Source: Roseospira goensis (lineage in GTDB: Bacteria > Pseudomonadota > Alphaproteobacteria > Rhodospirillales > Rhodospirillaceae). From it: a stretch of 61,082 nucleotides of DNA. The notes beneath the pieces were generated by a model. That model ran no database searches. It was not told the origin of the DNA and saw only the letters and a program-made list of their open reading frames with translations. The stretch is taken from the NCBI RefSeq assembly GCF_014197795.1, contig NZ_JACIGI010000022.1, forward strand, positions 1 through 61,082, written 5' to 3'. A program made the translations under genes and the position numbers. Positions 1 to 61,082 of this stretch are shown here, in pieces (the stretch's first letter is position 1; the number at the start of each line of letters is the position of its first letter).

Positions 1-95
1 GGCGCCCCGGTCGCCCGCGCCCAGGCCGACGCCATTTTCCGAGACCTGCTGAGGGCCGCCGGCGTCACCTGGCTGCGCCGCACCCTCATGTACGC
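1..95. repeat. Left arm of a 95-bp perfect terminal inverted repeat
   Basis: Bases 1-95 equal the reverse complement of 60988-61082 without a mismatch. Similarity continues to about position 126 with changes at 96, 105 and 123. Both arms lie inside DUF1353 coding sequence. This looks like sequence shared by two related prophages, where an assembly would break, and not like a transposon end. Confidence 0.9.
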
Positions 96-153
96 GGCCG
101 TCCGAGCCGGCGGCTGGACGTACTGGCGGGGCCGGGCCGCCGCGCCCGGCTAA
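1..153 (+). CDS. C-terminal fragment of a DUF1353-family phage protein
   Basis: The reading frame is open from the first base and gives 50 residues ending in TAA. It contains the run ADAIFRDLLRAAGV and, further on, LMYAAVRAGGWTYW, which look like the end of DUF1353 proteins found in tailed-phage and prophage genomes. The function of DUF1353 is not established. The first 95 bases recur perfectly, inverted, at the other end of the window, where they encode the same residues. The gene reads toward the attachment-like site at 554, so it is probably the last gene of a prophage lying off the left edge. Its N-terminus is outside the window. Confidence 0.6.
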   Translation, partial: GAPVARAQADAIFRDLLRAAGVTWLRRTLMYAAVRAGGWTYWRGRAAAPG

Positions 154-242
154 CCGGCGGCCAGGGTGTCGCGCCGCCGACGGCCGGCATCCGTGAGGGT
201 CCGGCGGCCCGAGTCCATCAGGCGGGTGCGGGGGTCGGGCAT
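150..242 (-). CDS. Possible 30-residue phage micro-ORF
   Basis: This short frame starts with ATG at 242, preceded by a GAGGG ribosome-binding sequence at a usable distance. It ends in TAG at 150-152, overlapping the TAA of the convergent DUF1353 fragment. The peptide is rich in arginine and threonine. No family is recognised. In sequence this GC-rich it could be chance, so the call rests only on the start signal and the tight convergence with the neighbour. Confidence 0.2.
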   Translation of the reverse strand: MPDPRTRLMDSGRRTLTDAGRRRRDTLAAG

Positions 243-264
243 GGCGACGGCCCTCGGTGGGCCG

Positions 265-282
265 CCCCGGCCGAAGCCGGGG
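265..282. terminator. GC hairpin between convergent frames
   Basis: CCCCGGC-CGAA-GCCGGGG forms a 7-bp stem with a tetraloop just beyond the minus-strand stop at 292. There is no T-tract, so it is a structural or rho-assisted end at best. Confidence 0.35.
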
Positions 283-553
283 CAGTGGGGGTTAGGCGGC
301 GCGCATCGCGCGCCATGCCCAGGCGAGGCAGCGCTCGAAATCGCCGAGCCACTGGAGCGCGGGACGAGGATGGCCGGACGCGCTATGCCGCTGCGCTGGC
401 GGCCGATCGGGATGAGCCCGCCGGGGCGGCTGTCGAGGCTGCGCCGGGCGCCGACCCCCAGGTCGCGCACCCCCGTCCGGATGATGGGCAGGGTGATGGG
501 CAGGCGGGCGCCGGGTACGACGCCTGCGGCAGAAAATCTCGCCTCTGCTCTCC

Positions 554-569
554 CACCCCCTCCGCCATT
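554..569 (+). repeat. Left attachment-core copy (tRNA-Ser 3' end)
   Basis: The 16 bases CACCCCCTCCGCCATT match 7734-7749 exactly. Upstream bases 551-553 (TCC) extend the match to a tRNA-Ser T-arm end (TCCCACCCCC), but no tRNA body precedes it. Confidence 0.65.
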
Positions 570-577
570 CAGAAGAG

Positions 578-605
578 GCAAGTCCCTGACCGGGCTTGCT
601 TTTTT
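578..605 (+). terminator. Rho-independent terminator after the left core
   Basis: GCAAG and CCC pair with GGG and CTTGC around a TGACC loop, followed by six T. Its place just behind a tRNA 3' end fits a terminator behind a tRNA, or the element's own att region. Confidence 0.6.
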
Positions 606-621
606 CCTGGGCAGGGAGGCC

Positions 622-644
622 GGTCCCACAATTCGTCCCACATT
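622..644 (+). repeat. Integrase arm-type repeat, left side
   Basis: Two GTCCCACA motifs 12 bp apart lie 53 bp inside the left core. The 23-bp block matches 7593-7615 at 21 of 23 positions in the same orientation, as expected for arm sites on both sides of the core in a circular attP. Confidence 0.5.
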
Positions 645-1020
645 CCGTTCCCGGCTGGGACCGAATTGGCCCGGATGAAACCGGACACACCAGACGCGGC
701 GGGCGCCTGTGTCGGCGTCGGGGCGCCGTCCTTTTAGGGTGTCGCGAAATTCGCGCGGGAACCTTCGGATAACTCAGGGGGTCTCCGGTGCATGTGCCGT
801 TTTTCGGCCCTGGGAAGCCCGTACAGCGCAATCTCGCCCTCGCGGGTGGGGAACACCGGCCAAGGCCATGATGCGCACACACGGGCCGCTCTGGCGGGAT
901 GCGTGGCGCGTCGGCCATATGCTGTCCGGGCGGGTTGACCAAGCCGTGGGCATCGGTCCCGCCAGTCGAACGCAAGATGATGGTCAAGACGCAAGCGGGC
1001 AACGTGGTGTGGCGACACCG

Positions 1021-1344
1021 TCACGCGGCATCCCTCCGGGGGCGATGCAGCGCGGCGAACGACGCCAATGCGCGGCGCAGGTACAGCGTCGGCAAGCGGT
1101 CGAACGCGGCAGCGGCATCGGGCAGGGTCTCGGGATCGGCCTCCGCCCGTCGCAGGGCCTCGACGGCATCGGCACCAGCGGGACCGGCATGAAGCCGGAC
1201 GGCCATCGCCAAGGCGCGGCATCGGGCGGCGCGCTCGGTATCGGGCAGGTTGAGAGCCCACGGCCCCCAGGTCGGTGCGGTTCGGTGGGGTCGGGCTCCT
1301 GCGCCGTCCAGGAGCGGGTCGCAGGTGTCGGCCGGGCCGATCAT
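1021..1344 (-). CDS. Hypothetical element protein, 107 aa
   Basis: I do not recognise a family. The start ATG at 1344 overlaps the upstream stop codon as ATGA, so it is probably translated by coupling, and this decides the start. The N-terminus has a Pro/Trp motif (APTWGPWALNLPD) and the rest is an alanine/arginine-rich helical region ending in RRALASFAAL. No membrane segment or metal motif is visible. It is the last gene of the replication-module operon, about 450 bp from the element's left end. A DNA-binding or packaging role would be a guess. Confidence 0.6.
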   Translation of the reverse strand: MIGPADTCDPLLDGAGARPHRTAPTWGPWALNLPDTERAARCRALAMAVRLHAGPAGADAVEALRRAEADPETLPDAAAAFDRLPTLYLRRALASFAALHRPRRDAA

Positions 1345-2000
1345 GGCGATGCCCGCAGCGTCCAGACCGGGACCGATCCGGTCACCGGGCGGCGGTAGGC
1401 GTTGTTCGTCGCGCCGGACGCGGTGCGCAGGGTCGCGGTGTCGGCGGTCAACACCACGACACGGGCGCCGTCCAGCAGCCCCACCAAGCCCATGTGGTCG
1501 TACCGGGCCATGGGGCGGGTCGGGTGCACCCCCCACACGTCGGCCGTGGTCCAGCCGAGGGACGATGCGGTGGCGGCCCACTGGTCCAGGAAGCGCCCGG
1601 CATCGTCGATCAGGCGCGCCCACTGGCGCGGCGTGCACCCGGCCGGCGGTGCCATGGCCTGCAACCGTGCCCAGCCGTCGCACCACTCGCGCGGGATCCC
1701 GCCGTCGAACTCCGCAATCGCGGCGCGCTCGTCCGCGTCATCCTCCATTCCGGCCACGGCCTCCGCCGCGCGGTCGGCCCGGGCGGCAAGTTCGGTGGCG
1801 AGGGTGGCGTGCGGATCCGTCGAAGCCTTGCCGTTAGTGCCAATAGTGCCGTTAGCTCCACCTTGGCGGGTTTTTATATGATCTGTTACCGCATAGGTGT
1901 AGCGATTGGCGCTAACGGCGCTATTGGCACGGGGGGTGGGCGTATGAGAACGGGCCAGGGAAAGCCATTCCTCCGCCCACGCGGCAGGGTCAGCTCTCAT
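1341..2000 (-). CDS. Hypothetical protein downstream of the DUF3987 gene, 219 aa
   Basis: The ATG at 2000 lies 11 bases inside the end of the DUF3987 gene and the TGA overlaps the next start, so the gene sits in a coupled chain. The C-terminal half (about residues 120-219) looks folded and family-like: a GRFLDQWAATASSLGWT helix, then DVWGVHP and a MARYDHMGLVGLLDG stretch. From memory, similar proteins follow primase/DUF3987 genes in other alphaproteobacterial integrated elements. Residues 20-65 are low-complexity Thr/Asn/Gly-rich. Its biochemical role is unknown. Confidence 0.7.
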   Translation of the reverse strand: MRADPAAWAEEWLSLARSHTPTPRANSAVSANRYTYAVTDHIKTRQGGANGTIGTNGKASTDPHATLATELAARADRAAEAVAGMEDDADERAAIAEFDGGIPREWCDGWARLQAMAPPAGCTPRQWARLIDDAGRFLDQWAATASSLGWTTADVWGVHPTRPMARYDHMGLVGLLDGARVVVLTADTATLRTASGATNNAYRRPVTGSVPVWTLRASP

Positions 2001-3513
2001 CGTCCACCCCCTCCAGCAGGCGGGGAGACACCAGATAGTCGGCGCGGGTCCGGCCGGCCCGCTCACCCTCCCGGGCCGGGGCGGCGTGAAGGGCGCCGGC
2101 ATCCACCAGGGTCTGGGCAGCGGCGGCCAGGCGATCCGCCTCCCGCAGCCGGGGCAGACGCCACGTCCGGCGGACGGTGCGCAGGTTGATGGTGGTGGCG
2201 CGGCGGGACCGGATCGCCCGGGCCAGGGTGGCGGCGTCCCGATCCGCCCGGGGCAGCGCGGCGTCCCCGTAGACGCGGGCAGCCATGGGCCGGAAGTACG
2301 TCATCCACAGTGCGGCGGCCGCATGGATCGCCCGCACCGACACCCCGGAAGGCGGGGCCGGATCGGCGGTGACGGCCCACCACAGATGCTCCAGGGCCAG
2401 CGCCAGCCGCAGCACCAGCCCGGGCGCCTTGCCGATGGCCGATGCCATGAGCCCGGATGCGGCGCGGCCGTCGCGGTAGGACTGCACCCGGAACATATCC
2501 ATGGCCCCGCAACCCGGGGCATCCACCGGGACGATCACCGGACGGTCGCCGTCCGGGGTCAGGGTCAGCAGGCGACCGAATGCCCGCTCGACCATGCCAT
2601 GATCCGTGCGGCCGGTCGGCCGGCGCGGCGGGATCGGGTCCGGCCAGGACCAGAGGAACCGACTGGCCAGCCCGTCGTCGGCGTCCCGTAGCAGGTCCAC
2701 CAGCCGATCCGGTTGTGTGGTCCCGTGGATGCAGACCGACAGCGCGGGGATATAGGTGTTGCCGGTCCTCACCCTGTCGATGGTGTACGGCCGGGCGCCG
2801 AACGCCTCGATCCACAGGGCGCGGCTCGATCCGCCGGAGTAGCGCTCGAACGATTCCAGCCATCCGGCCAACTCGTCCCGGGTGGTCAGCAGTCCGCGCG
2901 GGTTCGCGGCCAACACGTCGGCCATCGCCTCCGGTGTCGTGTCGGAGATGATGACGCGCGGCGGACGCGGCTCCGGGCCGGGGTCCATGCCCTCGGGCGG
3001 GAGGGGCGCGGGCGATCCGATCTTGGCGGCCTCCTTCACCTCCGCCTTCCACCGGTCTTTCAGCGCCGATGCCAATTCCTGATCGGCGGTCCATTGCGCG
3101 TGACGGTCGGGGAAGTCGGCCCCCATGTCGCGCTCGACCGTGCGCAGGGCGCGCATGATCGGATCGGCGGCCGGGGATTTGGCGCTGGACGGGTCGCCGA
3201 CGGCACCACACCAAAGGACGGACGGCTCCGCCCAATCGGCCCACGGGGACACCCGCCGGGTGGTGCCGATCAGGGTGGCGACCGTGGGCAGCAGGCCGGC
3301 CACCACATAGTCCGGCGGCGCCGATGCCCCCTCGGCAGCGGTGGCGATCCACGCGGCCCACACCGCCCCGAACAGGTCCATGGGCAGGGTCGGCGGATCG
3401 GCCCGGCCACCACGCCACAGGGCGGGATCCAGGTCTGGCCAGTCATCGGGGCCGGGCGCGCGGGTGGCGCTGGCCATGCCCTCCCGCGCGGCGCGGGCAG
3501 CATCATCATACAT
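1990..3513 (-). CDS. DUF3987 (YfjI-like) ATPase or helicase-type protein, 507 aa
   Basis: This matches DUF3987 proteins of integrated plasmids and phages, which are P-loop ATPases associated with primases. A Walker A-like GDPSSAKS is at residues 106-113. A Walker B/sensor-like LLTTRDELAGWL, with D213 and E214, follows around residue 210, as does the typical SFERYSGGSSR run. The C-terminal 100 residues look like a winged-helix region. The start at 3513 overlaps the end of the primase-polymerase gene by 8 bases. By family it probably acts with that primase to replicate the element after excision; that pairing is inferred from the overlap. Confidence 0.8.
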   Translation of the reverse strand: MYDDAARAAREGMASATRAPGPDDWPDLDPALWRGGRADPPTLPMDLFGAVWAAWIATAAEGASAPPDYVVAGLLPTVATLIGTTRRVSPWADWAEPSVLWCGAVGDPSSAKSPAADPIMRALRTVERDMGADFPDRHAQWTADQELASALKDRWKAEVKEAAKIGSPAPLPPEGMDPGPEPRPPRVIISDTTPEAMADVLAANPRGLLTTRDELAGWLESFERYSGGSSRALWIEAFGARPYTIDRVRTGNTYIPALSVCIHGTTQPDRLVDLLRDADDGLASRFLWSWPDPIPPRRPTGRTDHGMVERAFGRLLTLTPDGDRPVIVPVDAPGCGAMDMFRVQSYRDGRAASGLMASAIGKAPGLVLRLALALEHLWWAVTADPAPPSGVSVRAIHAAAALWMTYFRPMAARVYGDAALPRADRDAATLARAIRSRRATTINLRTVRRTWRLPRLREADRLAAAAQTLVDAGALHAAPAREGERAGRTRADYLVSPRLLEGVDDES

Positions 3514-4312
3514 GGGTCACCTCGCGGGGATTTGCGGCCCCGGCCCGCAAGCCGGATGCAACGGTGCGCTCGACCTCCCGTGCGGTCAGCCCGGCGGCCA
3601 GGGCAGCGCGGGACAGTGCCTCGGCGACCACCACAGGGTCGATCAGCCCGGCCCCGGCCAGGGTGCCGAGACTGTAGGCGGCGGCGTTGAGGGTGGCGTT
3701 GCGCGTGCCCGGGCCGGCCTGGGCAACGGCCTCGCACTCCCGCCGGAGCGCGGCGGCGGCGTACCGACTGGCGCCGGCCGGGTCGGAAAACTCCACCTCC
3801 CGGCGCGGCGGTGGCGGTGGTGGGGTCAGGCGATCCAGCAGCCAATCGGGCGGGGTCGGGAGCGGGACGGTCGGGCGCGTGGTCCACTCATAGACATGGC
3901 CAGACGGATGGATGGACGGTGGCGCCACGATGTACCCGCCCCGGCCTCGGGTATCGACACCGGGCCACAGGTGCGAGCGGGTGGTCGGCGCGTCGCCGTC
4001 CGGGTGCATCATGTAGCAGTGCGCCCCGCGCGCGGTGCGGACGGTCGGCCCCTCGGGCAGCGTGCCCGGCAAGCCGGCCAGTGCGTCGGCGGTGTCGGCG
4101 TCCAGCACCAGCAGGCCAGACGCGGGGCCGGTGGCGATGCCCACGTTCGCGTCGGGCGTCTCCGCGCACCACCGGCGGATCGTGTCGGGATCGGTGGTGG
4201 CCTGGTCCGGCCACCCCCGCAGCAGCGGCAGCTTGTGGCGCGGCCGGAGGGGGTGGACGCGCCACCCCCTCCCCGCGTACCAGAGCGCCGCGCGTAGCAG
4301 GCCGGCAGTCAT
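3506..4312 (-). CDS. Bifunctional DNA primase/polymerase (PrimPol domain), 268 aa
   Basis: The first 165 residues form an archaeo-eukaryotic-type PrimPol domain: GWRVHPLRPRHKLPL near the start, then LLVLDADT at about 67-74 with the metal-binding acidic pair, and VDTRGRGGYIVAPPSIH at about 119-135. This is the signature of PF09250-type proteins that prime replication of plasmids, phages and integrated elements. The C-terminal 100 residues are helical, and no helicase follows within the same chain; that role may fall to the next gene. The ATG overlaps the preceding micro-ORF stop as ATGA. Confidence 0.85.
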   Translation of the reverse strand: MTAGLLRAALWYAGRGWRVHPLRPRHKLPLLRGWPDQATTDPDTIRRWCAETPDANVGIATGPASGLLVLDADTADALAGLPGTLPEGPTVRTARGAHCYMMHPDGDAPTTRSHLWPGVDTRGRGGYIVAPPSIHPSGHVYEWTTRPTVPLPTPPDWLLDRLTPPPPPPRREVEFSDPAGASRYAAAALRRECEAVAQAGPGTRNATLNAAAYSLGTLAGAGLIDPVVVAEALSRAALAAGLTAREVERTVASGLRAGAANPREVTHV

Positions 4313-4389
4313 GCGGCGCCCCTGTCGGCGACCACCGCCCGCGAGCGACCGATGGCCTCCGGGAGGGCGTCGAAGTCCAGGCGGGTCAT
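4309..4389 (-). CDS. 26-residue micro-ORF coupled between the HTH and primase genes
   Basis: ATG at 4389 overlaps the HTH gene's stop as ATGA, and its own TGA overlaps the primase ATG as ATGA, so one ribosome could pass through all three. The peptide, starting MTRLDFDALPEAIG, has an acidic front and a basic Arg-containing end. It may be a real small protein or only a translational bridge; the double overlap favours translation. Confidence 0.55.
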   Translation of the reverse strand: MTRLDFDALPEAIGRSRAVVADRGAA

Positions 4390-4805
4390 CGCGCGGCCTC
4401 GCCGTCCTGCCCGGCCAGGTCCAGCACGCGCAGGGCCAGGGCCCGGGCGTCGCCCATCGCGCGCGGGGACATCGCCACGGCCTCGGCGGCGGCGATCAGA
4501 TCGGGGGTGATCGTGGGGGCGGGCGGGGTGGTCGCGGGGGCGTGGCCGGCCTCGGCCAGTTGTCGGTCTACCCACTCCCGGATCGACCGATAGTCGATCA
4601 TCCGCGTCCGGCCGATCAGTGCTGATCGGAATTGGTCCAGGTGGTCGTAGATGTATGTCCGCGACTTGCCGGTCAGACGGCACGTGGTGGGGATATCCAC
4701 CAGCAGCGGTGCGATATCGCCCGCCCGACTGGCGCGGGTGTCGTGCGGACCGGGGATCATGGGGTGTATCATGTCGTGCATCCCGTCGAGTGGTGCCGGA
4801 TACAT
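4386..4805 (-). CDS. AlpA/excisionase-like helix-turn-helix protein
   Basis: Residues 37-60 (DIPTTCRLTGKSRTYIYDHL) form the winged-helix fold of small AlpA/MerR-like excisionase proteins, followed by a RMIDYRSIREWVDRQL recognition/extension segment. Such proteins regulate the integrase or act as directionality factors. The first 28 residues are poorly conserved-looking, and internal ATGs at residues 9, 12 and 16 are possible starts. It heads the primase operon. The C-terminal part (80-139) is alanine-rich and probably helical. Assignment to excision rather than replication control is inference. Confidence 0.7.
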   Translation of the reverse strand: MYPAPLDGMHDMIHPMIPGPHDTRASRAGDIAPLLVDIPTTCRLTGKSRTYIYDHLDQFRSALIGRTRMIDYRSIREWVDRQLAEAGHAPATTPPAPTITPDLIAAAEAVAMSPRAMGDARALALRVLDLAGQDGEAAR

Positions 4806-4830
4806 CCGGCGATGACGGGACGGTGATCGA

Positions 4831-4853
4831 TTTCAGTCTGCGCGCGGTGCGGC
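4831..4853 (+). repeat. Direct repeat copy 1 upstream of the HTH-primase operon
   Basis: TTTCAGTCTGCGCGCGG followed by TGCGGC. It matches 5076-5098 at 22 of 23 bases. The spacing of 245 bp and the position upstream of a replication operon suggest a regulator or initiator site; this is inference. Confidence 0.6.
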
Positions 4854-5075
4854 ATTTTTTGCGTGCCTGAGCCACATGCGGACACGCAAAGAGATGGGTG
4901 GCGGTGATCGTGGCCGGGCAGTCCCGGCGAGAACAGCCGAGTGCTGCGCACTCGCTACTCTTGGCGCGGGGCCACGCCTTTTGATCGCGTGGGAGGCCGT
5001 GGGCCGCTTTTCGGTGCAGGGGAGGGCGGGGGCATGGGGCCTCCACCGGTCAGCGACTCGGGGAGGGGGCGCCCG

Positions 5076-5098
5076 TTTCAGTCTGCGCGCGGGGCGGC
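5076..5098 (+). repeat. Direct repeat copy 2
   Basis: TTTCAGTCTGCGCGCGG followed by GGCGGC, the partner of 4831-4853. Confidence 0.6.
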
Positions 5099-5149
5099 CC
5101 GGTGCGGTGCCGGGTGTTCGGGAGCTACCCTAGCCCCGCCGGATCGGTG

Positions 5150-5701
5150 TCACGCTGCGACGGGCTCGGTCTCCCATCGCAGGCGCGCGGTGTCTTCGCG
5201 CTCCATCCTGAACCGCACCCGATCCATGACCGGCCGGAACGGCGGCATGGAGCCGTGCGGGCGCAGCTTCAGGCGCGCAATCATGCCGGCGGCATACGGG
5301 ATCGCCGGGGCCTGATCGTGCAGGGCCTCGCAGACGAACACCCGCATCACCTTTTCGGCGTAGCCCCCGAGTGTCTGTTTGTCGTTCTCCCAGCGCGACA
5401 GGGACGCGGTGTCCAGGTCGATGGCGTCCGCGAAGTCCCGCGCGTTCATGCCCGTGGCCTTGCGCAGGAAGCGCAGTTCGGCCCCGGTCAGTTGCAGCGG
5501 GTAGAGCCCGCGCGTAACCGCCAGGGCGGCGGTCAGGCCATCCAGGTCCGGGATTTCGGTTGTGGTCGCCCCGCACGCGGTGCAGGTCTCGCGGACCACG
5601 GCATTGCGCAGCACGACGGGCAGCCCCAGCAGGTCGTCGGCATACTCGGGCAACACTTCGGCGCGGGTCTCGCCTCCGCAGATCGGGCAGGGCTCGGACA
5701 T
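5150..5701 (-). CDS. MqsA-like antitoxin: YgiT-type zinc finger plus Xre HTH, 183 aa
   Basis: An N-terminal zinc finger uses C5/C8 (CPIC) and C40/C43 (CTAC), as in YgiT/MqsA antitoxins. Residues 73-110 are a helix-turn-helix with the typical LSRWENDKQT. The C-terminal 70 residues extend beyond MqsA's usual 131. It lies 12 bp after the DUF4258 gene on the same strand, the toxin-first order of MqsRA. By family it should bind the toxin through the zinc finger and repress the operon through the HTH. Its partner is not MqsR-like in sequence. Confidence 0.8.
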   Translation of the reverse strand: MSEPCPICGGETRAEVLPEYADDLLGLPVVLRNAVVRETCTACGATTTEIPDLDGLTAALAVTRGLYPLQLTGAELRFLRKATGMNARDFADAIDLDTASLSRWENDKQTLGGYAEKVMRVFVCEALHDQAPAIPYAAGMIARLKLRPHGSMPPFRPVMDRVRFRMEREDTARLRWETEPVAA

Positions 5702-5713
5702 GGGCGGGGTCTC

Positions 5714-6001
5714 CTACGCTTCCCAGGCGGTGATGACGGTGACGATCAGCGCGTCGTCCCGCGCCACCACCACGATTTCGAGGGGCCGGCCGTCGCCGTC
5801 GCGGCCCCGGACGTTCCAGGTCTCATCGAACCGGGGTTGCTCCACCCGGACGACGGCGCCGCGTTGCAGAACGGCGCGCACGTCGAGGCGGGTGATTCCC
5901 CGCTCCCGCATTCGGGTTTCCGCGTGACCGGTCCACTTCCACCGCGTCCCCGGATTGCGGGCCAGAGCATGAATGCGCCGGGTTTCGTCATGATACGGCA
6001 T
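5714..6001 (-). CDS. DUF4258 protein, probable toxin of a toxin-antitoxin pair, 95 aa
   Basis: The compact alpha/beta protein has the DUF4258 pattern: WTGHAETRMRERGIT, then DVRAVLQRG, and strands LEIVVVARDDALIVTVIT. DUF4258 is commonly paired with MqsA/YgiT-type antitoxins and its fold is related to small RNases of the RelE/MqsR/BrnT kind; nuclease activity here is inferred. The start MPYHDETR at 6001 is preferred to an upstream frame extension to 6031. A plausible promoter (TTGACA, 17-bp gap, CATCTT) lies at 6062-6034 on the minus strand. Confidence 0.75.
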   Translation of the reverse strand: MPYHDETRRIHALARNPGTRWKWTGHAETRMRERGITRLDVRAVLQRGAVVRVEQPRFDETWNVRGRDGDGRPLEIVVVARDDALIVTVITAWEA

Positions 6002-6033
6002 GGCACGCCTTGGGACGCGATGGAGCACCATCG

Positions 6034-6062
6034 AAGATGGGTCAAGGGTGACGAAATGTCAA
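6034..6062 (-). promoter_or_regulatory. Putative sigma-70 promoter of the toxin-antitoxin operon
   Basis: On the minus strand TTGACA (6062-6057) and CATCTT (6039-6034) are 17 bp apart, about 33 bp before the start at 6001. The -35 is perfect and the -10 weak. Confidence 0.4.
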
Positions 6063-6228
6063 TTCGACGTTGCCCCGTTCCCTCTCATGGAAAGGCGTTA
6101 AGGCTCCGCCGGATTGATGGCCCATCATCGTCAGCCGGCCCCATGGCTTCAGGTTGTTTCAGGTCGCAGGCGCGGGCGGGCGGGGTGGCGATCAGGACGC
6201 CTGCACAATCCACGGTGGCGCGGGGTGA

Positions 6229-7437
6229 TCAGGCGCCCGGCCGGGCCATGGGGACGACGGTGGCCCCCCGGTCCTCGGCGGTCACGGTGGCGGCCCACTG
6301 CTCCATCAGCAGGCGCCGCTTTTCCAGCAGGTCGGAGCGGCGGTAGGCGCGCTCCACCTTGTCTTTCAGCGTGTGCGCCAGCGCCTGTTCGGCCACTTCG
6401 CGCGGGACGTTCGTCGTTTCCGCTGCCCAATCGCGGAACGATGACCGGAACCCGTGCGCGGTGGCGTTCACCTCCATGCGCCGCAACGTCATGGTCAGCG
6501 TCATGTCGGACATCGGCCGTCCCGGACGGGCACCCTCGAACACAAGCGCCTGATCGTCGGAGCGGCGGAGCGCCCATGCTTGGTCCAGGATTTCCAACGC
6601 GCGGTCGGACAGGGGCACGACATGCGGCCGGCCCGCCTTCATCCGGTTGCCCGGAATGCGCCATTGCCGGGCCTCGCGGTCGATCTCGTCCCAGCGCGCC
6701 CCGCGCATCTCGCCGGAGCGGGCGGCGGTCAGGATCATGAACTCGAACCCCAGCTTGACGGCCGGGCCGGCGGTGTAGGCGCGCAGGCCGCGCACGAACG
6801 CGGGCACGTCCTGCCACGGCAGCGCCTCGAAATGCCGATCCTGCTTCGGCTGGCGGGGCAGCCCCCTGGCGATGGCGCGCACGGGCAGTTCCTCGCTGCG
6901 GAAGCCCTTGGCGCGGGACCAGTCCATCACGGTCAGGATGCGTTGCCGCACCCGCCGCGCCGTCTCGGGCACCGTGAGCCAGATGCCGGCCAGCGTGTCG
7001 CGCACCATCGGGCCGTCGATCCGGTCCACACGGATATCGCCCAGCGACGGAAACACATGCTGTTCGAGGCTGGACAGCCATTGGGCCGCGTGCTTGGGGT
7101 TCTTCCAGGCGGGGCGGTTTTCCTGGTGGCACAGACGCGCGGCGTCCGCGAAGGTGGGGATGGTCTCGCGGGCCTTGCGCCGGTCCGCCACCGGGTCCTT
7201 GCCGTCGCGGTACTGCTTGCGGATCGCCTCCGCCGCCGCCCGGGCCTCGGCCAGGGAGACGGTCTCGACCGAGCCAAGCCCGATATCGCGCCGGCGGCCA
7301 TCCACCTGGATGCGCAGGACCCACTTGCGGGACCCGCCCTTGTCCACCACCAGCATGAGCCCGCGCCCGTCGCCGTAGCGCCCCGGGGTCTTGAGCGCGC
7401 GGACCGCCGCCGCCGTCAGCCTGCCCATGGTCTGCAC
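6229..7437 (-). CDS. Tyrosine site-specific integrase (P4 type), 402 aa
   Basis: It catalyses integration and excision at the tRNA-Ser 3' end. Residues 1-90 are the DUF4102-like arm-binding domain, 95-180 the core-binding SAM-like domain and 205-385 the catalytic domain. The catalytic set is visible: R240 in TAARSGEMRG, K267, H328/R331 in HGFRSSFRDW, H355 and nucleophile Y365 in ERAYRRSD. All are intact, so it should be active. ATG at 7437 or the in-frame ATG at 7428 may be the start. About 300 bp separates it from the right core, room for arm sites. Confidence 0.95.
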   Translation of the reverse strand: MQTMGRLTAAAVRALKTPGRYGDGRGLMLVVDKGGSRKWVLRIQVDGRRRDIGLGSVETVSLAEARAAAEAIRKQYRDGKDPVADRRKARETIPTFADAARLCHQENRPAWKNPKHAAQWLSSLEQHVFPSLGDIRVDRIDGPMVRDTLAGIWLTVPETARRVRQRILTVMDWSRAKGFRSEELPVRAIARGLPRQPKQDRHFEALPWQDVPAFVRGLRAYTAGPAVKLGFEFMILTAARSGEMRGARWDEIDREARQWRIPGNRMKAGRPHVVPLSDRALEILDQAWALRRSDDQALVFEGARPGRPMSDMTLTMTLRRMEVNATAHGFRSSFRDWAAETTNVPREVAEQALAHTLKDKVERAYRRSDLLEKRRLLMEQWAATVTAEDRGATVVPMARPGA

Positions 7438-7592
7438 CTTTCCGCCGCCCTCTCGGTGCGATTTCTGTGGGACGGGCTTCGATTTCCGGGCCGGAGTCCG
7501 AAACCAAAAATCGGGGCCAATGCAATCAGGGGCTTAGAAGGGGCGGGTTCGATTCTCGCCCTACTTCGGTCCCACGGTGCGCACACACCCTC

Positions 7593-7615
7593 AGTCCCAC
7601 ATTTCGTCCCACATT
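7593..7615 (+). repeat. Integrase arm-type repeat, right side
   Basis: Two GTCCCACA motifs 12 bp apart; 21 of 23 positions match 622-644, same orientation. A third GTCCCAC is at 7569-7575. Confidence 0.5.
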
Positions 7616-7733
7616 ATGCGCCGGCTGGAACTGGATTGCAATAGGACAGGTCGGGACAGGTGGTTTGCAACATGCTGCAGTCACTCAGGATTTTCGGACG
7701 GGTCCGGACGGGTCGGGATATTGGTTCGGCGGA

Positions 7734-7749
7734 CACCCCCTCCGCCATT
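7734..7749 (+). repeat. Right attachment-core copy (tRNA-Ser 3' end)
   Basis: CACCCCCTCCGCCATT is identical to 554-569. It is followed by a strong terminator, as expected downstream of the original tRNA gene. Confidence 0.65.
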
Positions 7750-7771
7750 TATGCTAGAGAACGCGCTCTCC

Positions 7772-7795
7772 AAACCCGGCTTCGGCCGGGTTTTT
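7772..7795 (+). terminator. Rho-independent terminator behind the right core
   Basis: AAACCCGGC-TTCG-GCCGGGTTTTT: a 6-bp GC stem with TTCG loop, extended by A-T pairs, with five T. It would end transcription of a tRNA-Ser gene whose 3' end is the core. Confidence 0.85.
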
Positions 7796-7841
7796 GCGTT
7801 GGTTCAAAGGGATATGAGGGGCGGGCTGTTCACCTTCGGCT

Positions 7842-8717
7842 GTGGCGGATGGGCCGAAATCGCTCTCCGTCCTGCGCCGCTTCTTCGAAGACGCGCGCGT
7901 CGCGGGTCCGAAGGGCGCGTATGAGGCAATTACGCGGGAGCCGGAGCAGGCCAGGCGGCTGGGTCGGTTCGGCGGCACTTACAAGCCGCTGGGGGACCTG
8001 TCGGCCGTGCCCTATGTCTGCCTGCGCCTGCCGACGGGCGGCGGCAAGACGGTCCTGGGGGCTTATGCCGTCGGCATCGCGCGGGACGCCTGGATCGAGA
8101 AGAACTATCCGATGGTGCTGTGGCTGGTGCCGTCGAACACCATCCGGCTTCAGACCGCCGAGGCGCTCAAGAACGCGAGGCATCCTTACAGGGCGGCGCT
8201 GGACGAGGCCTTCGAGCGCTACCTGTTCGCTGCGGACGCCAAGGTTGACGTGTCGTTCGACGAGGCTTTCGCCTTCAAGGACAGGATGTATTGGGACCAG
8301 CGCCGGTATCGTGGCCGCTGGAAACCCCGCAAGCACTTCCTCGGCCCCGACCATGTGCCGGCCTTCGACGGCGCCGAAAATGGCGAGGAGGTCCAGTGCG
8401 CCCAGGCCATCGACAGCCTGCCGGGGGTCAGGTTCTGGATCCGCAACGTTGCCCGCCATCCCAACTCGTTCTGGCTGCCGACCGCAACGGACAAGTTCTA
8501 CCCCGATTTCGTCGCACACCTCGAGGATGGCCGTCTTCTCGTGATCGAATACAAGGGCGCCCACATCGCCGACGGCCCCGATACGGCCGAAAAACGCACC
8601 ATCGGCCAACTATGGGAGAAGACGAGCGGCGGCAGAGGTCTGTTCATTGTCGTTGAGAAGACGGTGGACGGGAGGGATATGCGGACGCAGATGGCCGAAA
8701 AGATCGACGCGAGCTGA
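7842..8717 (+). pseudogene. Internally deleted type III restriction/DEAD-box helicase-nuclease gene
   Basis: Residues 45-145 are the start of a superfamily 2 helicase: YVCLRLPTGGGKT (Walker A, 66-70) and LVPSNTIRLQTAEAL (motif Ia). From about residue 148 the sequence jumps to the far C-terminus of the same family, with CAQAIDSLPGVRFWIRN, a PD(221-222)...ExK(236-238) nuclease motif in DKFYPDF and LLVIEYKG, and GGRGLFIV. Motifs II to VI, several hundred residues in intact relatives, are missing without a frameshift. The GTG start at 7842 is the only sensible one; the N-terminus may also be short. It lies right beside the attachment site and is probably a non-functional island remnant. Confidence 0.75.
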
Positions 8718-8743
8718 CGGATGGTCTCATGACCTACAGCGAC

Positions 8744-8807
8744 TGGAGCAGATCGCGCCAAAATGGAATCGCGCCACGGTCCCATTTTGGCGCGTGAATC
8801 TGCTCCA
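8744..8807. repeat. Long imperfect palindrome 1
   Basis: TGGAGCAGAT plus CGCGCCAAAATGG (8744-8766) pairs with CCATTTTGGCGCG plus ATCTGCTCCA (8782-8807), giving about 23 bp of stem interrupted by three unpaired bases. It could be a bidirectional transcript end, or a REP-like intergenic unit of alphaproteobacteria. Confidence 0.75.
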
Positions 8808-8822
8808 AAATCGAACATTTTC

Positions 8823-8882
8823 GAGCCGATTCAGGTTCGAAATCGGATCGCCTCTCCGGTTCCGATTTCGAACCATCGGCTC
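8823..8882. repeat. Long imperfect palindrome 2
   Basis: GAGCCGAT plus GGTTCGAAATCGGA pairs with TCCGATTTCGAACC plus ATCGGCTC around a 13-base loop. About 22 bp of stem with a 3-base bulge, only 15 bp from palindrome 1. Confidence 0.75.
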
Positions 8883-9052
8883 TACGTCATCCGTTCGCTC
8901 TGCCGTCAGCCGTGGTTGCCGCCGCTTCCCTCATAGCCGCGGCGGTATCACGTCGTCCGTGTGGCGGTATGAGCCGGCCCCCCGGGGGGCGCCGCGACGC
9001 GGTGTCTCGCCCGTGTCCCGACGAGCCGGCGCCAAGGGGGTACCGTCCAGGA

Positions 9053-10759
9053 TCAGATACGGTCGAGGGGGAGGCGCACGGACACCACCGTGCCCGGCGT
9101 CCGGTCCGGCCGGTCCTCGACCCAGATGCTCCCCTTGTGGATGTCGCAGATCTTGCGGGCCACGGTCAGGCCCATGCCGGCCGTGACGGGCTCGCCCGGT
9201 GCCGCCAGTCGCGTGAACGCTTCGAACACACGGGACCGCTGGCTGGCGTCGATGCCGCGGCCGTTGTCGATCACCTGGATGACGATGGCGCCGTCGTCCC
9301 GGCGTGCGTCGATCCGGATTTCGGGGGCGACGGCCGGCCGCCGGTAGCGCAAGGCGTTGTCGACCAGCACCCGGAACAGGATCCGCAGCAGGCCGGGATC
9401 ACCGGCCACGGTGGGCAGGTCGGCGACGGTCACCCGGTCCTTGTCGTCGGCCAGGGCCGGGTCGAGGAAGGCGAGCACGTCGCGACAGACCCCGTTCAGC
9501 GAGACCGGCACGAAGGCGTGCCGTTGCGCCACCACGGCCACGAAGCTCTGGAGCGCCAACAGGTGCTGTTTCATGCGCTCGCCCGCCAACTGCGCGAAGT
9601 GCATGTACTCCTGTGCATCGGCCGAGAGGGAGCCGCCGAGGCGGCGCTGGACCAAGTCCAAAAAGCTGACCACTTCCCGGACCGGCTCCTGCAGGTCGTG
9701 GGCCACGACCTGACTGAACCGGACGAGTTCGGCGTCCGACTTCGCCATCCCCGTCACGCTGCTCTCCAACGCGTTCAGGAAGGCGCGGCGTTCGGTCAGG
9801 TCGGTCATCACACAGTGGGTCTGGACCACCGCGCCGGCGAGATCCAGGCTGACCCGGCCCTCGAACGAGACGCGGCGGACGTGCCCGCCGGCGGTCAGAA
9901 CGTCGTACTCGGCACCGGCGGCGACGCGCTGGGCCTTGAAGGCCTCGAACCGTTCGGGGAAGAGCCGTCGGTCCGCCTCGACCAGAAAATCGCCGAACCA
10001 CTGGCCGATGACGTCGGAGCGGCGGTAGCCCAGGGCATCGAGCCAGGCTTTGTTGACGGCGACGATGCGACCATCGGCATCGAGCGACTGGTACGGCACC
10101 GGGGTGTTCTCGAACAGGCGGCGGAACCTCTGCTCGCTTTCCTCCACGGCGGCGCGCGCCCGCTCCAGCGGTGTGACGTCCCGGAGCGCAATGACCGCCC
10201 CCACCAGCGCGCCCCGATCATCGGTCAGGGGCTGGCTCGACACCGCCACGGGAACCGGGGTCCCATCGCGTCGGAACACCACCTCGCGGCTGCTGTGAAA
10301 ACTGCGGCCCTTCATCAGGCCGCCGTGGATCGGGCACTCTTCGGCCGGATATGGCGCGCCGTCCGGGTGGTGGTGGTGGATCCGGTCGTGCATGGTCTGG
10401 CCGATCAGCGCGTCGACCGAGTCGTAGCCGAGCATCTCGGCCAACGCATCGTTGGCGAAGGTGCAGGCGCCGGCGAGATTCAAGCCATAGATCCCGTCAC
10501 CGGTGCAGGCCAGGAGCCGGCGAGCCTGGTTGCCCTCGGACCAGCCGCGCCGCAGCATGGCGCGGGCCCCGAAGAACAGCACCGTGGCGGTGACGGCGAC
10601 GAAGCCCCAGCCCTTGACGGTGGACCAGGCGACGTACCCGTCCGAATTGGGCACGACAAGGTGGAGCGCCGCGTCGGAGAACAGGATCCACACCGCCGCA
10701 ATGGCGCCGTAGGTCGCGGCCAGCTTCAGGGCGCGCCGCGTTGTGATTGACGAGAACAT
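9053..10759 (-). CDS. Membrane PAS-PAS sensor histidine kinase, 568 aa
   Basis: Two hydrophobic segments at about 12-37 and 48-66 anchor the protein. Two PAS domains follow (about 78-195 and 205-322), then a HisKA domain with phospho-accepting H354 in VVAHDLQEP, and an HATPase domain (about 435-565) with N-box VDNALRYR, G1 DNGRGID and G2 GMGLTVARKI. The kinase resembles bacteriophytochrome-type HisKA kinases without the chromophore domains. No response regulator is adjacent, so the partner and signal are unknown. The start ATG at 10759 gives a sensible signal-anchor N-terminus. Confidence 0.9.
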   Translation of the reverse strand: MFSSITTRRALKLAATYGAIAAVWILFSDAALHLVVPNSDGYVAWSTVKGWGFVAVTATVLFFGARAMLRRGWSEGNQARRLLACTGDGIYGLNLAGACTFANDALAEMLGYDSVDALIGQTMHDRIHHHHPDGAPYPAEECPIHGGLMKGRSFHSSREVVFRRDGTPVPVAVSSQPLTDDRGALVGAVIALRDVTPLERARAAVEESEQRFRRLFENTPVPYQSLDADGRIVAVNKAWLDALGYRRSDVIGQWFGDFLVEADRRLFPERFEAFKAQRVAAGAEYDVLTAGGHVRRVSFEGRVSLDLAGAVVQTHCVMTDLTERRAFLNALESSVTGMAKSDAELVRFSQVVAHDLQEPVREVVSFLDLVQRRLGGSLSADAQEYMHFAQLAGERMKQHLLALQSFVAVVAQRHAFVPVSLNGVCRDVLAFLDPALADDKDRVTVADLPTVAGDPGLLRILFRVLVDNALRYRRPAVAPEIRIDARRDDGAIVIQVIDNGRGIDASQRSRVFEAFTRLAAPGEPVTAGMGLTVARKICDIHKGSIWVEDRPDRTPGTVVSVRLPLDRI

Positions 10760-10922
10760 GGGTCACGCTCGCGTCCGGAAATGCGGACGACGGCCGGCGC
10801 CCGAACACGGTCGCGACGCGGCCGCTGCCAACAGGCACCCTATACCACGGCAGTACAAGGACGTCGTATAGCCATAAGGACTATACCGGTGATCGGGCCC
10901 GCGCGCACCGCGGCGGGCCGGG

Positions 10923-13900
10923 TTACCGGGCGTCCGCCACCAGCACCGCGATCGGGAAGTCCGCCAGCAGGTCGGCGACGGACAGGCTCCCGTCCGCAGG
11001 CGCCGCACGGTGCGGCGGGGTGTCGGGCGCATGCAGGGCCGACCGCAGCGCGCCGGCCGGCCAGCCGTCGGCGTCGGGCAGCATGACGCGGGTATCGCCC
11101 CAGCCTTGGGGCAGGGGGCGCGCGGCGTCGCCCATCAGCGGCCAGACCAGGCGCGGCACCACGACCACCATGGCGGCGACGGTGGGCGAAGCAACGGTCG
11201 TGGTCTCGGTGGACGCCGTCGTCTCGGGCGCGGTACGGGCGAACGCCAGCACCCGGTCGGCTTCGGCGCCGGTCGTCTCCAGCGGGACGTAGCCGCCCTG
11301 CGCGAACAGGGCCGGGGCCTGGCGACGCAGATCCAGCACGGCCGCGATCAACGCCTGTTTGACATGGCCGTCTCGCCAGGTGTCGAGCCGTGCCGGCGGC
11401 CGGGCGCCCTCGCGCAGGCTGCGGGCCCGGCCCGCGAAATCGACCGGGCGCCGGTTGTCGGGATCCACCAGGCTGAAATCCCACAGGTCGGTGCCCTGGT
11501 ACAGATCGGGCACCCCCGGCATGGTCAGCTTCACCGTGGTCTGGCTGAGGGCGTTGACCGCGCCGGCCGGGGCCAGCCGGGCCACGAAGGCGGCCATGTC
11601 GGCGACGAAGGCGCCGCCCAGCGTGGGCGACAGCACGGCCCGCACGAACCCGTCCAGAGCGGCCTCGTAGTCCGAATCCTGGGCTGTCCAGGCGGTATCC
11701 ACCTTGGCCTCGCGCGCTGCCTTCAGCATGTAGGCCGCGACTCGCTCGGTATAGGCCGCCAGCGCCTCCGGCTCCGGCGGCAGCGGGGCGCCGGTGTCGT
11801 CCGTCCGCGCCATCTCCAGCGGCCACGTGGCCAGCAGGGTCTGGTACAGCAGGTATTCGTCCTTGGCGCTCGGGCCGCGACGGGTCTCGGCCAGCGTGGT
11901 GAGGCGCCGGTGGTTGAGGTCCTGCCAGCGGCGCACGCGGTCGGTCCACAGCTCCGGGCATTCGGAGATCAGGGCCAGGCGCATGCGGGCGTCCTCGCCG
12001 CGCTTGTGATCATGGGTTGCTGTCGCAATCAGGTTGAACGGCCAGTGCTCCTGGCGGGCCTGACACAGATGGTGGAACGCCGCCGGCGACACTCCGAAGC
12101 GATCCGGTTCGCCGCCCACCTCGTTGAGGGCCGCCAGCCGGACGTAGCGATAGAACGCGGTGTCCTCCATCGCCTTCGCCATCACCGGGCCGGTGATCTG
12201 CTGCACCCGCATGGCGGTTTCGAGCACGGCATCGGGCGGGTGACCGGCCCCGGCGCCGGCCAGATCGCCCGTCAGCACGTCGTAGAGGAAATCGTACACC
12301 GACAGATCCGGCGTGCGCGCGGCCTTGCGGGCGCGCCCGATGGCCCATTGCAGGTCGCGCCGGTCCTGGTCGTCGATGCGGGCGGCGTCGGCGTCGGGCG
12401 CCTCTTGGGGCGGGCCGGCCCATTCGCCTATCGGCCGCGGACTGACGTAGGTGCGATACACGGGGAAGTGCGCGATCACGTTGATGAGGGCGGCGCGCAG
12501 GGCCATGCGCGAGTAGTCCTTGGTGGCGCGCGCACGCTTGGCCAGACGGTTGAGGCGGTTGGCCATGACGCCAATCTCGCTGGCCAGGGATTCCTCCATG
12601 ACCAGCCGCTTGGCGGCGCGCACCTCGGCCTCGAAGGGGATACTGCCGGGCACGACCGCCGCGTAGGTCGCGTTCAGCGGATCTTCGCCGACCGGATCCA
12701 CGAACAGCCCCAGGATCTGGTTGAGGGCCTCGTAGCCGGTCGACCCTGCGATCGGCCACGCCGCGCGCAGGCGTTCATGCGGCGCCAGGATCTTTTCCAC
12801 CAGGACGTACATCGGCTGGTCGGGGCCGAACGGCGAGGGGGGCGGCGCGGGCTCGGTCGTCGTCTCCGTCGCCGGTCCCGGCTGGACCCGACCGGCCTTC
12901 ACGCCGCGCACCAGGGCGTCGCGGGCGTCGGCCTGGAGGCGCTGGACGTAGGCTTGCGGATCCCACAGCCCGTCCACATGGTCCAGCCGCACGCCCTGCA
13001 CCCGGCCCTCGGCGATCAGGTCGAACAGCAGACGGTGGGCGGTCTCGAACAGGTCGCCGCGTTCCATGCGCAGGGCGGCGAGGTCGTTGATCTCGAAAAA
13101 GCGCCGATAGTTGATCTCGTGCGCGGCGACGCGCCAGAAGGCGGGGCGGTAGCTCTGGCGTTCGATCAACGCGTCGAGGTCGTCGAAGCTGGCGGGCCGG
13201 CCGGGCGTGCCGTTGAAGGCGGCCTCGGCGGCGGCGACCACGGCGCGGGCTTCGGCGGTGTCGGCGATCAGCTCGGCCAGCCGGCGTTTCACCACCTGGG
13301 CGGTGCGGTGCCGGCTGAGGACGCCGCCGGTGTCCTGGATCGGCGCGCGTAGGGAGTCGGCGCCGGCCACGACCAGCGCCAGGACGCTGTCCTCCGGACG
13401 CTCCATGCGCATGCCCCGGCGCAGGATGTCGCCGTAGTCGTGCGGCCGGATCGGAAAGGCGTGCTCGTAGTAGCGCACCACGAAGCCACCCTGTTCGGCG
13501 TCGTGGCGCAGGGTCAGCTCGCCGCGCTCCAGACTGGCGCCGTAGTGGTCGCCCAGCACCGGCAGCAGGATCTTGCCGTACAGCGACGGCTCCGCCGGCT
13601 CCCAGTCGATGTCGAACCAGTCGGCATAGGGGCTGTCCCGGCCCCACTCCAGCACGTCGCGCCACCAGTGGTTCTCGCCGACGCCGATGCCCATGTGGTT
13701 GGGCACGAAGTCCACGATCAGCCCGAGGCCCTGCACCAGGAGCGCGTCGCTGAACCGACGGAAGCCCTCGGCGCCGCCCAGCTCCGGGTTGATGCGGCCG
13801 TGGTCGATGATGTCGTAGCCGTGGGCCGAGCCCGGTCGCGCGGTCAGGATCGGCGACAGATAGACGTGGCTGACCCCGAGGGCGGCCAGGGTGGGGATGA

Positions 13901-14039
13901 TGGCGGTGGCGGCATCGAAGCCGAAATCGGGCGTGAGCTGTAGCCGGTAGGTGGCGCGCGGCGCGGCCGGCGGAGATCCCTGCGCCGCGGTGCCGGCGTG
14001 CGGGGCGGCGGACGGATCGAGAGCCGGATGGGACGGCAT
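10923..14039 (-). CDS. treY: Malto-oligosyltrehalose synthase
   Basis: A GH13-family enzyme that turns the reducing end of a maltodextrin into a trehalose unit; TreZ then releases trehalose. Visible family motifs are GVSHVYLSPI, DFVPNHMGIG, GVRLDHVDGLWDP with the catalytic aspartate, and PDLYQGTDLWDFSLVDPDNRRPVDF. The protein is about 1038 aa, longer than many relatives. The start at 14039 is preferred to 14126 because GAGGT stands just before it and the extra N-terminus is low-complexity coded by tandem repeats. treZ is not in the window. A tetranucleotide repeat lies just upstream at 14055-14075. Confidence 0.93.
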   Translation of the reverse strand: MPSHPALDPSAAPHAGTAAQGSPPAAPRATYRLQLTPDFGFDAATAIIPTLAALGVSHVYLSPILTARPGSAHGYDIIDHGRINPELGGAEGFRRFSDALLVQGLGLIVDFVPNHMGIGVGENHWWRDVLEWGRDSPYADWFDIDWEPAEPSLYGKILLPVLGDHYGASLERGELTLRHDAEQGGFVVRYYEHAFPIRPHDYGDILRRGMRMERPEDSVLALVVAGADSLRAPIQDTGGVLSRHRTAQVVKRRLAELIADTAEARAVVAAAEAAFNGTPGRPASFDDLDALIERQSYRPAFWRVAAHEINYRRFFEINDLAALRMERGDLFETAHRLLFDLIAEGRVQGVRLDHVDGLWDPQAYVQRLQADARDALVRGVKAGRVQPGPATETTTEPAPPPSPFGPDQPMYVLVEKILAPHERLRAAWPIAGSTGYEALNQILGLFVDPVGEDPLNATYAAVVPGSIPFEAEVRAAKRLVMEESLASEIGVMANRLNRLAKRARATKDYSRMALRAALINVIAHFPVYRTYVSPRPIGEWAGPPQEAPDADAARIDDQDRRDLQWAIGRARKAARTPDLSVYDFLYDVLTGDLAGAGAGHPPDAVLETAMRVQQITGPVMAKAMEDTAFYRYVRLAALNEVGGEPDRFGVSPAAFHHLCQARQEHWPFNLIATATHDHKRGEDARMRLALISECPELWTDRVRRWQDLNHRRLTTLAETRRGPSAKDEYLLYQTLLATWPLEMARTDDTGAPLPPEPEALAAYTERVAAYMLKAAREAKVDTAWTAQDSDYEAALDGFVRAVLSPTLGGAFVADMAAFVARLAPAGAVNALSQTTVKLTMPGVPDLYQGTDLWDFSLVDPDNRRPVDFAGRARSLREGARPPARLDTWRDGHVKQALIAAVLDLRRQAPALFAQGGYVPLETTGAEADRVLAFARTAPETTASTETTTVASPTVAAMVVVVPRLVWPLMGDAARPLPQGWGDTRVMLPDADGWPAGALRSALHAPDTPPHRAAPADGSLSVADLLADFPIAVLVADAR

Positions 14040-14054
14040 CGGAGACCTCTTTGC

Positions 14055-14075
14055 TGACGGACGGACGGACGGACG
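14055..14075. repeat. Tetranucleotide repeat (GACG)5 upstream of treY
   Basis: Five consecutive GACG units lie 16 bp before the treY start, just upstream of its ribosome-binding site. Such tracts can change length by slippage; here this would alter the leader, not the reading frame of the preferred start. Confidence 0.7.
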
Positions 14076-14159
14076 GGCCGGCCACGCCGCGGACGCCTGC
14101 GACCGCGACCGATGGCGATGCGGCAACGCCGCCGACCGCCCCTCCGTTCCGTGGCCTCC

Positions 14160-14198
14160 GGTCCGTGCCCTACGGTCCGTGCCCTACGGTCCGTGACC
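14160..14198. repeat. 14-bp tandem repeat in the treY-frdD gap
   Basis: GGTCCGTGCCCTAC occurs twice perfectly (14160-14173, 14174-14187), with a partial third copy. Confidence 0.8.
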
Positions 14199-14217
14199 AT
14201 GCTCCGGGCCGCGACGC

Positions 14218-14565
14218 TCAGATGGACAGCAGCGCGAACAGGGCGACGGCGGTAAAGAGCCCGGCCAGCCCGTAGACGGCGATGGCAATCGGCCCGTCAT
14301 TGCGCAGGCCGAAGTCGTGCGCCGTCACCCGCAGGCGGTGGGCGGCGTGCCAGAGCGTCAGCGTGAGGACGCCGAACAGGATGACTTTCACTAGCCAGTT
14401 GCCGGCGAAGGCCGTCATGCGGTCGTAGGACATGGCCTCCGACCCGAACACACCCAGCGGCACCAGGAGGCCGGTGATGAGGATCATGACCGGGATGACG
14501 AAGGCCGAGACCGTGCCACCGGCGGCGAACAGGCCCCAGACGATGGGTTTGTTGGACTTGGCCAT
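14218..14565 (-). CDS. frdD: Fumarate reductase membrane anchor subunit D
   Basis: This small integral membrane protein (115 aa, three hydrophobic helices at about 10-40, 55-80 and 90-114) anchors FrdAB and helps bind quinone. The opening NKPIVWGLFAAGG and APVMI-like VIPVMILITGLLVPLGVF closely follow enterobacterial FrdD. HAAHRLRVTAHD near residue 75-85 is the conserved His-rich segment. The start at 14565 follows frdC by 2 bp and excludes a long out-of-family extension. It is the last gene of frdABCD. Confidence 0.9.
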   Translation of the reverse strand: MAKSNKPIVWGLFAAGGTVSAFVIPVMILITGLLVPLGVFGSEAMSYDRMTAFAGNWLVKVILFGVLTLTLWHAAHRLRVTAHDFGLRNDGPIAIAVYGLAGLFTAVALFALLSI

Positions 14566-14567
14566 GA

Positions 14568-14960
14568 TCACAGCACTCCCATCAGGATCAGCAACACCAG
14601 CGAGACACCGCCCCAGATGCCGTAGTGGACGCCGATGATGGTCTTGTCGGGCACGAAGCCGTCCCCCTTCGGGATCCGCATGGCCTTGGGAGTGACGTTG
14701 AACCAGCCCATGGCGTGATAGCAGGCGAAGCCCAACGCCACCAGGTGGAACACCAGGGCGACCGGCTCCGCCATGCCGGCGATGTAGCGGTTCCAGGCAT
14801 CGGGTCCCTGGGCGAGCCGCACCAGTCCCATGGTCAGGATAATGGCGTAGAGCCCGATGAAGATGCAGGTGACCTCGCGCGCCATGTAGCGCAGATACCG
14901 GCCATTGCGCAGGTACCACGTGGTCTTGGGGACCACGCGCATGTAGGGATTGCGGCTCAT
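14568..14960 (-). CDS. frdC: Fumarate reductase membrane anchor subunit C
   Basis: The protein has 130 aa and three membrane helices (about 30-52, 63-87 and 108-129). Conserved features are the N-terminal PYMRVVPKTTWYLRNGRYLRYMAREVT and the GPDAWNRYI and WFNVTPKAM segments typical of E. coli-type FrdC. With FrdD it forms the quinol-binding membrane domain, with no heme expected. Its ATG overlaps the frdB stop as ATGA, which supports the start and coupled translation. Confidence 0.92.
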   Translation of the reverse strand: MSRNPYMRVVPKTTWYLRNGRYLRYMAREVTCIFIGLYAIILTMGLVRLAQGPDAWNRYIAGMAEPVALVFHLVALGFACYHAMGWFNVTPKAMRIPKGDGFVPDKTIIGVHYGIWGGVSLVLLILMGVL

Positions 14961-15703
14961 TTCCGCCTCCACGGCATCAGGTGCTCCAGGTGCCAGTCGA
15001 CGGTGCTGGCGATCTTCATCTGCTGGATGGCGCCGGCGGGATCGACGTCCTTCGGGCAGACCTCGGAGCAGGCGCCGACGAACGAGCACTCCCAGACACC
15101 TTCGTGCTGGGCCACCACCTCCTGGCGCTCGCTGCGGCCGGCGTCGCGGGAATCGAGGTTGTAGCGGTGGGTGAGGGCGAGGGCGGCGGGACCGATGAAC
15201 TCGGGATTGAGGGCGTACTGGGGACAGGCGGCGTAGCACAACATGCAGTTTATGCACATGGTGTACTGCTTGTAGTTTTTGAGCTGGCGCGGCGTCTGCT
15301 TGTACTCACCCTCTTCGACCGGCTTTTCCGTCTTGGGCATGAGATAGGGCTTCACGGATTGCAGCTTTTCCATGAAGTCGTCCAGCACGACCACCAGATC
15401 CCGCTCGACCGGGAAGTGGGTCAGCGGCTCGACGCGGATCTTGCTGCCCTTGTAGTCGCGCAGGAACGCCTTGCAGGACAGGGTGGGCTCCCCATTCACC
15501 GTCATGCCGCAACTGCCGCACACGGCCATATGGCAGGACCAGCGGTAGCTCAGGGTGCTGTCGAGGTGGTCCTTGATGTAGTTGATGGCGTCGAGGATCA
15601 CCCATTCCTCCTCGCAAGGGACGGAATAGGTCTGAATCCAGGGGGCGCTGTCAGCCTCCGGATTGTAGCGCAGGACTTCGAAGGTGATCTGCCGCTGACT
15701 CAT
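14957..15703 (-). CDS. frdB: Fumarate reductase iron-sulfur subunit
   Basis: It passes electrons from quinol to the flavin. Three clusters are visible: 2Fe-2S from C57, C62, C65 and C77; 4Fe-4S from C150, C153, C156 and C160 ([12 protein letters not shown]); and 3Fe-4S from C206, C212 and C216 ([12 protein letters not shown]). At 248 aa it has normal length. It overlaps frdA by 4 bp. The similarity is to quinol:fumarate reductase and not to the usual alphaproteobacterial succinate dehydrogenase subunit. Confidence 0.95.
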
Positions 15704-17460
15704 GACTTCGCTCCCGAGTAGTCGCGCACGCCGGGACGGGATTTGGTGATGACGACGTCCAGGTAGTCGATGCGCGGCGCCTCCTCGCCCTGGGAATAGG
15801 CCATCGAGTGCCTGAGGTAGTCGCTGTCGTTGCGGTCCACGTAGTCGAGGCGCTGGTGAGAGCCGCGGGATTCCTTGCGGGCCAGGCCGCTGACCGCGAC
15901 CGTCTCCGCCACCTCCAGCATGCAGGCCAGTTCCAGCACCTGGGTCAGTTCGGTATTGAAGACCTTGCTCTTGTCCTTCAGCGCGATGCCGCCCTGCCGG
16001 CGCCGCAGCGCCGCCAAGGTGTTGGCGGTGTCCGTGAGCAGGGCCTCGTCACGATAGATGCCGGCGCCGGTTTCCATCGTGTCGGTCATCGCGGTGCGGA
16101 TGCCGGCCAGGGTCTCGCCCCCGTCCGCGCGGTCGAACAGGGCGTGGATGCGGGCCTCGGCCTCGGCCGCCTGGCGGTCGGCGGCCGCGGTGTCGATCGG
16201 CGGCGCGTCGCTGTTGACGTAGGCGGCGGCGCTCTCGGCGGCGCGACGGCCGAACACCAGCAGCTCGGTCAGCGAGTTCGAGCCGAGCCGGTTGGCGCCA
16301 TTGATGCTGACGCAGGCGCACTCGCCGGCGGCGAACAGCCCGGGCAGCGGGGTGGCGGCGTGGATGTCGGTATGGATGCCGCCCATCATGTAGTGCACCA
16401 CGGGGCGGATCGGCACCTGCTCGCTCACCATGTCCACGCCGACGTAGCTCTTGGCCAGGTCGCGGACGAAGGGCAGGCGCTCGTTGATCTTCTGCTCGCC
16501 CAGGTGGCGCATGTCAAGGTAGACGCAGTCGCCCCACTTGGTCGGGACCGTGTTGCCCTTCTGCTGTTCGTGCCAGAACGCTTGGCTGAGGCGGTCGCGC
16601 GGCCCCAGCTCCATGGTCTTCAGCACCGGCTCGCCCAGGGGTGTCTCCGGCCCCATGCCGTAGTCCTTGAGGTAGCGGTCCCCGTTCTTGTTGCGCAGCA
16701 CCCCGCCCTCGCCGCGACAGCCCTCGGTCAGCAGGATGCCGGTGCCGGGCAGGCCGGTGGGATGGTACTGCACGAACTCCATGTCCTTCAGCGGCACGCC
16801 GGCCCGGTAGGCCAGGGCCATGCCGTCCCCGGTCTTGATCGCGCCGTTGGTGGTGAACGGGAACACCCGGCCGGCGCCGCCGGTGCACAGGATCACCGCC
16901 GGGGCCTGGAACTGGAGCATGGCGCCGCTGCGCATCTCCAGGGCGCAGCAGCCCTGAATGCGGCCGTCCGCCACCAGCAGGTCGGTGGTGAAGACCTCGT
17001 CGAAGCGCCGGATCGACGGATACTTTAGGGACGTCTGGAACAGTGTGTGCAGCAGATGGAAGCCGGTCTTGTCGGCGGCGAACCAGGTGCGCATGATCTT
17101 CATGCCGCCGAACGGGCGCACACCGACCGCGCCGGTGCTCTCGCGGCTCCACGGGCAGCCCCAGTGCTCCAGCCGGGTCAGTTCGCGCGGGGCCTCGTTG
17201 ATGAAGAACTCGACGGCGTCCTGATCGCACAGCCAGTCGCCGCCGCCGACGGTGTCGTCGAAGTGCAGGTCCAGGCTGTCGTCCCCCTTGACGACGCCGG
17301 CGGCGCCGCCCTCGGCCGCGCAGGTGTGACTGCGCATCGGGTAGACCTTGGACAGCAGCGCGATCCGCAGCTTGGGGTCGGCCTCGGCGAGCGCGATCGC
17401 GGCACGCAGACCGGCGCCCCCGGCGCCCACGATCACGACATCGGACTGGATGGTTTCCAT
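15700..17460 (-). CDS. frdA: Fumarate reductase flavoprotein subunit
   Basis: It catalyses reduction of fumarate to succinate in anaerobic respiration. The N-terminal FAD-binding [13 protein letters not shown] is intact, H45 in [11 protein letters not shown] is the covalent-flavin histidine, and substrate-site motifs [14 protein letters not shown] and [14 protein letters not shown] are present. It is 586 aa, normal length. First gene of frdABCD. An 8-bp inverted repeat (GGATCCGG...CCGGATCC, 17481-17505) lies 20 bp upstream. No FNR box is obvious. Confidence 0.96.
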
Positions 17461-17480
17461 AAGGTGGGCTCCACGCTCTG

Positions 17481-17505
17481 GGATCCGGCCCGACAGCCCG
17501 GATCC
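17481..17505. promoter_or_regulatory. Inverted repeat in the frdA leader
   Basis: GGATCCGG and CCGGATCC separated by 9 bases, 20 bp before the frdA start. It could be an operator or a leader hairpin. Confidence 0.35.
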
Positions 17506-17620
17506 GTGCTCAGGCTACGGGAGCGAAACGCTAACAGATTTCCGCCACAGGGGGTAAGGCGGATATGCCCGGCGGCCCGTGAAAGTTCACCGACCGCCCG
17601 CGCTGCGGGCCTGGGGCAGA

Positions 17621-18424
17621 TCAGGGCAGGACCGGTCCGGCGCCGGCCGGGAGCGCCAGTCGACCGACCAGGGGCAGGTGGTCGGAGGCCAGACGGGCCG
17701 TCCGGCTGCGCCAGGCGGCGGCGGAGACCAGCGGCGCGCCCCGGCACGGCCACACCTTGTCGAGCGGCAACAGCGGCGTCAGGGCCGGCCAGGTGCGCCG
17801 CCACGGTGGCTGCGAGCCCTGACGGTCGATCAGCGGGCCGTAGGTCGGCGAGGGCGGCCACATGTCGTTGAAATCGCCCAGCAGGACGGTGCCCGCCGGC
17901 GGCTGCCCGGCTTCGGCGTGGGGTGTTTCCAGCAGGGCGGCCAGGCGGTCCGCCTGCCAGGCCCGTTCCGGACCGGCGAGACCGAAGTGGGTGACGACAA
18001 CCCGTAACGGCCCGCCCGGTGTGCGCACCAGGGCGTCAATGGCGCCGCGCGGTTCGCGCCCGTCCTGGGCCAGATCGAGCCGCCGCGCGGTGACGATGGG
18101 GTGGCGGCTGAGCAGCGCGTTGCCATAGCGGCGGCCGGCACGCAGCAGGTTGGCGCCGGCGCGGGCCTCGTAGGCGAGGGTGTCGGCGAACACCGCGAGC
18201 TGGTCGATGTCGCGGCTGTCGCTGTCCGACGTCAGCGGCCAGACGGTCATGTCCTCCAGGTCGGCGCCGGGACCCAGAACCTCCTGAAGGCCGATGATAT
18301 CGGCATCCAGTTCGCCGAGGACGCGGGCCACCCGGCGCACATCCCGGCGCCGGTCCAGGCCCACGCAGGCATGCACGTTATAGGTGGCGACGCGCAGGGC
18401 CGGCGCGGCGGTCGGGACCGGCAT
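17621..18424 (-). CDS. Endonuclease/exonuclease/phosphatase-family hydrolase, 267 aa
   Basis: The EEP fold shows its metal and catalytic motifs in order: RVATYNVHAC near residue 11, IIGLQEV at 44-50, THFGL in the middle, GDFND around 185 and SDHLPL near 250. The family includes nucleases and phosphodiesterases on lipids or nucleotides, so the substrate is open. There is no signal peptide. It starts 3 bp after the phospholipase D/VTT gene ends, and such neighbours are often cotranscribed; a joint role in phospholipid or phosphodiester turnover is possible. Confidence 0.85.
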   Translation of the reverse strand: MPVPTAAPALRVATYNVHACVGLDRRRDVRRVARVLGELDADIIGLQEVLGPGADLEDMTVWPLTSDSDSRDIDQLAVFADTLAYEARAGANLLRAGRRYGNALLSRHPIVTARRLDLAQDGREPRGAIDALVRTPGGPLRVVVTHFGLAGPERAWQADRLAALLETPHAEAGQPPAGTVLLGDFNDMWPPSPTYGPLIDRQGSQPPWRRTWPALTPLLPLDKVWPCRGAPLVSAAAWRSRTARLASDHLPLVGRLALPAGAGPVLP

Positions 18425-18427
18425 GGA

Positions 18428-20725
18428 TCAGTCCCCGCGGTCCGCCGTCGGCGCGCCGGTCGCCGACGCCGCCGGGTCCGTCTCGGGGCCACGCCGGCGC
18501 GCCAGCGCCCGCGAGCCGGCGCGCACCAGCAGCACCAGGCCCAACAGGGCGGCGGCGATGACGGCGGCCTCTCCCCATGTGCTGGCCCGCAGCAGCCGGC
18601 CCAGCCCCTCGCCGAACAGGCTCATCACCGCGATGCCGGGCACCATGCCGATCAGCGTACCCCAGATGTAGGCCCGCCACGAGATGCCGGCGGCGCCGCA
18701 GGCCAGGTTGGTAAGGGTGTACTGCAGCACGGGCACGATGCGGAAGAACAGCACCGTCTTGATGCCGTGACGGCGCAGCGCGGTCATCACCTTGCGCGGG
18801 CGCTCGTGATGGTCGATCAGTCTGGAGACGCCCTGGCGGCCCAGCGCGCGGCCGATCCGGAAGCCGACGGCGGCGCTCGCCAGGGCCCCAACCGTGCTGT
18901 AGATGAATCCGAGCACGGGTCCGAAGACCAGGGCCATGGCGACGATCAGCGCGGTGATCGGCGCCAGCAGCAGGGTGCCGAAGAACATCGTGCCGATCGC
19001 CCCCAGGGGCGCCAGCGGATGGGCGCGCACGGCCTCGATCCAGGCCGAGACGACCTCCGGCGTGAGCGAGCCGTGCAGCGGCGTCAGCCGCCACACCGCC
19101 ACCAGGGTCACGACCACCCCGATCAACGCCGCCGCGCGGACGTAGGGATGCCGGCGGCGGCCCACCAGTTCGGTGCCCTCGGGCAGGAAGACGTTGGGCA
19201 GGTCCTCGGCGGCCACCGGTTTCTCGAAGTCCCCGGGGACGGGGTAGGGCAGCGCTTCCACCAGTTCGGGCGGGGCATCGCCACTTTCGACCGGGACCAG
19301 ATCGCGCCTTTGGGGATCGCCATGGCGGTCCAGCACCGCGCGCAGCGATCCCGTCTCCCGCAGGGTGGCGCGGACGGTGTCCGGCGCCGTCGCCAGGTGC
19401 TCGCCCAGGAGGTCGCACAGGACCCGCTCGATGAAGTCCGACACGGCGGCGCCTCGGGGCTCGCCGGTGTCAGGATCCGGCAGGCCGGGTTCGATGTGCA
19501 GGTCCAGTTCGGTGTCCAGGCCCATCGAGCGGTTGTTCAGATTGGCCGAGCCGTGCCGCAGGGCGATGTCATCGACGATCATCAGCTTGGTGTGGATCTT
19601 CAAATGGCCCGGCCCCCGGCCCTCCACCACCGGCGTGACCACGCGCAGCCGGCCGTGACGGTCGGCCGCCCTGATCAGGCGCAGGAACCGCTCGCGCCCC
19701 ACCCCCATGGTCGCGGTCTCCAGCCAGCCGTCCCAGATGCGCGGCACCACCGCCACCACCTCCGGTCCGTCGGGCTCGGCCAGCCGGTCGGCCAGGGCGT
19801 GCGCCGCCACCCGGGCGGTCAGGTACTGGTCCTCAATGTAGATCCAGCGCCGGGCAGCGCGGATGTCGGCCTCGATCAGGCGAGCGATCTCCTCCACCGG
19901 CGCGGCATGGGCCGTCGCCGGGGCGGTCCGGGCCAGCGCCACCGGCAGGCGGTCGATGTCGGCGGGCGCGCCGGCCGGCCAGGGCGCGGGCAGGTCGGCC
20001 GGGGGCGCGGCGGGTGCCGGTTCATCGGTCACCCGCGCCCAGCGCTCGCGCACCAGGGCGCCAAGCACGCCGGCAACCGGCCCCTCCATCATCACCTGCA
20101 TGTCATGGAAGGCGGGGTAGGGGTCGCCGTTGCCGCTCAAGCGCCGACGTGTGTCGTCGGCATGATGGGCGCGGGTATCCCAGCGCGCCGGCGCGATGTC
20201 CAGCCCGCCGGTGAAGGCGACGCGGTCGTCGATGACGACGATCTTTTCGTGGTGCGAGGCCTCGACGGGACCGCTGCCGTCCAGGCGCAGGCGCATGCGC
20301 GGGTTGGGATTCCAGTCCTGGCGCAGGGCGGGCAGCAGTTCCCGGTCGCTGGCGTACAGCATCGGGAAGTCCCACAACAGGATGCGCACCTCCAACGCCG
20401 GCCGTGCCTCCGTCAACGCCCGCAGCAGCGGAGCGATGGTCGTCGGCCAGCCGTCGTCGGGCGGCGTCCGGGAGTCCACGAGGGCGACGGCGCTGGAGAT
20501 GTCCCAGGCCGTAATGAGGATCTGCCGGCGCGCTTGAATCAGCGCGGCGCGCAGCGTCTCGAAGTACGCCGCGCCGTCGACCAGCACGCGGAGGCGGTCA
20601 GCCCGGCTGATCTGCCAGCAGGTGCGGCCGGGTTCGGCCACAGGCGGCGGTGGCGGCGCCCCCGCGGGGCGCGCGCCACCGTTTGCGCCGATACCGGCGC
20701 CATCGGAGGGTGGGATGTGCGACAT
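18428..20725 (-). CDS. Phospholipase D-like protein fused to a VTT (DedA-type) membrane domain, 765 aa
   Basis: Two HKD motifs are visible: HHEKIVVIDDRVAFTGG and HTKLMIVDDIALRHGSANLNN, each followed by the Gly/Ser-rich turn, making a complete PLD catalytic pair in the first 500 residues. From about 530 a VTT/SNARE-associated domain follows with several membrane helices and FRIVPVLQYTLTNLACGAAGISWRAYIWGTLIG. It probably hydrolyses or transfers phospholipid headgroups at the inner membrane, as in cardiolipin-type reactions. A short Pro-rich N-terminus precedes the catalytic part. Confidence 0.88.
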   Translation of the reverse strand: MSHIPPSDGAGIGANGGARPAGAPPPPPVAEPGRTCWQISRADRLRVLVDGAAYFETLRAALIQARRQILITAWDISSAVALVDSRTPPDDGWPTTIAPLLRALTEARPALEVRILLWDFPMLYASDRELLPALRQDWNPNPRMRLRLDGSGPVEASHHEKIVVIDDRVAFTGGLDIAPARWDTRAHHADDTRRRLSGNGDPYPAFHDMQVMMEGPVAGVLGALVRERWARVTDEPAPAAPPADLPAPWPAGAPADIDRLPVALARTAPATAHAAPVEEIARLIEADIRAARRWIYIEDQYLTARVAAHALADRLAEPDGPEVVAVVPRIWDGWLETATMGVGRERFLRLIRAADRHGRLRVVTPVVEGRGPGHLKIHTKLMIVDDIALRHGSANLNNRSMGLDTELDLHIEPGLPDPDTGEPRGAAVSDFIERVLCDLLGEHLATAPDTVRATLRETGSLRAVLDRHGDPQRRDLVPVESGDAPPELVEALPYPVPGDFEKPVAAEDLPNVFLPEGTELVGRRRHPYVRAAALIGVVVTLVAVWRLTPLHGSLTPEVVSAWIEAVRAHPLAPLGAIGTMFFGTLLLAPITALIVAMALVFGPVLGFIYSTVGALASAAVGFRIGRALGRQGVSRLIDHHERPRKVMTALRRHGIKTVLFFRIVPVLQYTLTNLACGAAGISWRAYIWGTLIGMVPGIAVMSLFGEGLGRLLRASTWGEAAVIAAALLGLVLLVRAGSRALARRRGPETDPAASATGAPTADRGD

Positions 20726-20752
20726 GCCCCGAAGGTAATGCCGCGCCCGGTC

Positions 20753-20995
20753 TTACGCCACCCGCAGGCACGCACCGGCGCAGCCGTCGCGGCGCGCGAC
20801 CTCGTCCAGCATGGCGATGGAGGGGCGGGGCGCCGGAAGCCTGGCGCCGGTCCGGACGCGCTCGGTCAGCACCTTGGACGCTTCGTTGACGGCGTCGTCC
20901 ACCGTCGGTGCGACGGCGTGGCAGTTCGCGACGCCGACCACGTCGGCCCGGTAGCCCTCGGCGTGATGCGAGACGACGACAATATGACCTTTCAT
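20753..20995 (-). CDS. Small HicB-like protein, 80 aa
   Basis: The N-terminal 50 residues (MKGHIVVVSHHAEGYRADVVGV...TVDDAVNEASKVL) resemble the single-domain antitoxin-like HicB/UPF0150 fold: two strands, then a helix after a TVDDA turn. There is no HicA toxin beside it and no DNA-binding tail, so it may be an orphan. The start at 20995 is chosen because GGAGG stands 9 bases before it; the in-frame ATG at 21004 is too close to that sequence. The family assignment is tentative. Confidence 0.5.
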   Translation of the reverse strand: MKGHIVVVSHHAEGYRADVVGVANCHAVAPTVDDAVNEASKVLTERVRTGARLPAPRPSIAMLDEVARRDGCAGACLRVA

Positions 20996-21630
20996 GGCGG
21001 TCATCCTCCACTACGGAAATGGCTGAAGAAACGAAGGGTGAGCCAGAATTGCGCCGGCGTTGCACAGGGTCACGGCAGACAACAGGGTGTCCGGGCCGGC
21101 GGCATCCCCAAGAGAGCGGGTCGCACCGCACAGCGCGTGGGACCCGTGGCGCGCCAGGCGGCAGAGCCCGGCGTTCGGTGAGGAGGATACGGATTGGACG
21201 GGGAAACGCAACCCCCCGAAAGAGAAAAAAATCCGACCATGACGTTCTGAAATCGCTATATTGAAGCAAAATTTGAGAGGGCCATGAGGGAAAATAAATT
21301 TTATTTCCAGATATTTTCTTTTCATGCCAGTGCGAGTGTTATGGCTAAGGGGTTGACAATTTCGACGAGAGGCGTATTCTCCTCTCCGACGATGCGAGAT
21401 CATCCGACCCGATCTCCTGGACCGCCCGGTGTGGCGGCGGCGTCGTCGCCGGTCGGGCATGCCCGACCATGGCGCCCGTGCCTGTCGGGCATCCGGTCGT
21501 TCCGCGGCGAGCATTTGCCGGGTCGGCGCTTTTCCAGACCGTGACTGTCCCGAACCGGAGGCCCTGCGGCGCTCCGGCCCCCCACGCACCGCAGCCCCAC
21601 CCGCCCCAGCCACAGAAGACCGAGGGATCG
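20996..21630. other. Intergenic region with AT-rich segment and the ectA promoter
   Basis: No gene is supported. Bases 21225-21345 are strikingly AT-rich for this genome and precede a good promoter at 21353-21380. Such AT-rich DNA may bind nucleoid proteins or form a curved upstream element for osmotic control of ectABC. A long leader (about 240 nt) follows the promoter. Confidence 0.55.
21353..21380 (+). promoter_or_regulatory. Sigma-70-type promoter of the ectoine operon
   Basis: Perfect -35 TTGACA (21353-21358), 16-bp spacer, -10 TATTCT (21375-21380). It sits at the edge of an AT-rich island and faces ectA. Confidence 0.65.
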
Positions 21631-22221
21631 ATGACCCAGACGTCCATCTCCCCCATCCGGACTCCCGCCGCCGCCCGGCCGTCCGCGCCCGAGGCGAAGG
21701 CCACCCCGCCGGTGCGCCTGCGCCGGCCGACGGGTGACGACGGCGCCACGATCTGGACGCTGGCGCGCGACAGCGGCAAGCTGGATCTGAATTCGCCCTA
21801 TGCGTACATGATGATGGGCCACTTCTTCCCCGAGACCTGCGTCCTGGCCGAAATGGACAACGAGCCGGTCGGATCCGTGATCGGGTTCGCGCCGCCCGCG
21901 CGTCCGAACGCGCTGTTCGTCTGGCAGGTGGCCGTGTCCGAACAGGCGCGCGGCCAGGGTCTGGCCTCGCGGATGATCGAGCACCTGCTGTGGACCGCGC
22001 CGCTCAAGGGCCAGGCGCGGTGGCTGGAGGCTTCGGTCACGCCGTCGAACGAGCCGTCCGAGCGCCTGTTCCGCGCCATCGCGCGGCGCCACGGCGCCCC
22101 CTGCGAGGTGGCGCCGCTGTTCGAGGAGGACGCCTTCCCGTCGCCCGAGGAGGCCGACGCCACCTTCGAGGCCGAGCGCCTGTTCCGCATCGGCCCGTTG
22201 CGCCAGGCCCAGGCGGCCTGA
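21631..22221 (+). CDS. ectA: L-2,4-diaminobutyrate acetyltransferase (ectoine synthesis)
   Basis: The enzyme acetylates diaminobutyrate, the second step of ectoine synthesis from aspartate semialdehyde. The GNAT core is seen in VRLRRPTGDDGATIWTLARDSGKLDLNSPYAYMM, the acetyl-CoA loop VSEQARGQGLASRM and the SVTPSNEPSERLF segment. The start MTQTSISP at 21631 follows a GAGGG site; the longer upstream frame is Pro-rich and not family-like. The length is 196 aa. ectB follows after 54 bp. Confidence 0.93.
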   Translation: MTQTSISPIRTPAAARPSAPEAKATPPVRLRRPTGDDGATIWTLARDSGKLDLNSPYAYMMMGHFFPETCVLAEMDNEPVGSVIGFAPPARPNALFVWQVAVSEQARGQGLASRMIEHLLWTAPLKGQARWLEASVTPSNEPSERLFRAIARRHGAPCEVAPLFEEDAFPSPEEADATFEAERLFRIGPLRQAQAA

Positions 22222-22275
22222 CGCCGCGTCCCCGACCCGCCCGACCCGATCCGACCTGAGAGTAACCGAATACGG

Positions 22276-23574
22276 ATGACTTCCATGACCGCCACCCTCG
22301 ACGTCTTCGACCGCCACGAGTCGGCCGTCCGCAGCTATATCCGCTCCTTCCCGACCGTGTTCACCACGGCCAAGGGGCACCTGATTCACGCCGAGGACGG
22401 TCGCCAGTACATCGACTTCTTCGCCGGTGCCGGGGCGCTCAACTACGGCCATAACGACGACGGCATGAAGGCCGCGCTGCTGGACTACATCGCCAACGAC
22501 GGCATCACCCATGCCCTCGACATGGGTACGAGCGCCAAGGCCCGCTTCCTGGAGCGGTTCCACGAGGTGATTCTCGCCCCGCGCGGAATGGAACATCGCG
22601 TGCTGTTCCCGGGGCCGACCGGCACCAACGCCGTGGAGACCGCGCTCAAGCTGGCCCGCAAGGTCACCGGTCGCGAGAAGATCGTCAGCTTCACCAACGC
22701 CTTCCACGGCATGACGCTGGGCTCGCTGGCGGTGACCGGCAACGCCTTCAAGCGCGGCGGCGCCGGTCTGCCGCTCGACAACACGGTGTTCATGCCGTTC
22801 GCCGACTTCATCGACGGCGGCTTCGACAGCCTGGACTACCTGGAGCGCATGCTGGCGGGCGGTGGTTCCGGCATGGACATGCCGGCCGGCGTGATCGTCG
22901 AGACCGTGCAGGGCGAGGGCGGCATCAACGCCGCGTCGTTCGGCTGGCTCAAGCGCCTGAACGACCTGTGCGCGCGCTGGGACCTGCCCCTGATCGTCGA
23001 CGACGTGCAGGCCGGCTGCGGCCGCACCGGCCCGTTCTTCAGCTTCGAGCCGGCCGGCATCAAGCCGGACATCGTCTGTCTGTCCAAGTCGATCAGCGGC
23101 TACGGCCTGCCCATGGCATTGGTCCTGGTGCGCCCCGACATGGACGTGTTCAGCCCGGGCGAGCACAACGGCACCTTCCGCGGCAACGCGACCGCCTTCG
23201 TCACCGCGACCGAGGCGCTGCGCTTCTGGACCGACGATGCGCTGTCCCGCGAGGTGGAGCGCAAGGGCGCCATCATCGAGGAGGCGCTGACCGCCATGGC
23301 CACCAAGCATCCGCAGTTGCAGCCCGAGGTGCGCGGCCGCGGCCTGATGCGCGGCATCGCCCTGGGGGTCGAGGGGGCGGCCGATCAGGTCTGCGCCGAG
23401 GCGTTCGCCAACGGTGTCATCATGGAGACCTCGGGGCCGGACTCCGAGGTCGCCAAGCTGCTGCCGCCGCTGACCATCCCGGAAGACGCCCTGCGCGAGG
23501 GCCTGGACATCATGGCCCGCGCCGTCGATACGGTGGCCGCGCGCATCGCCGGCGCGGACCGGCCCGCCGCCTGA
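22276..23574 (+). CDS. ectB: Diaminobutyrate-2-oxoglutarate transaminase (ectoine synthesis)
   Basis: A class III PLP aminotransferase making diaminobutyrate from aspartate semialdehyde with glutamate. Seen: [19 protein letters not shown] (phosphate-binding region), [19 protein letters not shown] and the PLP lysine K271 in [12 protein letters not shown]. At 432 aa it is typical. ATG at 22276 or the in-frame ATG at 22285 may start it. A terminator-like hairpin with T-tract follows at 23633, before ectC. Confidence 0.95.
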
Positions 23575-23632
23575 CGGCGGTCGCATCATGACCTCCCGGT
23601 CCGCGCCCGCGCGGTCCGGGGCAAGACCCTCG

Positions 23633-23671
23633 CCCGCCCCGCCCGCTCTCTGGGCCGGGGCGGGTGCTTTT
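23633..23671 (+). terminator. Terminator or attenuator between ectB and ectC
   Basis: CCCGCCCCG pairs with CGGGGCGGG around a loop containing a further three possible pairs, followed by TGCTTTT. It lies 59 bp after ectB and would reduce or separate ectC transcription. Confidence 0.6.
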
Positions 23672-23679
23672 CTGTGCCC

Positions 23680-23781
23680 GGCTTATCCCCTGTTGCAGGT
23701 CGGCCCATAATGGAGAGCCGTTCGTATCCATGCGACCGCACCATTCTTTTCTTTGGTCGCCGGGCGCAGGGGGGATAAGCC
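23680..23781. promoter_or_regulatory. Long-range inverted repeat in the ectC leader
   Basis: GGCTTATCCCC (23680-23690) and GGGGATAAGCC (23771-23781) are exact complements separated by 80 bases. Each has a TTTTCTGTG sequence beside it. The right arm followed by TTTT could act as a second terminator with a long loop. Function unknown. Confidence 0.45.
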
Positions 23782-23836
23782 TTTTCTGTGCATCGCCCGG
23801 TTCGATGCGGACCCGAACTACGGAGCATCCAGACCC

Positions 23837-24232
23837 ATGATCGTGAAGCACCTGAAGGATATCGTTGGCACCGACGCCGAGGTGGACGGCGGCAACTGGG
23901 TCAGCCGCCGCTTTCTCCTGCGCAAGGACGGCGCCGGCTTCTCGCTGAACGACACCGTTATCCGTGCTGGCACCGAAACCTACATCCACTACGCCAATCA
24001 TCTGGAGGCGGTGTACTGCGTCGCCGGTAACGGGGAGATCGAGGACCTGGAGACCGGCACCGTCCACCCGATCAGCGACGGCATGCTCTACGTCCTGAAC
24101 GGCCACGAACGCCACAAGCTGCGCGGCGGCACGCAGGACATGCGCATGGTCTGCGTCTTCACGCCGCCGCTGACCGGGCGCGAGGTACACGACGAGAATG
24201 GCGTCTATCCGGTCCTGACCGACGACGCGTAG
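23837..24232 (+). CDS. ectC: L-ectoine synthase
   Basis: A cupin enzyme that cyclises N-acetyl-diaminobutyrate to ectoine. Recognisable are [13 protein letters not shown], the metal-site segment [35 protein letters not shown] and [21 protein letters not shown]. The 131-aa length is standard. The start at 23837 matches family N-termini, although the frame is open further upstream. No ectD hydroxylase or aspartokinase follows. The 262-bp gap from ectB is unusual for ectABC operons. Confidence 0.95.
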
Positions 24233-24381
24233 CGCCACCCTGGCGCGCCGAAAAGGGCTGGCGTGACCCGGCGGTGTGGGCGACACTGGCCCGCGCCCGC
24301 CGGGTTTTTCGTGTCCCGGTGGCGACCGCCAGTCCGGCGCGGGGCGGAAGACGGAAAGATGACGGAAAAAGAGGATCGCCG

Positions 24382-25065
24382 ATGACGAAGGGCGCGCGCA
24401 TCGGACGGCGCACGGCGCTGCGGCTCGGGGGTGGGCTGTTCGCCGTGGCGGCCGGCATGATCGCAGCCGGGCCGCCGAGAGCGGCGACCGCCGCCCCCGA
24501 CGGCATCGGTGCCGACAGCATCGGGCATGTCACCCTCTTCATGGGGCGCGCCAGCGTGATCGAGGACGCCTTCGCGCGGCCGATGCAGACCGGCATGCGG
24601 GTGCGAGCCGGGTCGCACGTCGTGACCGGGGAGGGCGCGCGCGCCTCCGTGCGCCTGGATGGCGGCGTCGTGCTGACCCTGGGCGCCGCCACCGACCTGC
24701 GGATCGAGGCGCAGACCCCGGACCCCGACGGCTGGCAGGGTCGGGCGACCTTGCGGCGCGGTCTGGTGCGGATCGAGTTCGCATCGGGGTCGCAGTGGGC
24801 CGGCTTCACCGTCGCGACGCGGGCCGCCACCGCCACCTGCGAGGGCGGGCATTTCCTGGTCGAGTCCAACGGCCTCCTGACCACCGTCTACGCCGACGAC
24901 GGCCGCGTCATGGTGCGGGGCACGGACGCGGGCGACGACGGGACGGTCACGGTGCTGGGCGCCGGCAGCGGGGTGGATGTGGCGCGCGGTCAGCCGCCCT
25001 ACGCGCCGACCGCCTGGCCGGCCAGCCGGGCCACGGACATGCGGCTGCGGGCGTCGTACCCCTGA
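24382..25065 (+). CDS. Tat-exported FecR-domain protein, 227 aa
   Basis: A twin-arginine signal (R9-R10, then TALRLGGGLFAVAAGMIAAG) precedes a FecR domain at about 55-170, with VRAGSHVVTGEGARASVRLDGGVVLTLG and FTVATRAATATCEGGHFLVE. The domain occurs in anti-sigma regulators but also in free periplasmic proteins; with no sigma factor or TonB receptor nearby this looks like the latter. The start at 24382 follows GAGGA. It converges on uvrA with a 9-bp gap. Confidence 0.8.
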   Translation: MTKGARIGRRTALRLGGGLFAVAAGMIAAGPPRAATAAPDGIGADSIGHVTLFMGRASVIEDAFARPMQTGMRVRAGSHVVTGEGARASVRLDGGVVLTLGAATDLRIEAQTPDPDGWQGRATLRRGLVRIEFASGSQWAGFTVATRAATATCEGGHFLVESNGLLTTVYADDGRVMVRGTDAGDDGTVTVLGAGSGVDVARGQPPYAPTAWPASRATDMRLRASYP

Positions 25066-25074
25066 GACGCGGGG

Positions 25075-27945
<2,871 letters not shown>

Positions 27946-28302
27946 GCGGCCCTTCTGGCGAGAAACGGACGGAGGGAGGCGGGGACGCCCTGTCCTCGCT
28001 ACATAGAAGCCGGCCGGGACCAAGGCAAGGCGACGGCCCGGGGACGGGGCGCTGCGGGAACCTTGCCCTGCCGGCGCCGGCCCGGCATTGTGACAGTCCC
28101 TGTCCGAGTCGCGGGTCCGGAGCGCGGAGCTTCATCTCGGCCGGGGCGCGCGGGTGTGGCGCCGAGGGGGCTTGTCCGTTGGCCGGCCTTGGTTTACATA
28201 GCCGCGCTTTGCGGGGGGAGACGGCGCGCCCGGGCGCGACGGTTGACGGGCCCCCCGGCCCCGGCTGTTCCCTTGGTGCGCGCCGCGACGGAAGGTCCTC
28301 CC
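27946..28302. other. Divergent intergenic region uvrA/livG
   Basis: No gene is seen. A plausible plus-strand promoter lies at 28172-28200 and faces livG. The rest is GC-rich with no strong structure noticed. Confidence 0.5.
28172..28200 (+). promoter_or_regulatory. Putative sigma-70 promoter of livGFHM
   Basis: TTGTCC (28172-28177), 17-bp spacer, TACATA (28195-28200), about 100 bp before the livG start. Confidence 0.4.
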
Positions 28303-29186
28303 GTGATCCAGATCGAAGGCATCTCAAAGGCATTCGGTGGCCTGCAGGCGGTCGACTCGGTGCAGTTCACCGTCGAACGCGGCGGCATCACCGGTCTGAT
28401 CGGGCCCAACGGGGCCGGCAAGACGACCCTGTTCTCGATCCTGGCCGGATTCCTGACCGCCGATCAGGGCCGTGTGCTGCTGGACGGCGACGACGTCACC
28501 GGCCTGCCGCCGCATAAGCTGTTTCATCGCGGTCTGGTCCGCACCTTCCAGATTCCCAAGGAATTCTCCCGGATGTCGGTGCGGGAGAACCTGATGATCG
28601 TGCCGCCGGCGCAGTCGGGCGAACGGCTGTCCATGAGCTGGCTGCGCTGGGGCAAGGTCAAGCGGGAGGACCGCCGCATCGGGGAGAAGGTCGACGAGGT
28701 CCTGGATTTTCTCAACTTGACCCATGTGGCCGATGAACTGGCCGGCAACCTCTCCGGGGGGCAGAAGAAGCTGCTGGAGCTGGGCCGGACCATGATGATC
28801 GACGCCAAGGTCGTCCTGCTGGACGAGCCCGGCGCCGGCGTCAACCGCACCCTTCTGAACAACATCCGCGATGCCATCCGGCGGCTGAACCGGGATCGCG
28901 GCTACACCTTCTGTCTCATCGAGCACGACATGGACCTGATCGCCCAGCTCTGCGATCCCGTGGTGGTGATGGCGCAGGGCCAGGTGATCGCGCAGGGCAC
29001 CATGGACGAGGTGCGCGCCGATCCCCTGGTGCAGGACGCCTATCTCGGCGGCGGCGTCTCCGGCCGCGGCGTTTCGGCGATTACCGAGGCCGACGTCGCG
29101 CGCACCCGCGGCGCGGGCGGGCCCGGGGAGGAGGCCGGTGACGGGACGGACAACGGCACGGACAACGGCGAGGAGGAGTGGCGCCC

Positions 29187-29190
<4 letters not shown>
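28303..29190 (+). CDS. livG: Branched-chain amino acid-type ABC transporter ATPase LivG
   Basis: Nucleotide-binding subunit for a high-affinity branched-chain amino acid or related-solute importer. Walker A GPNGAGKTTLF is at about residues 37-47, signature NLSGGQKKLLELGR at 150, Walker B VVLLDEPGAGVN at 172, and switch His in IEHDMDLI. The GTG at 28303 is the start by family alignment. An unusual 40-residue acidic tail follows residue 255, with two DNGT-type repeats just before livF. Translation is coupled to livF by ATGA. Confidence 0.92.
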
Positions 29191-29891
<701 letters not shown>

Positions 29892-29897
29892 GCGGGC

Positions 29898-30758
29898 ATG
29901 ACCGAGTTCCTGCAGCTTGTGATCTACGGCGTGGTGCTGGGGAGCATCCTCACCCTGGGCGCCATCGGCGTGTCGCTGATCTACGGCATCCTGCGCTTCG
30001 CCCACTTCGCCCACGGCGACATCATGACCATGGGGGCCTACTTCGCGTTCGCCCTGGTCGTCGGGCTGGGCTTTCCGATCTGGGCCTCGGCGCCGTTCGC
30101 AGTGGTCGGCGGGGCGCTGCTGGCGATCGCCATCGACCAGACGGTCTACCGCCGATTGCGACGCGTCCAACCCATCATCCTGCTGATCTCGTCGTTCGGC
30201 ATCGCCATCGCCCTGCGCAGCGTCGTCCAGCTCATCTGGGGGCCGCACAATCAGGTCTATGCCAGCGGCATCCAGATGCCCTACCGCCTCGGCGATCTGG
30301 TCATCAAGCCGGACCACGTCTGGATCGTGCTGGGCGCGGTGGTACTGGTGACCGCCCTGCATCTGTTCCTGACCCGGACCAAGATGGGCAAGGCCATGCG
30401 CGCCATGAGCGACAACATGGACCTGGCGCTGGTCTCCGGCATCCCGTCGGAACGCGTCATCATGGTCACATGGGCGGTCGGCGGCGGCCTGGCCGCGGTG
30501 GCCGGGGTGTTTCTGGGCATGGACACCCGCCTGCATCCGGTCATGGGCTGGTCGCTCCTGCTGCCGGTGTTCGCCGCCGCGATCCTGGGTGGCATCGGGC
30601 GGCCCTACGGGGCGATCGCGGGGGGCATGGTGATCGGGCTGTCGATGGAGCTGTCGACCATGGTCATCAACCCGACCTACAAGCCGGCCGTCGCGTTCGC
30701 GCTGATGGTGCTGATGCTGGTTGTGCGGCCCCAGGGGCTCTTCAAGGGGAACGCGTGA
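29898..30758 (+). CDS. livH: Branched-chain amino acid-type ABC permease LivH
   Basis: An integral membrane permease with about eight hydrophobic segments over 286 aa. Family motifs include GVSLIYGILRFAHFAHGDIMTMGAY near residues 24-50, RVIMVTWAVGGGLAAVAG and the C-terminal RPYGAIAGGMVIGL. The stop overlaps the livM start (TGATG). The solute cannot be told from the permease alone; the family also moves urea, amides and aromatic acids. Confidence 0.92.
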   Translation: MTEFLQLVIYGVVLGSILTLGAIGVSLIYGILRFAHFAHGDIMTMGAYFAFALVVGLGFPIWASAPFAVVGGALLAIAIDQTVYRRLRRVQPIILLISSFGIAIALRSVVQLIWGPHNQVYASGIQMPYRLGDLVIKPDHVWIVLGAVVLVTALHLFLTRTKMGKAMRAMSDNMDLALVSGIPSERVIMVTWAVGGGLAAVAGVFLGMDTRLHPVMGWSLLLPVFAAAILGGIGRPYGAIAGGMVIGLSMELSTMVINPTYKPAVAFALMVLMLVVRPQGLFKGNA

Positions 30759-31693
30759 TGGAACTGGGCGGTCTTCTCACGTACGGCGTTTTCTTCCTGA
30801 CCCAGGCCGGCATCTACGCCGTCCTGGCCCTGGGCCTCAACGTCCAGTTCGGCCTGACCGGGCAGATCAACATCGGTGTGGCCGGCTTTTTCGCAGTCGG
30901 CGCCTATACCAGCGCGATCCTGACCACCAGTGTCACGCCGGCCCACCTGGGCGGCTTCGATCTGCCGTTCCTGGTCGGAATCGCGGGTGCCGTGGTGGCG
31001 TCCGGCATCGTGGCGGTCGGCATCGGCTGGGTGACCATGCGGCTGCGCTCGGACTATCTGGCCATCGCCACCATCGGCATCGCCGAGATCATCCGCCTGA
31101 CGCTCAAGAACGAGGACTGGCTGACCAACGGCGTGCGCGGCGTGCCCGGCATTCCGCGCCCGTTCGTCGAGACCCTGGGCACGGACCCGCTGATCTCCCT
31201 GGCGGTCATCCTCGCGTTCGTGCTGCTGGCCTACTGGCTGGTGGAGCGCGCCCGGGTCTCGCCCTGGGGGCGCGTGCTGCGGGCCATCCGCGAGAACGAG
31301 GACGGCGTCATGGCCGCCGGCAAGGATGTGGCGCGCTTCCGCCTGCAGGCGTTCGTGTTCGGCTCCGGGCTGATGGGGATGGCCGGCGGCCTGTATGCGC
31401 ACTTCATCGGGTTCATCAGCCCGGAGGCGTTCCTGCCGCTGTACGGCACGTTCCTGGTCTGGGTGATGTTGATCGCGGGCGGCGCCGGCAACAACCGGGG
31501 CGCCGTTCTGGGCGCCTTCGCCATCTGGATGCTGTGGTCGGCCACCCAGTTCATGACCGACGCCCTGGGCGCCGAGTATGCCACCCAGGCCGGCGCCTTG
31601 CGGGTGCTGTTGATCGGCGTACTGCTCCAGGTAATCCTGATCCTGCGACCGCAGGGCATCCTGCCGGAACACGGCCGCAAGGGCCGCCGCTGA
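30758..31693 (+). CDS. livM: Branched-chain amino acid-type ABC permease LivM
   Basis: The second permease, 311 aa, multiple membrane helices. Recognisable motifs are LGLNVQFGLTGQINIGVAGFFAVGAYTSAI, MRLRSDYLAIATIGIAEIIRL and the cytoplasmic loop ARVSPWGRVLRAIRENEDGVMAAGKDVARFRLQAFVFGSGLMGMAGGLYAHF. It ends 122 bp before the convergent bamE; dispersed repeat copy A lies in that gap and may end both transcripts. Confidence 0.93.
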   Translation: MELGGLLTYGVFFLTQAGIYAVLALGLNVQFGLTGQINIGVAGFFAVGAYTSAILTTSVTPAHLGGFDLPFLVGIAGAVVASGIVAVGIGWVTMRLRSDYLAIATIGIAEIIRLTLKNEDWLTNGVRGVPGIPRPFVETLGTDPLISLAVILAFVLLAYWLVERARVSPWGRVLRAIRENEDGVMAAGKDVARFRLQAFVFGSGLMGMAGGLYAHFIGFISPEAFLPLYGTFLVWVMLIAGGAGNNRGAVLGAFAIWMLWSATQFMTDALGAEYATQAGALRVLLIGVLLQVILILRPQGILPEHGRKGRR

Positions 31694-31720
31694 GGCGCGG
31701 CGGCCGGCCGCGCCCTACGA

Positions 31721-31818
31721 CCGATCGCGACACCCCGGACTCGCGGCGCGATTTCGGGGTGCCGCCATACTCGGCTGAGACTCATACATGGAGCGCGGCG
31801 TGATCGCGATCCGCGCTA
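31721..31818 (-). repeat. Dispersed stop-codon-linked palindromic repeat, copy A
   Basis: Read on the minus strand it begins at the bamE stop codon with TAGCGCGGATCGCGATCA, continues through CATGTATGAG and CAGCCG, and ends in the stem GGCACCCCG...CGGGGTGTC around GAAATC/CGCGAGT core sequence, then ATCGG. Copies B and C share the same order of blocks. Confidence 0.8.
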
Positions 31819-32310
31819 GAGTCCGTCGATGGTCTGGTTGAGGCCGCCTTCGCCGCCCTCGAACCGCCCCAGGTTGCCGAGAAGCTGTTCCAGAACGCTG
31901 AGTTCGTTGCCGAGCGTCGGTGTCTCGCGATCCACCACCTCGACCTCGCGCCCGTCGTCCAGGGTCAACTCGCGCACGTCGCTGACGCGGCCGTCGTCGC
32001 CGAACGAAATCGCGATCACGCGCCGCTCCAGCTCCTCGCGCTCGTAGATCGCGAACTGCTGCGTCTGGGCGCTGATGTAGTACCAGGTCTCGTCGTCGAA
32101 GGTCGCCGTCGTGGACGGCGTGCCCAGCAGCGCGGCCACCTCGGCGCGGCTTTGCTCGCCGGCCTGGATCTGGCTCAGCCGCTCCCGCGTCGGCTCGTTG
32201 CCGCGCGCGCTGATCTCCGGGGCACAGGCCCCGACGACGACGGCCAGGGCGAGGGCGGCGGCCACCCCGCGCGCCGGGCCGACTCGACGCGATCCCAGTC
32301 CGTTGAGCAT
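31816..32310 (-). CDS. bamE: Outer-membrane protein assembly factor BamE (SmpA/OmlA) lipoprotein
   Basis: A lipoprotein of the Bam complex that supports beta-barrel insertion. The signal LAVVVGAC gives a lipobox with C29 as the acylated residue. The SmpA/OmlA fold is seen in RLSQIQAGEQSRAEVAALLGTPSTTATFDDETWYYISAQTQ. 164 aa from the ATG at 32310; the upstream open frame is Arg-rich and excluded. The C-terminal 50 residues are more acidic and longer than in E. coli, as is common in alphaproteobacteria. Its TAG stop is the first triplet of repeat copy A. Confidence 0.88.
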   Translation of the reverse strand: MLNGLGSRRVGPARGVAAALALAVVVGACAPEISARGNEPTRERLSQIQAGEQSRAEVAALLGTPSTTATFDDETWYYISAQTQQFAIYEREELERRVIAISFGDDGRVSDVRELTLDDGREVEVVDRETPTLGNELSVLEQLLGNLGRFEGGEGGLNQTIDGL

Positions 32311-32349
32311 GGCTGACCCTCCCGAAAACCCCGCGGATCGCCGGTCTCT

Positions 32350-32378
32350 TTGCACCGGCCGGTACAGGCGCCTATATA
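32350..32378 (+). promoter_or_regulatory. Sigma-70-type promoter of the cytochrome bc1 chaperone gene
   Basis: TTGCAC (32350-32355), 17-bp spacer, TATATA (32373-32378), about 87 bp before the start at 32465, in the divergent gap with bamE. Confidence 0.6.
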
Positions 32379-32464
32379 GCACGCGGGCGGTGCGGAGAAA
32401 CAGCGCCGCCGGCGCCGTCGCGCCGCGATCGATCGACAGTGAAGTGAATGGATAACCTGACGTC

Positions 32465-33124
32465 ATGTTCGACACCCTGTTCGGCGCCCGTGCCCGGGCG
32501 CGCGCCCGTGACCGCGCCCAAGCCCGGGCCGTGGTGGAAAGCCTCTACGGCGAGGTGGTGCGGCGGGCGCGCCAGCCGGCGCTGTATCTGACCTGGGGCG
32601 TGCCGGACACCCTGGACGGCCGCTACGACATGCTGGTGCTGCACGCCTATGTGCTGTTCCGGCGCCTGGGAGCGCTGCGTCGCGAGGAGGCGGCGCGGAC
32701 CGGGCGGGACGAGGCGGAGACCGAGGCCGGCGGGCTGTCGCAGGCCGTGTTCGATCACATGCTGCGCGACCTGGACACGAACCTGCGTGAGGCGGGGGTG
32801 AGCGACATGCGCATCGGCTCGCGCATGAAGAAGCTGACCAAGGGCTTTTACGGGCGCGTCGGCGGCTATGACACGGCCCTTGCGGCCGGCGACGAGGCCG
32901 CGCTGCGCGATGCGCTGGACCGCAACGTTTTCCAGAAGAGCACCGCGCCGCCGGAGGGTCTGGCCGCGCTGGCGGATTATGTGCATGCCCTGGTGGCGGC
33001 GTCCGAGACCTGGACGTGGGACGATCTGTCGCATGGCGTGATCCGGTTCCCGGAGCTGCCGGCGGCGGCCGCGCCGTCCGCGCCGGCCGCCCGGAACGCG
33101 GGGACGGCGGAGACCCCGGCATGA
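32465..33124 (+). CDS. Ubiquinol-cytochrome c chaperone family protein (CBP3-like), 219 aa
   Basis: Relative of mitochondrial Cbp3/UQCC1, which helps cytochrome b assembly in complex III. Family features are the opening FDTLFG followed by a basic helix, ALYLTWGVPDTLDGRYDMLVLHAYVLFRRL, and SDMRIGSRMKKLTKGFYGRVGGYD. The last 25 residues are Ala/Pro-rich. The stop overlaps the next start (ATGA). The pairing with a DUF177 gene and rpmF is a common alphaproteobacterial order. Confidence 0.88.
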   Translation: MFDTLFGARARARARDRAQARAVVESLYGEVVRRARQPALYLTWGVPDTLDGRYDMLVLHAYVLFRRLGALRREEAARTGRDEAETEAGGLSQAVFDHMLRDLDTNLREAGVSDMRIGSRMKKLTKGFYGRVGGYDTALAAGDEAALRDALDRNVFQKSTAPPEGLAALADYVHALVAASETWTWDDLSHGVIRFPELPAAAAPSAPAARNAGTAETPA

Positions 33125-33690
33125 CGGCGGGGCCGGTGGCGGAATTCGCGCGTCCCGTCGTGGCGGACCAGATCACGCCCGAGGGCCGCGTCCTCACTCT
33201 GGACGCCACCGAGGCCGAGCGGGCGGCCCTGGCCCAGCGGTTCGGGCTGGACGCGTTGGACCGGCTGGTGGCCGAACTGACGGTGCGCCGGCTGGGCGCT
33301 CGGCGCGGGGCAACGCGGCTGGAGGTAGCCGGCCGGCTGGAGGCCGACGTGGGTCAGACCTGCGTGGTGACGCTGGCGCCGCTGCATCGCCGGATCGAGG
33401 AAGCCGTGCGTCAGCGCTACTCCGACGAGGACGACGCGACGCCCGGGGCGGTGGACATTGATGCCGGGGAGGGCGATCTGGAAGAGCCCCCCGGGCCGAT
33501 CGTCGGCGGGGTCATTGACGTGGGGGAACTGCTGGCGGAAACGCTGGGCCTGGCGATCGACCCGCATCCGCGGGCGCCGGATGCCACCTTCGAGGCGACG
33601 GCCGTCCCGCCCGAGCCGATCCCGGAAACGCCGGCCCCGAAGCCGTTCGCGGCGCTGGCGGCTCTGAAGCGCGGCGCCGACGAGTCCTGA
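33121..33690 (+). CDS. DUF177 (YceD-like) protein, 189 aa
   Basis: The family stands before rpmF in most bacteria and is linked to 23S rRNA processing or accumulation in E. coli and plants. The typical core is LEVAGRLEADVGQTCVVTLAPLHRRIEEAVRQRY followed by an acidic stretch and GGVIDVGELLAETLGLAIDPHPRAP. The start at 33121 is set by the ATGA overlap. The normally conserved two C-terminal cysteines of some relatives are absent; C near residue 80 remains. Confidence 0.87.
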   Translation: MTAGPVAEFARPVVADQITPEGRVLTLDATEAERAALAQRFGLDALDRLVAELTVRRLGARRGATRLEVAGRLEADVGQTCVVTLAPLHRRIEEAVRQRYSDEDDATPGAVDIDAGEGDLEEPPGPIVGGVIDVGELLAETLGLAIDPHPRAPDATFEATAVPPEPIPETPAPKPFAALAALKRGADES

Positions 33691-34074
33691 CGGTCCGCTG
33701 GCCCGCGTCCGGCCGGGCCGGATCGGGCGCTGGTCCTCCACGGGGTGACGCGGCCCGGCCCGCCCCCTATCTAAGAGGAGGGCGCGGGGGCCGCCGGCCA
33801 GCGCCGCTCGGCCGACGCGGAAAAAGCGACGTGGAAAAAGCATCGGCGGGCCGGATCCCGTCGCTTGCGGGCGCATCGGAATTCCGCTACACAAACGCGC
33901 TCGCGCCTGGGGCCGCCGCGACGGCCCGCGACCCGCGGCGAATTCCACTCGTGGCGAGTCCCCGATGCGCGTCGCCGCGGCGACGCGCCGTGCCGGGGCT
34001 ACCGCCTGTCGGTGGCCGTGCGGCCGGCGGCTTCCATCCCAGGCCCTCGCAGCCCAGAAACGTGGACAAGTCCA
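33691..34074. other. Intergenic region upstream of rpmF
   Basis: No gene is seen. It holds a likely promoter at 33865-33893 for the rpmF-plsX-fabH run, and GC-rich sequence with no clear terminator after the DUF177 gene. Confidence 0.5.
33865..33893 (+). promoter_or_regulatory. Putative sigma-70 promoter of rpmF-plsX-fabH
   Basis: TTGCGG (33865-33870), 17-bp spacer, TACACA (33888-33893). The leader to rpmF would be about 175 nt, long enough for leader control. Confidence 0.4.
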
Positions 34075-34257
34075 ATGGCGGTTCCCAAGAGTAAAGTCTC
34101 CAAGTCCCGGCGCAACATGCGCCGCGCTCATCACGCCCTCACCAACGGCCCGTACAACGAGTGCGCGAACTGCGGTGAGCTGAAGCGACCGCATCATGTG
34201 TGCGCGCACTGCGGCCACTACGATGGCCGCGAGGTCGTCAACCCCGAAGCGGCTTGA
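34075..34257 (+). CDS. rpmF: 50S ribosomal protein L32
   Basis: A 60-residue basic ribosomal protein with [20 protein letters not shown] at the N-terminus. It is the zinc-ribbon form: C30, C33, C43 and C46 (CANC...CAHC). It precedes plsX as in most bacteria, linking ribosome and lipid synthesis. The start at 34075 is the family start. Confidence 0.97.
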
Positions 34258-34326
34258 TAGAGTGATGGCAGGGGGGCCGTCCGATCCGGGCGGCAACACA
34301 CCCGACACCGGTGAAATGGGGTCCTC

Positions 34327-35388
34327 GTGAGCGCACGCCTCACCCTTTCCCTTGATGCCATGGGCGGCGACCGCGCCCCCGAAATGGTGCTGAAAGGGAT
34401 TCAGATCGCCCGCAAGCGGCATCCACAGGCGCACTTCCTGCTCTTCGGGGACGAGGCCGCGCTGGGGCCGAGTCTGAAACGCGAGCGCGACCTGGCGGCG
34501 GTCTGCGAGGTGCGCCACACCGACGGCGTGGTTGGCAACGACGAGAAGCCATCCCAGGCGTTGCGCCGGGGCCGTGACAGCAGCCTCTGGCAGGCAATCC
34601 AGGCCGTCAAGAGCGGCGAGGCGGCCGGCGTGGTGTCGGCCGGCAACACCGGCGCCTTCATGGCCATGGCGAAGCTGGCGCTGCGGACGCTGCCGGGGAT
34701 CGACCGCCCCGCGATTGCGGCCCTGATGCCGACCTTGCGGGGCGACTGCGTGATGCTTGACCTCGGCGCCAATGCCGAGTGCGATGCCGACAACCTGGTG
34801 CAGTTCGCCATCATGGGCGAAGTGTTCGGGCGGACCGTCCTGGGCCTGAGCAACCCCACCATCGGGTTGCTCAACATCGGCACCGAGGATCAGAAGGGCA
34901 CGGACACGCTCCGCCAGGCGTCGGCGCTCCTGCGCGACAGCACCCTGCCCATCCGGTTCCAGGGGTTCGTCGAGGGCGACGACATCGGCAAGGGCACGGT
35001 CGATATCGTGGTGACCGACGGCTTCACCGGCAATGTGGCCCTGAAGGCCATCGAGGGGACATCAAAGCTGTATACCTCGTTCATTCGCGGGGCCTTCGAG
35101 AGTTCGATCCTGAGTCGGATCGGCTACTTTCTGGCACGGCCGTCCCTGAACAAGGTGCGGGTGCGCACCGATCCGCGCCGCTACAACGGCGCCATGTTCC
35201 TGGGCCTTAACGGCATCGCCGTGAAGTCCCATGGCGGCACCGACGCGCTCGGCTTTGCCAACGCCGTGGGGGTGGCGGTCGATCTGGTGACTCACGGCTT
35301 CAACGACACCATCAAGGGCGAGTTCATGAAGGTCCAGCGGGCCTCGGGGCTCGACCTGAAGGGACTTGAACGGGCGGCGAACGGCTGA
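34327..35388 (+). CDS. plsX: Phosphate acyltransferase PlsX
   Basis: It makes acyl-phosphate from acyl-ACP, the first step of phospholipid synthesis in bacteria using PlsY. The family start [46 protein letters not shown] and [15 protein letters not shown] are all present. 353 aa with a GTG start at 34327. It overlaps fabH as TGATG, so the two are translationally coupled. Confidence 0.96.
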
Positions 35389-36362
35389 TGGTCACGCGGT
35401 CCGTGCTCGTCGGGACCGGGTCCTATCTGCCGGCCCGGGTGGTCACCAATGACGACCTGTCGCATCGGGTCGACACCAGCGACGCGTGGATCCGTGACCG
35501 GTCGGGCATCGCCGAGCGGCGGATCGCCGCCGAGGGCGAGGTGACGTCGGATCTGGCGATCGCCGCGGCCCGCCACGCGCTGGCCGGGACGGACGTCGCG
35601 CCGGACGCGCTCGACCTGATCGTCGTCGCCACCGCGACCCCCGACCACACCTTTCCGGCCACCGCCACCAAGGTGCAGACGGCGCTGGGCGCCCATGGCT
35701 GCATCGCCTTCGACATTCAGGCGGTGTGCACCGGCTTCATCTATGCGCTGGCCACGGCGGATGCGTTCATCCGGGCCGGTCAGGTCCGGACCGCGCTGGT
35801 CATCGGCGCCGAGACCTTCTCCCGCATTCTCGACTGGGAGGACCGCGCGACCTGTGTCCTGTTCGGCGATGGCGCCGGGGCGGTGGTGCTGCGTGCGGGG
35901 GAGGGGCGCGGCGACGCCGGCGACCAGGGCATCCTGTCCTCGCATCTGCATGCCGACGGGCGCCAGCACGACCTTCTCTATGTCGATGGGGGGCCGTCCT
36001 CGACCCAGACCACCGGGCACCTGCGCATGCAGGGGCGCGAGGTGTTTCGCCACGCGGTCGTGAACATGGCGCAGGTGGTGGACGAGGCCCTGGCGGCCAA
36101 TGGCCTGACGGTGGATGATATCGACTGGCTGGTGCCGCACCAGGCCAACCAGCGCATCCTGGACAGTACCGCCCGCAAGATCGGACTGCCGGCCGAGCGG
36201 GTGGTCTCGACGGTGGCCCGCCACGCCAACACGTCGGCCGCGTCGGTCCCGCTGGCGTTGGACGAGGCGGTGCGGGACGGCCGCATCCGGCCCGGTCATC
36301 TGGTCCTGCTCGAAGGCATGGGCGGTGGCTTCACCTGGGGCTCCGTGCTCGTGCGGGTGTAG
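35388..36362 (+). CDS. fabH: 3-oxoacyl-ACP synthase III
   Basis: It starts fatty-acid chains by condensing acetyl-CoA with malonyl-ACP. The catalytic triad is visible: C114 in [11 protein letters not shown]251 in VPHQANQRI and N281 in [13 protein letters not shown]. The C-terminal [13 protein letters not shown] is typical. 324 aa, normal. Coupled to plsX. Confidence 0.97.
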
Positions 36363-36419
36363 GGGGCCGCGGAACCGGCTTCCATACCGGTTTAATCTCT
36401 TCCCCACAAATCCCTGATA

Positions 36420-36448
36420 TTGACGGCTTTCCGGCGAGCCGGTACTCT
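36420..36448 (+). promoter_or_regulatory. Putative sigma-70 promoter of ihfA
   Basis: TTGACG (36420-36425), 17-bp spacer, TACTCT (36443-36448), about 190 bp before ihfA. Confidence 0.5.
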
Positions 36449-36639
36449 TTCCGTCCATGCGGGCTTTTCGGGGTCCGCCCGGCGCGCGGCGGCCTGTGTC
36501 TCGGCCCCGTGGCGCCACAGGGTGCGATCTCCGGCCGTGGACGAGCGCGGTCGCGGGTGACGCGATCGGGGGTGCGGCGGCGCCGCGGGAGCCCCGGAGT
36601 GGACGGGATGTCTCGGACGAACACGAGGGGTCGGAGGTC

Positions 36640-36957
36640 ATGAGCGGGCAAACCATCACGCGGTCGCAGCTCAGCGAAGCGGTCTATCAGGAGGTTGGGC
36701 TGTCACGGAACGAGTCGGCGGACCTGCTCGAATCCGTTTTGGAGGAGATGTCCCAGGCCCTGGCGCGCGGCGAGACGGTGAAGATCTCCTCGTTCGGCAG
36801 CTTCTCGGTGCGCGAGAAGGGCCAGCGCATCGGCCGCAACCCCAAGACCGGCGAGGAAGTGCCCATCATGCCCCGCAAGGTCCTGGTGTTCCGGCCCTCG
36901 CAACTGCTGAAGAACCGCATCAACAAGGCCGCGTCCGACGGCTCCGGGAGCGCCTGA
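36640..36957 (+). CDS. ihfA: Integration host factor subunit alpha
   Basis: A DNA-bending HU/IHF-fold protein, 105 aa. It has [51 protein letters not shown] with the minor-groove proline P69, and a VVFR-like [10 protein letters not shown]. The start at 36640 follows GGAGG. The alpha assignment follows the gene order fabH-ihfA-merR common in alphaproteobacteria. The protein is relevant here because an IHF-like site lies in the nifE promoter region. Confidence 0.94.
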
Positions 36958-37631
36958 TGGGCGGCGCCGGCACGCCGGAACGAAAGGAGAAGGCCGTGGC
37001 GGAAGGCCAGGCCCGGGACAATGGCGGGCGGCGGTCCAGGAAGTCGGATGCCGCCTTCCGCACCATCAGCGAGGTGGCGACCGAACTGGACGTGCCGCAG
37101 CACGTGCTCCGGTTCTGGGAGACCAAGTTCTCGCAGATCCGTCCCATGAAGCGTGGCGGCGGCCGGCGCTACTACCGGCCCGAGGACGTGGTCCTGCTGA
37201 CCACGTTGCGCGATCTCCTGTACCGCGAAGGCTATACCATCAAGGGCGTGCAGAAGCTGTTGCGGGACAACGGCGCCAAGGCCCTGGTCAACACCGTCAA
37301 GGAGCGCCAGGAGCGGTCCGAGGGCGGCACCGTCGGTCCGGTGGGGCTGGCGCTGGCGGAAAGCCGCGCCAGCGAGGACACCGGGACGGCTGCGGAGGGC
37401 GACGAGGCCGAGGCCCTCACGCCGGAGTCGCCAGACGCCGGGATGGTGGCCCCCGAAGAGCCCAGGGCCGAGGCGGAGGCGACACCCGCTACACCCGCGG
37501 CAACGGGCCTGACACCGGCGCAACGGGCCGAACTGACGGCCATCGCGGACGACCTGGCGGCGCTGCGCGGCCTGCTGACGCAGGCCCTTGAGGCGACCCG
37601 TCCGCCGTCGGCCCCCCCGGACAGCGCCTGA
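36957..37631 (+). CDS. MerR-family transcriptional regulator, 224 aa
   Basis: The winged HTH is at about residues 36-100: [48 protein letters not shown], then [12 protein letters not shown]. The C-terminal 120 residues are Ala/Glu-rich with no effector domain. The ATG at 36957 overlaps the ihfA stop, but an in-frame GTG at 36996, with AAAGGAGA just before it, may be the true start. From memory, this gene follows ihfA across alphaproteobacteria; its targets are unknown. Confidence 0.88.
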
Positions 37632-37709
37632 TCGCGCCCGGGCCCATGCGTGGCATCGGAGTCTCGCCCCGGGCCCGGCGCCGGGGCGGTCTCCATAACC
37701 TCCCTCCGA

Positions 37710-38588
37710 CTACTCCGCCAGCGGCTGGCCCAGGCGGCCGGCGAGATCCTGGATGAACTGCCAGGCCACGCGTCCCGAGCGGCTGCCCCGGCTGGTGGCC
37801 CACTGGATGGCCTCGCGCCGCAGCGTCTCGTCGTCGACGGTCAGGCCGTGGTGGCGGACGTAGCCCCGCACGATCTCCACGAACGTGGCCTGATCCACGT
37901 TGTGGAAGCCCAGCCATAGGCCGAAGCGGTCCGACAGCGACACCTTCTCCTCCACCGCTTCACCGGCGTGCAGGGCGGTGGACTGCTCGTTCTCGACCAT
38001 CTCCCGCGCCAGCAGGTGACGCCGGTTCGAGGTGGCATAGAACAGGACGTTGGCCGGGCGCCCCTCGATGCCGCCTTCGAGCAGGGCCTTCAGGGACTTG
38101 TAGCTGGTGTCGTCGCCATCGAACGACAGGTCGTCGCAGAACAGCAGGCAGCGCCGCCCGCTGCCGCGCAGGATGGCCAGCAGGCGGGGCAGGGTGGGAA
38201 TGTCCTCGCGGTGGATTTCCACCAGCGCCAGACGGGCGTCTGGCAACGCCTCGGCGACGGCCGCATGCACCGCCTTGACCAGCGAACTCTTGCCGGTCCC
38301 GCGCGCGCCCCACAGCAGGGCGTTGTTGGCTGGCAGGCCGCGCGCGAAGCGCCGGGTGTTCTCGGCGAGGGTGTCGATCTGGCGGTCGATCCCGCGCAGC
38401 AGACCGAGCGGGATCCGGTTCACCGCCGCCACCGGTTCCAGCCACTCGCGGTCGGCGTGCCAGACAAAGGCGTCGGCGGCGTCCAGGTCGGGCTCGGGGC
38501 GCGCCGGGGGCGCCAGGCGGTCCAGGCTGTCGGCGATGCGGGTCAGGGCCTGCGCGACGGTGACGAGGGTGGCATCCTGTTCGGGCAT
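37710..38588 (-). CDS. DUF815-family AAA ATPase, 292 aa
   Basis: The P-loop is LLWGARGTGKSSLVKAV at about residue 94; Walker B is CLLFCDDLSFD near 153. YKSLKALLEGGIEGRPANVLFYATSNRRHLL and the C-terminal WQFIQDLAG are family marks. The start MPEQDATLV at 38588 is chosen over an upstream frame that is not conserved-looking. The function of DUF815 is unknown; the fold is DnaA/AAA-like. It is divergent from yajC. Confidence 0.85.
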   Translation of the reverse strand: MPEQDATLVTVAQALTRIADSLDRLAPPARPEPDLDAADAFVWHADREWLEPVAAVNRIPLGLLRGIDRQIDTLAENTRRFARGLPANNALLWGARGTGKSSLVKAVHAAVAEALPDARLALVEIHREDIPTLPRLLAILRGSGRRCLLFCDDLSFDGDDTSYKSLKALLEGGIEGRPANVLFYATSNRRHLLAREMVENEQSTALHAGEAVEEKVSLSDRFGLWLGFHNVDQATFVEIVRGYVRHHGLTVDDETLRREAIQWATSRGSRSGRVAWQFIQDLAGRLGQPLAE

Positions 38589-38711
38589 GGGCAGCGCGAA
38601 GCTCCGGCATGGGGGGTCGACGGTGGCGCGCACCATACCATGGCCTCCCGGGCCAGCAAGGCGGTGCCCTTCGGCAGCGCCCGCCCGGCATGCCGTTTTG
38701 TGCGGCTGCGT

Positions 38712-38739
38712 TTGCAACGGGGGCGCGGATGGGTATAGT
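38712..38739 (+). promoter_or_regulatory. Sigma-70-type promoter of yajC-secDF
   Basis: TTGCAA (38712-38717), 16-bp spacer, TATAGT (38734-38739), 83 bp before yajC. Confidence 0.6.
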
Positions 38740-38822
38740 CCGGGCTCCTACGACAGGGCGGCCGGGCCGACGCTCTCATGGCCCGCCGCTTCGGCGACTC
38801 ACCGCATGCAAGGAGCGCGCGG

Positions 38823-39332
38823 ATGCTCATCAGCCCCGCCTATGCCCAGGCCGCCGGTGGCGGCGGTGCCATGGAAAGCCTGGGGGCCTTCCTGCCCCTG
38901 ATCCTGATCTTCGTGATCTTCTACTTCCTTCTGATCCGCCCGCAGCAGAAGCGGATGAAGGAGCACAAGGCCATGCTGGAGGCGGTCCGCCGCGGTGATC
39001 GCGTGGTCACCAATGGTGGCATCGTCGGCACCGTGGTCAAGGTGGTGAACGAGACCGAGCTGTCGGTGGAGATCGCCGAGGGCGTCCGCGTGCGGGTGAT
39101 GCGCGAGATGATCGCCAACGTGCTGTCCAAGACCGAGCCGGTTTCGGGCGGGGCGGACAAGACCAAGGGCGGCAAGCCGCGCAAGGATGCGGCCAACGAA
39201 GGCCGGGACGACGACGGGGACGCCGGCGACGACGCGGACGATGGCCCGGACTCCGCGACCAGCGGGTCGGGCACGGGCGACGCCGGGCAGTCTGGCAAGC
39301 TGAAGAGCCTGCTGTCGGGCAAGAAGTCCTGA
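38823..39332 (+). CDS. yajC: Sec translocon accessory subunit YajC
   Basis: Part of the SecDF-YajC complex aiding protein export. One membrane helix (about 18-40, LGAFLPLILIFVIFYFLLI) is followed by RPQQKRMKEHKAMLEAVRRGDRVVTNGGIVGTVVKV. The start at 38823 follows AGGAG. At 169 aa it is longer than E. coli YajC (110) because of a hydrophilic tail after residue 105 that is strongly acidic (Asp-rich) before a short basic end. Confidence 0.94.
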   Translation: MLISPAYAQAAGGGGAMESLGAFLPLILIFVIFYFLLIRPQQKRMKEHKAMLEAVRRGDRVVTNGGIVGTVVKVVNETELSVEIAEGVRVRVMREMIANVLSKTEPVSGGADKTKGGKPRKDAANEGRDDDGDAGDDADDGPDSATSGSGTGDAGQSGKLKSLLSGKKS

Positions 39333-39487
39333 CGCCGTCCGTCCCGGCGCCGGTCGTCGTGGCGCCGTAAGCCCTGGCGCCGTAAGCCCTGAGCCGTCCG
39401 GGGCACCCACGGCCGGCGGCGCCGCCGACCGTGACGCTGCGTGGTCCGGGGCGCGGCCCCGGATCCCCTGTCCGAGAAAGAGCCGCA

Positions 39488-41050
39488 ATGCTGTATTTCG
39501 CGAAATGGAAGATCGGGCTGGTCCTGGCCATCTGCCTGGCCGGCTTGGTCTTCTCGGTGCCGAACGTGATCCGGGGCCAGGCGGACGCGCTGCCGGAGTG
39601 GTGGCAGCCGGTCACCTTGGGCCTCGACCTGCAAGGGGGCTCATACCTGCTGCTCGAGGTCGAGACCGACGTGGTGGTCCGTGAGCAGCTCGAGGCGCTG
39701 GTGGAGAACGCGCGCAGCGCCTTGCGCGAGGCCCGCATCCGCTACCTCGGGCTCGGGGTCGAGGGCACGGCCGCGACCGTCACCATTCCGGACTCGGCGC
39801 AGCGCGATCAGGCGCGGCGCCTGTTGCGCGACCTCGATGACCAGGTGGAGATGACCACCGAGGCCGACGGCCGCTTCGTGCTGACCCTCACCGAGCAGGC
39901 GATGGCGGAGCGCCGCAACCAGGCCGTCGAGCAGTCCATCGAGATCGTGCGCAAGCGCGTGGACGAGACCGGCACCCGCGAGCCCTCGATCCAACGCCAG
40001 GGCCAGACCCGGATCATCGTGGAATTGCCGGGCGTGGACGATCCGCAGCGCATCAAGGAGTTGATCGGGCGCACCGCCAAGCTCAACTTCCACCTGCTCG
40101 ACGAGCGGGTGTCGCCGGAAGACCTGGCGTCCGGGCAGGTGCCGCCCGGCACGGCGATCATGCCCGCGGCCGAGAACAACGCCGCCGGGCCGCCGCGCTA
40201 CGCCGTGCGCAAGCGGGTCGAGGTCTCCGGCGATCGGCTGGTGGATGCGCAGCCCAACTTCCAGGACAACCAGCCCGTCGTCAGCTTCCGGTTCGACACC
40301 GCCGGCGGCCGCCAGTTCGGCCGCGTCACCCAGGAGAGCGTGGGCCAGAACCTAGCCATCGTGCTGGACGGAGCGGTCATCAGCGCCCCGGTGATCCGGG
40401 AGCCCATCCTGGGCGGATCCGGCGTCATCTCGGGCAGCTTCTCGGTGCAGGAAACCCAGGACCTGGCGCTGCTGCTGCGTGCCGGCGCGCTCCCGGCGCC
40501 GCTCACCGTCCTGGAAGAGCGCACCGTCGGTCCGGGCCTGGGGGCGGATTCGATCGAGGCCGGCGCCCTGGCCAGCGTGCTGGGCCTGATCCTGGTGATC
40601 GTGTTCATGATCGGCGCCTACGGCCTGTTCGGGGGCATGGCCGTGGTGGCCCTGTTCGTGAATCTGTTCCTGCTGCTGGGCGCGCTCAGCCTGTTGGGGG
40701 CCACCCTGACGTTGCCCGGCATCGCCGGCATCGTGCTGACCATGGGCATGGCGGTCGACGCCAACGTGCTGATCTTCGAACGCATGCGGGAAGAGGCACG
40801 CAACGGCCGCTCGCTGATGAACAGTATCGACACCGGGTTCCGCCAGGCGTTCAAGGCCATCGTCGACGCCAACGTCACGACGCTGGTGGCGGCGGGGTTG
40901 CTGTTCTACTTCGGGTCGGGCCCGGTCAAGGGCTTCGCCGTGACCCTCAGCATCGGCATCCTCTCGTCGATGTTCACCGCCGTCATGGTCACGCGCCTGA
41001 TGGTCGTCACGTGGCTGCGGCGCGGCCACGCCAAAGCCCTGCCGATCTGA
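39488..41050 (+). CDS. secD: Protein translocase subunit SecD
   Basis: A proton-driven export motor subunit of the RND superfamily, 520 aa. An N-terminal helix is followed by the periplasmic P1 domain with LGLDLQGGSYLLLEV, and six C-terminal helices with GMAVDANVLIFERMREEARNG. Helix motif LLLRAGALPAPL is present. The ATG at 39488 begins MLYFAKWKIGLV. secF follows after 12 bp. Confidence 0.96.
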   Translation: MLYFAKWKIGLVLAICLAGLVFSVPNVIRGQADALPEWWQPVTLGLDLQGGSYLLLEVETDVVVREQLEALVENARSALREARIRYLGLGVEGTAATVTIPDSAQRDQARRLLRDLDDQVEMTTEADGRFVLTLTEQAMAERRNQAVEQSIEIVRKRVDETGTREPSIQRQGQTRIIVELPGVDDPQRIKELIGRTAKLNFHLLDERVSPEDLASGQVPPGTAIMPAAENNAAGPPRYAVRKRVEVSGDRLVDAQPNFQDNQPVVSFRFDTAGGRQFGRVTQESVGQNLAIVLDGAVISAPVIREPILGGSGVISGSFSVQETQDLALLLRAGALPAPLTVLEERTVGPGLGADSIEAGALASVLGLILVIVFMIGAYGLFGGMAVVALFVNLFLLLGALSLLGATLTLPGIAGIVLTMGMAVDANVLIFERMREEARNGRSLMNSIDTGFRQAFKAIVDANVTTLVAAGLLFYFGSGPVKGFAVTLSIGILSSMFTAVMVTRLMVVTWLRRGHAKALPI

Positions 41051-41062
41051 GGTCCCGATCCC

Positions 41063-42181
41063 ATGCGTCCGCTGATCAACATCGTTCCGGTCGACACCAG
41101 CATCGACTTCATGAAGCGCCGCATCCAGGCGCTGATCCTGTCGGGCATCCTGATGGTGGCGGCCGTCGTCTCCCTGGGCGTCCAGCAGCTCAACTTCGGC
41201 ATTGATTTCGCTGGTGGCATCCTGGTCGAGGCCCGCATGCCCGGCGAGCCGGACATGGCCGACCTGCGCGACCGCCTCAACGGGCTGGGGCTGGGGGCGG
41301 TCTCGCTGACCCACATCGGGGAAGATGCGCGCGACGTCATGATCCGCGTGCAGCAGCCGGACGACACCACGGAGGAGCAGGAGAACGCCGCCCTGAACGC
41401 CATCCAGGGCGTGCTCGGCGACGGAGTGGATTACCGCCGGGTCGAACTGGTCGGCCCCAAGGTCGGCGGGGAGCTGATCGAGGCCGGAATCTGGGCGGTG
41501 TCGCTGTCGATCCTGGCCATCGTGGTCTACATCTGGTTCCGCTTCGAATGGCAGTTCGCGGTCGGGGCCATGGTGGCCCTGATCCACGACGTGCTCATCA
41601 CGCTCGGCCTGTTCTCGGTCCTGCGTCTGGAGTTCGACCTGACCACCGTGGCGGCGCTGCTGACCCTGGCCGGCTACTCCATCAACGACACCGTGGTGGT
41701 CTACGACCGGGTGCGGGAGAAGCTGCGCCGGTACAAGAAGCTGGCGCTGGTGGACCTGCTGAATCTGGCACTGAACCGGACGCTGTCACGCACCATCCTG
41801 ACGTCGGTGACGACCTTGATGGCCGTGCTGTCGCTGTTGTTCCTGGGCGGCGACGTGCTGCGCAACTTCAGCGCCGCGCTGGCCTTCGGCATCGTCATCG
41901 GCACCTATTCGACCATCTATGTGGCGGTGCCGATCCTGGTCTATTTCGACCTCCGCCGCGAGGCCATCGTGGGCGAGGAGGAGGCCGCCGCCGAGGGCGA
42001 GACGGACGCGTCGGCTCCCGACGAGACGGGAGCGGGCGCGGCGGAAGGGTTGCCGACGGCGGCCCCCGAGACCGCACCGGCCGGCGCGCCGGCCGCCCCG
42101 CCCGCGTCCCCGGCGCAGGGCCGCGGCGGCGGGGCCAAGGCGCGCGGCGGCAAGAAGAAGGGGCGCGGCAAGCGGCGCTAG
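41063..42181 (+). CDS. secF: Protein translocase subunit SecF
   Basis: SecD partner, 372 aa. Recognisable are NFGIDFAGGILVEAR, the helix motif YSINDTVVVYDRVREKLR and ALSLLFLGGDVLRNFSAALAFGIVIGTYSTIYVAVPI. After residue 305 comes a 65-residue cytoplasmic tail, first acidic/Ala-Pro-rich, then ending in a dense Lys/Arg/Gly run (KARGGKKKGRGKRR). The TAG stop is the first triplet of repeat copy B. Confidence 0.96.
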   Translation: MRPLINIVPVDTSIDFMKRRIQALILSGILMVAAVVSLGVQQLNFGIDFAGGILVEARMPGEPDMADLRDRLNGLGLGAVSLTHIGEDARDVMIRVQQPDDTTEEQENAALNAIQGVLGDGVDYRRVELVGPKVGGELIEAGIWAVSLSILAIVVYIWFRFEWQFAVGAMVALIHDVLITLGLFSVLRLEFDLTTVAALLTLAGYSINDTVVVYDRVREKLRRYKKLALVDLLNLALNRTLSRTILTSVTTLMAVLSLLFLGGDVLRNFSAALAFGIVIGTYSTIYVAVPILVYFDLRREAIVGEEEAAAEGETDASAPDETGAGAAEGLPTAAPETAPAGAPAAPPASPAQGRGGGAKARGGKKKGRGKRR

Positions 42182-42317
42182 CGCGGATCGCGATCAATCT
42201 GAACCACGACGTGGTACGGATTGATCGCTTGATTCCGCGATCATTGTATGAGTTGCAGCCGATGATCGCGACACACCGAAATCCCGCCGCGAGTCCGGTG
42301 TGTCGCAATCGGCTGTC
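42179..42317 (+). repeat. Dispersed stop-codon-linked palindromic repeat, copy B
   Basis: It begins at the secF stop with TAGCGCGGATCGCGATCA and carries an extra nested hairpin (GATCAATC...GATTGATC). Then come TGTATGAGT and CAGCCGATGATC, and finally the stem GACACACCG...CGGTGTGTC with core GAAATC/CGCGAGTC, ending CAATCGG. This is the longest copy. Confidence 0.8.
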
Positions 42318-42451
42318 AGGGGCCGGCCGGCCCAGAGTGGCACCGGGGCGGGGTTGATCGCGTCCGCCCCGGCCCCACGTCTGAACGCGGACACGTCTGA
42401 ACGCGGACAGGTCAGGACGCGTCAACTCAGGACCCAGGCAGGCGGCCGCTC

Positions 42452-42814
42452 ATGGACATTACCCCCCTTGTTCCCGCCAACCGCCAACTCGTGCAGGCGT
42501 ATGGTGACGGCGCATTCCGGATCAGCGGCGTCCAGCACGCCGGCTCGGTCATCGTATTTCCGGATCGTGTGCTGCCCTGGTCCGGCGAGATCAGCGCCGA
42601 TGGCCTCGACGCCGTGGTGGGTGCGGCGGACGCGGTCGAGATCCTGATCCTCGGCTGCGGACCTGCGATGACGCTGGTGCCGTCGACGCTGCGCCAGACC
42701 CTGCGCGCCCACGGCATCGCGGTCGAGCCGATGGACACCGGGGCCGGCTGCCGCACCTACAACGTCCTGCTGGCCGAGGAGCGGCGCGTGGCGGCGGCCC
42801 TGGTCGCGGTGTGA
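42452..42814 (+). CDS. Mth938-like domain protein, 120 aa
   Basis: Small protein of the Mth938/NDUFAF3 family. Core features are QAYGDGAFRISGVQHAGSVIVFPDRVLPW, EILILGCGPAM and GIAVEPMDTGAGCRTYNVLLAEERRVAAALVAV. Mitochondrial NDUFAF3 assists complex I assembly; the bacterial role is inferred. The nearby squalene/phytoene synthase-family protein resembles NDUFAF6, another complex I factor, and both follow secDF as in many alphaproteobacteria. Confidence 0.88.
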   Translation: MDITPLVPANRQLVQAYGDGAFRISGVQHAGSVIVFPDRVLPWSGEISADGLDAVVGAADAVEILILGCGPAMTLVPSTLRQTLRAHGIAVEPMDTGAGCRTYNVLLAEERRVAAALVAV

Positions 42815-42861
42815 TCGCGCACGCATCGCCGCCCGTGGTCGCGACCGCGCCTTACCAACGA

Positions 42862-42890
42862 AAAACGGGGCTCCGCGGCGGAGCCCCGTT
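42862..42890. terminator. Bidirectional terminator between the Mth938 gene and sodB
   Basis: ACGGGGCTCCG-CGG-CGGAGCCCCGT with five A on the left, giving a T5 tract for minus-strand (sodB) transcripts. Confidence 0.85.
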
Positions 42891-42917
42891 CGTCATCAAA
42901 GCGGTGTGGCCGGCGGA

Positions 42918-43517
42918 TCAGGCGGCCTTCGCCAGGTTCTCGTTGACGAAGTCCCAGTTCACCAGGTGGTCCAGGAACGTGGTCAGGAAGTCCGGGCGCC
43001 GGTTCTGGAAGTCCAGGTAATAGGCGTGCTCCCAGACGTCGCAGGTCAGGAGCGCGGTCTGGCCGTGCACCATCGGGTTCTCGGCGTTGGGGGTCTTGGT
43101 CACCTTGAGGGTGCCGCCGTCCAGCACCAGCCAGGCCCAGCCGGATCCGAACTGGGTCGCGCCGGCGGCCTTGAACTCCTCCTTGAACTTTTCGAAGGAG
43201 CCGAAGGCTTCGTCGATCTTGCCCGCGATCGCGCCGGTGGGGGCGCCGCCGCCGCCGGGCCTCATGCCGTGCCAGAAGAAGGTGTGGTTCCAGACCTGGG
43301 CGCTGTTGTTGAACACGCCGGTATTCTTGTCCGTCCAGGACTTCATGATGACCTCGTCCAGACCCATGTCCGCCATGGGCGTGTCCTTGGTCAGGTTGTT
43401 CAGGTTGGTGACGTAGGTCTGATGGTGCTTGCCGTGGTGGAACTCCAGCGTCTGCGCCGACATATGCGGCTCCAGCGCGGACGTGTCGTAGGGCAGGGGG
43501 GGAAGCTCGAACGCCAT
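42918..43517 (-). CDS. sodB: Superoxide dismutase, iron type
   Basis: It removes superoxide in the cytoplasm. Metal ligands H27, H78, D160 and H164 are present (LEFHHGKHH, QVWNHTFFWHG, CDVWEHAYYLD). Q74 in SAQVWNH and the GSGWAWL motif suit the Fe or cambialistic class. 199 aa, normal. An 18-bp tandem duplication lies in its leader (43525-43560). The start at 43517 is the family start. Confidence 0.95.
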   Translation of the reverse strand: MAFELPPLPYDTSALEPHMSAQTLEFHHGKHHQTYVTNLNNLTKDTPMADMGLDEVIMKSWTDKNTGVFNNSAQVWNHTFFWHGMRPGGGGAPTGAIAGKIDEAFGSFEKFKEEFKAAGATQFGSGWAWLVLDGGTLKVTKTPNAENPMVHGQTALLTCDVWEHAYYLDFQNRRPDFLTTFLDHLVNWDFVNENLAKAA

Positions 43518-43524
43518 TCTCAAC

Positions 43525-43560
43525 CTCGTCTGACTGTGCTGTCTCGTCTGACTGTGCTGT
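43525..43560. repeat. 18-bp perfect tandem duplication in the sodB leader
   Basis: CTCGTCTGACTGTGCTGT occurs at 43525-43542 and 43543-43560, 8-43 bp upstream of the sodB start on the minus strand, where it would affect the 5' leader or an operator. Confidence 0.9.
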
Positions 43561-43768
43561 GGGCGGCCCCGACGGGTCGCCCCATCGGGGAGGCGGGCCG
43601 GTCCCGGTCCGCGGGTGCTGCGAAAGTGCGAAACGAACGTGGGATGCACCGAACACCAGCGTACATAGGGCGCGGTCGCGGGCGTGTGAAGTGTGGAACC
43701 GTTCAAAGCGGGCGCGGGAGGCCGGGCGCATCCGGCGCCCGGCCCGTGGCTGACGGGAGGACGGGGCC

Positions 43769-44629
43769 ATGACCCGGGGCGCCGAGACGTGTGCCGATCT
43801 GGTGCGGCGGCAGGACCGAGACCGCTATCTGCTCGCCATGCTGGCCCCGCCGGAGCGCCGGCCGGCGCTGCTGGCGCTGTACGCCATGGCCACCGAGGCG
43901 GCGCGGGTGCCGGGGCTGGTCAGCGAGCCCATGCTCGGGGTGATCCGGCTTCAGTACTGGCGCGATCTGGTCACCGCCGACGATCCGGCGGCGGCGGCAC
44001 GGGGCAATCCGGTGGCCGAGGCGCTGGCGGCGACGGTCCTGGTGGATGTGGACACGGCGGGGCGGGCCCTGCTGGTCGAACACCTTGAGGGGTGGGGGGC
44101 GGATCTGGCCCCGGAGGCGCCGCCCGACGAGGCCGCGGCGCGGCGACAGGCGGCGGCGACGGCCGGTGCCCTGGCCGAGGCCTCGGCCCGGCTGCTGGGG
44201 GCGCGGGAGGCCGACAGCCTCACGGTCGCCCGCCACGTGGGCACCGCCTGGGGCCTGGTCGCGGTGGCCCGGGCCACGCCGGGGCTGCTGGCGCACGGGC
44301 GGTTGCGGCTGCCGCTCGATGCCCTGCGCGCAGCCGGTCGCGACGCCCGGACCGTGCTGGCCGGCGCGGATGCCGAGAGGATCGGGATCCGCGCCGGCGT
44401 GGCGGCCCTGGTGGCGCTGGCCGACACCGAACTCGCGGCCGCGACGGCGGCGGTGCGGGGTGGGCCCGTGGAGCGGGCCGCCCGCCCGGCGCTGCGGCAG
44501 GCGGTGCAGGCCCGCCGGATCCTGGCCGCGCTGCGCCGCGCCGGCTGCGACCCGTTCGATGGGCGCTTGGCCCGGGTGCCGCCGCCTCTGACCGCGTTGG
44601 TCTGGGACCGCCTGCGGTGGGGGGCCTGA
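43769..44629 (+). CDS. Squalene/phytoene synthase-family protein (NDUFAF6-like), 286 aa
   Basis: An isoprenoid-synthase-like fold: YLLAMLAPPERRPALLALYAMATEAARVPGLVSEPMLGVIRLQYWRD at residues 20-66 and GTAWGLVAVARATPGLLAHGRLRLP near 155-180. The DxxxD motifs of true squalene or phytoene synthases are not evident, so it probably is not an active synthase. It resembles mitochondrial NDUFAF6, a complex I assembly factor. The Mth938 gene nearby points the same way. Confidence 0.8.
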   Translation: MTRGAETCADLVRRQDRDRYLLAMLAPPERRPALLALYAMATEAARVPGLVSEPMLGVIRLQYWRDLVTADDPAAAARGNPVAEALAATVLVDVDTAGRALLVEHLEGWGADLAPEAPPDEAAARRQAAATAGALAEASARLLGAREADSLTVARHVGTAWGLVAVARATPGLLAHGRLRLPLDALRAAGRDARTVLAGADAERIGIRAGVAALVALADTELAAATAAVRGGPVERAARPALRQAVQARRILAALRRAGCDPFDGRLARVPPPLTALVWDRLRWGA

Positions 44630-45178
44630 TCGGTCCGACCGGCCCCCGTGAGGACGCGGACGGTGGGACGGTGAAGGTGACAGGGTCACGACACGGTGAT
44701 GACAGGGTGTTGACGGGGTGTCGACAGGACAAGGACATGGACGGCGGCGGTTGGAGCGTGGCTGTGATTGTGCTGTGACTTGCCGCGCCAAGCCCCTGAC
44801 CGGGCGAATTATTTCGGTGTGGCGGGGTGTATTCTGACCGGCCCCGGCGACGCGTCGACCGGAAGCCGGCCCCGCGTGCCGCGTGCAGTGACCCCAGGAG
44901 TTCAGCCGCGATCTCATACATTCGTTATAACATCATATGCCTTCAGGAGGTATCGGTCCGGCTTCGGACCGCCATGCCGTGTCACGGGCGAAGCAGTCAA
45001 CCGGCTGTCCTGTATCGGCGACGGGGCTGTCTTGCAGGGCCGAGGGTTGCCATCCCTCGGGACGGTCTGTAGACTGAAGAAATTCAGACAGAGTCATCAA
45101 ACAAAACGACCGGCAAGCAGAGCGACCGGAACCGGATCGAACGGGCAGACCGGGCGATGGGTCGTGACGGAGGATCGG
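44630..45178. other. Intergenic region with degenerate GACAGGGTGT-type repeats
   Basis: No gene longer than 60 codons is convincing. From 44660 to 44750 short direct repeats (GACGGTG, GACAGGGT, GACGGGGTGTCGACAGG) recur imperfectly. A lower-GC stretch at 44920-44950 (CATTCGTTATAACATCATATG) could hold a promoter for the small ORF at 45179. Confidence 0.45.
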
Positions 45179-45397
45179 ATGAAACGTGACACATGCTCCC
45201 CGCTTGAGCATCTGGCCGGTGTCGTCGCGGTGGTGGGGCTGAGCATGATCCTGCACGCCGGCTTGCACACCGGAGCCACCTACCTGGCGGCGCCGGCGTC
45301 GATCCCGGGCTTGGAGGACGGCCCCGGACCGCACATTGCGGCGCCGGATTCCGCGGTTTGGGGACGGGCGGTGCTCCGCCTCAATGGCATGCCCTGA
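45179..45397 (+). CDS. Small hypothetical protein upstream of nif, 72 aa
   Basis: ATG at 45179 follows GGAGG by 5-6 bases. The peptide begins MKRDTCSPLEHLAGVV and has one likely membrane or signal segment (residues 12-32, AGVVAVVGLSMILHAGLH), then a Gly/Pro-rich segment. A clear terminator follows at 45483. No family is recognised. The good ribosome site, hydrophobic helix and terminator argue for a real gene; nearness to nif suggests, but does not show, a link. Confidence 0.5.
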   Translation: MKRDTCSPLEHLAGVVAVVGLSMILHAGLHTGATYLAAPASIPGLEDGPGPHIAAPDSAVWGRAVLRLNGMP

Positions 45398-45429
45398 CCC
45401 GCGACCCGCGACCCGCGACCCGCGACCTG
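45396..45429. repeat. 7-bp tandem repeat GACCCGC
   Basis: Four perfect GACCCGC units, then degenerate GACCTGT, directly after the small ORF stop. Confidence 0.85.
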
Positions 45430-45482
45430 TGACAACGACAGAGGCCAGGCCGGGTGACGGCGCGGCCCTTCATCGGACCAGA

Positions 45483-45509
45483 CCCGGCGGCCGGACACCG
45501 CCGGGTTTT
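45483..45509 (+). terminator. Terminator upstream of the nif operon
   Basis: CCCGGCGG-CCGGACA-CCGCCGGG followed by TTTT; it ends transcription from the small ORF before the nifE promoter. Confidence 0.8.
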
Positions 45510-45557
45510 GTGTATCGGGGCCGTCGGCGCCGGGCGTCGCGGGTGCGACAGTCGGCA

Positions 45558-45573
45558 TGTCGGATCTCCGACA
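45558..45573 (+). promoter_or_regulatory. NifA upstream activator sequence
   Basis: TGT-CGGATCTCCG-ACA matches the NifA consensus TGT-N10-ACA exactly. It is centred about 60 bp before the -24 element, the right distance for looping to sigma-54 polymerase. Confidence 0.85.
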
Positions 45574-45594
45574 CGGTGTGGTGCACACCCGGCC

Positions 45595-45607
45595 CAACAC
45601 ATTGAAA
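45595..45607 (-). promoter_or_regulatory. IHF-like site between UAS and nifE promoter
   Basis: On the minus strand TTTCAATGTGTTG fits WATCAA-N4-TTR with one mismatch. Its place between the UAS and the promoter is where IHF normally bends DNA in nif promoters. Confidence 0.45.
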
Positions 45608-45625
45608 TCGCGGCACAGAGGGAGT

Positions 45626-45641
45626 TGGCACCGGTCTTGCT
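45626..45641 (+). promoter_or_regulatory. Sigma-54 (-24/-12) promoter of nifENX
   Basis: TGGCAC-CGGTC-TTGCT is a perfect match to the sigma-54 consensus, 52 bp before the nifE start. Confidence 0.92.
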
Positions 45642-45692
45642 GCGGCTTCGGGCGTCGCCCCGTGGGGGGTGTTCGCCTTCAGGAGGTCGCGC

Positions 45693-47132
45693 ATGCTCAC
45701 CGATCGTCTGGCCCCGGTGTTCGACGAACCGGCCTGCGCCACCAACCGCGCCAAGACCGACGCGGACCGCAAGGCCGGCTGCCGCACCAAGGGGCCGGCG
45801 CCCGGGGCGGCGGCGGGTGGCTGCGCCTTCGACGGTGCCAAGATCGCGCTCCAGCCCATTGTCGATGCTGCCCATATCGTGCATGGCCCGATCGCCTGCG
45901 AGGGCAACAACTGGGACAACCGGCACGCCGCCTCGTCCGGACCCGACCTGTACCGCCGGGGCCTGACCACCGACCTCGGCGAGATGGACGTCATCCAGGG
46001 CGGTGAGAAAAAGCTGTGGCGGGCCATCCGCGAGGCGGTGGAGCGGTTTGATCCGCCGGCCGTGTTCGTCTACCAGACCTGCGTTCCCGCCCTGATCGGT
46101 GACGACCTGCATGCGGTCTGCCAGGCGGCGGCGGAGCGGTTCGCCCGGCCGGTCATCCCGGTCGAGACGCCGGGCTTCGTCGGCAGCAAGAACCTGGGCA
46201 ACCGGCTGGCGGGGCAGACCCTGGTCGACCATGTCATCGGCACCGTCGAGCCGGAGACGACCACCCCGACCGACATTGCCCTGATCGCCGAGTACAACAT
46301 CCAGGGCGAGCTGTGGCAGCTTACCCCGCTGTTCGAGCGCCTGGGGATCCGCCTGCTGTCCTGCATCACCGGCGATGCCCGCTTCCGCTCGGTGGCGCAG
46401 GCGCATCGGGCGCGGGCGGCGATGGTGGTGTGCTCCCAGGCCATGCTGAACGTCGGCCGGGGCCTGCGGGAGCGCTGGGGCATTCCGTTCTTCGAGGGCT
46501 CGTTCCACGGCGTGCGCGCGACGTCAGAGGCGTTGCGCGGCTTCGCCCGCCTGCTGGTCGAACGCGGCGCGCCGGCCGATCTGATCGACCGCACCGAAAC
46601 CCTGATCGCGGAGGAGGAGGCGGCCGTCTGGCGCCGCTTCGCGCCGCTTCGCGACCGTCTCGCCGGCAAGCGGGTGCTGCTCTACACCGGCGGCCACAAG
46701 AGTTGGTCCATCGTCTCGACGCTCCAGGACATGGGCATGACCGTCATCGGCACCTCGGTGCGCAAGGCCACCGAGGACGACGCTGCCCGCGCCCGGGCGT
46801 TGCTCGGTGAGGACGGCCAGCTCTTCGGCGCCATCCCGAATGCCGAGATGTACCGCATGCTGCGCGACGGCGAGGCCGACATCATGCTGTCCGGCGGCCG
46901 CAGCCAGTTCGTGGCGCTGAAGGCGCGCCGGCCGTGGCTGGACACCAACCAGGAGCGCCACCATGCCTACGCCGGCTACGCGGGCTTCCTGGTGCTGGCC
47001 GAGCGCATCGCCCTGACCCTGGATGCGCCGGTGTGGCCGCTGGTCAACGGCCCGGCGCCCTGGGATGACGGCTGGGACCCCGACTGGGATGACGGCTGGG
47101 ATGGGACGGCGACCGGGGAGGGATTGGCATGA
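45693..47132 (+). CDS. nifE: Nitrogenase FeMo-cofactor scaffold protein NifE
   Basis: With NifN it forms the scaffold on which the NifB product is matured to FeMo-co. NifD-like motifs are CAFDGAKIALQPIVDAAHIVHGPIACEGNNWDNR, VFVYQTCVPALIGDDL, and GFVGSKNLGNRLAG. The start at 45693 follows AGGAGGTC. 479 aa. The C-terminus carries an unusual Trp/Asp/Gly-rich tail built from a 17-bp direct repeat (47061-47077, 47085-47101). nifN overlaps by ATGA. Confidence 0.96.
   Translation: MLTDRLAPVFDEPACATNRAKTDADRKAGCRTKGPAPGAAAGGCAFDGAKIALQPIVDAAHIVHGPIACEGNNWDNRHAASSGPDLYRRGLTTDLGEMDVIQGGEKKLWRAIREAVERFDPPAVFVYQTCVPALIGDDLHAVCQAAAERFARPVIPVETPGFVGSKNLGNRLAGQTLVDHVIGTVEPETTTPTDIALIAEYNIQGELWQLTPLFERLGIRLLSCITGDARFRSVAQAHRARAAMVVCSQAMLNVGRGLRERWGIPFFEGSFHGVRATSEALRGFARLLVERGAPADLIDRTETLIAEEEAAVWRRFAPLRDRLAGKRVLLYTGGHKSWSIVSTLQDMGMTVIGTSVRKATEDDAARARALLGEDGQLFGAIPNAEMYRMLRDGEADIMLSGGRSQFVALKARRPWLDTNQERHHAYAGYAGFLVLAERIALTLDAPVWPLVNGPAPWDDGWDPDWDDGWDGTATGEGLA
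47061..47101 (+). repeat. Direct repeat coding the NifE tail
   Basis: TGGGATGACGGCTGGGA occurs at 47061-47077 and 47085-47101, a 24-bp period that keeps frame and duplicates the residues WDDGWD. Confidence 0.85.
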
Positions 47133-48541
47133 CCACGATGGAGACCCGTCGGACCAAAGCCCTCACCATCGACCCGCTGAAGGTGTCGCCGCCGCTGGGT
47201 GCTGCGCTGGCGCTGCTGGGGGTGGAGCGCGGCCTGCCGCTGCTGCACGGCGCCCAGGGGTGCACGGCGTTCGCCCTGGTGCTGCTGGTGCGGCACTTCC
47301 GCGAGGCCATCCCGTTGCAGACCACGGCCCTGGGGGAGATCGAGACCATCCTGGGCGGGGCCGACAACCTGGAGGCCGCCATCCGCACCATTTGCAGCAA
47401 GTCCAAACCGGCGGTGCTGGGGGTCTGTCCGACCGCCCTGACCGATACCCGAAGCGAGGATCTGGCGGCCGACCTCAAGGGCATCGCCACCCGACTGGGG
47501 CCGGAGCTGGGCGAGACCCTGCTGGTGCACGCGCCCGCGCCCGATTTCGTCGGCGGCCTTCAGGAGGGCTGGGCGGCGGCGGTGCAGGGCATCGTCGATG
47601 CGGCGGCGCGCCCGCGCCCGCGGCGGTCCGGGCATGTGGTCGTGCTGGCGGGCGCCCATCTGACGGTCGGCGACCTCGACGCGCTGCGCGATCTGATCGA
47701 AGCGTTTGGTCTCACCTGCACCCTGCTGCCCGACCTGTCGGATGCGCTCGACGGCCATATCCCCGACACCTGGAGCCCGGTCAGCCTGGGTGGCACGCCG
47801 CGCGCCGCGCTGGACGACCTGGGCGCGGCCGAAGCCGTGCTGGCCGTGGGGGCGCACATGGCGCCGGCGGCGGCGCTGCTGGAGGCCCGCACCGGCGTGC
47901 CGGCGACGGTGATGGACACCGCGACCGGGCTGCGCGCCGCCGACCGGCTGGTGGCGTGGCTGTCGCGCCTGGCCGGCCGCCGCGCCCCGGCCGGGGTGCG
48001 GCGCGACCGCTCCCGGCTGCTCGATGCCCTGATCGACGCCCATTTCGCCGCCGTCGGCCAGCGGGTGGCGGTGGCGGCCGAACCGGATCTGCTGCGCGCC
48101 CTGGTGACCCTGGTCACGGATCTGGGCTGTCGGGTGCCGGTGGCGGTGACCACCACCCGGGCGCCGGGGCTGGATGGACTGCCGGTGGAGCGCCTGCTGG
48201 TCGGCGACCTGGACGACCTGGAGACCGCCGCCCACGCGGCCGGCGGGGTCGATCTGGTGATCGGGCCGTCGCCCGCCCAAAGGGCCGCCCAGGCCCTGGG
48301 CGCGCCGCTCTTGCGCGCCGGGTTTCCGCAGCTCGACCGCGTCGGCAGCCAGCACGTCGTGTCCGTCGGCTACCGCGGCAGCCGCGACCTGGCCTTTGCC
48401 GTCGCCAACGCCCTCACCGACGCCGTCCACCGCGAGGGTCCCGCCCATGCTGATCCCCGTGCCCCCGTGCCCCTTTGCCAGGGCCAGCCGTCCGCGCAGG
48501 AGAGTGACCATGAGGCCGGCTCGCCGTCTGCGGCTCGTTGA
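47129..48541 (+). CDS. nifN: Nitrogenase FeMo-cofactor scaffold protein NifN
   Basis: NifK-like partner of NifE. Diagnostic are IDPLKVSPPLGAALALLGVERGLPLLHGAQGCTAFALVLLVRHFREAIPLQTTALGEIETILGGADNLEAAIRTI. Cys in HGAQGC is the expected cluster ligand. 470 aa. Its last 32 bases overlap nifX, whose frame starts inside nifN, so the final ten residues may be variable. Confidence 0.95.
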   Translation: MTTMETRRTKALTIDPLKVSPPLGAALALLGVERGLPLLHGAQGCTAFALVLLVRHFREAIPLQTTALGEIETILGGADNLEAAIRTICSKSKPAVLGVCPTALTDTRSEDLAADLKGIATRLGPELGETLLVHAPAPDFVGGLQEGWAAAVQGIVDAAARPRPRRSGHVVVLAGAHLTVGDLDALRDLIEAFGLTCTLLPDLSDALDGHIPDTWSPVSLGGTPRAALDDLGAAEAVLAVGAHMAPAAALLEARTGVPATVMDTATGLRAADRLVAWLSRLAGRRAPAGVRRDRSRLLDALIDAHFAAVGQRVAVAAEPDLLRALVTLVTDLGCRVPVAVTTTRAPGLDGLPVERLLVGDLDDLETAAHAAGGVDLVIGPSPAQRAAQALGAPLLRAGFPQLDRVGSQHVVSVGYRGSRDLAFAVANALTDAVHREGPAHADPRAPVPLCQGQPSAQESDHEAGSPSAAR

Positions 48542-49028
48542 CACCGGCGGCGGCGCGCACGCCGCGCCCCCACCCCCGACCGAGGAGGTCCCGACCGTGA
48601 AAGTCGCCCTCGCCACCCAGGACATGTTCGCCGTGAACGCCCACTTCGCCGGGGCGCGGACCCTGGCCATCTACGACGTCACCCCGGCCGGCTGGTCGCT
48701 GGTCGAGGCGGTGCAGTTCGACGACGCCAGCGCCGAGGACGGCGCCGGGCACGACGATGATCGGGTGGCACCACGCGTCGCCGCGCTGGACGGCTGCACG
48801 CTGCTGTTCGTGCGGGCCATCGGCGGGCCGGCCGCGGCGCGGGTCGTGGGCGCGCGCGTGCATCCCATCAAGCTGCCCGACGACGCCCCCCTGGAGCAGG
48901 TCTTGCAGCGGGTGCGGACCATGCTGAACGGCACCCCGCCGCCGTGGCTGCGCAAGGCCATGGGGGGCGAGGGCGGGCGGCGCCCGGCCTTCCTCGATGA
49001 GGACGCCGAGACCGGCGCGGAGGCCTGA
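48510..49028 (+). CDS. nifX: Nitrogen fixation protein NifX
   Basis: It binds NifB-co and carries cofactor intermediates between scaffold proteins. After a basic start (MRPARRLRLVDTGGG), the NifX/NafY fold begins with VKVALATQDMFAVNAHFAGARTLAIYDV and ends with QVLQRVRTMLNGTPPPWLRKAM. The ATG at 48510 follows AGGAGA and lies inside nifN; a longer frame exists upstream but is proline-rich. 172 aa, slightly longer than usual because of the tail. The gene order nifE-N-X is standard. Confidence 0.92.
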   Translation: MRPARRLRLVDTGGGAHAAPPPPTEEVPTVKVALATQDMFAVNAHFAGARTLAIYDVTPAGWSLVEAVQFDDASAEDGAGHDDDRVAPRVAALDGCTLLFVRAIGGPAAARVVGARVHPIKLPDDAPLEQVLQRVRTMLNGTPPPWLRKAMGGEGGRRPAFLDEDAETGAEA

Positions 49029-49031
49029 GCG

Positions 49032-49523
49032 ATGACGGCGCTTGCCCGCAAGATGGCCGCCCGCACTCTGGCGCCCGAACCGGCGTGGCCCGCCGACCCG
49101 GTGTTTCTGCCCGAACTGGCGGCGCTGATCCGGGCCGGCGACTGCTGCGGCCTGTGGGAGGGCAAGAGTGACGCCCGCCTGCTCGGTGGTTACGTGGTCA
49201 CGCGCGACCAGCGGCGCGCCATTCCCATCCTCGGTGAGCCGGACCCGCGCGTGCTGCGCCGCCTGCACACGTACTACCAGGCCGTCGGCACCGCCATCGG
49301 GCGCCATACCGGCCATGTGGCGACGCCGCTGGTGGACCTCTCGGACGAGGGCTTCGGCCGCGTCGTGCTGATCGCCGGGCGGTTGGTGGCCGTGGCCCGG
49401 CCGCTGCGCGACGTACACCGCTTCGGCTTCGACGATCTGGCGGCCCTGGATGCCGCCGGGGCCGCCCTGGTCGAGGAGGGGGCGGCCATGATCGCCGGCC
49501 ACCCCGCCCTGGTGGCGGCGTGA
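49032..49523 (+). CDS. NifX-associated protein (DUF269), 163 aa
   Basis: This family lies directly after nifX in most diazotrophs. Family features are FLPELAALIRAGDCCGLWEGKSDARLL and VTRDQRRAIPILGEPDPRVLRRLHTYYQAVGTAI. Its biochemical job is not established; a role in cofactor handling is inferred from its constant position. Starts 3 bp after nifX. Confidence 0.93.
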   Translation: MTALARKMAARTLAPEPAWPADPVFLPELAALIRAGDCCGLWEGKSDARLLGGYVVTRDQRRAIPILGEPDPRVLRRLHTYYQAVGTAIGRHTGHVATPLVDLSDEGFGRVVLIAGRLVAVARPLRDVHRFGFDDLAALDAAGAALVEEGAAMIAGHPALVAA

Positions 49524-49552
49524 TCCCAACCCTGACTCGAAAGGAGACCATC

Positions 49553-49855
49553 ATGTCGGTCCGGACCTTCGCGACCCGCGACGGGCGCCCCTGGGTGCCG
49601 TCCTACCTGGAGGCCATCGACCCCGACGTCTGTATCGGTTGCGGTCGCTGCGTGAAGGTCTGTGCCCGCGATGTCATCGCGCTGCGCGGTGTGACCGAGG
49701 ACGGGGACCTGTGCGATCCCTTCGACGACGACGAGGAGATCGAGCGCAAGATCTCGGTTCTGGTGGCCGCCGGCGACTGTGTCGGCTGCGGGTCCTGCGC
49801 CACGGTGTGCGGGACCGGCGCCCAGCACCACGCGCCGGTCGAGGAGGCGGCGTAG
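49553..49855 (+). CDS. fdxB: Nif-specific ferredoxin III
   Basis: A 100-aa bacterial 2[4Fe-4S] ferredoxin. The cluster motifs are CIGCGRCVKVC and CVGCGSCATVC, separated by a longer insert (GVTEDGDLCDPFDDDEEIERK) typical of FdxB. It donates electrons within nitrogen fixation or cofactor synthesis. The start MSVRTFATRDGRPWVP at 49553 follows AAGGAGA; the frame is open a little further upstream. Confidence 0.93.
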   Translation: MSVRTFATRDGRPWVPSYLEAIDPDVCIGCGRCVKVCARDVIALRGVTEDGDLCDPFDDDEEIERKISVLVAAGDCVGCGSCATVCGTGAQHHAPVEEAA

Positions 49856-49888
49856 CCGGCAAGGACCCAGCGACCCGGGGAGGGGGCG

Positions 49889-50536
49889 ATGGCCGAGGAC
49901 CTGTACACCCATCTGATGGACGGCCCGACGGCGGAGTCTGGTCCGGACCCGTTCGACCGCCACGTGCTGGCGGCGGCGATCGCGTCCGGCTGCCTGCCGC
50001 CGCACCGGGCGTTGACGGAGTCCCTGGCGCTGTCGCCCTGTGATCTGGCGCGCCTGATCGCCACCGTGTTCCCGCATGCCGGCGCCCTGCTGGACTGGCA
50101 GCCGCCCTGGCCCGGACCGCGCGACGACGAGCCCGAGGAGCCGGCCCTGCGCGCCCTGCTGTACGACAACCGCACGCCCGGCGGCGATCCCGACTTGGCG
50201 CGCTGGCTGGCGCGCATCATCGCCCGCCGGTCTTTGGGCGACCGCCATCTCTGGGAGGACCTGGGGCTCGGCGCGCGGGCCGACCTGAGCCGCCTCATGG
50301 CCCGCCATTTCGGGCCGCTGTCGGAGCGGAATCAAGGCATGCGCTGGAAGAAGTTCTTCTACCGCAGCCTGTGCGAGCAGGAGGGGGTCCTGCTCTGCAA
50401 GGCTCCCAACTGCGAGGTCTGCGAGGACTACGCGCTCTGCTTCGCGCCGGAGGAGGCGATCGCCGGAGCCGGCGTCCTGTTCGGGCCGGCCCGCACCCCG
50501 GCCGGCGGCGCTCTGGCGGGGGATGGCGCGCGATAG
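49889..50536 (+). CDS. nifQ: Molybdenum-processing protein NifQ
   Basis: NifQ delivers molybdenum for FeMo-co as a Mo-Fe-S cluster. The diagnostic C-x4-C-x2-C-x5-C is seen in CKAPNCEVCEDYALC, preceded by RWKKFFYRSLCEQEG. 215 aa. It ends the nif operon; its TAG stop is the first triplet of repeat copy C, which may serve as the operon's transcript end. Confidence 0.94.
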   Translation: MAEDLYTHLMDGPTAESGPDPFDRHVLAAAIASGCLPPHRALTESLALSPCDLARLIATVFPHAGALLDWQPPWPGPRDDEPEEPALRALLYDNRTPGGDPDLARWLARIIARRSLGDRHLWEDLGLGARADLSRLMARHFGPLSERNQGMRWKKFFYRSLCEQEGVLLCKAPNCEVCEDYALCFAPEEAIAGAGVLFGPARTPAGGALAGDGAR

Positions 50537-50626
50537 CGGAGATCGCGATCACTGGATGAGTCGCGGCCTATGATTGTGGCACGCCGAGATCGCGTCGCGA
50601 GTCCGGTTTGTCGCAATCGGCTGTAG
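50534..50626 (+). repeat. Dispersed stop-codon-linked palindromic repeat, copy C
   Basis: It starts at the nifQ stop: TAGCGGAGATCGCGATCA, then ATGAGT and CGGCC, then GGCACGCCGAGATCGCGTC and GCGAGTCCGGTTTGTCGCAA, ending TCGG. The most diverged copy, with a weakened stem. Confidence 0.75.
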
Positions 50627-50782
50627 CGGGGCGGTCCGGTCGCCGGCGCGCGGCACGACCGCGGCGTGCGCGCCTGCGTGGACAAGCTGCGAAAAATCGA
50701 ACAAGACACCGGGCAACAACTCCCATATGGTTCTCGGCGTCACGGGGCGGTTTCGACCGGGGTCTTGTTCAGGTTCATTAAA

Positions 50783-52078
50783 GTGTTGAAACAAAACGAA
50801 AAAGGGGCCTGGCAGGGGGCCTTGCCCTGGGTCATGTGGGGTCTGGGCGCGCTGTTCTACTGTTACGGCTTCTTCCAGCGTACCGCGCCCAGCGTGATGG
50901 TCGACGAGTTGATGCGCGAGTTTGCCGTCGGCGCCGCGCTGACGGGCACGCTGTCGGGCCTGTACTTCTACACCTATGCCGGCATTCAGATTCCCGTGGG
51001 CCTGATCCTGGACCGGTTCGGGCCGCGCCGGGTGCTGGCCGTGGCCTGTGCCCTGGCGGGCGCCGGCAGCCTTCTGTTCGCGCTCGCCGAGTCGCTCATG
51101 GTGGCCTACGCCGGGCGCCTGATGATCGGCGGTGCCGTGGCGTTCACCTGGGTGGGCGCGCTGCTCATCATCACGCGCTGGTTCCCGCCGCATCGGTTCG
51201 CAATGGTCTCCGGCCTGACGCTGGCCCTCGGCATGGCCGGCGGCGTCGGTGGCCAGGCGCCGCTGGCGCTGCTGATCGGCGAGATCGGCTGGCGCGGTGC
51301 GCTGACCACGGCGGCGGCCCTGGCGCTCGTGCTGGCGGCGCTGATCGCGCTGCTGGTGCGCGACCGGGGACCGTTCTCGCCGCCGCTCCCGGCGCCGGGG
51401 TCGGCCGCGGCGGACGCGCCGCGGCCGTCGCTGGGGCGCGGCCTGGCCCGGGTGGTGCGCAACCCGCAGACCTGGATCGTCGGCCTCTATGGGGCGGCGC
51501 TGACCTCGCCGATGCTGTCCTTCGCCGGCCTGTGGGGCGTGCCGTACCTGCAACGCCTGTACGACGTGGAGCGCGAGGTCGCGGCGCTGGCCACCTCGGG
51601 CATGATGATCGGATGGGCCGTGGGCGCGCCGGCCATGGGGTGGCTGTCGGATCGCTGGCGGCGCCGGCGGCGGGTGATGCTGATCGCTTCGGGCGGCTCG
51701 CTGGCGACCCTGGCCGCGGCGCTGTACGCGCCCGGCCTGCCGTTCGAGGCGGTGGCTGCGCTGATGGTGCTGAACGGCGTGGTCGGCGGTGGCATGGTGC
51801 TGTGTTTCGCCACCGGTCGCGAGCACAACCCGGCCTGGGCCGCGGGGGCGGCGCTGGGTGTCGTCAACATGCTGGCGATGGCGGCGGGCGCGGTGTTCCA
51901 GCCGCTGCTGGGATGGTTGCTGGACCGGGCTTGGGACGGCACCATGGAGGCGGGGCGTCCGGTCTACTCGGTCGAGGCGTTCCAGAGCGCCGTCTGGGTG
52001 CTCGTGGGGATGCAGGGGGTCGCCCTGGTGGCCGCCGTGCTGACGCGCGAGACCCGCTGCCGCCAGCGAGAGGACTGA
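50783..52078 (+). CDS. MFS transporter, about 431 aa
   Basis: Twelve hydrophobic helices and the MFS signature GLILDRFGPRRVLA after helix 2 and GWLSDRWRRRRRVM after helix 8. The front ALPWVMWGLGALFYCYGFFQRTAPSVMVDELMREFAVGA resembles a group of bacterial MFS proteins whose substrates are not known. The start is uncertain: GTG at 50783 gives a normal short N-terminus, but the frame is open from GTG 50666. No strong ribosome site was found. Confidence 0.85.
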   Translation: MLKQNEKGAWQGALPWVMWGLGALFYCYGFFQRTAPSVMVDELMREFAVGAALTGTLSGLYFYTYAGIQIPVGLILDRFGPRRVLAVACALAGAGSLLFALAESLMVAYAGRLMIGGAVAFTWVGALLIITRWFPPHRFAMVSGLTLALGMAGGVGGQAPLALLIGEIGWRGALTTAAALALVLAALIALLVRDRGPFSPPLPAPGSAAADAPRPSLGRGLARVVRNPQTWIVGLYGAALTSPMLSFAGLWGVPYLQRLYDVEREVAALATSGMMIGWAVGAPAMGWLSDRWRRRRRVMLIASGGSLATLAAALYAPGLPFEAVAALMVLNGVVGGGMVLCFATGREHNPAWAAGAALGVVNMLAMAAGAVFQPLLGWLLDRAWDGTMEAGRPVYSVEAFQSAVWVLVGMQGVALVAAVLTRETRCRQRED

Positions 52079-52088
52079 GACCGCGAGG

Positions 52089-52934
52089 ATGGACGCCAGA
52101 CCGCCGTCCCCCCAGGATTCGGCCGTCCCCGACGACCACGCCGCCGCCCACCCCGGCGCCCACCCCACGGCGCCGGAGCCGCCGCTTGACCTGGCCCTGT
52201 GGACGCTGCGGCCGGACGCCGACGGCCAGCCCGATCTGGGCGCTCTGCGCGGGCACCTGTCCGAGAACGAGTGGGCCCGGGTCTCGTCGTTTCGCGACCC
52301 GGATCACGCCTGGTCGAGCGCGGCCACCCGCGCCCTGTTGCGGGTCATGCTGAGCCGGTTCCATGGCGCCGATCCGCTGGCGTGGCACTTCGTCACGGAA
52401 CCGGGCGGGCGCCCGCACGTGGACATGACGCGCACGCCACACGCCCTGTCCCCGGAGACCCGGCCGCGCTTCAGCCTGAGCCACACCCGTGGCCTGGCGG
52501 CCTGCGCGGTCAGCCTGGGACCCTGGCCGGAGGGGGCGGACCTGGGGGTCGACGCGGAGTGGACGGCACGCAGCCTGCCGGCCGGCCGGCTGGCCCGCCG
52601 GTTCTTCCATGCTGACGAGGCATCGGCGCTGGAGGCCGTGCCGCGCGGGCCGCGCCGGGAGTCCCTGTTTTTCACGCTGTGGACACGCAAGGAGGCGGTT
52701 CTGAAGGCGCTTGGCCTCGGCATCGCCAACAATCTGGGGCTGTACTCCTGCGTCGGAGAACCGGCCCACCTTGCCGGGTCGGCCGCCCTGGTCGGCGATC
52801 CCGACTGCTGGCAACTGGGCAGCGAGGATGCCACCCCCGTGCACCGCCTGTCGTGGGCCGTCCGGCTGCCGGGCCACCGCCGCGCCGGCCGCGTCCGGTT
52901 GACGCGGCGCGACGCGGTGGGCTGGGCGCTCTGA
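52089..52934 (+). CDS. Sfp-type 4'-phosphopantetheinyl transferase, 281 aa
   Basis: It would load carrier proteins of polyketide, nonribosomal peptide or similar systems with phosphopantetheine. Motifs in order: RALLRVMLSRF, GRPHVDM, FSLSHTRGLAACAVS, LGVDAEW (metal-binding D and E) and ESLFFTLWTRKEAVLKALG. The first 35 residues are Pro/His/Ala-rich and variable. It follows the MFS gene by 10 bp and may be cotranscribed. No synthase genes are in the window, so its carrier is unknown. Confidence 0.9.
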   Translation: MDARPPSPQDSAVPDDHAAAHPGAHPTAPEPPLDLALWTLRPDADGQPDLGALRGHLSENEWARVSSFRDPDHAWSSAATRALLRVMLSRFHGADPLAWHFVTEPGGRPHVDMTRTPHALSPETRPRFSLSHTRGLAACAVSLGPWPEGADLGVDAEWTARSLPAGRLARRFFHADEASALEAVPRGPRRESLFFTLWTRKEAVLKALGLGIANNLGLYSCVGEPAHLAGSAALVGDPDCWQLGSEDATPVHRLSWAVRLPGHRRAGRVRLTRRDAVGWAL

Positions 52935-52951
52935 CCGGCCGGCGAGGGCGG

Positions 52952-53242
52952 TTACGATTGGGCCTGAAGGAGATCGTCGACGACCGCCCGGGCCTTGTCG
53001 GTGCCCTCGCCGGCGGGGTCCATATTGGTGTCGATCCAGGCGTGGACCGCCGTGGGGTCGACGGGGGTCACCTTGAGCTGGGCCGCAGCCACCGCCTTCA
53101 GCGCCATGATCGTGGCGGCCAGGTCGTCCAGGGCGCTGAGCATCTGGGTCGACTGTTCGGTGGTCATGTCGCCCATGCGGCGGACGTCGCCGGCCACCTT
53201 GTGGACCAGTTCGGCCACCTGCTGCATTGCGAGATCGGACAT
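52952..53242 (-). CDS. Hypothetical protein, 96 aa, helical
   Basis: No family recognised. MSDLAMQQVAELVHKVAGDVRRMGDMTTEQSTQMLSALDDLAATIMALKAVAAAQL is strongly helical with heptad-like hydrophobics, suggesting a small coiled-coil or four-helix protein; the C-terminus is acidic. The start at 53242 is chosen because the upstream extension is low-complexity. It converges on the phosphopantetheinyl transferase gene. Confidence 0.6.
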   Translation of the reverse strand: MSDLAMQQVAELVHKVAGDVRRMGDMTTEQSTQMLSALDDLAATIMALKAVAAAQLKVTPVDPTAVHAWIDTNMDPAGEGTDKARAVVDDLLQAQS

Positions 53243-53474
53243 CGTCTTCGGTCTCCCTGAGGTACACGTTGCCGGCGCGACCGGCGGGCTGGGTGATCGG
53301 CTCTTGGGCGGCCCGGACGCCACTCTGGTCTCGACGGCCGCCACCATACCGGCGGGGACGGGGGCCAGGCAAACGGCATCGTTTGCGTCGCCGGTCTCGT
53401 CATCGTCTCGCCGACCATCCATTGGCGCGACACCGTCGCGCGGGCCGATGAGCGGTGATCAGTGGGCCATCCTC

Positions 53475-53489
53475 TGGCATACAGGTTGC
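53475..53489 (+). promoter_or_regulatory. Sigma-54-like promoter sequence upstream of cysD
   Basis: TGGCATACAGGTTGC matches TGGCAYRNNNNTTGC in full; the next base is C where W is preferred. No NifA-type UAS was found nearby, so this is tentative. Confidence 0.35.
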
Positions 53490-53495
53490 CAAAGT

Positions 53496-53523
53496 GTTGC
53501 CGGCACGGTGTTACCGGCACGGT
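53496..53523. repeat. 14-bp tandem repeat upstream of cysD
   Basis: GTTGCCGGCACGGT and GTTACCGGCACGGT in tandem, one difference, directly downstream of the sigma-54-like sequence. Confidence 0.8.
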
Positions 53524-53666
53524 GTTGTTGGCCCGCCGAGACGGCATGGGGGCGCGATTCTGCATTGCATCGGCCGGCCCGATTCCACACATAACGGCCG
53601 TCCTCCGTTTTCGGTTCTCCCCGTGCGCCGTCCCGCCCGTCCCCGTTCCCCCAGGCCGGAGTGCCC

Positions 53667-54581
53667 ATGTCCAGCACCGCCGCGCGTCTGTCGCACCTGC
53701 AACGTCTCGAAGCCGAGAGCATCCACATCATCCGGGAGGTGGTGGCGGAATTCCGCAAGCCGGTGATGCTCTACTCCATCGGCAAGGACTCCTCGGTGAT
53801 GCTGCATCTGGCGCGCAAGGCGTTCGCGCCCGGGCCGCTGCCGTTTCCCCTGATGCACATCGACACCACGTGGAAGTTCCACGAGATGATCGCCTTCCGC
53901 GATGCCACCGCCCGGGACCTGGGGCTGGAGCTGCTGGTGCATACCAACCCGGACGGCCTGCGCGACGGGGTCAATCCGATCACCCATGGGTCGTCGGTGC
54001 ACACCGACGTCATGAAGACCCAGGCGCTCAAGCAGGCGCTGACCAAGCACGGCTTCGACGCCGCGTTCGGCGGCGCCCGGCGCGACGAGGAGGCCAGCCG
54101 CGCCAAGGAGCGCGTGTTCTCCTTCCGCACCGCCACCCACCAGTGGGATCCGCGCAATCAGCGCCCGGAACTGTGGTCGATCTACAACGGCCGCATCACG
54201 ACCGGCGAGAGCATCCGCGCCTTTCCCTTGTCCAACTGGACCGAGCTGGACGTCTGGCAGTACATCCTGCAGGAGGATATTCCGGTCGTCCCACTGTACT
54301 TCGCCAAGCCGCGCCCGGTGATCCGCTTCAACGGCATGTGGGTGATGGTCGATGATGACCGGCTGCCCATTCCGGAAGGGACGCAGCCGGAGATGAAGCG
54401 CGTGCGCTTCCGCACCCTGGGGTGCTACCCGCTGACCGGGGCGGTGGAGAGCTCCGCGACCACGGTGGCCGAGGTGGTCGCCGAGATGCTCAATTCGCGC
54501 ACCTCGGAGCGCGCCGGCCGTGCCATCGACCATGACCAGGCCGGGTCCATGGAACTCAAGAAGCGGGACGGGTACTTCTGA
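53667..54581 (+). CDS. cysD: Sulfate adenylyltransferase subunit 2
   Basis: ATP sulfurylase catalytic subunit, making adenosine phosphosulfate from sulfate and ATP. The PP-loop [14 protein letters not shown] is at about residue 36; also seen are [36 protein letters not shown] and the C-terminal [23 protein letters not shown]. 304 aa from ATG 53667. Stop and cysN start overlap (TGATG). Confidence 0.96.
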
Positions 54582-56491
54582 TGGCCGACGACGGACGCCT
54601 TTTCGACGCCGCCGCCACCGAGGCGGTCCTCTCCGGCCGCCGCGGCCAGCGCGACCTGTTGCGGTTCCTGACCTGCGGCAGCGTGGACGACGGCAAGAGC
54701 ACCCTGATCGGGCGTATCCTCTACGATTCCAACCTGATCTTCGAGGACCAGCTCAAGACCCTGGAGCGAGACAGCAAGGCGCGCGGCAACGCCGGCGGGG
54801 CGCTGGACCTGTCGCTGCTGGTGGATGGCCTGCAGGCCGAGCGCGAGCAGGGCATCACCATCGACGTGGCCTGGCGCTATTTCACCACCGACCGGCGCAA
54901 GTTCATCGTCGCCGATACCCCGGGTCACGAGCAGTATACCCGCAACATGGCCACCGGGGCCTCCAACGCGGAACTGGCGGTGCTGCTGGTGGACGCGCGC
55001 CAGGGCGTGCTGGTGCAGACCCGCCGCCACGCCACCATCGCCCGCCTGATGGGCCTGCGCCACGTCGTCCTGGCCATCAACAAGATGGACCTGGTCGCAT
55101 ACGACCGGGACGTTTTCGACGCCATCCGCGCCGACTTCGGCGCCTTCGCCGCCGCCATTGGCCTGCCGGAGCCGGTGTGCATCCCGGTCTCGGCGTTGAT
55201 GGGCGACAACGTGGTCAACCCCAGCGCCGCCACGCCCTGGTACGACGGACCGGCCTTGCTGCCCTACCTGGAGACGGTGGAGGTCGCGCCGGAGAGCCCG
55301 GACGCCGCGTTCCGCTTCCCGGTGCAGTGGGTCAACCGGCCGAACCTGGATTTCCGCGGCTACTGCGGGACCGTGGCCTCGGGCACGGTGCGGCCGGGCG
55401 ACCGCGTGGTGATCGAGCCGTCGGGTCGCGAGACCACAGTGGCGCGCATCGTCGATTTCAACGGCGACCGGGCGCAGGCGGCGGCCGGCGAATCGGTGAC
55501 CCTGACGCTCGCGGACGCGGTGGACGTCGCACGCGGCGACCTGATCGTGCCGGCCGGCGACCGGCCGCAGGTGGCGGACCAGATGGCCGCGCATCTGATC
55601 TGGATGGCCGAAGAGCCGCTGCTGCCGGAGCGCGGCTATCTGATGAAGATCGGCCATACCACGGTCCCGGTGCAGGTCACCGAGATCAAGCATCGCCTGG
55701 ACGTCAACACCCAGAACAAGCTGGCGGCCAAGCGGCTGGAGTTGAACGAGGTGGCGTTCTGCAATCTCTCTCTCGGCCGGCCGGTGCCCTTCGACCCGTA
55801 CGAGGACAACCGCGCCACCGGCGGCTTCATCCTGATCGACCGCACCACCAACCACACCGTGGGGTGTGGCATGATCGCCTTCGGTCTGCGGCGCGCCGGC
55901 AACATCCACTGGCAGGCGCTGGAGGTGGACAAGGCCGCGCGCGCCCACCAGAAGCATCAGAAGCCCGGCGTGTTGTGGTTCACGGGCCTCTCGGGGGCCG
56001 GCAAGTCCACCGTCGCCAACCTCGTCGAGAAACGGCTGATGGCGCTGGGCCATCACAGTTACCTCCTGGACGGGGATAACGTGCGCCACGGCCTGAACCG
56101 CGATCTGGGGTTTACGCCGGAGGACCGGGTGGAGAACATCCGCCGCGTGGCCGAGGTCTCGCGGCTGTTCGTGGATGCCGGCCTGATCGTGCTGGTGTCG
56201 TTCATCTCGCCGTACCGCGCCGAGCGGCGCCTGGCGCGCGAGAAGGTGGCCGACGGCGAGTTCCTGGAGGTGTTCGTGGACGCACCGTTGGCGGTCTGCG
56301 AGGATCGCGATCCCAAGGGCCTGTACCGCAAGGCGCGGGCCGGCGAGATCAAGAACTTCACCGGCATCGACTCCGCCTACGAACCGCCCGAGGCGCCGGA
56401 ACTGCACCTGCGCACCGATCAGGCCAGCCCCGACGATCTGGCCGAAGAGGTGATCCAGGCGCTGCGCGCGCGCGGCCTGCTGCGGGGGTAG
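54581..56491 (+). CDS. cysNC: Bifunctional sulfate adenylyltransferase subunit 1/adenylylsulfate kinase
   Basis: A fusion of the regulatory GTPase of ATP sulfurylase with APS kinase, giving PAPS. GTPase motifs: [31 protein letters not shown] and NKMDLV. From about residue 460 the kinase part has the P-loop [15 protein letters not shown] and [14 protein letters not shown]. 636 aa. The same fusion occurs as NodQ in rhizobia; with no nodulation genes here, cysteine or sulfated-molecule synthesis is more likely. Confidence 0.96.
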
Positions 56492-56596
56492 GCCGGCGTA
56501 GGGCAGGGGCCTCCAGCCGCGGGGGGCGCTTGAAATGGCGGGGCCGTGGCCCAACCTGCACGGGGCGCGCCTGTCCCTTGCCCGGAGACCGCCCCC

Positions 56597-57550
56597 GTGA
56601 GCTGGACCGCCTGCCCCGAGCCTGTCGCGCCCGCACCGCCGGCAGCCGCCGACGCCGCTAAAGCCGACCCCGTTGAAACGGTCATCGTGCCGCGCGCCCG
56701 CGACATCGGCGCCTTCGAGGTCAGGCGCGCCCTGCCCGCCGCGCAGCGCCAAATGGTCGGGCCGTTCATCTTCCTGGACCAGATGGGGCCGGCCACCTTT
56801 GCCGACGGTCGGGGCATGGACGTGCGGGCGCATCCCCACATCGGGCTGGCCACCGTCACCTATCTCTATAAGGGCGGCATCCAGCACCGCGACAGCCTCG
56901 GCCAAGACCTGGAGATCCGACCCGGCGCCGTGAACTGGATGATCGCCGGACGCGGCATCACCCATTCGGAGCGCTCGCCCCCCGCGCGCCGCCGCGCGGG
57001 GGAGCGCCTGTTCGGGCTTCAGACCTGGGTCGCGCTGCCCCAGGCGCACGAGGAGACCGAGCCGGACTTCCAGCACGTGCCCGAGGCCGATCTGCCGGTG
57101 ATCGCGGACACGGGGACCCGGGTGCGCGTCATCCTGGGCACGGCCTACGGCGCGCGGGCGCCGGTGACGGTGTTCTCCGAGACCCTCTACGCCGACGCCA
57201 CCCTCGCCGATGGCGCCCGCCTGCCGCTGCCGGACGAGCACGAGGACCGCGGGGTCTACGTCGTCGCCGGCGCGGTGGAGGTGGCGGGAACGCGATACGA
57301 GGCCGGCCGTCTGCTGGTGGTCCGGCCGGGCGACGCCATCACCCTGACGGCACGCGGGGAGACCCGCTTGATGCTGGTGGGCGGGGCGACACTGGAGGGG
57401 CCACGGCACATCTGGTGGAACTTCGTCTCCTCGCGCCCGGAGCGCATCGAGGCGGCCAAGGCCGCCTGGGCGGCGGGGGACTGGACCGACGGTCCGTTCC
57501 GGCTGCCGCCGAGCGACAGTGCGGAGACCATCCCGCTGCCGGCGGGCTGA
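56597..57550 (+). CDS. Pirin-family protein, about 317 aa
   Basis: A bicupin protein. The metal-binding region is DVRAHPHIGLATVTYLYKGGIQHRDSLG, followed by MIAGRGITHSERSP, GLQTWVALP and the C-terminal IWWNFVSSRPERIEAAKAAW. Bacterial pirins include quercetin dioxygenase-like enzymes and regulators; the exact role is unknown. GTG at 56597, preceded by GGAGA, is chosen as start; another GTG at 56546 is possible. Confidence 0.88.
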   Translation: MSWTACPEPVAPAPPAAADAAKADPVETVIVPRARDIGAFEVRRALPAAQRQMVGPFIFLDQMGPATFADGRGMDVRAHPHIGLATVTYLYKGGIQHRDSLGQDLEIRPGAVNWMIAGRGITHSERSPPARRRAGERLFGLQTWVALPQAHEETEPDFQHVPEADLPVIADTGTRVRVILGTAYGARAPVTVFSETLYADATLADGARLPLPDEHEDRGVYVVAGAVEVAGTRYEAGRLLVVRPGDAITLTARGETRLMLVGGATLEGPRHIWWNFVSSRPERIEAAKAAWAAGDWTDGPFRLPPSDSAETIPLPAG

Positions 57551-57642
57551 ACGCGGCGTGTCATCGGGCTCGACAGCGCGCGCGCGGTGATGGAGGATGC
57601 CGGCCCCCTTCCTCCCTGCTGCCCGCGAGGCCCTGTCGTCCG

Positions 57643-57933
57643 ATGATCCGTCATGTCGTGATGTTCACCCTGAAGGCCCCCGAGAACCTGGAGGCCGCGC
57701 GTCGCGGCCTGGAGCGCCTGGCGGCGATCCCCCACGCCCGCGCGCTGGAGGTGGTGCCCAACCTCAAGCGCGACCAGATCGGCAACGAGGTCGACCTCGT
57801 GGTCCATGCGGTGTTCGACGACACAGCCGCCCTGGACGCCTACAAGCGCCATCCCCTGTATGCCGAGGCCATCGCCGCCGTGCGCCCCTTGCGCGAGATC
57901 CGGCTGGCGGCGGACTTCGTGACGGATCTGTAG
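57643..57933 (+). CDS. Dabb-family (stress-responsive A/B barrel) protein, 96 aa
   Basis: The single Dabb domain begins MIRHVVMFTLK, then LERLAAIPHARALEVVPNLKRD, then DLVVHAVFDDTAALDAYKRHPLY. Such dimeric barrels occur in stress proteins and some cyclases. No active-site argument can be made. The start at 57643 matches the family. Confidence 0.9.
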   Translation: MIRHVVMFTLKAPENLEAARRGLERLAAIPHARALEVVPNLKRDQIGNEVDLVVHAVFDDTAALDAYKRHPLYAEAIAAVRPLREIRLAADFVTDL

Positions 57934-58340
57934 CGGCCGGTGACGGTCGGGCGGATCGTGCCGGCCGGCCCGGCACATCTTGCCGGGCGGCGCCTGCCGC
58001 CGGCCAGGCTGATCGCCTTCCAGGCTGCACCGGGCAACACCCTCCATTCGGCGTTCCACCACCTGGTGAATGTGCACCGTCCGGCCCGATCACGCGTGCC
58101 ACCGGTAGGTCACTACGGCCTTGTCCCCCGAGGCACGGCCGATATCCTGGGTCACATGGGTCTTGAGTTGGTGGGTTGTACAATCGCCGGCGCCTGCACG
58201 CGGCGCTCGGCTGCATCACCCTGGAGCAAGCCGGGCTTCGCGCCGCATGACCCGGTGTCCACTTTTTCAGGGCAAGGTCAAACGGCTGTTGCCTCATCGT
58301 CGATGTTGCCGCCGGGCGCGAACGCGCTATAGTCCCGTCC
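57934..58340. other. Intergenic region before the two-component pair
   Basis: No gene is seen. The last 35 bp hold a promoter (58306-58333) for the response regulator. The centre has GC-rich inverted sequence (GCCGGCC..., 57960-58010) without a T-tract. Confidence 0.5.
58306..58333 (+). promoter_or_regulatory. Promoter giving a leaderless response-regulator transcript
   Basis: TTGCCG (58306-58311), 16-bp spacer, TATAGT (58328-58333). Transcription would begin at about 58340-58341, the A of the ATG. Confidence 0.55.
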
Positions 58341-59018
58341 ATGCGGATCCTGGTTGTCGAAGACGATGCCGAGGCCGCGGCCTACCTCGCCAAGGGGCTG
58401 CGGGAAAGTGGCTATGTGGTCGACCATGCCGACAACGGCATGGACGGCCTCTACATGGCGACCAATGAAACCTACGACGCCATCGTGCTGGACCGAATGC
58501 TGCCCCGCCTGGACGGGCTGGCGGTGGTCGAGACCCTGCGCAAGGCCGGCAAGCAGACGCCGGTCCTGATCCTCTCCGCCCTGGGCGAGGTGGATGCGCG
58601 TGTGCAGGGTCTGCGCGCCGGCGGCGACGACTATCTCGCCAAGCCCTACGCCTTCTCGGAGTTGCTGGCCCGGCTGGAGGCGCTGTTGCGGCGCGGCGAT
58701 GGACCAACGCAACAGACCCGGCTCCAGGTCGGCGACCTGGAGATGGACCTGCTGGCCCGCCAGGTGACCCGCTCCGGCCGCGCCATCACCCTGCAGCCGC
58801 GCGAGTTCCGCCTGCTCGAATACCTGATGCGCCATGCCGGCCAGGTGGTGACGCGCACCATGCTGCTGGAAAACGTCTGGGACTATCACTTCGATCCGCA
58901 GACCAACGTCATTGATGTCCACGTCAGCCGGCTGCGCCAGAAGGTCGACAAGGACTTCGACAAGCCGCTGATCCAGACCGTGCGGGGCGCGGGCTATTGC
59001 CTGCGGGAGCCCGATTAA
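58341..59018 (+). CDS. OmpR-family response regulator, 225 aa
   Basis: Receiver domain residues 1-118 with phospho-acceptor D51 (IVLDRMLPRLDG), acidic E7/D8/D9 and K104 in AKPYAFSE. A winged-helix DNA-binding domain follows (130-222: LQPREFRLLEYLMRHAGQVVTRTMLLENVWDYHFDPQTNVIDVHVSRLRQKVD). It resembles CusR/CzcR-type regulators; no metal genes are adjacent. No ribosome site precedes the ATG and the -10 box is 7 bp away, so the mRNA may be leaderless. The kinase gene overlaps its stop. Confidence 0.93.
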   Translation: MRILVVEDDAEAAAYLAKGLRESGYVVDHADNGMDGLYMATNETYDAIVLDRMLPRLDGLAVVETLRKAGKQTPVLILSALGEVDARVQGLRAGGDDYLAKPYAFSELLARLEALLRRGDGPTQQTRLQVGDLEMDLLARQVTRSGRAITLQPREFRLLEYLMRHAGQVVTRTMLLENVWDYHFDPQTNVIDVHVSRLRQKVDKDFDKPLIQTVRGAGYCLREPD

Positions 59019-60444
59019 GGCCGCCGTTCCCACCGCCCGCCTGTTTCGCACCACGGTCTTCCGGCTGGCGCTGATCTCCGCCGTCGTGTTCGCCCTGCTC
59101 TCCGGGGTCGTGCTCGGGCTGGTCTACTGGACCACCGCCGCCCTGATCGACCAGCAGACCGTGACGGCGGTCAACACGGAGATGGCCGGCCTCAAGGACA
59201 TCTACCACCGCGGCGGTCCCAACGCCCTGGTCTCCGCCCTGGAGAACCGGGTCACCGGCTATCAGGGCTACCACCACATCTACCTGTTGGCGCCGCTGGA
59301 CGGCGAGCCACTGGTCGGCAACCTGCGCCAGTGGCCCAAGGTCGAGCCGGACCGCAACGGCTGGATGCACTTCATGGTGGAAAGCGAGATCGAGGGCCGG
59401 CGCCAGCTCTGGCCCGCCCACGCCCGCGTCGTGCATCTGTCCAGCGGCCTGCGCCTGCTGGTTGGGCGCGATATGACAGAGCGTACCGGCTTTGCCCGTA
59501 TCATGGAGCAGTCCCTGGCCTTTGCCCTCGGGGCTGCCCTGATCCTGGGCATCATCGGCGGCATCATCATGAGCCGCAACCTGTTGCGGCGGATCGATGC
59601 GGTCAACCGCACGGCCCAGACCATCCTGGAAGGCGACCTGTCCGGGCGGGTGCCGGTCTCGGGCGGCGGCGACGAGTTCGACCGCTTGGCGATCAACCTC
59701 AACAGCATGCTGGACCGCATCCAGAAGCTGGTGTCGGCCATGCGCGACGTGACCGACAACATCGCCCACGACCTGCGCAGCCCCCTCAACCGCATGCGCT
59801 CGCGTCTGGAGATCACCCTGGTCGGCAAGCCCGACCTGGAGGAATACCGCCACTCGCTGGAGGGGGCGCTGGAGGACACCGACCACATCCTGCACACCTT
59901 CAACGCCCTGCTGTCGATCGCCCGCATCGAGGGCCGCAACGCGGTTGAGACCTTCGCGCCCGTCGACCTCAGCGAGCTGGCCGCCAATACCGTGGATCTC
60001 TACGAGCCGGTGGCCGAGGAGCGCGGCCAGAGCCTGACCTTCACGCCACCCCTCGGCGAGCGACCGACCACCGTCATGGGCGACCGCCACCTGCTGTCCC
60101 AGATGACCGCCAACCTGGTCGACAACGCCATCAAGTACACCCAGGACGGCGGCCGCATCGAGGTCGCGGTGCGCTTCGACGCCACCGGCGCCGTGCATCT
60201 GGTGGTCGGCGATAACGGTCCCGGCATCCCGGAGAAGTTCCGGCACAGCGTGCTGGACCGCTTCGTACGCCTGGAGCAGAGCCGCCACACCGTGGGCACC
60301 GGGCTCGGGCTCAGCCTGGTGGCGGCGGTCGCCGACCTGCATGGGGCGCGCCTGGAGCTGTCGGACAACGCCCCCGGCCTGCGCGTCGAACTCGCCTTTC
60401 CCGACCGGGCCGCCCCGCCGGCCCAGGCCGAGGCGGCGGAGTGA
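59014..60444 (+). CDS. Sensor histidine kinase partner of the OmpR-type regulator
   Basis: The order is a first membrane helix (FRLALISAVVFALLSGVVLGLVYW), a periplasmic sensor region, a second helix (LAFALGAALILGIIGGIIM), HAMP, HisKA with NIAHDLRSPLNRMRSRLE, and HATPase with NLVDNAIKYT, DNGPGIP and GTGLGLSLVAAVADLHG. The first standard start codon is GTG 59086, which would cut into helix 1. The full helix requires an earlier start: ATT at 59014, overlapping the regulator's TAA and preceded by GGGAG, or CTG at 59041. Function is sure; the start is not. Confidence 0.88.
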   Translation: MKAAVPTARLFRTTVFRLALISAVVFALLSGVVLGLVYWTTAALIDQQTVTAVNTEMAGLKDIYHRGGPNALVSALENRVTGYQGYHHIYLLAPLDGEPLVGNLRQWPKVEPDRNGWMHFMVESEIEGRRQLWPAHARVVHLSSGLRLLVGRDMTERTGFARIMEQSLAFALGAALILGIIGGIIMSRNLLRRIDAVNRTAQTILEGDLSGRVPVSGGGDEFDRLAINLNSMLDRIQKLVSAMRDVTDNIAHDLRSPLNRMRSRLEITLVGKPDLEEYRHSLEGALEDTDHILHTFNALLSIARIEGRNAVETFAPVDLSELAANTVDLYEPVAEERGQSLTFTPPLGERPTTVMGDRHLLSQMTANLVDNAIKYTQDGGRIEVAVRFDATGAVHLVVGDNGPGIPEKFRHSVLDRFVRLEQSRHTVGTGLGLSLVAAVADLHGARLELSDNAPGLRVELAFPDRAAPPAQAEAAE

Positions 60445-60521
60445 ATGACCGCGCCCGGGTCGCGGAGCCACGGGTGCGGCAGACGTCCGCTCACAGCGGC
60501 ACCAGGCGGGAGAAAAAGGGG

Positions 60522-60550
60522 TTGCCAAGGCGCCGGTCAGCGGCTAAAAG
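60522..60550 (+). promoter_or_regulatory. Putative promoter of tRNA-Thr
   Basis: TTGCCA (60522-60527), 17-bp spacer, TAAAAG (60545-60550), about 60 bp before the tRNA. Confidence 0.45.
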
Positions 60551-60611
60551 ACCGCCCTCACCGCGACGCGGGACGCCACGGCCTCCCTCCTTTTCGCGGT
60601 GCTGACAATGG

Positions 60612-60686
60612 GCCGCCGTAGCTCAGGGGTAGAGCACACCCTTGGTAAGGGTGGGGTCGGGTGTTCAATTCACCCCGGCGGCACCA
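60612..60686 (+). tRNA. tRNA-Thr (anticodon GGT)
   Basis: A complete cloverleaf: acceptor GCCGCCG/CGGCGGC, D-arm GCTCAGGGGTAGAGC, anticodon stem CACCC/GGGTG with loop TTGGTAA (anticodon GGT), T-arm GGGTG-TTCAATT-CACCC, discriminator A and encoded CCA, followed by TTTTT. It is the probable attachment gene of the prophage that runs off the right edge. Confidence 0.97.
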
Positions 60687-60819
60687 TTTTTCTTCCTGAT
60701 ATCTCAATGCTTTGTCCGCCGCTGTTCGGTGTCCTCCGGATCACGGGGAATCACGAACAAGCGGCGAACATGATGCATAAACCGGGGGAAGACCGGGGGA
60801 GACGTTCCCGGCGCGTTCT

Positions 60820-60936
60820 TCAGTTTCGGCCCCGCCGCGTCCTCTCGATCGCCCGCACCTCGCTCATCCGCTCCCGGCAGATGGCGCCGGCCGCGCGCTC
60901 CTCAGCGAGGGCGATGGTCAGCGTGATCATGTCCAT
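60820..60936 (-). CDS. Small phage-type ORF, 38 aa
   Basis: ATG at 60936 overlaps the DUF1353 stop (ATGGACATGA). The peptide begins MDMITLTIALAEERAAGAIC, probably one amphipathic helix with a basic end. The overlap with a phage gene makes translation likely; no family is recognised. No equivalent follows the left DUF1353 copy. Confidence 0.5.
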   Translation of the reverse strand: MDMITLTIALAEERAAGAICRERMSEVRAIERTRRGRN

Positions 60937-61082
60937 GGGGTCGGACCGCGCCGCCGCCAATACGTCCAGCCGCCGGCGCGGACGGCTGCGTACATGAGGG
61001 TGCGGCGCAGCCAGGTGACGCCGGCGGCCCTCAGCAGGTCTCGGAAAATGGCGTCGGCCTGGGCGCGGGCGACCGGGGCGCC
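60927..61082 (-). CDS. C-terminal fragment of a DUF1353-family phage protein (right copy)
   Basis: Read inward from the right edge: 51 residues with the same ADAIFRDLLRAAGV and LMYAAVRAGGWTYW runs as the left copy, then a different end (RRRGPTPWT) and TGA. The two genes are homologous but distinct, so these are two related prophages and not one sequence read twice. The N-terminus is off the window. Confidence 0.6.
   Translation of the reverse strand, partial: GAPVARAQADAIFRDLLRAAGVTWLRRTLMYAAVRAGGWTYWRRRGPTPWT
60988..61082. repeat. Right arm of the 95-bp terminal inverted repeat
   Basis: Perfect reverse complement of bases 1-95; see the left arm. Confidence 0.9.

Follow-up and report, generated by a model that had tools for sequence, protein, structure and literature searches.

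Gene stop codons as landing sites of a two-hairpin repeat in Roseospira goensis: a probable IS630-type MITE family

Roseospira goensis is a photosynthetic bacterium with a GC-rich genome. The stretch analysed here (the window; positions 1 to 61,082 of contig NZ_JACIGI010000022.1, 61,082 nt in all) holds three genes whose TAG stop codon is also the first triplet of a palindromic repeat. They are bamE (31816..32475, minus strand; Pfam BamE, E 4.5e-18; codon score 61.6), secF (41063..42181, plus strand; Pfam SecD_SecF_C, E 2.8e-68; codon score 197.7) and nifQ (49889..50536, plus strand; Pfam NifQ, E 2.7e-47; codon score 64.8), and they share this triplet with copy A (31716..31818, minus strand), copy B (42179..42317, plus strand) and copy C (50534..50625, plus strand), respectively, all of class a/alpha. 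Copy B is complete at 139 nt; its left hairpin (about 42182-42239) is followed by a linker and a right hairpin (about 42255-42316), and it reads TA at the left end and TC at the right. Copies A and C, of 103 and 92 nt respectively, are internally deleted with TA at both ends, and both still lie at gene stops with the left hairpin mostly gone; the model match to copy C begins at 50526, which is 8 nt before the TAG. An earlier note, made from the letters of the window, had reported these three copies, their common position at the TAG of three genes and a paired stem change between A and B, all of which we confirm, the stems reading CACCCCG/CGGGGTG in A and CACACCG/CGGTGTG in B; the extra hairpin that it ascribed to copy B is instead the left hairpin of the complete form, most of which A and C have lost. 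The three are a small sample of the family. A fourth copy in the window (8744..8884, minus strand; class b/beta, 141 nt, fold z -9.6) has the full two-hairpin form, with TA at its left end and CA at its right, and lies away from any scored stop codon.

A model search of the R. goensis genome located the element, about 139 bp long, in at least 106 places, a figure obtained by aligning the top 150 of the 255 model hits (E <= 0.001) and dropping those that overlapped a better one. The model was trained on 22 copies that are themselves part of the 106; the candidate search behind the set scored 150 of 2612 candidates, and a subset of the resulting hits was retrieved. Nine of 108 own-genome loci were left out, namely eight core matches that by eye lack the surrounding element and the RAYT locus discussed below. 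The element is short, non-coding and devoid of a transposase gene. A full copy comprises two strong hairpins and a short linker, and its left and right halves are interchangeable, six recurrent half-modules being joined in several pairings. The genome contains the core CGCGAGTCCGG 55 times and its reversed control 11 times; for the end pattern TASMGCVGAWYG the count is 218, against 6. Within the window, GCGNNGATCGCGATCA with up to 2 mismatches gives 7 matches (shuffles average 2.2, and 0 of 100 reached 7), and the core with one mismatch gives 9 against a mean of 7.7, no excess over chance. Twenty loci chosen from the first 100 listed of the 218 end-pattern places include some damaged copies, the rest being read as chance; a facing pair of matches on contig C7 is among the latter. 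Two orphan right ends were inspected; at locus L107 just the two ends survive, 24 nt in all, and they lie at the stop of a gene with a codon score of 156. Rfam, applied to the whole window at the gathering score, matches a single tRNA and not the element; a b/beta copy (L066) has no match in plasmid or phage collections, nor an a/alpha copy (L037) in the plasmid collection.

The ends of the copies point to the manner of their insertion. TA stands at both ends in 59 of the 106 places, whereas in the other 47 the TA of one end, or of both, is not intact; three copies (L062, L065 and L004) carry AT at both ends, each at CATG. The reconstructed pre-insertion site is YTAR for 39 of the 59 copies that have both TAs, against 121 of 1182 in the background (Fisher p 8e-23), and YTAR is also found at 15 of 26 copies off stops. 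The bases before the TA (C 31, T 18, A 9, G 1) and after it (A 24, G 24, T 10, C 1) are near mirror images. Three nested c/gamma insertions (L081, L079 and L096), in both orientations, occupy one and the same TA in an alpha arm and reconstruct to one TA; c/gamma elements have thus inserted into alpha elements at TA. The outermost two bases at either end behave as a duplicated target, which is TA in most copies and AT in three.

Such a duplication bears directly on the possibility that these are REP/REPIN-type repeats moved by a RAYT, an HUH tyrosine transposase. The two inverted hairpins with bulged inner arms do resemble REP dimers, the genome encodes one Y1 transposase, and the termini of GTAG REPs are described as often supplying a TAG stop to neighbouring ORFs (PMC3733652). 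However, the RAYT gene (locus L048, 3.3 kb) is flanked by another repeat, GTAGGTTGGGG, its locus contains none of the element motifs searched, and the foot of the element is a target-derived TA rather than a GTAG tag. The three copies bounded by AT and the three nested TA duplications indicate target duplication, which is not known to accompany HUH transposition, and the near mirror-image bases around the TA are those expected of a double-stranded target. RAYT mobilisation, which we consider extremely unlikely, was rejected on the different cognate repeat and the 2-bp target duplication.

An element end forms the in-frame stop of a gene in 43 of the at least 106 places, so that both further copies and a relation to stop codons, on which the earlier note had made its idea depend, are found; the stop statistics use a codon-usage score made for this analysis (threshold 25) and not a published gene finder. 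Gene-like open frames enter the left end in 38, 2 and 0 of the 106 places for the three frames, and the right ends serve as stops in 9 of 27 cases when of CTA type and in 0 of 66 when of alpha type. The earlier note held that the element supplies the stop codon, which proved mostly wrong: of the 27 left-stop copies that can be reconstructed, 25 have after the right-hand TA a base with which the original codon would have read TAA or TAG, and bamE ends at the same codon in 4 of 4 congeners (TAG, TAG, TAA and TAA), in stretches with no model match. Congener sites were also compared for secF, nifQ, the gene at L056 and the double-stop site in L078; because the stops vary there, bamE is the one clean native-stop comparison among them. 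A native TAA or TAG at secF and nifQ can only be inferred, since their congeners stop with TGA in 5 of 5 and 6 of 6 cases, respectively. By these reconstructions the element in the main reuses stops that were already there.

The same distribution could be read as function, with hairpins that end or stabilise transcripts and copies kept at stops as useful, the role in transcript ending or stability suggested by the earlier note. The hairpins are strong and show compensatory changes (95.2% of cells paired versus 27-40% for slid structures), and of the 61 places that lie between two called genes, 39 have convergent neighbours and 1 has divergent ones. Most two-sided stem changes, however, are differences between classes; copies A and C stay at stops despite the loss of most of the left hairpin, as does the L107 residue, and 63 of the 106 places are off scored stops. 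An intrinsic terminator (a GC-rich hairpin followed by a T run) was also considered and rejected, as a scan of 41900-50900, which covers copies B and C, returned 0 terminator-like T tracts. With the YTAR target and the tolerance of gene tails taken into account, stops hold a weak excess of copies (33 of 59 versus 17 of 45, p = 0.08). A functional 3'-end element is accordingly quite unlikely, and target choice is the main cause of the stop association: a TA-centred target is rare in GC-rich DNA and the end of the element restores the stop, hence the frequent landing in stops. The earlier interpretation survives in its other half, the target preference of a mobiliser, which the 2-bp target duplication, the YTAR target and the IS630-like ends support.

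We consider the element very probably a non-autonomous MITE family of IS630 (Tc1/mariner) type, because of the 2-bp duplication, the YTAR sites, the nested insertions and, more tentatively, ends that start like those of five IS630 loci of relatives. IS630 itself is said, in the title of Tenzen and Ohtsubo (1991), to prefer CTAG. In 5 of 30 IS630 loci of relatives, inverted ends starting TA-GAGC lie 1048-1056 bp apart around the domain, with a YTAR site at 5 of 5 of these; of 44 control loci, 1 passed the same end test. The search pattern admitted no starts other than TA-[GC][AC]GC, which in part predetermines the GAGC agreement. An open end test found a pair of 12 of 17 or better at 10 of the 30 loci; four of the ten are these GAGC ends, and one other, L277 of a congener (G006; 15 of 17), has a different start. 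The full module sequence of the element was found in no IS630 among the 30 loci. Transposition of IS630 type into TA with its duplication, rarely into another dinucleotide, has been described for ISY100 (PMC2170065), which the element resembles in its TA duplication and from which it differs in being gene-free and in having no autonomous partner found in its own genome.

The search for that partner covered two domains, PF13358 (IS630) and PF13586 (IS5-type), and neither was found in the R. goensis genome (G000; an 81-contig draft of 98.64% completeness). PF13358 was likewise not found in the element-rich genomes G025 and G055, which speaks against the IS630 type in that c/gamma copies look recent; it is present in 8 of 14 element-bearing genomes versus 18 of 47 others, a weak link. 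That no PF13358 was found in these three genomes favours a MITE whose YTAR-targeting transposase belongs to another DDE family, for example of IS5 type, or is undescribed, and some IS5-type elements do have YTAR targets. IS5 elements, however, duplicate 4 bp of target and not the 2 bp seen here, the one IS5 domain searched was not found in the genome, and five of the 30 IS630 loci of relatives resemble the element in the start of their ends and in their sites, which makes this reading rather improbable. As to the IS630 type, an old or orphaned MITE need not have an autonomous copy in its own genome, but the failure to find one keeps the assignment provisional.

We set the element beside RUP of Streptococcus pneumoniae and Correia/NEMIS of Neisseria by description, not by sequence. 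The two-hairpin form is not known from Correia/NEMIS. In other respects these are comparable, being short TA-type repeats with inverted ends. RUP is short and non-coding, with about a hundred copies and a TA target, and its mobilisation is ascribed to a transposase of IS630-Spn1 working in trans (PMC2229807). RUP ends resemble an IS630 of their own genome, whereas no such counterpart was found for the Roseospira element, and interchangeable hairpin halves and stop-codon sites go without mention in the passages on RUP in that source (PMC2229807). YPAL of Yersinia is likewise a palindromic mobile repeat with target duplications, but of 3 to 26 bp and with termini described as lacking a TA motif (PMC2229807). 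In the open-licence PMC literature we found no report that joins Rhodospirillaceae and miniature inverted-repeat, and the matches listed for Roseospira and repeat concern other subjects, judged by title.

We propose that the elements moved by cut-and-paste under an IS630-type transposase working in trans. YTAR is scarce in a genome as rich in GC as this one, and a TAA or TAG stop after C or T is one such site where an insertion is harmless. Left ends with G after the TA (TA-GCGC, TA-GAGC) would rebuild a TAG stop when inserted that way round, right ends reading CTA would do so in the opposite orientation, and the alpha right end (GTA, on the other strand TAC) would be unable to. Selection may then keep copies that lie in stop codons in the stop-preserving orientation. 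No host benefit need be assumed to account for the pattern. It is conceivable, though we hold it doubtful, that the family is specialised to colonise gene 3' ends through its TAG-rebuilding ends, that it exchanges halves between families and that some hairpins are kept because they protect or trim the transcript.

Repeats that start at stop codons would on this account reflect a target preference and the first base of the element, not a regulatory signal. The same logic could account for TAG stops contributed by other palindromic repeats, the key being which end rebuilds the stop. For annotation, it means that mobile DNA has a share in shaping the ends of genes in Roseospira and in some further Rhodospirillales. 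The interchangeable halves and recent-looking copies, in a genome where no IS630 gene was found, define a search for the mobiliser; the copies that look recent are those of c/gamma, with a maximum identity of 0.993.

The element is a non-coding repeat of about 139 bp when full, in which two hairpins, left and right, each of about 60 nt, are joined by a linker of about 15 nt; a bulge in the inner arm of both hairpins makes the whole roughly mirror-symmetric. The three copies of the earlier note are borne out with small corrections to their coordinates (A, 31716-31818, minus strand; B, 42179-42317, plus; C, 50534-50625, plus), and their host genes encode, as it had them, BamE, SecF and NifQ; a fourth copy in the window, of class b/beta (8744-8884, minus strand), was absent from its list. 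The CGCGAGTCCGG core occurs 55 times in the genome against 11 for the reversed control; in the window alone, with one mismatch, 9 occurrences against 7.7 expected are not above chance. Searching the own genome at E <= 0.01 with a covariance model built on 22 full copies yielded 149 raw matches, many being the two strands of one palindrome, and overlap removal over the fetched loci and the window left at least 106 distinct places from the best 150 of 255 matches. Further copies are thus present in the genome, not all of them at stop codons.

Three left (a, b, c) and three right (alpha, beta, gamma) modules are combined in these 106 places as a/alpha (29), b/alpha (21), c/gamma (17), b/beta (14), an unclassed left module with alpha (14) and c/alpha (3); the remaining eight are single cases, among them c/beta. 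Judged by mean pairwise identity, c/gamma (0.93, maximum 0.993) looks youngest and a/alpha (0.75) oldest, with b/alpha at 0.91 and b/beta at 0.87. Fold z-scores are -6.8 to -9.6 in four full copies, whereas A and C, which are shortened, reach only -2.1 and -1.5. In the alignment of the 22 copies the share of paired cells is 95.2%, compared with 27-40% in slid structures, and two-sided changes number 45 against 14 in shuffles, much of both signals being between-class difference; these data show that hairpins are maintained and do not demonstrate an acting RNA.

With genes and stops assigned by codon usage, scored with the window as training set, an element end is the in-frame stop of a gene in 43 of the 106 places, through the left end in 35 and the right end in 9 (both ends in one place). 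In a frame control that also covers non-intact stop triplets, the three frames give 38, 2 and 0 of the 106 places with a gene-like open frame entering the left end, and 11, 2 and 0 with one entering the right end. On the opposite strand, right ends of alpha type read TAC, forming a stop in 0 of 66, whereas CTA-type right ends read TAG and do so in 9 of 27. A single c/gamma copy (L078, 5788-5924) lies within a convergent gene pair and gives both genes their TAG stop, and a 24-nt residue of just the two ends, outside the 106, also lies at a gene stop (L107, score 156). The claim that the element supplies the stop codon holds for L052 and L020, because with the element removed the reading frame would extend by a further 1 and 97 codons, respectively; it fails for 25 of 27 left-stop copies, where the right TA and the base that follows it make up a TAG or TAA.

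Comparison with congeners bears on the same question. The bamE stop has an identical position in four congeners (TAG, TAG, TAA, TAA), and the element model gave no match on 27 congener stretches, including those at bamE. The congener stop is TGA for secF (five of five with the tail found), nifQ (six of six) and the L056 gene (five of six, the other TAA); for L078 it is TAA, TAG, TGA, TGA and TAG for the left gene and TGA in all three readable cases for the right. We infer a former TAA or TAG at the secF, nifQ, L056 and L078 sites, less clearly than at bamE. Downstream of bamE in the relative G004 (L222) lies another, single palindrome flanked by TA, TAGAGTGTTTTGCGTG...CACGCAAAACACTCTA, without a model match, perhaps a separate family sharing the TA-GAG start.

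The ends themselves follow the target and, like the bamE stops of the congeners, point to its duplication on insertion. Three copies (L062, L065, L004) have AT at both ends, every one at CATG, and the end dinucleotide therefore derives from the target; L021 ends in AT and CT. At three genome places (L081, 901-1174; L079 and L096, about 880-1160) a c/gamma element is nested in an alpha hairpin, each time at the identical TA of its bulge, two in one orientation and one in the other, and removal of the insert and one TA restores the usual arm CAGCCGAT-TA-TYGCG; this TA is possibly an insertion hotspot in a palindrome. An intact TA is missing at one or both ends in 47 of the 106 places, which we read as decay.

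As only 6-7% of TA dinucleotides in non-coding sequence and stops (window and own loci) lie in stops, 43 of 106 appears a large excess. TA use by the element is, however, non-random: of the 59 copies bounded by TA on both sides, 39 reconstruct to a YTAR site, compared with 121 of 1182 background TA, and YTAR is also the site of 15 of 26 copies away from stops. When the background is restricted to YTAR sites in stops or at most 150 nt past a gene end, stops make up 17 of 45, compared with 33 of 59 observed (p = 0.08). The YTAR target together with tolerance of gene tails thus explains most of the stop association, leaving room for a modest additional effect at stops. Where genes are called on both sides (61 places), 39 pairs are convergent and one divergent.

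A TA-duplicating MITE is a known kind of element. Insertion of ISY100 is almost confined to TA, which it duplicates, with occasional use of another dinucleotide (PMC2170065); RUP is a MITE ascribed to IS630 (PMC2229807); and GTAG REPs are reported as palindromic repeats that provide TAG stops (PMC3733652). This family, its interchangeable halves and the explanation by target and end base were not found in the portions of literature searched.

No match to PF13358 (IS630) or PF13586 was found in the own genome. Among 61 genomes, the element model matches 14 and PF13358 26, the latter in 8 of the 14 with the element versus 18 of the 47 others, which is a weak association. Of thirty IS630 loci read, L260, L261, L262, L272 and L286 have inverted TA-GAGC ends 1048-1056 bp apart that flank the domain, at CTAG, TTAG, CTAG, TTAA and TTAG, respectively. 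This end-pattern test, which admitted TA-[GC][AC]GC starts only, was also passed by L285, at its locus edge, and by 1 of 44 control loci. In an open end test 10 of the 30 had a pair scoring at least 12 of 17, four being the GAGC ends and six not; L277 from the congener G006 scored 15 of 17 and is perhaps an IS630 whose ends differ. The TA-GAGC start recurs in the b, beta and gamma ends and in most elements of G025, a relative. We assign the element family to the IS630 type with moderate certainty, no IS630 carrying the full module sequence having been found among the 30 loci. A single RAYT-like Y1 transposase gene (L048, own-genome contig C6, 13766-17104) has its own flanking palindromes, GTAGGTTGGGGTGAGC..., unrelated to the element.

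Under Infernal's stricter filters, the model has matches in six of seven genomes from the genus, counting the own genome, and in 8 of the 54 other relatives; among named relatives, Roseospira visakhapatnamensis has the closest SecF (75%). Copies read in G003, G025, G050 and G055 have the same anatomy, other module sequences and mostly TAG starts, with several stop-codon cases, for which no count is given because the codon score comes from the own genome. In G025, of a different genus of the family, loci L239-L256 repeat the two-hairpin form but with different modules (TAGAGCACGTCGCGTTTATCC, TAGAGCCGAGAGCGAAAAATC), and a search of this genome for PF13358 found none. A c/gamma copy in the congener G002 (L320, contig C29, 25413-25548) is 95% identical to an own-genome copy; gene matches adjoining its site are at 71%, and those elsewhere at 74-85% or lower, so that a recent transfer is possible.
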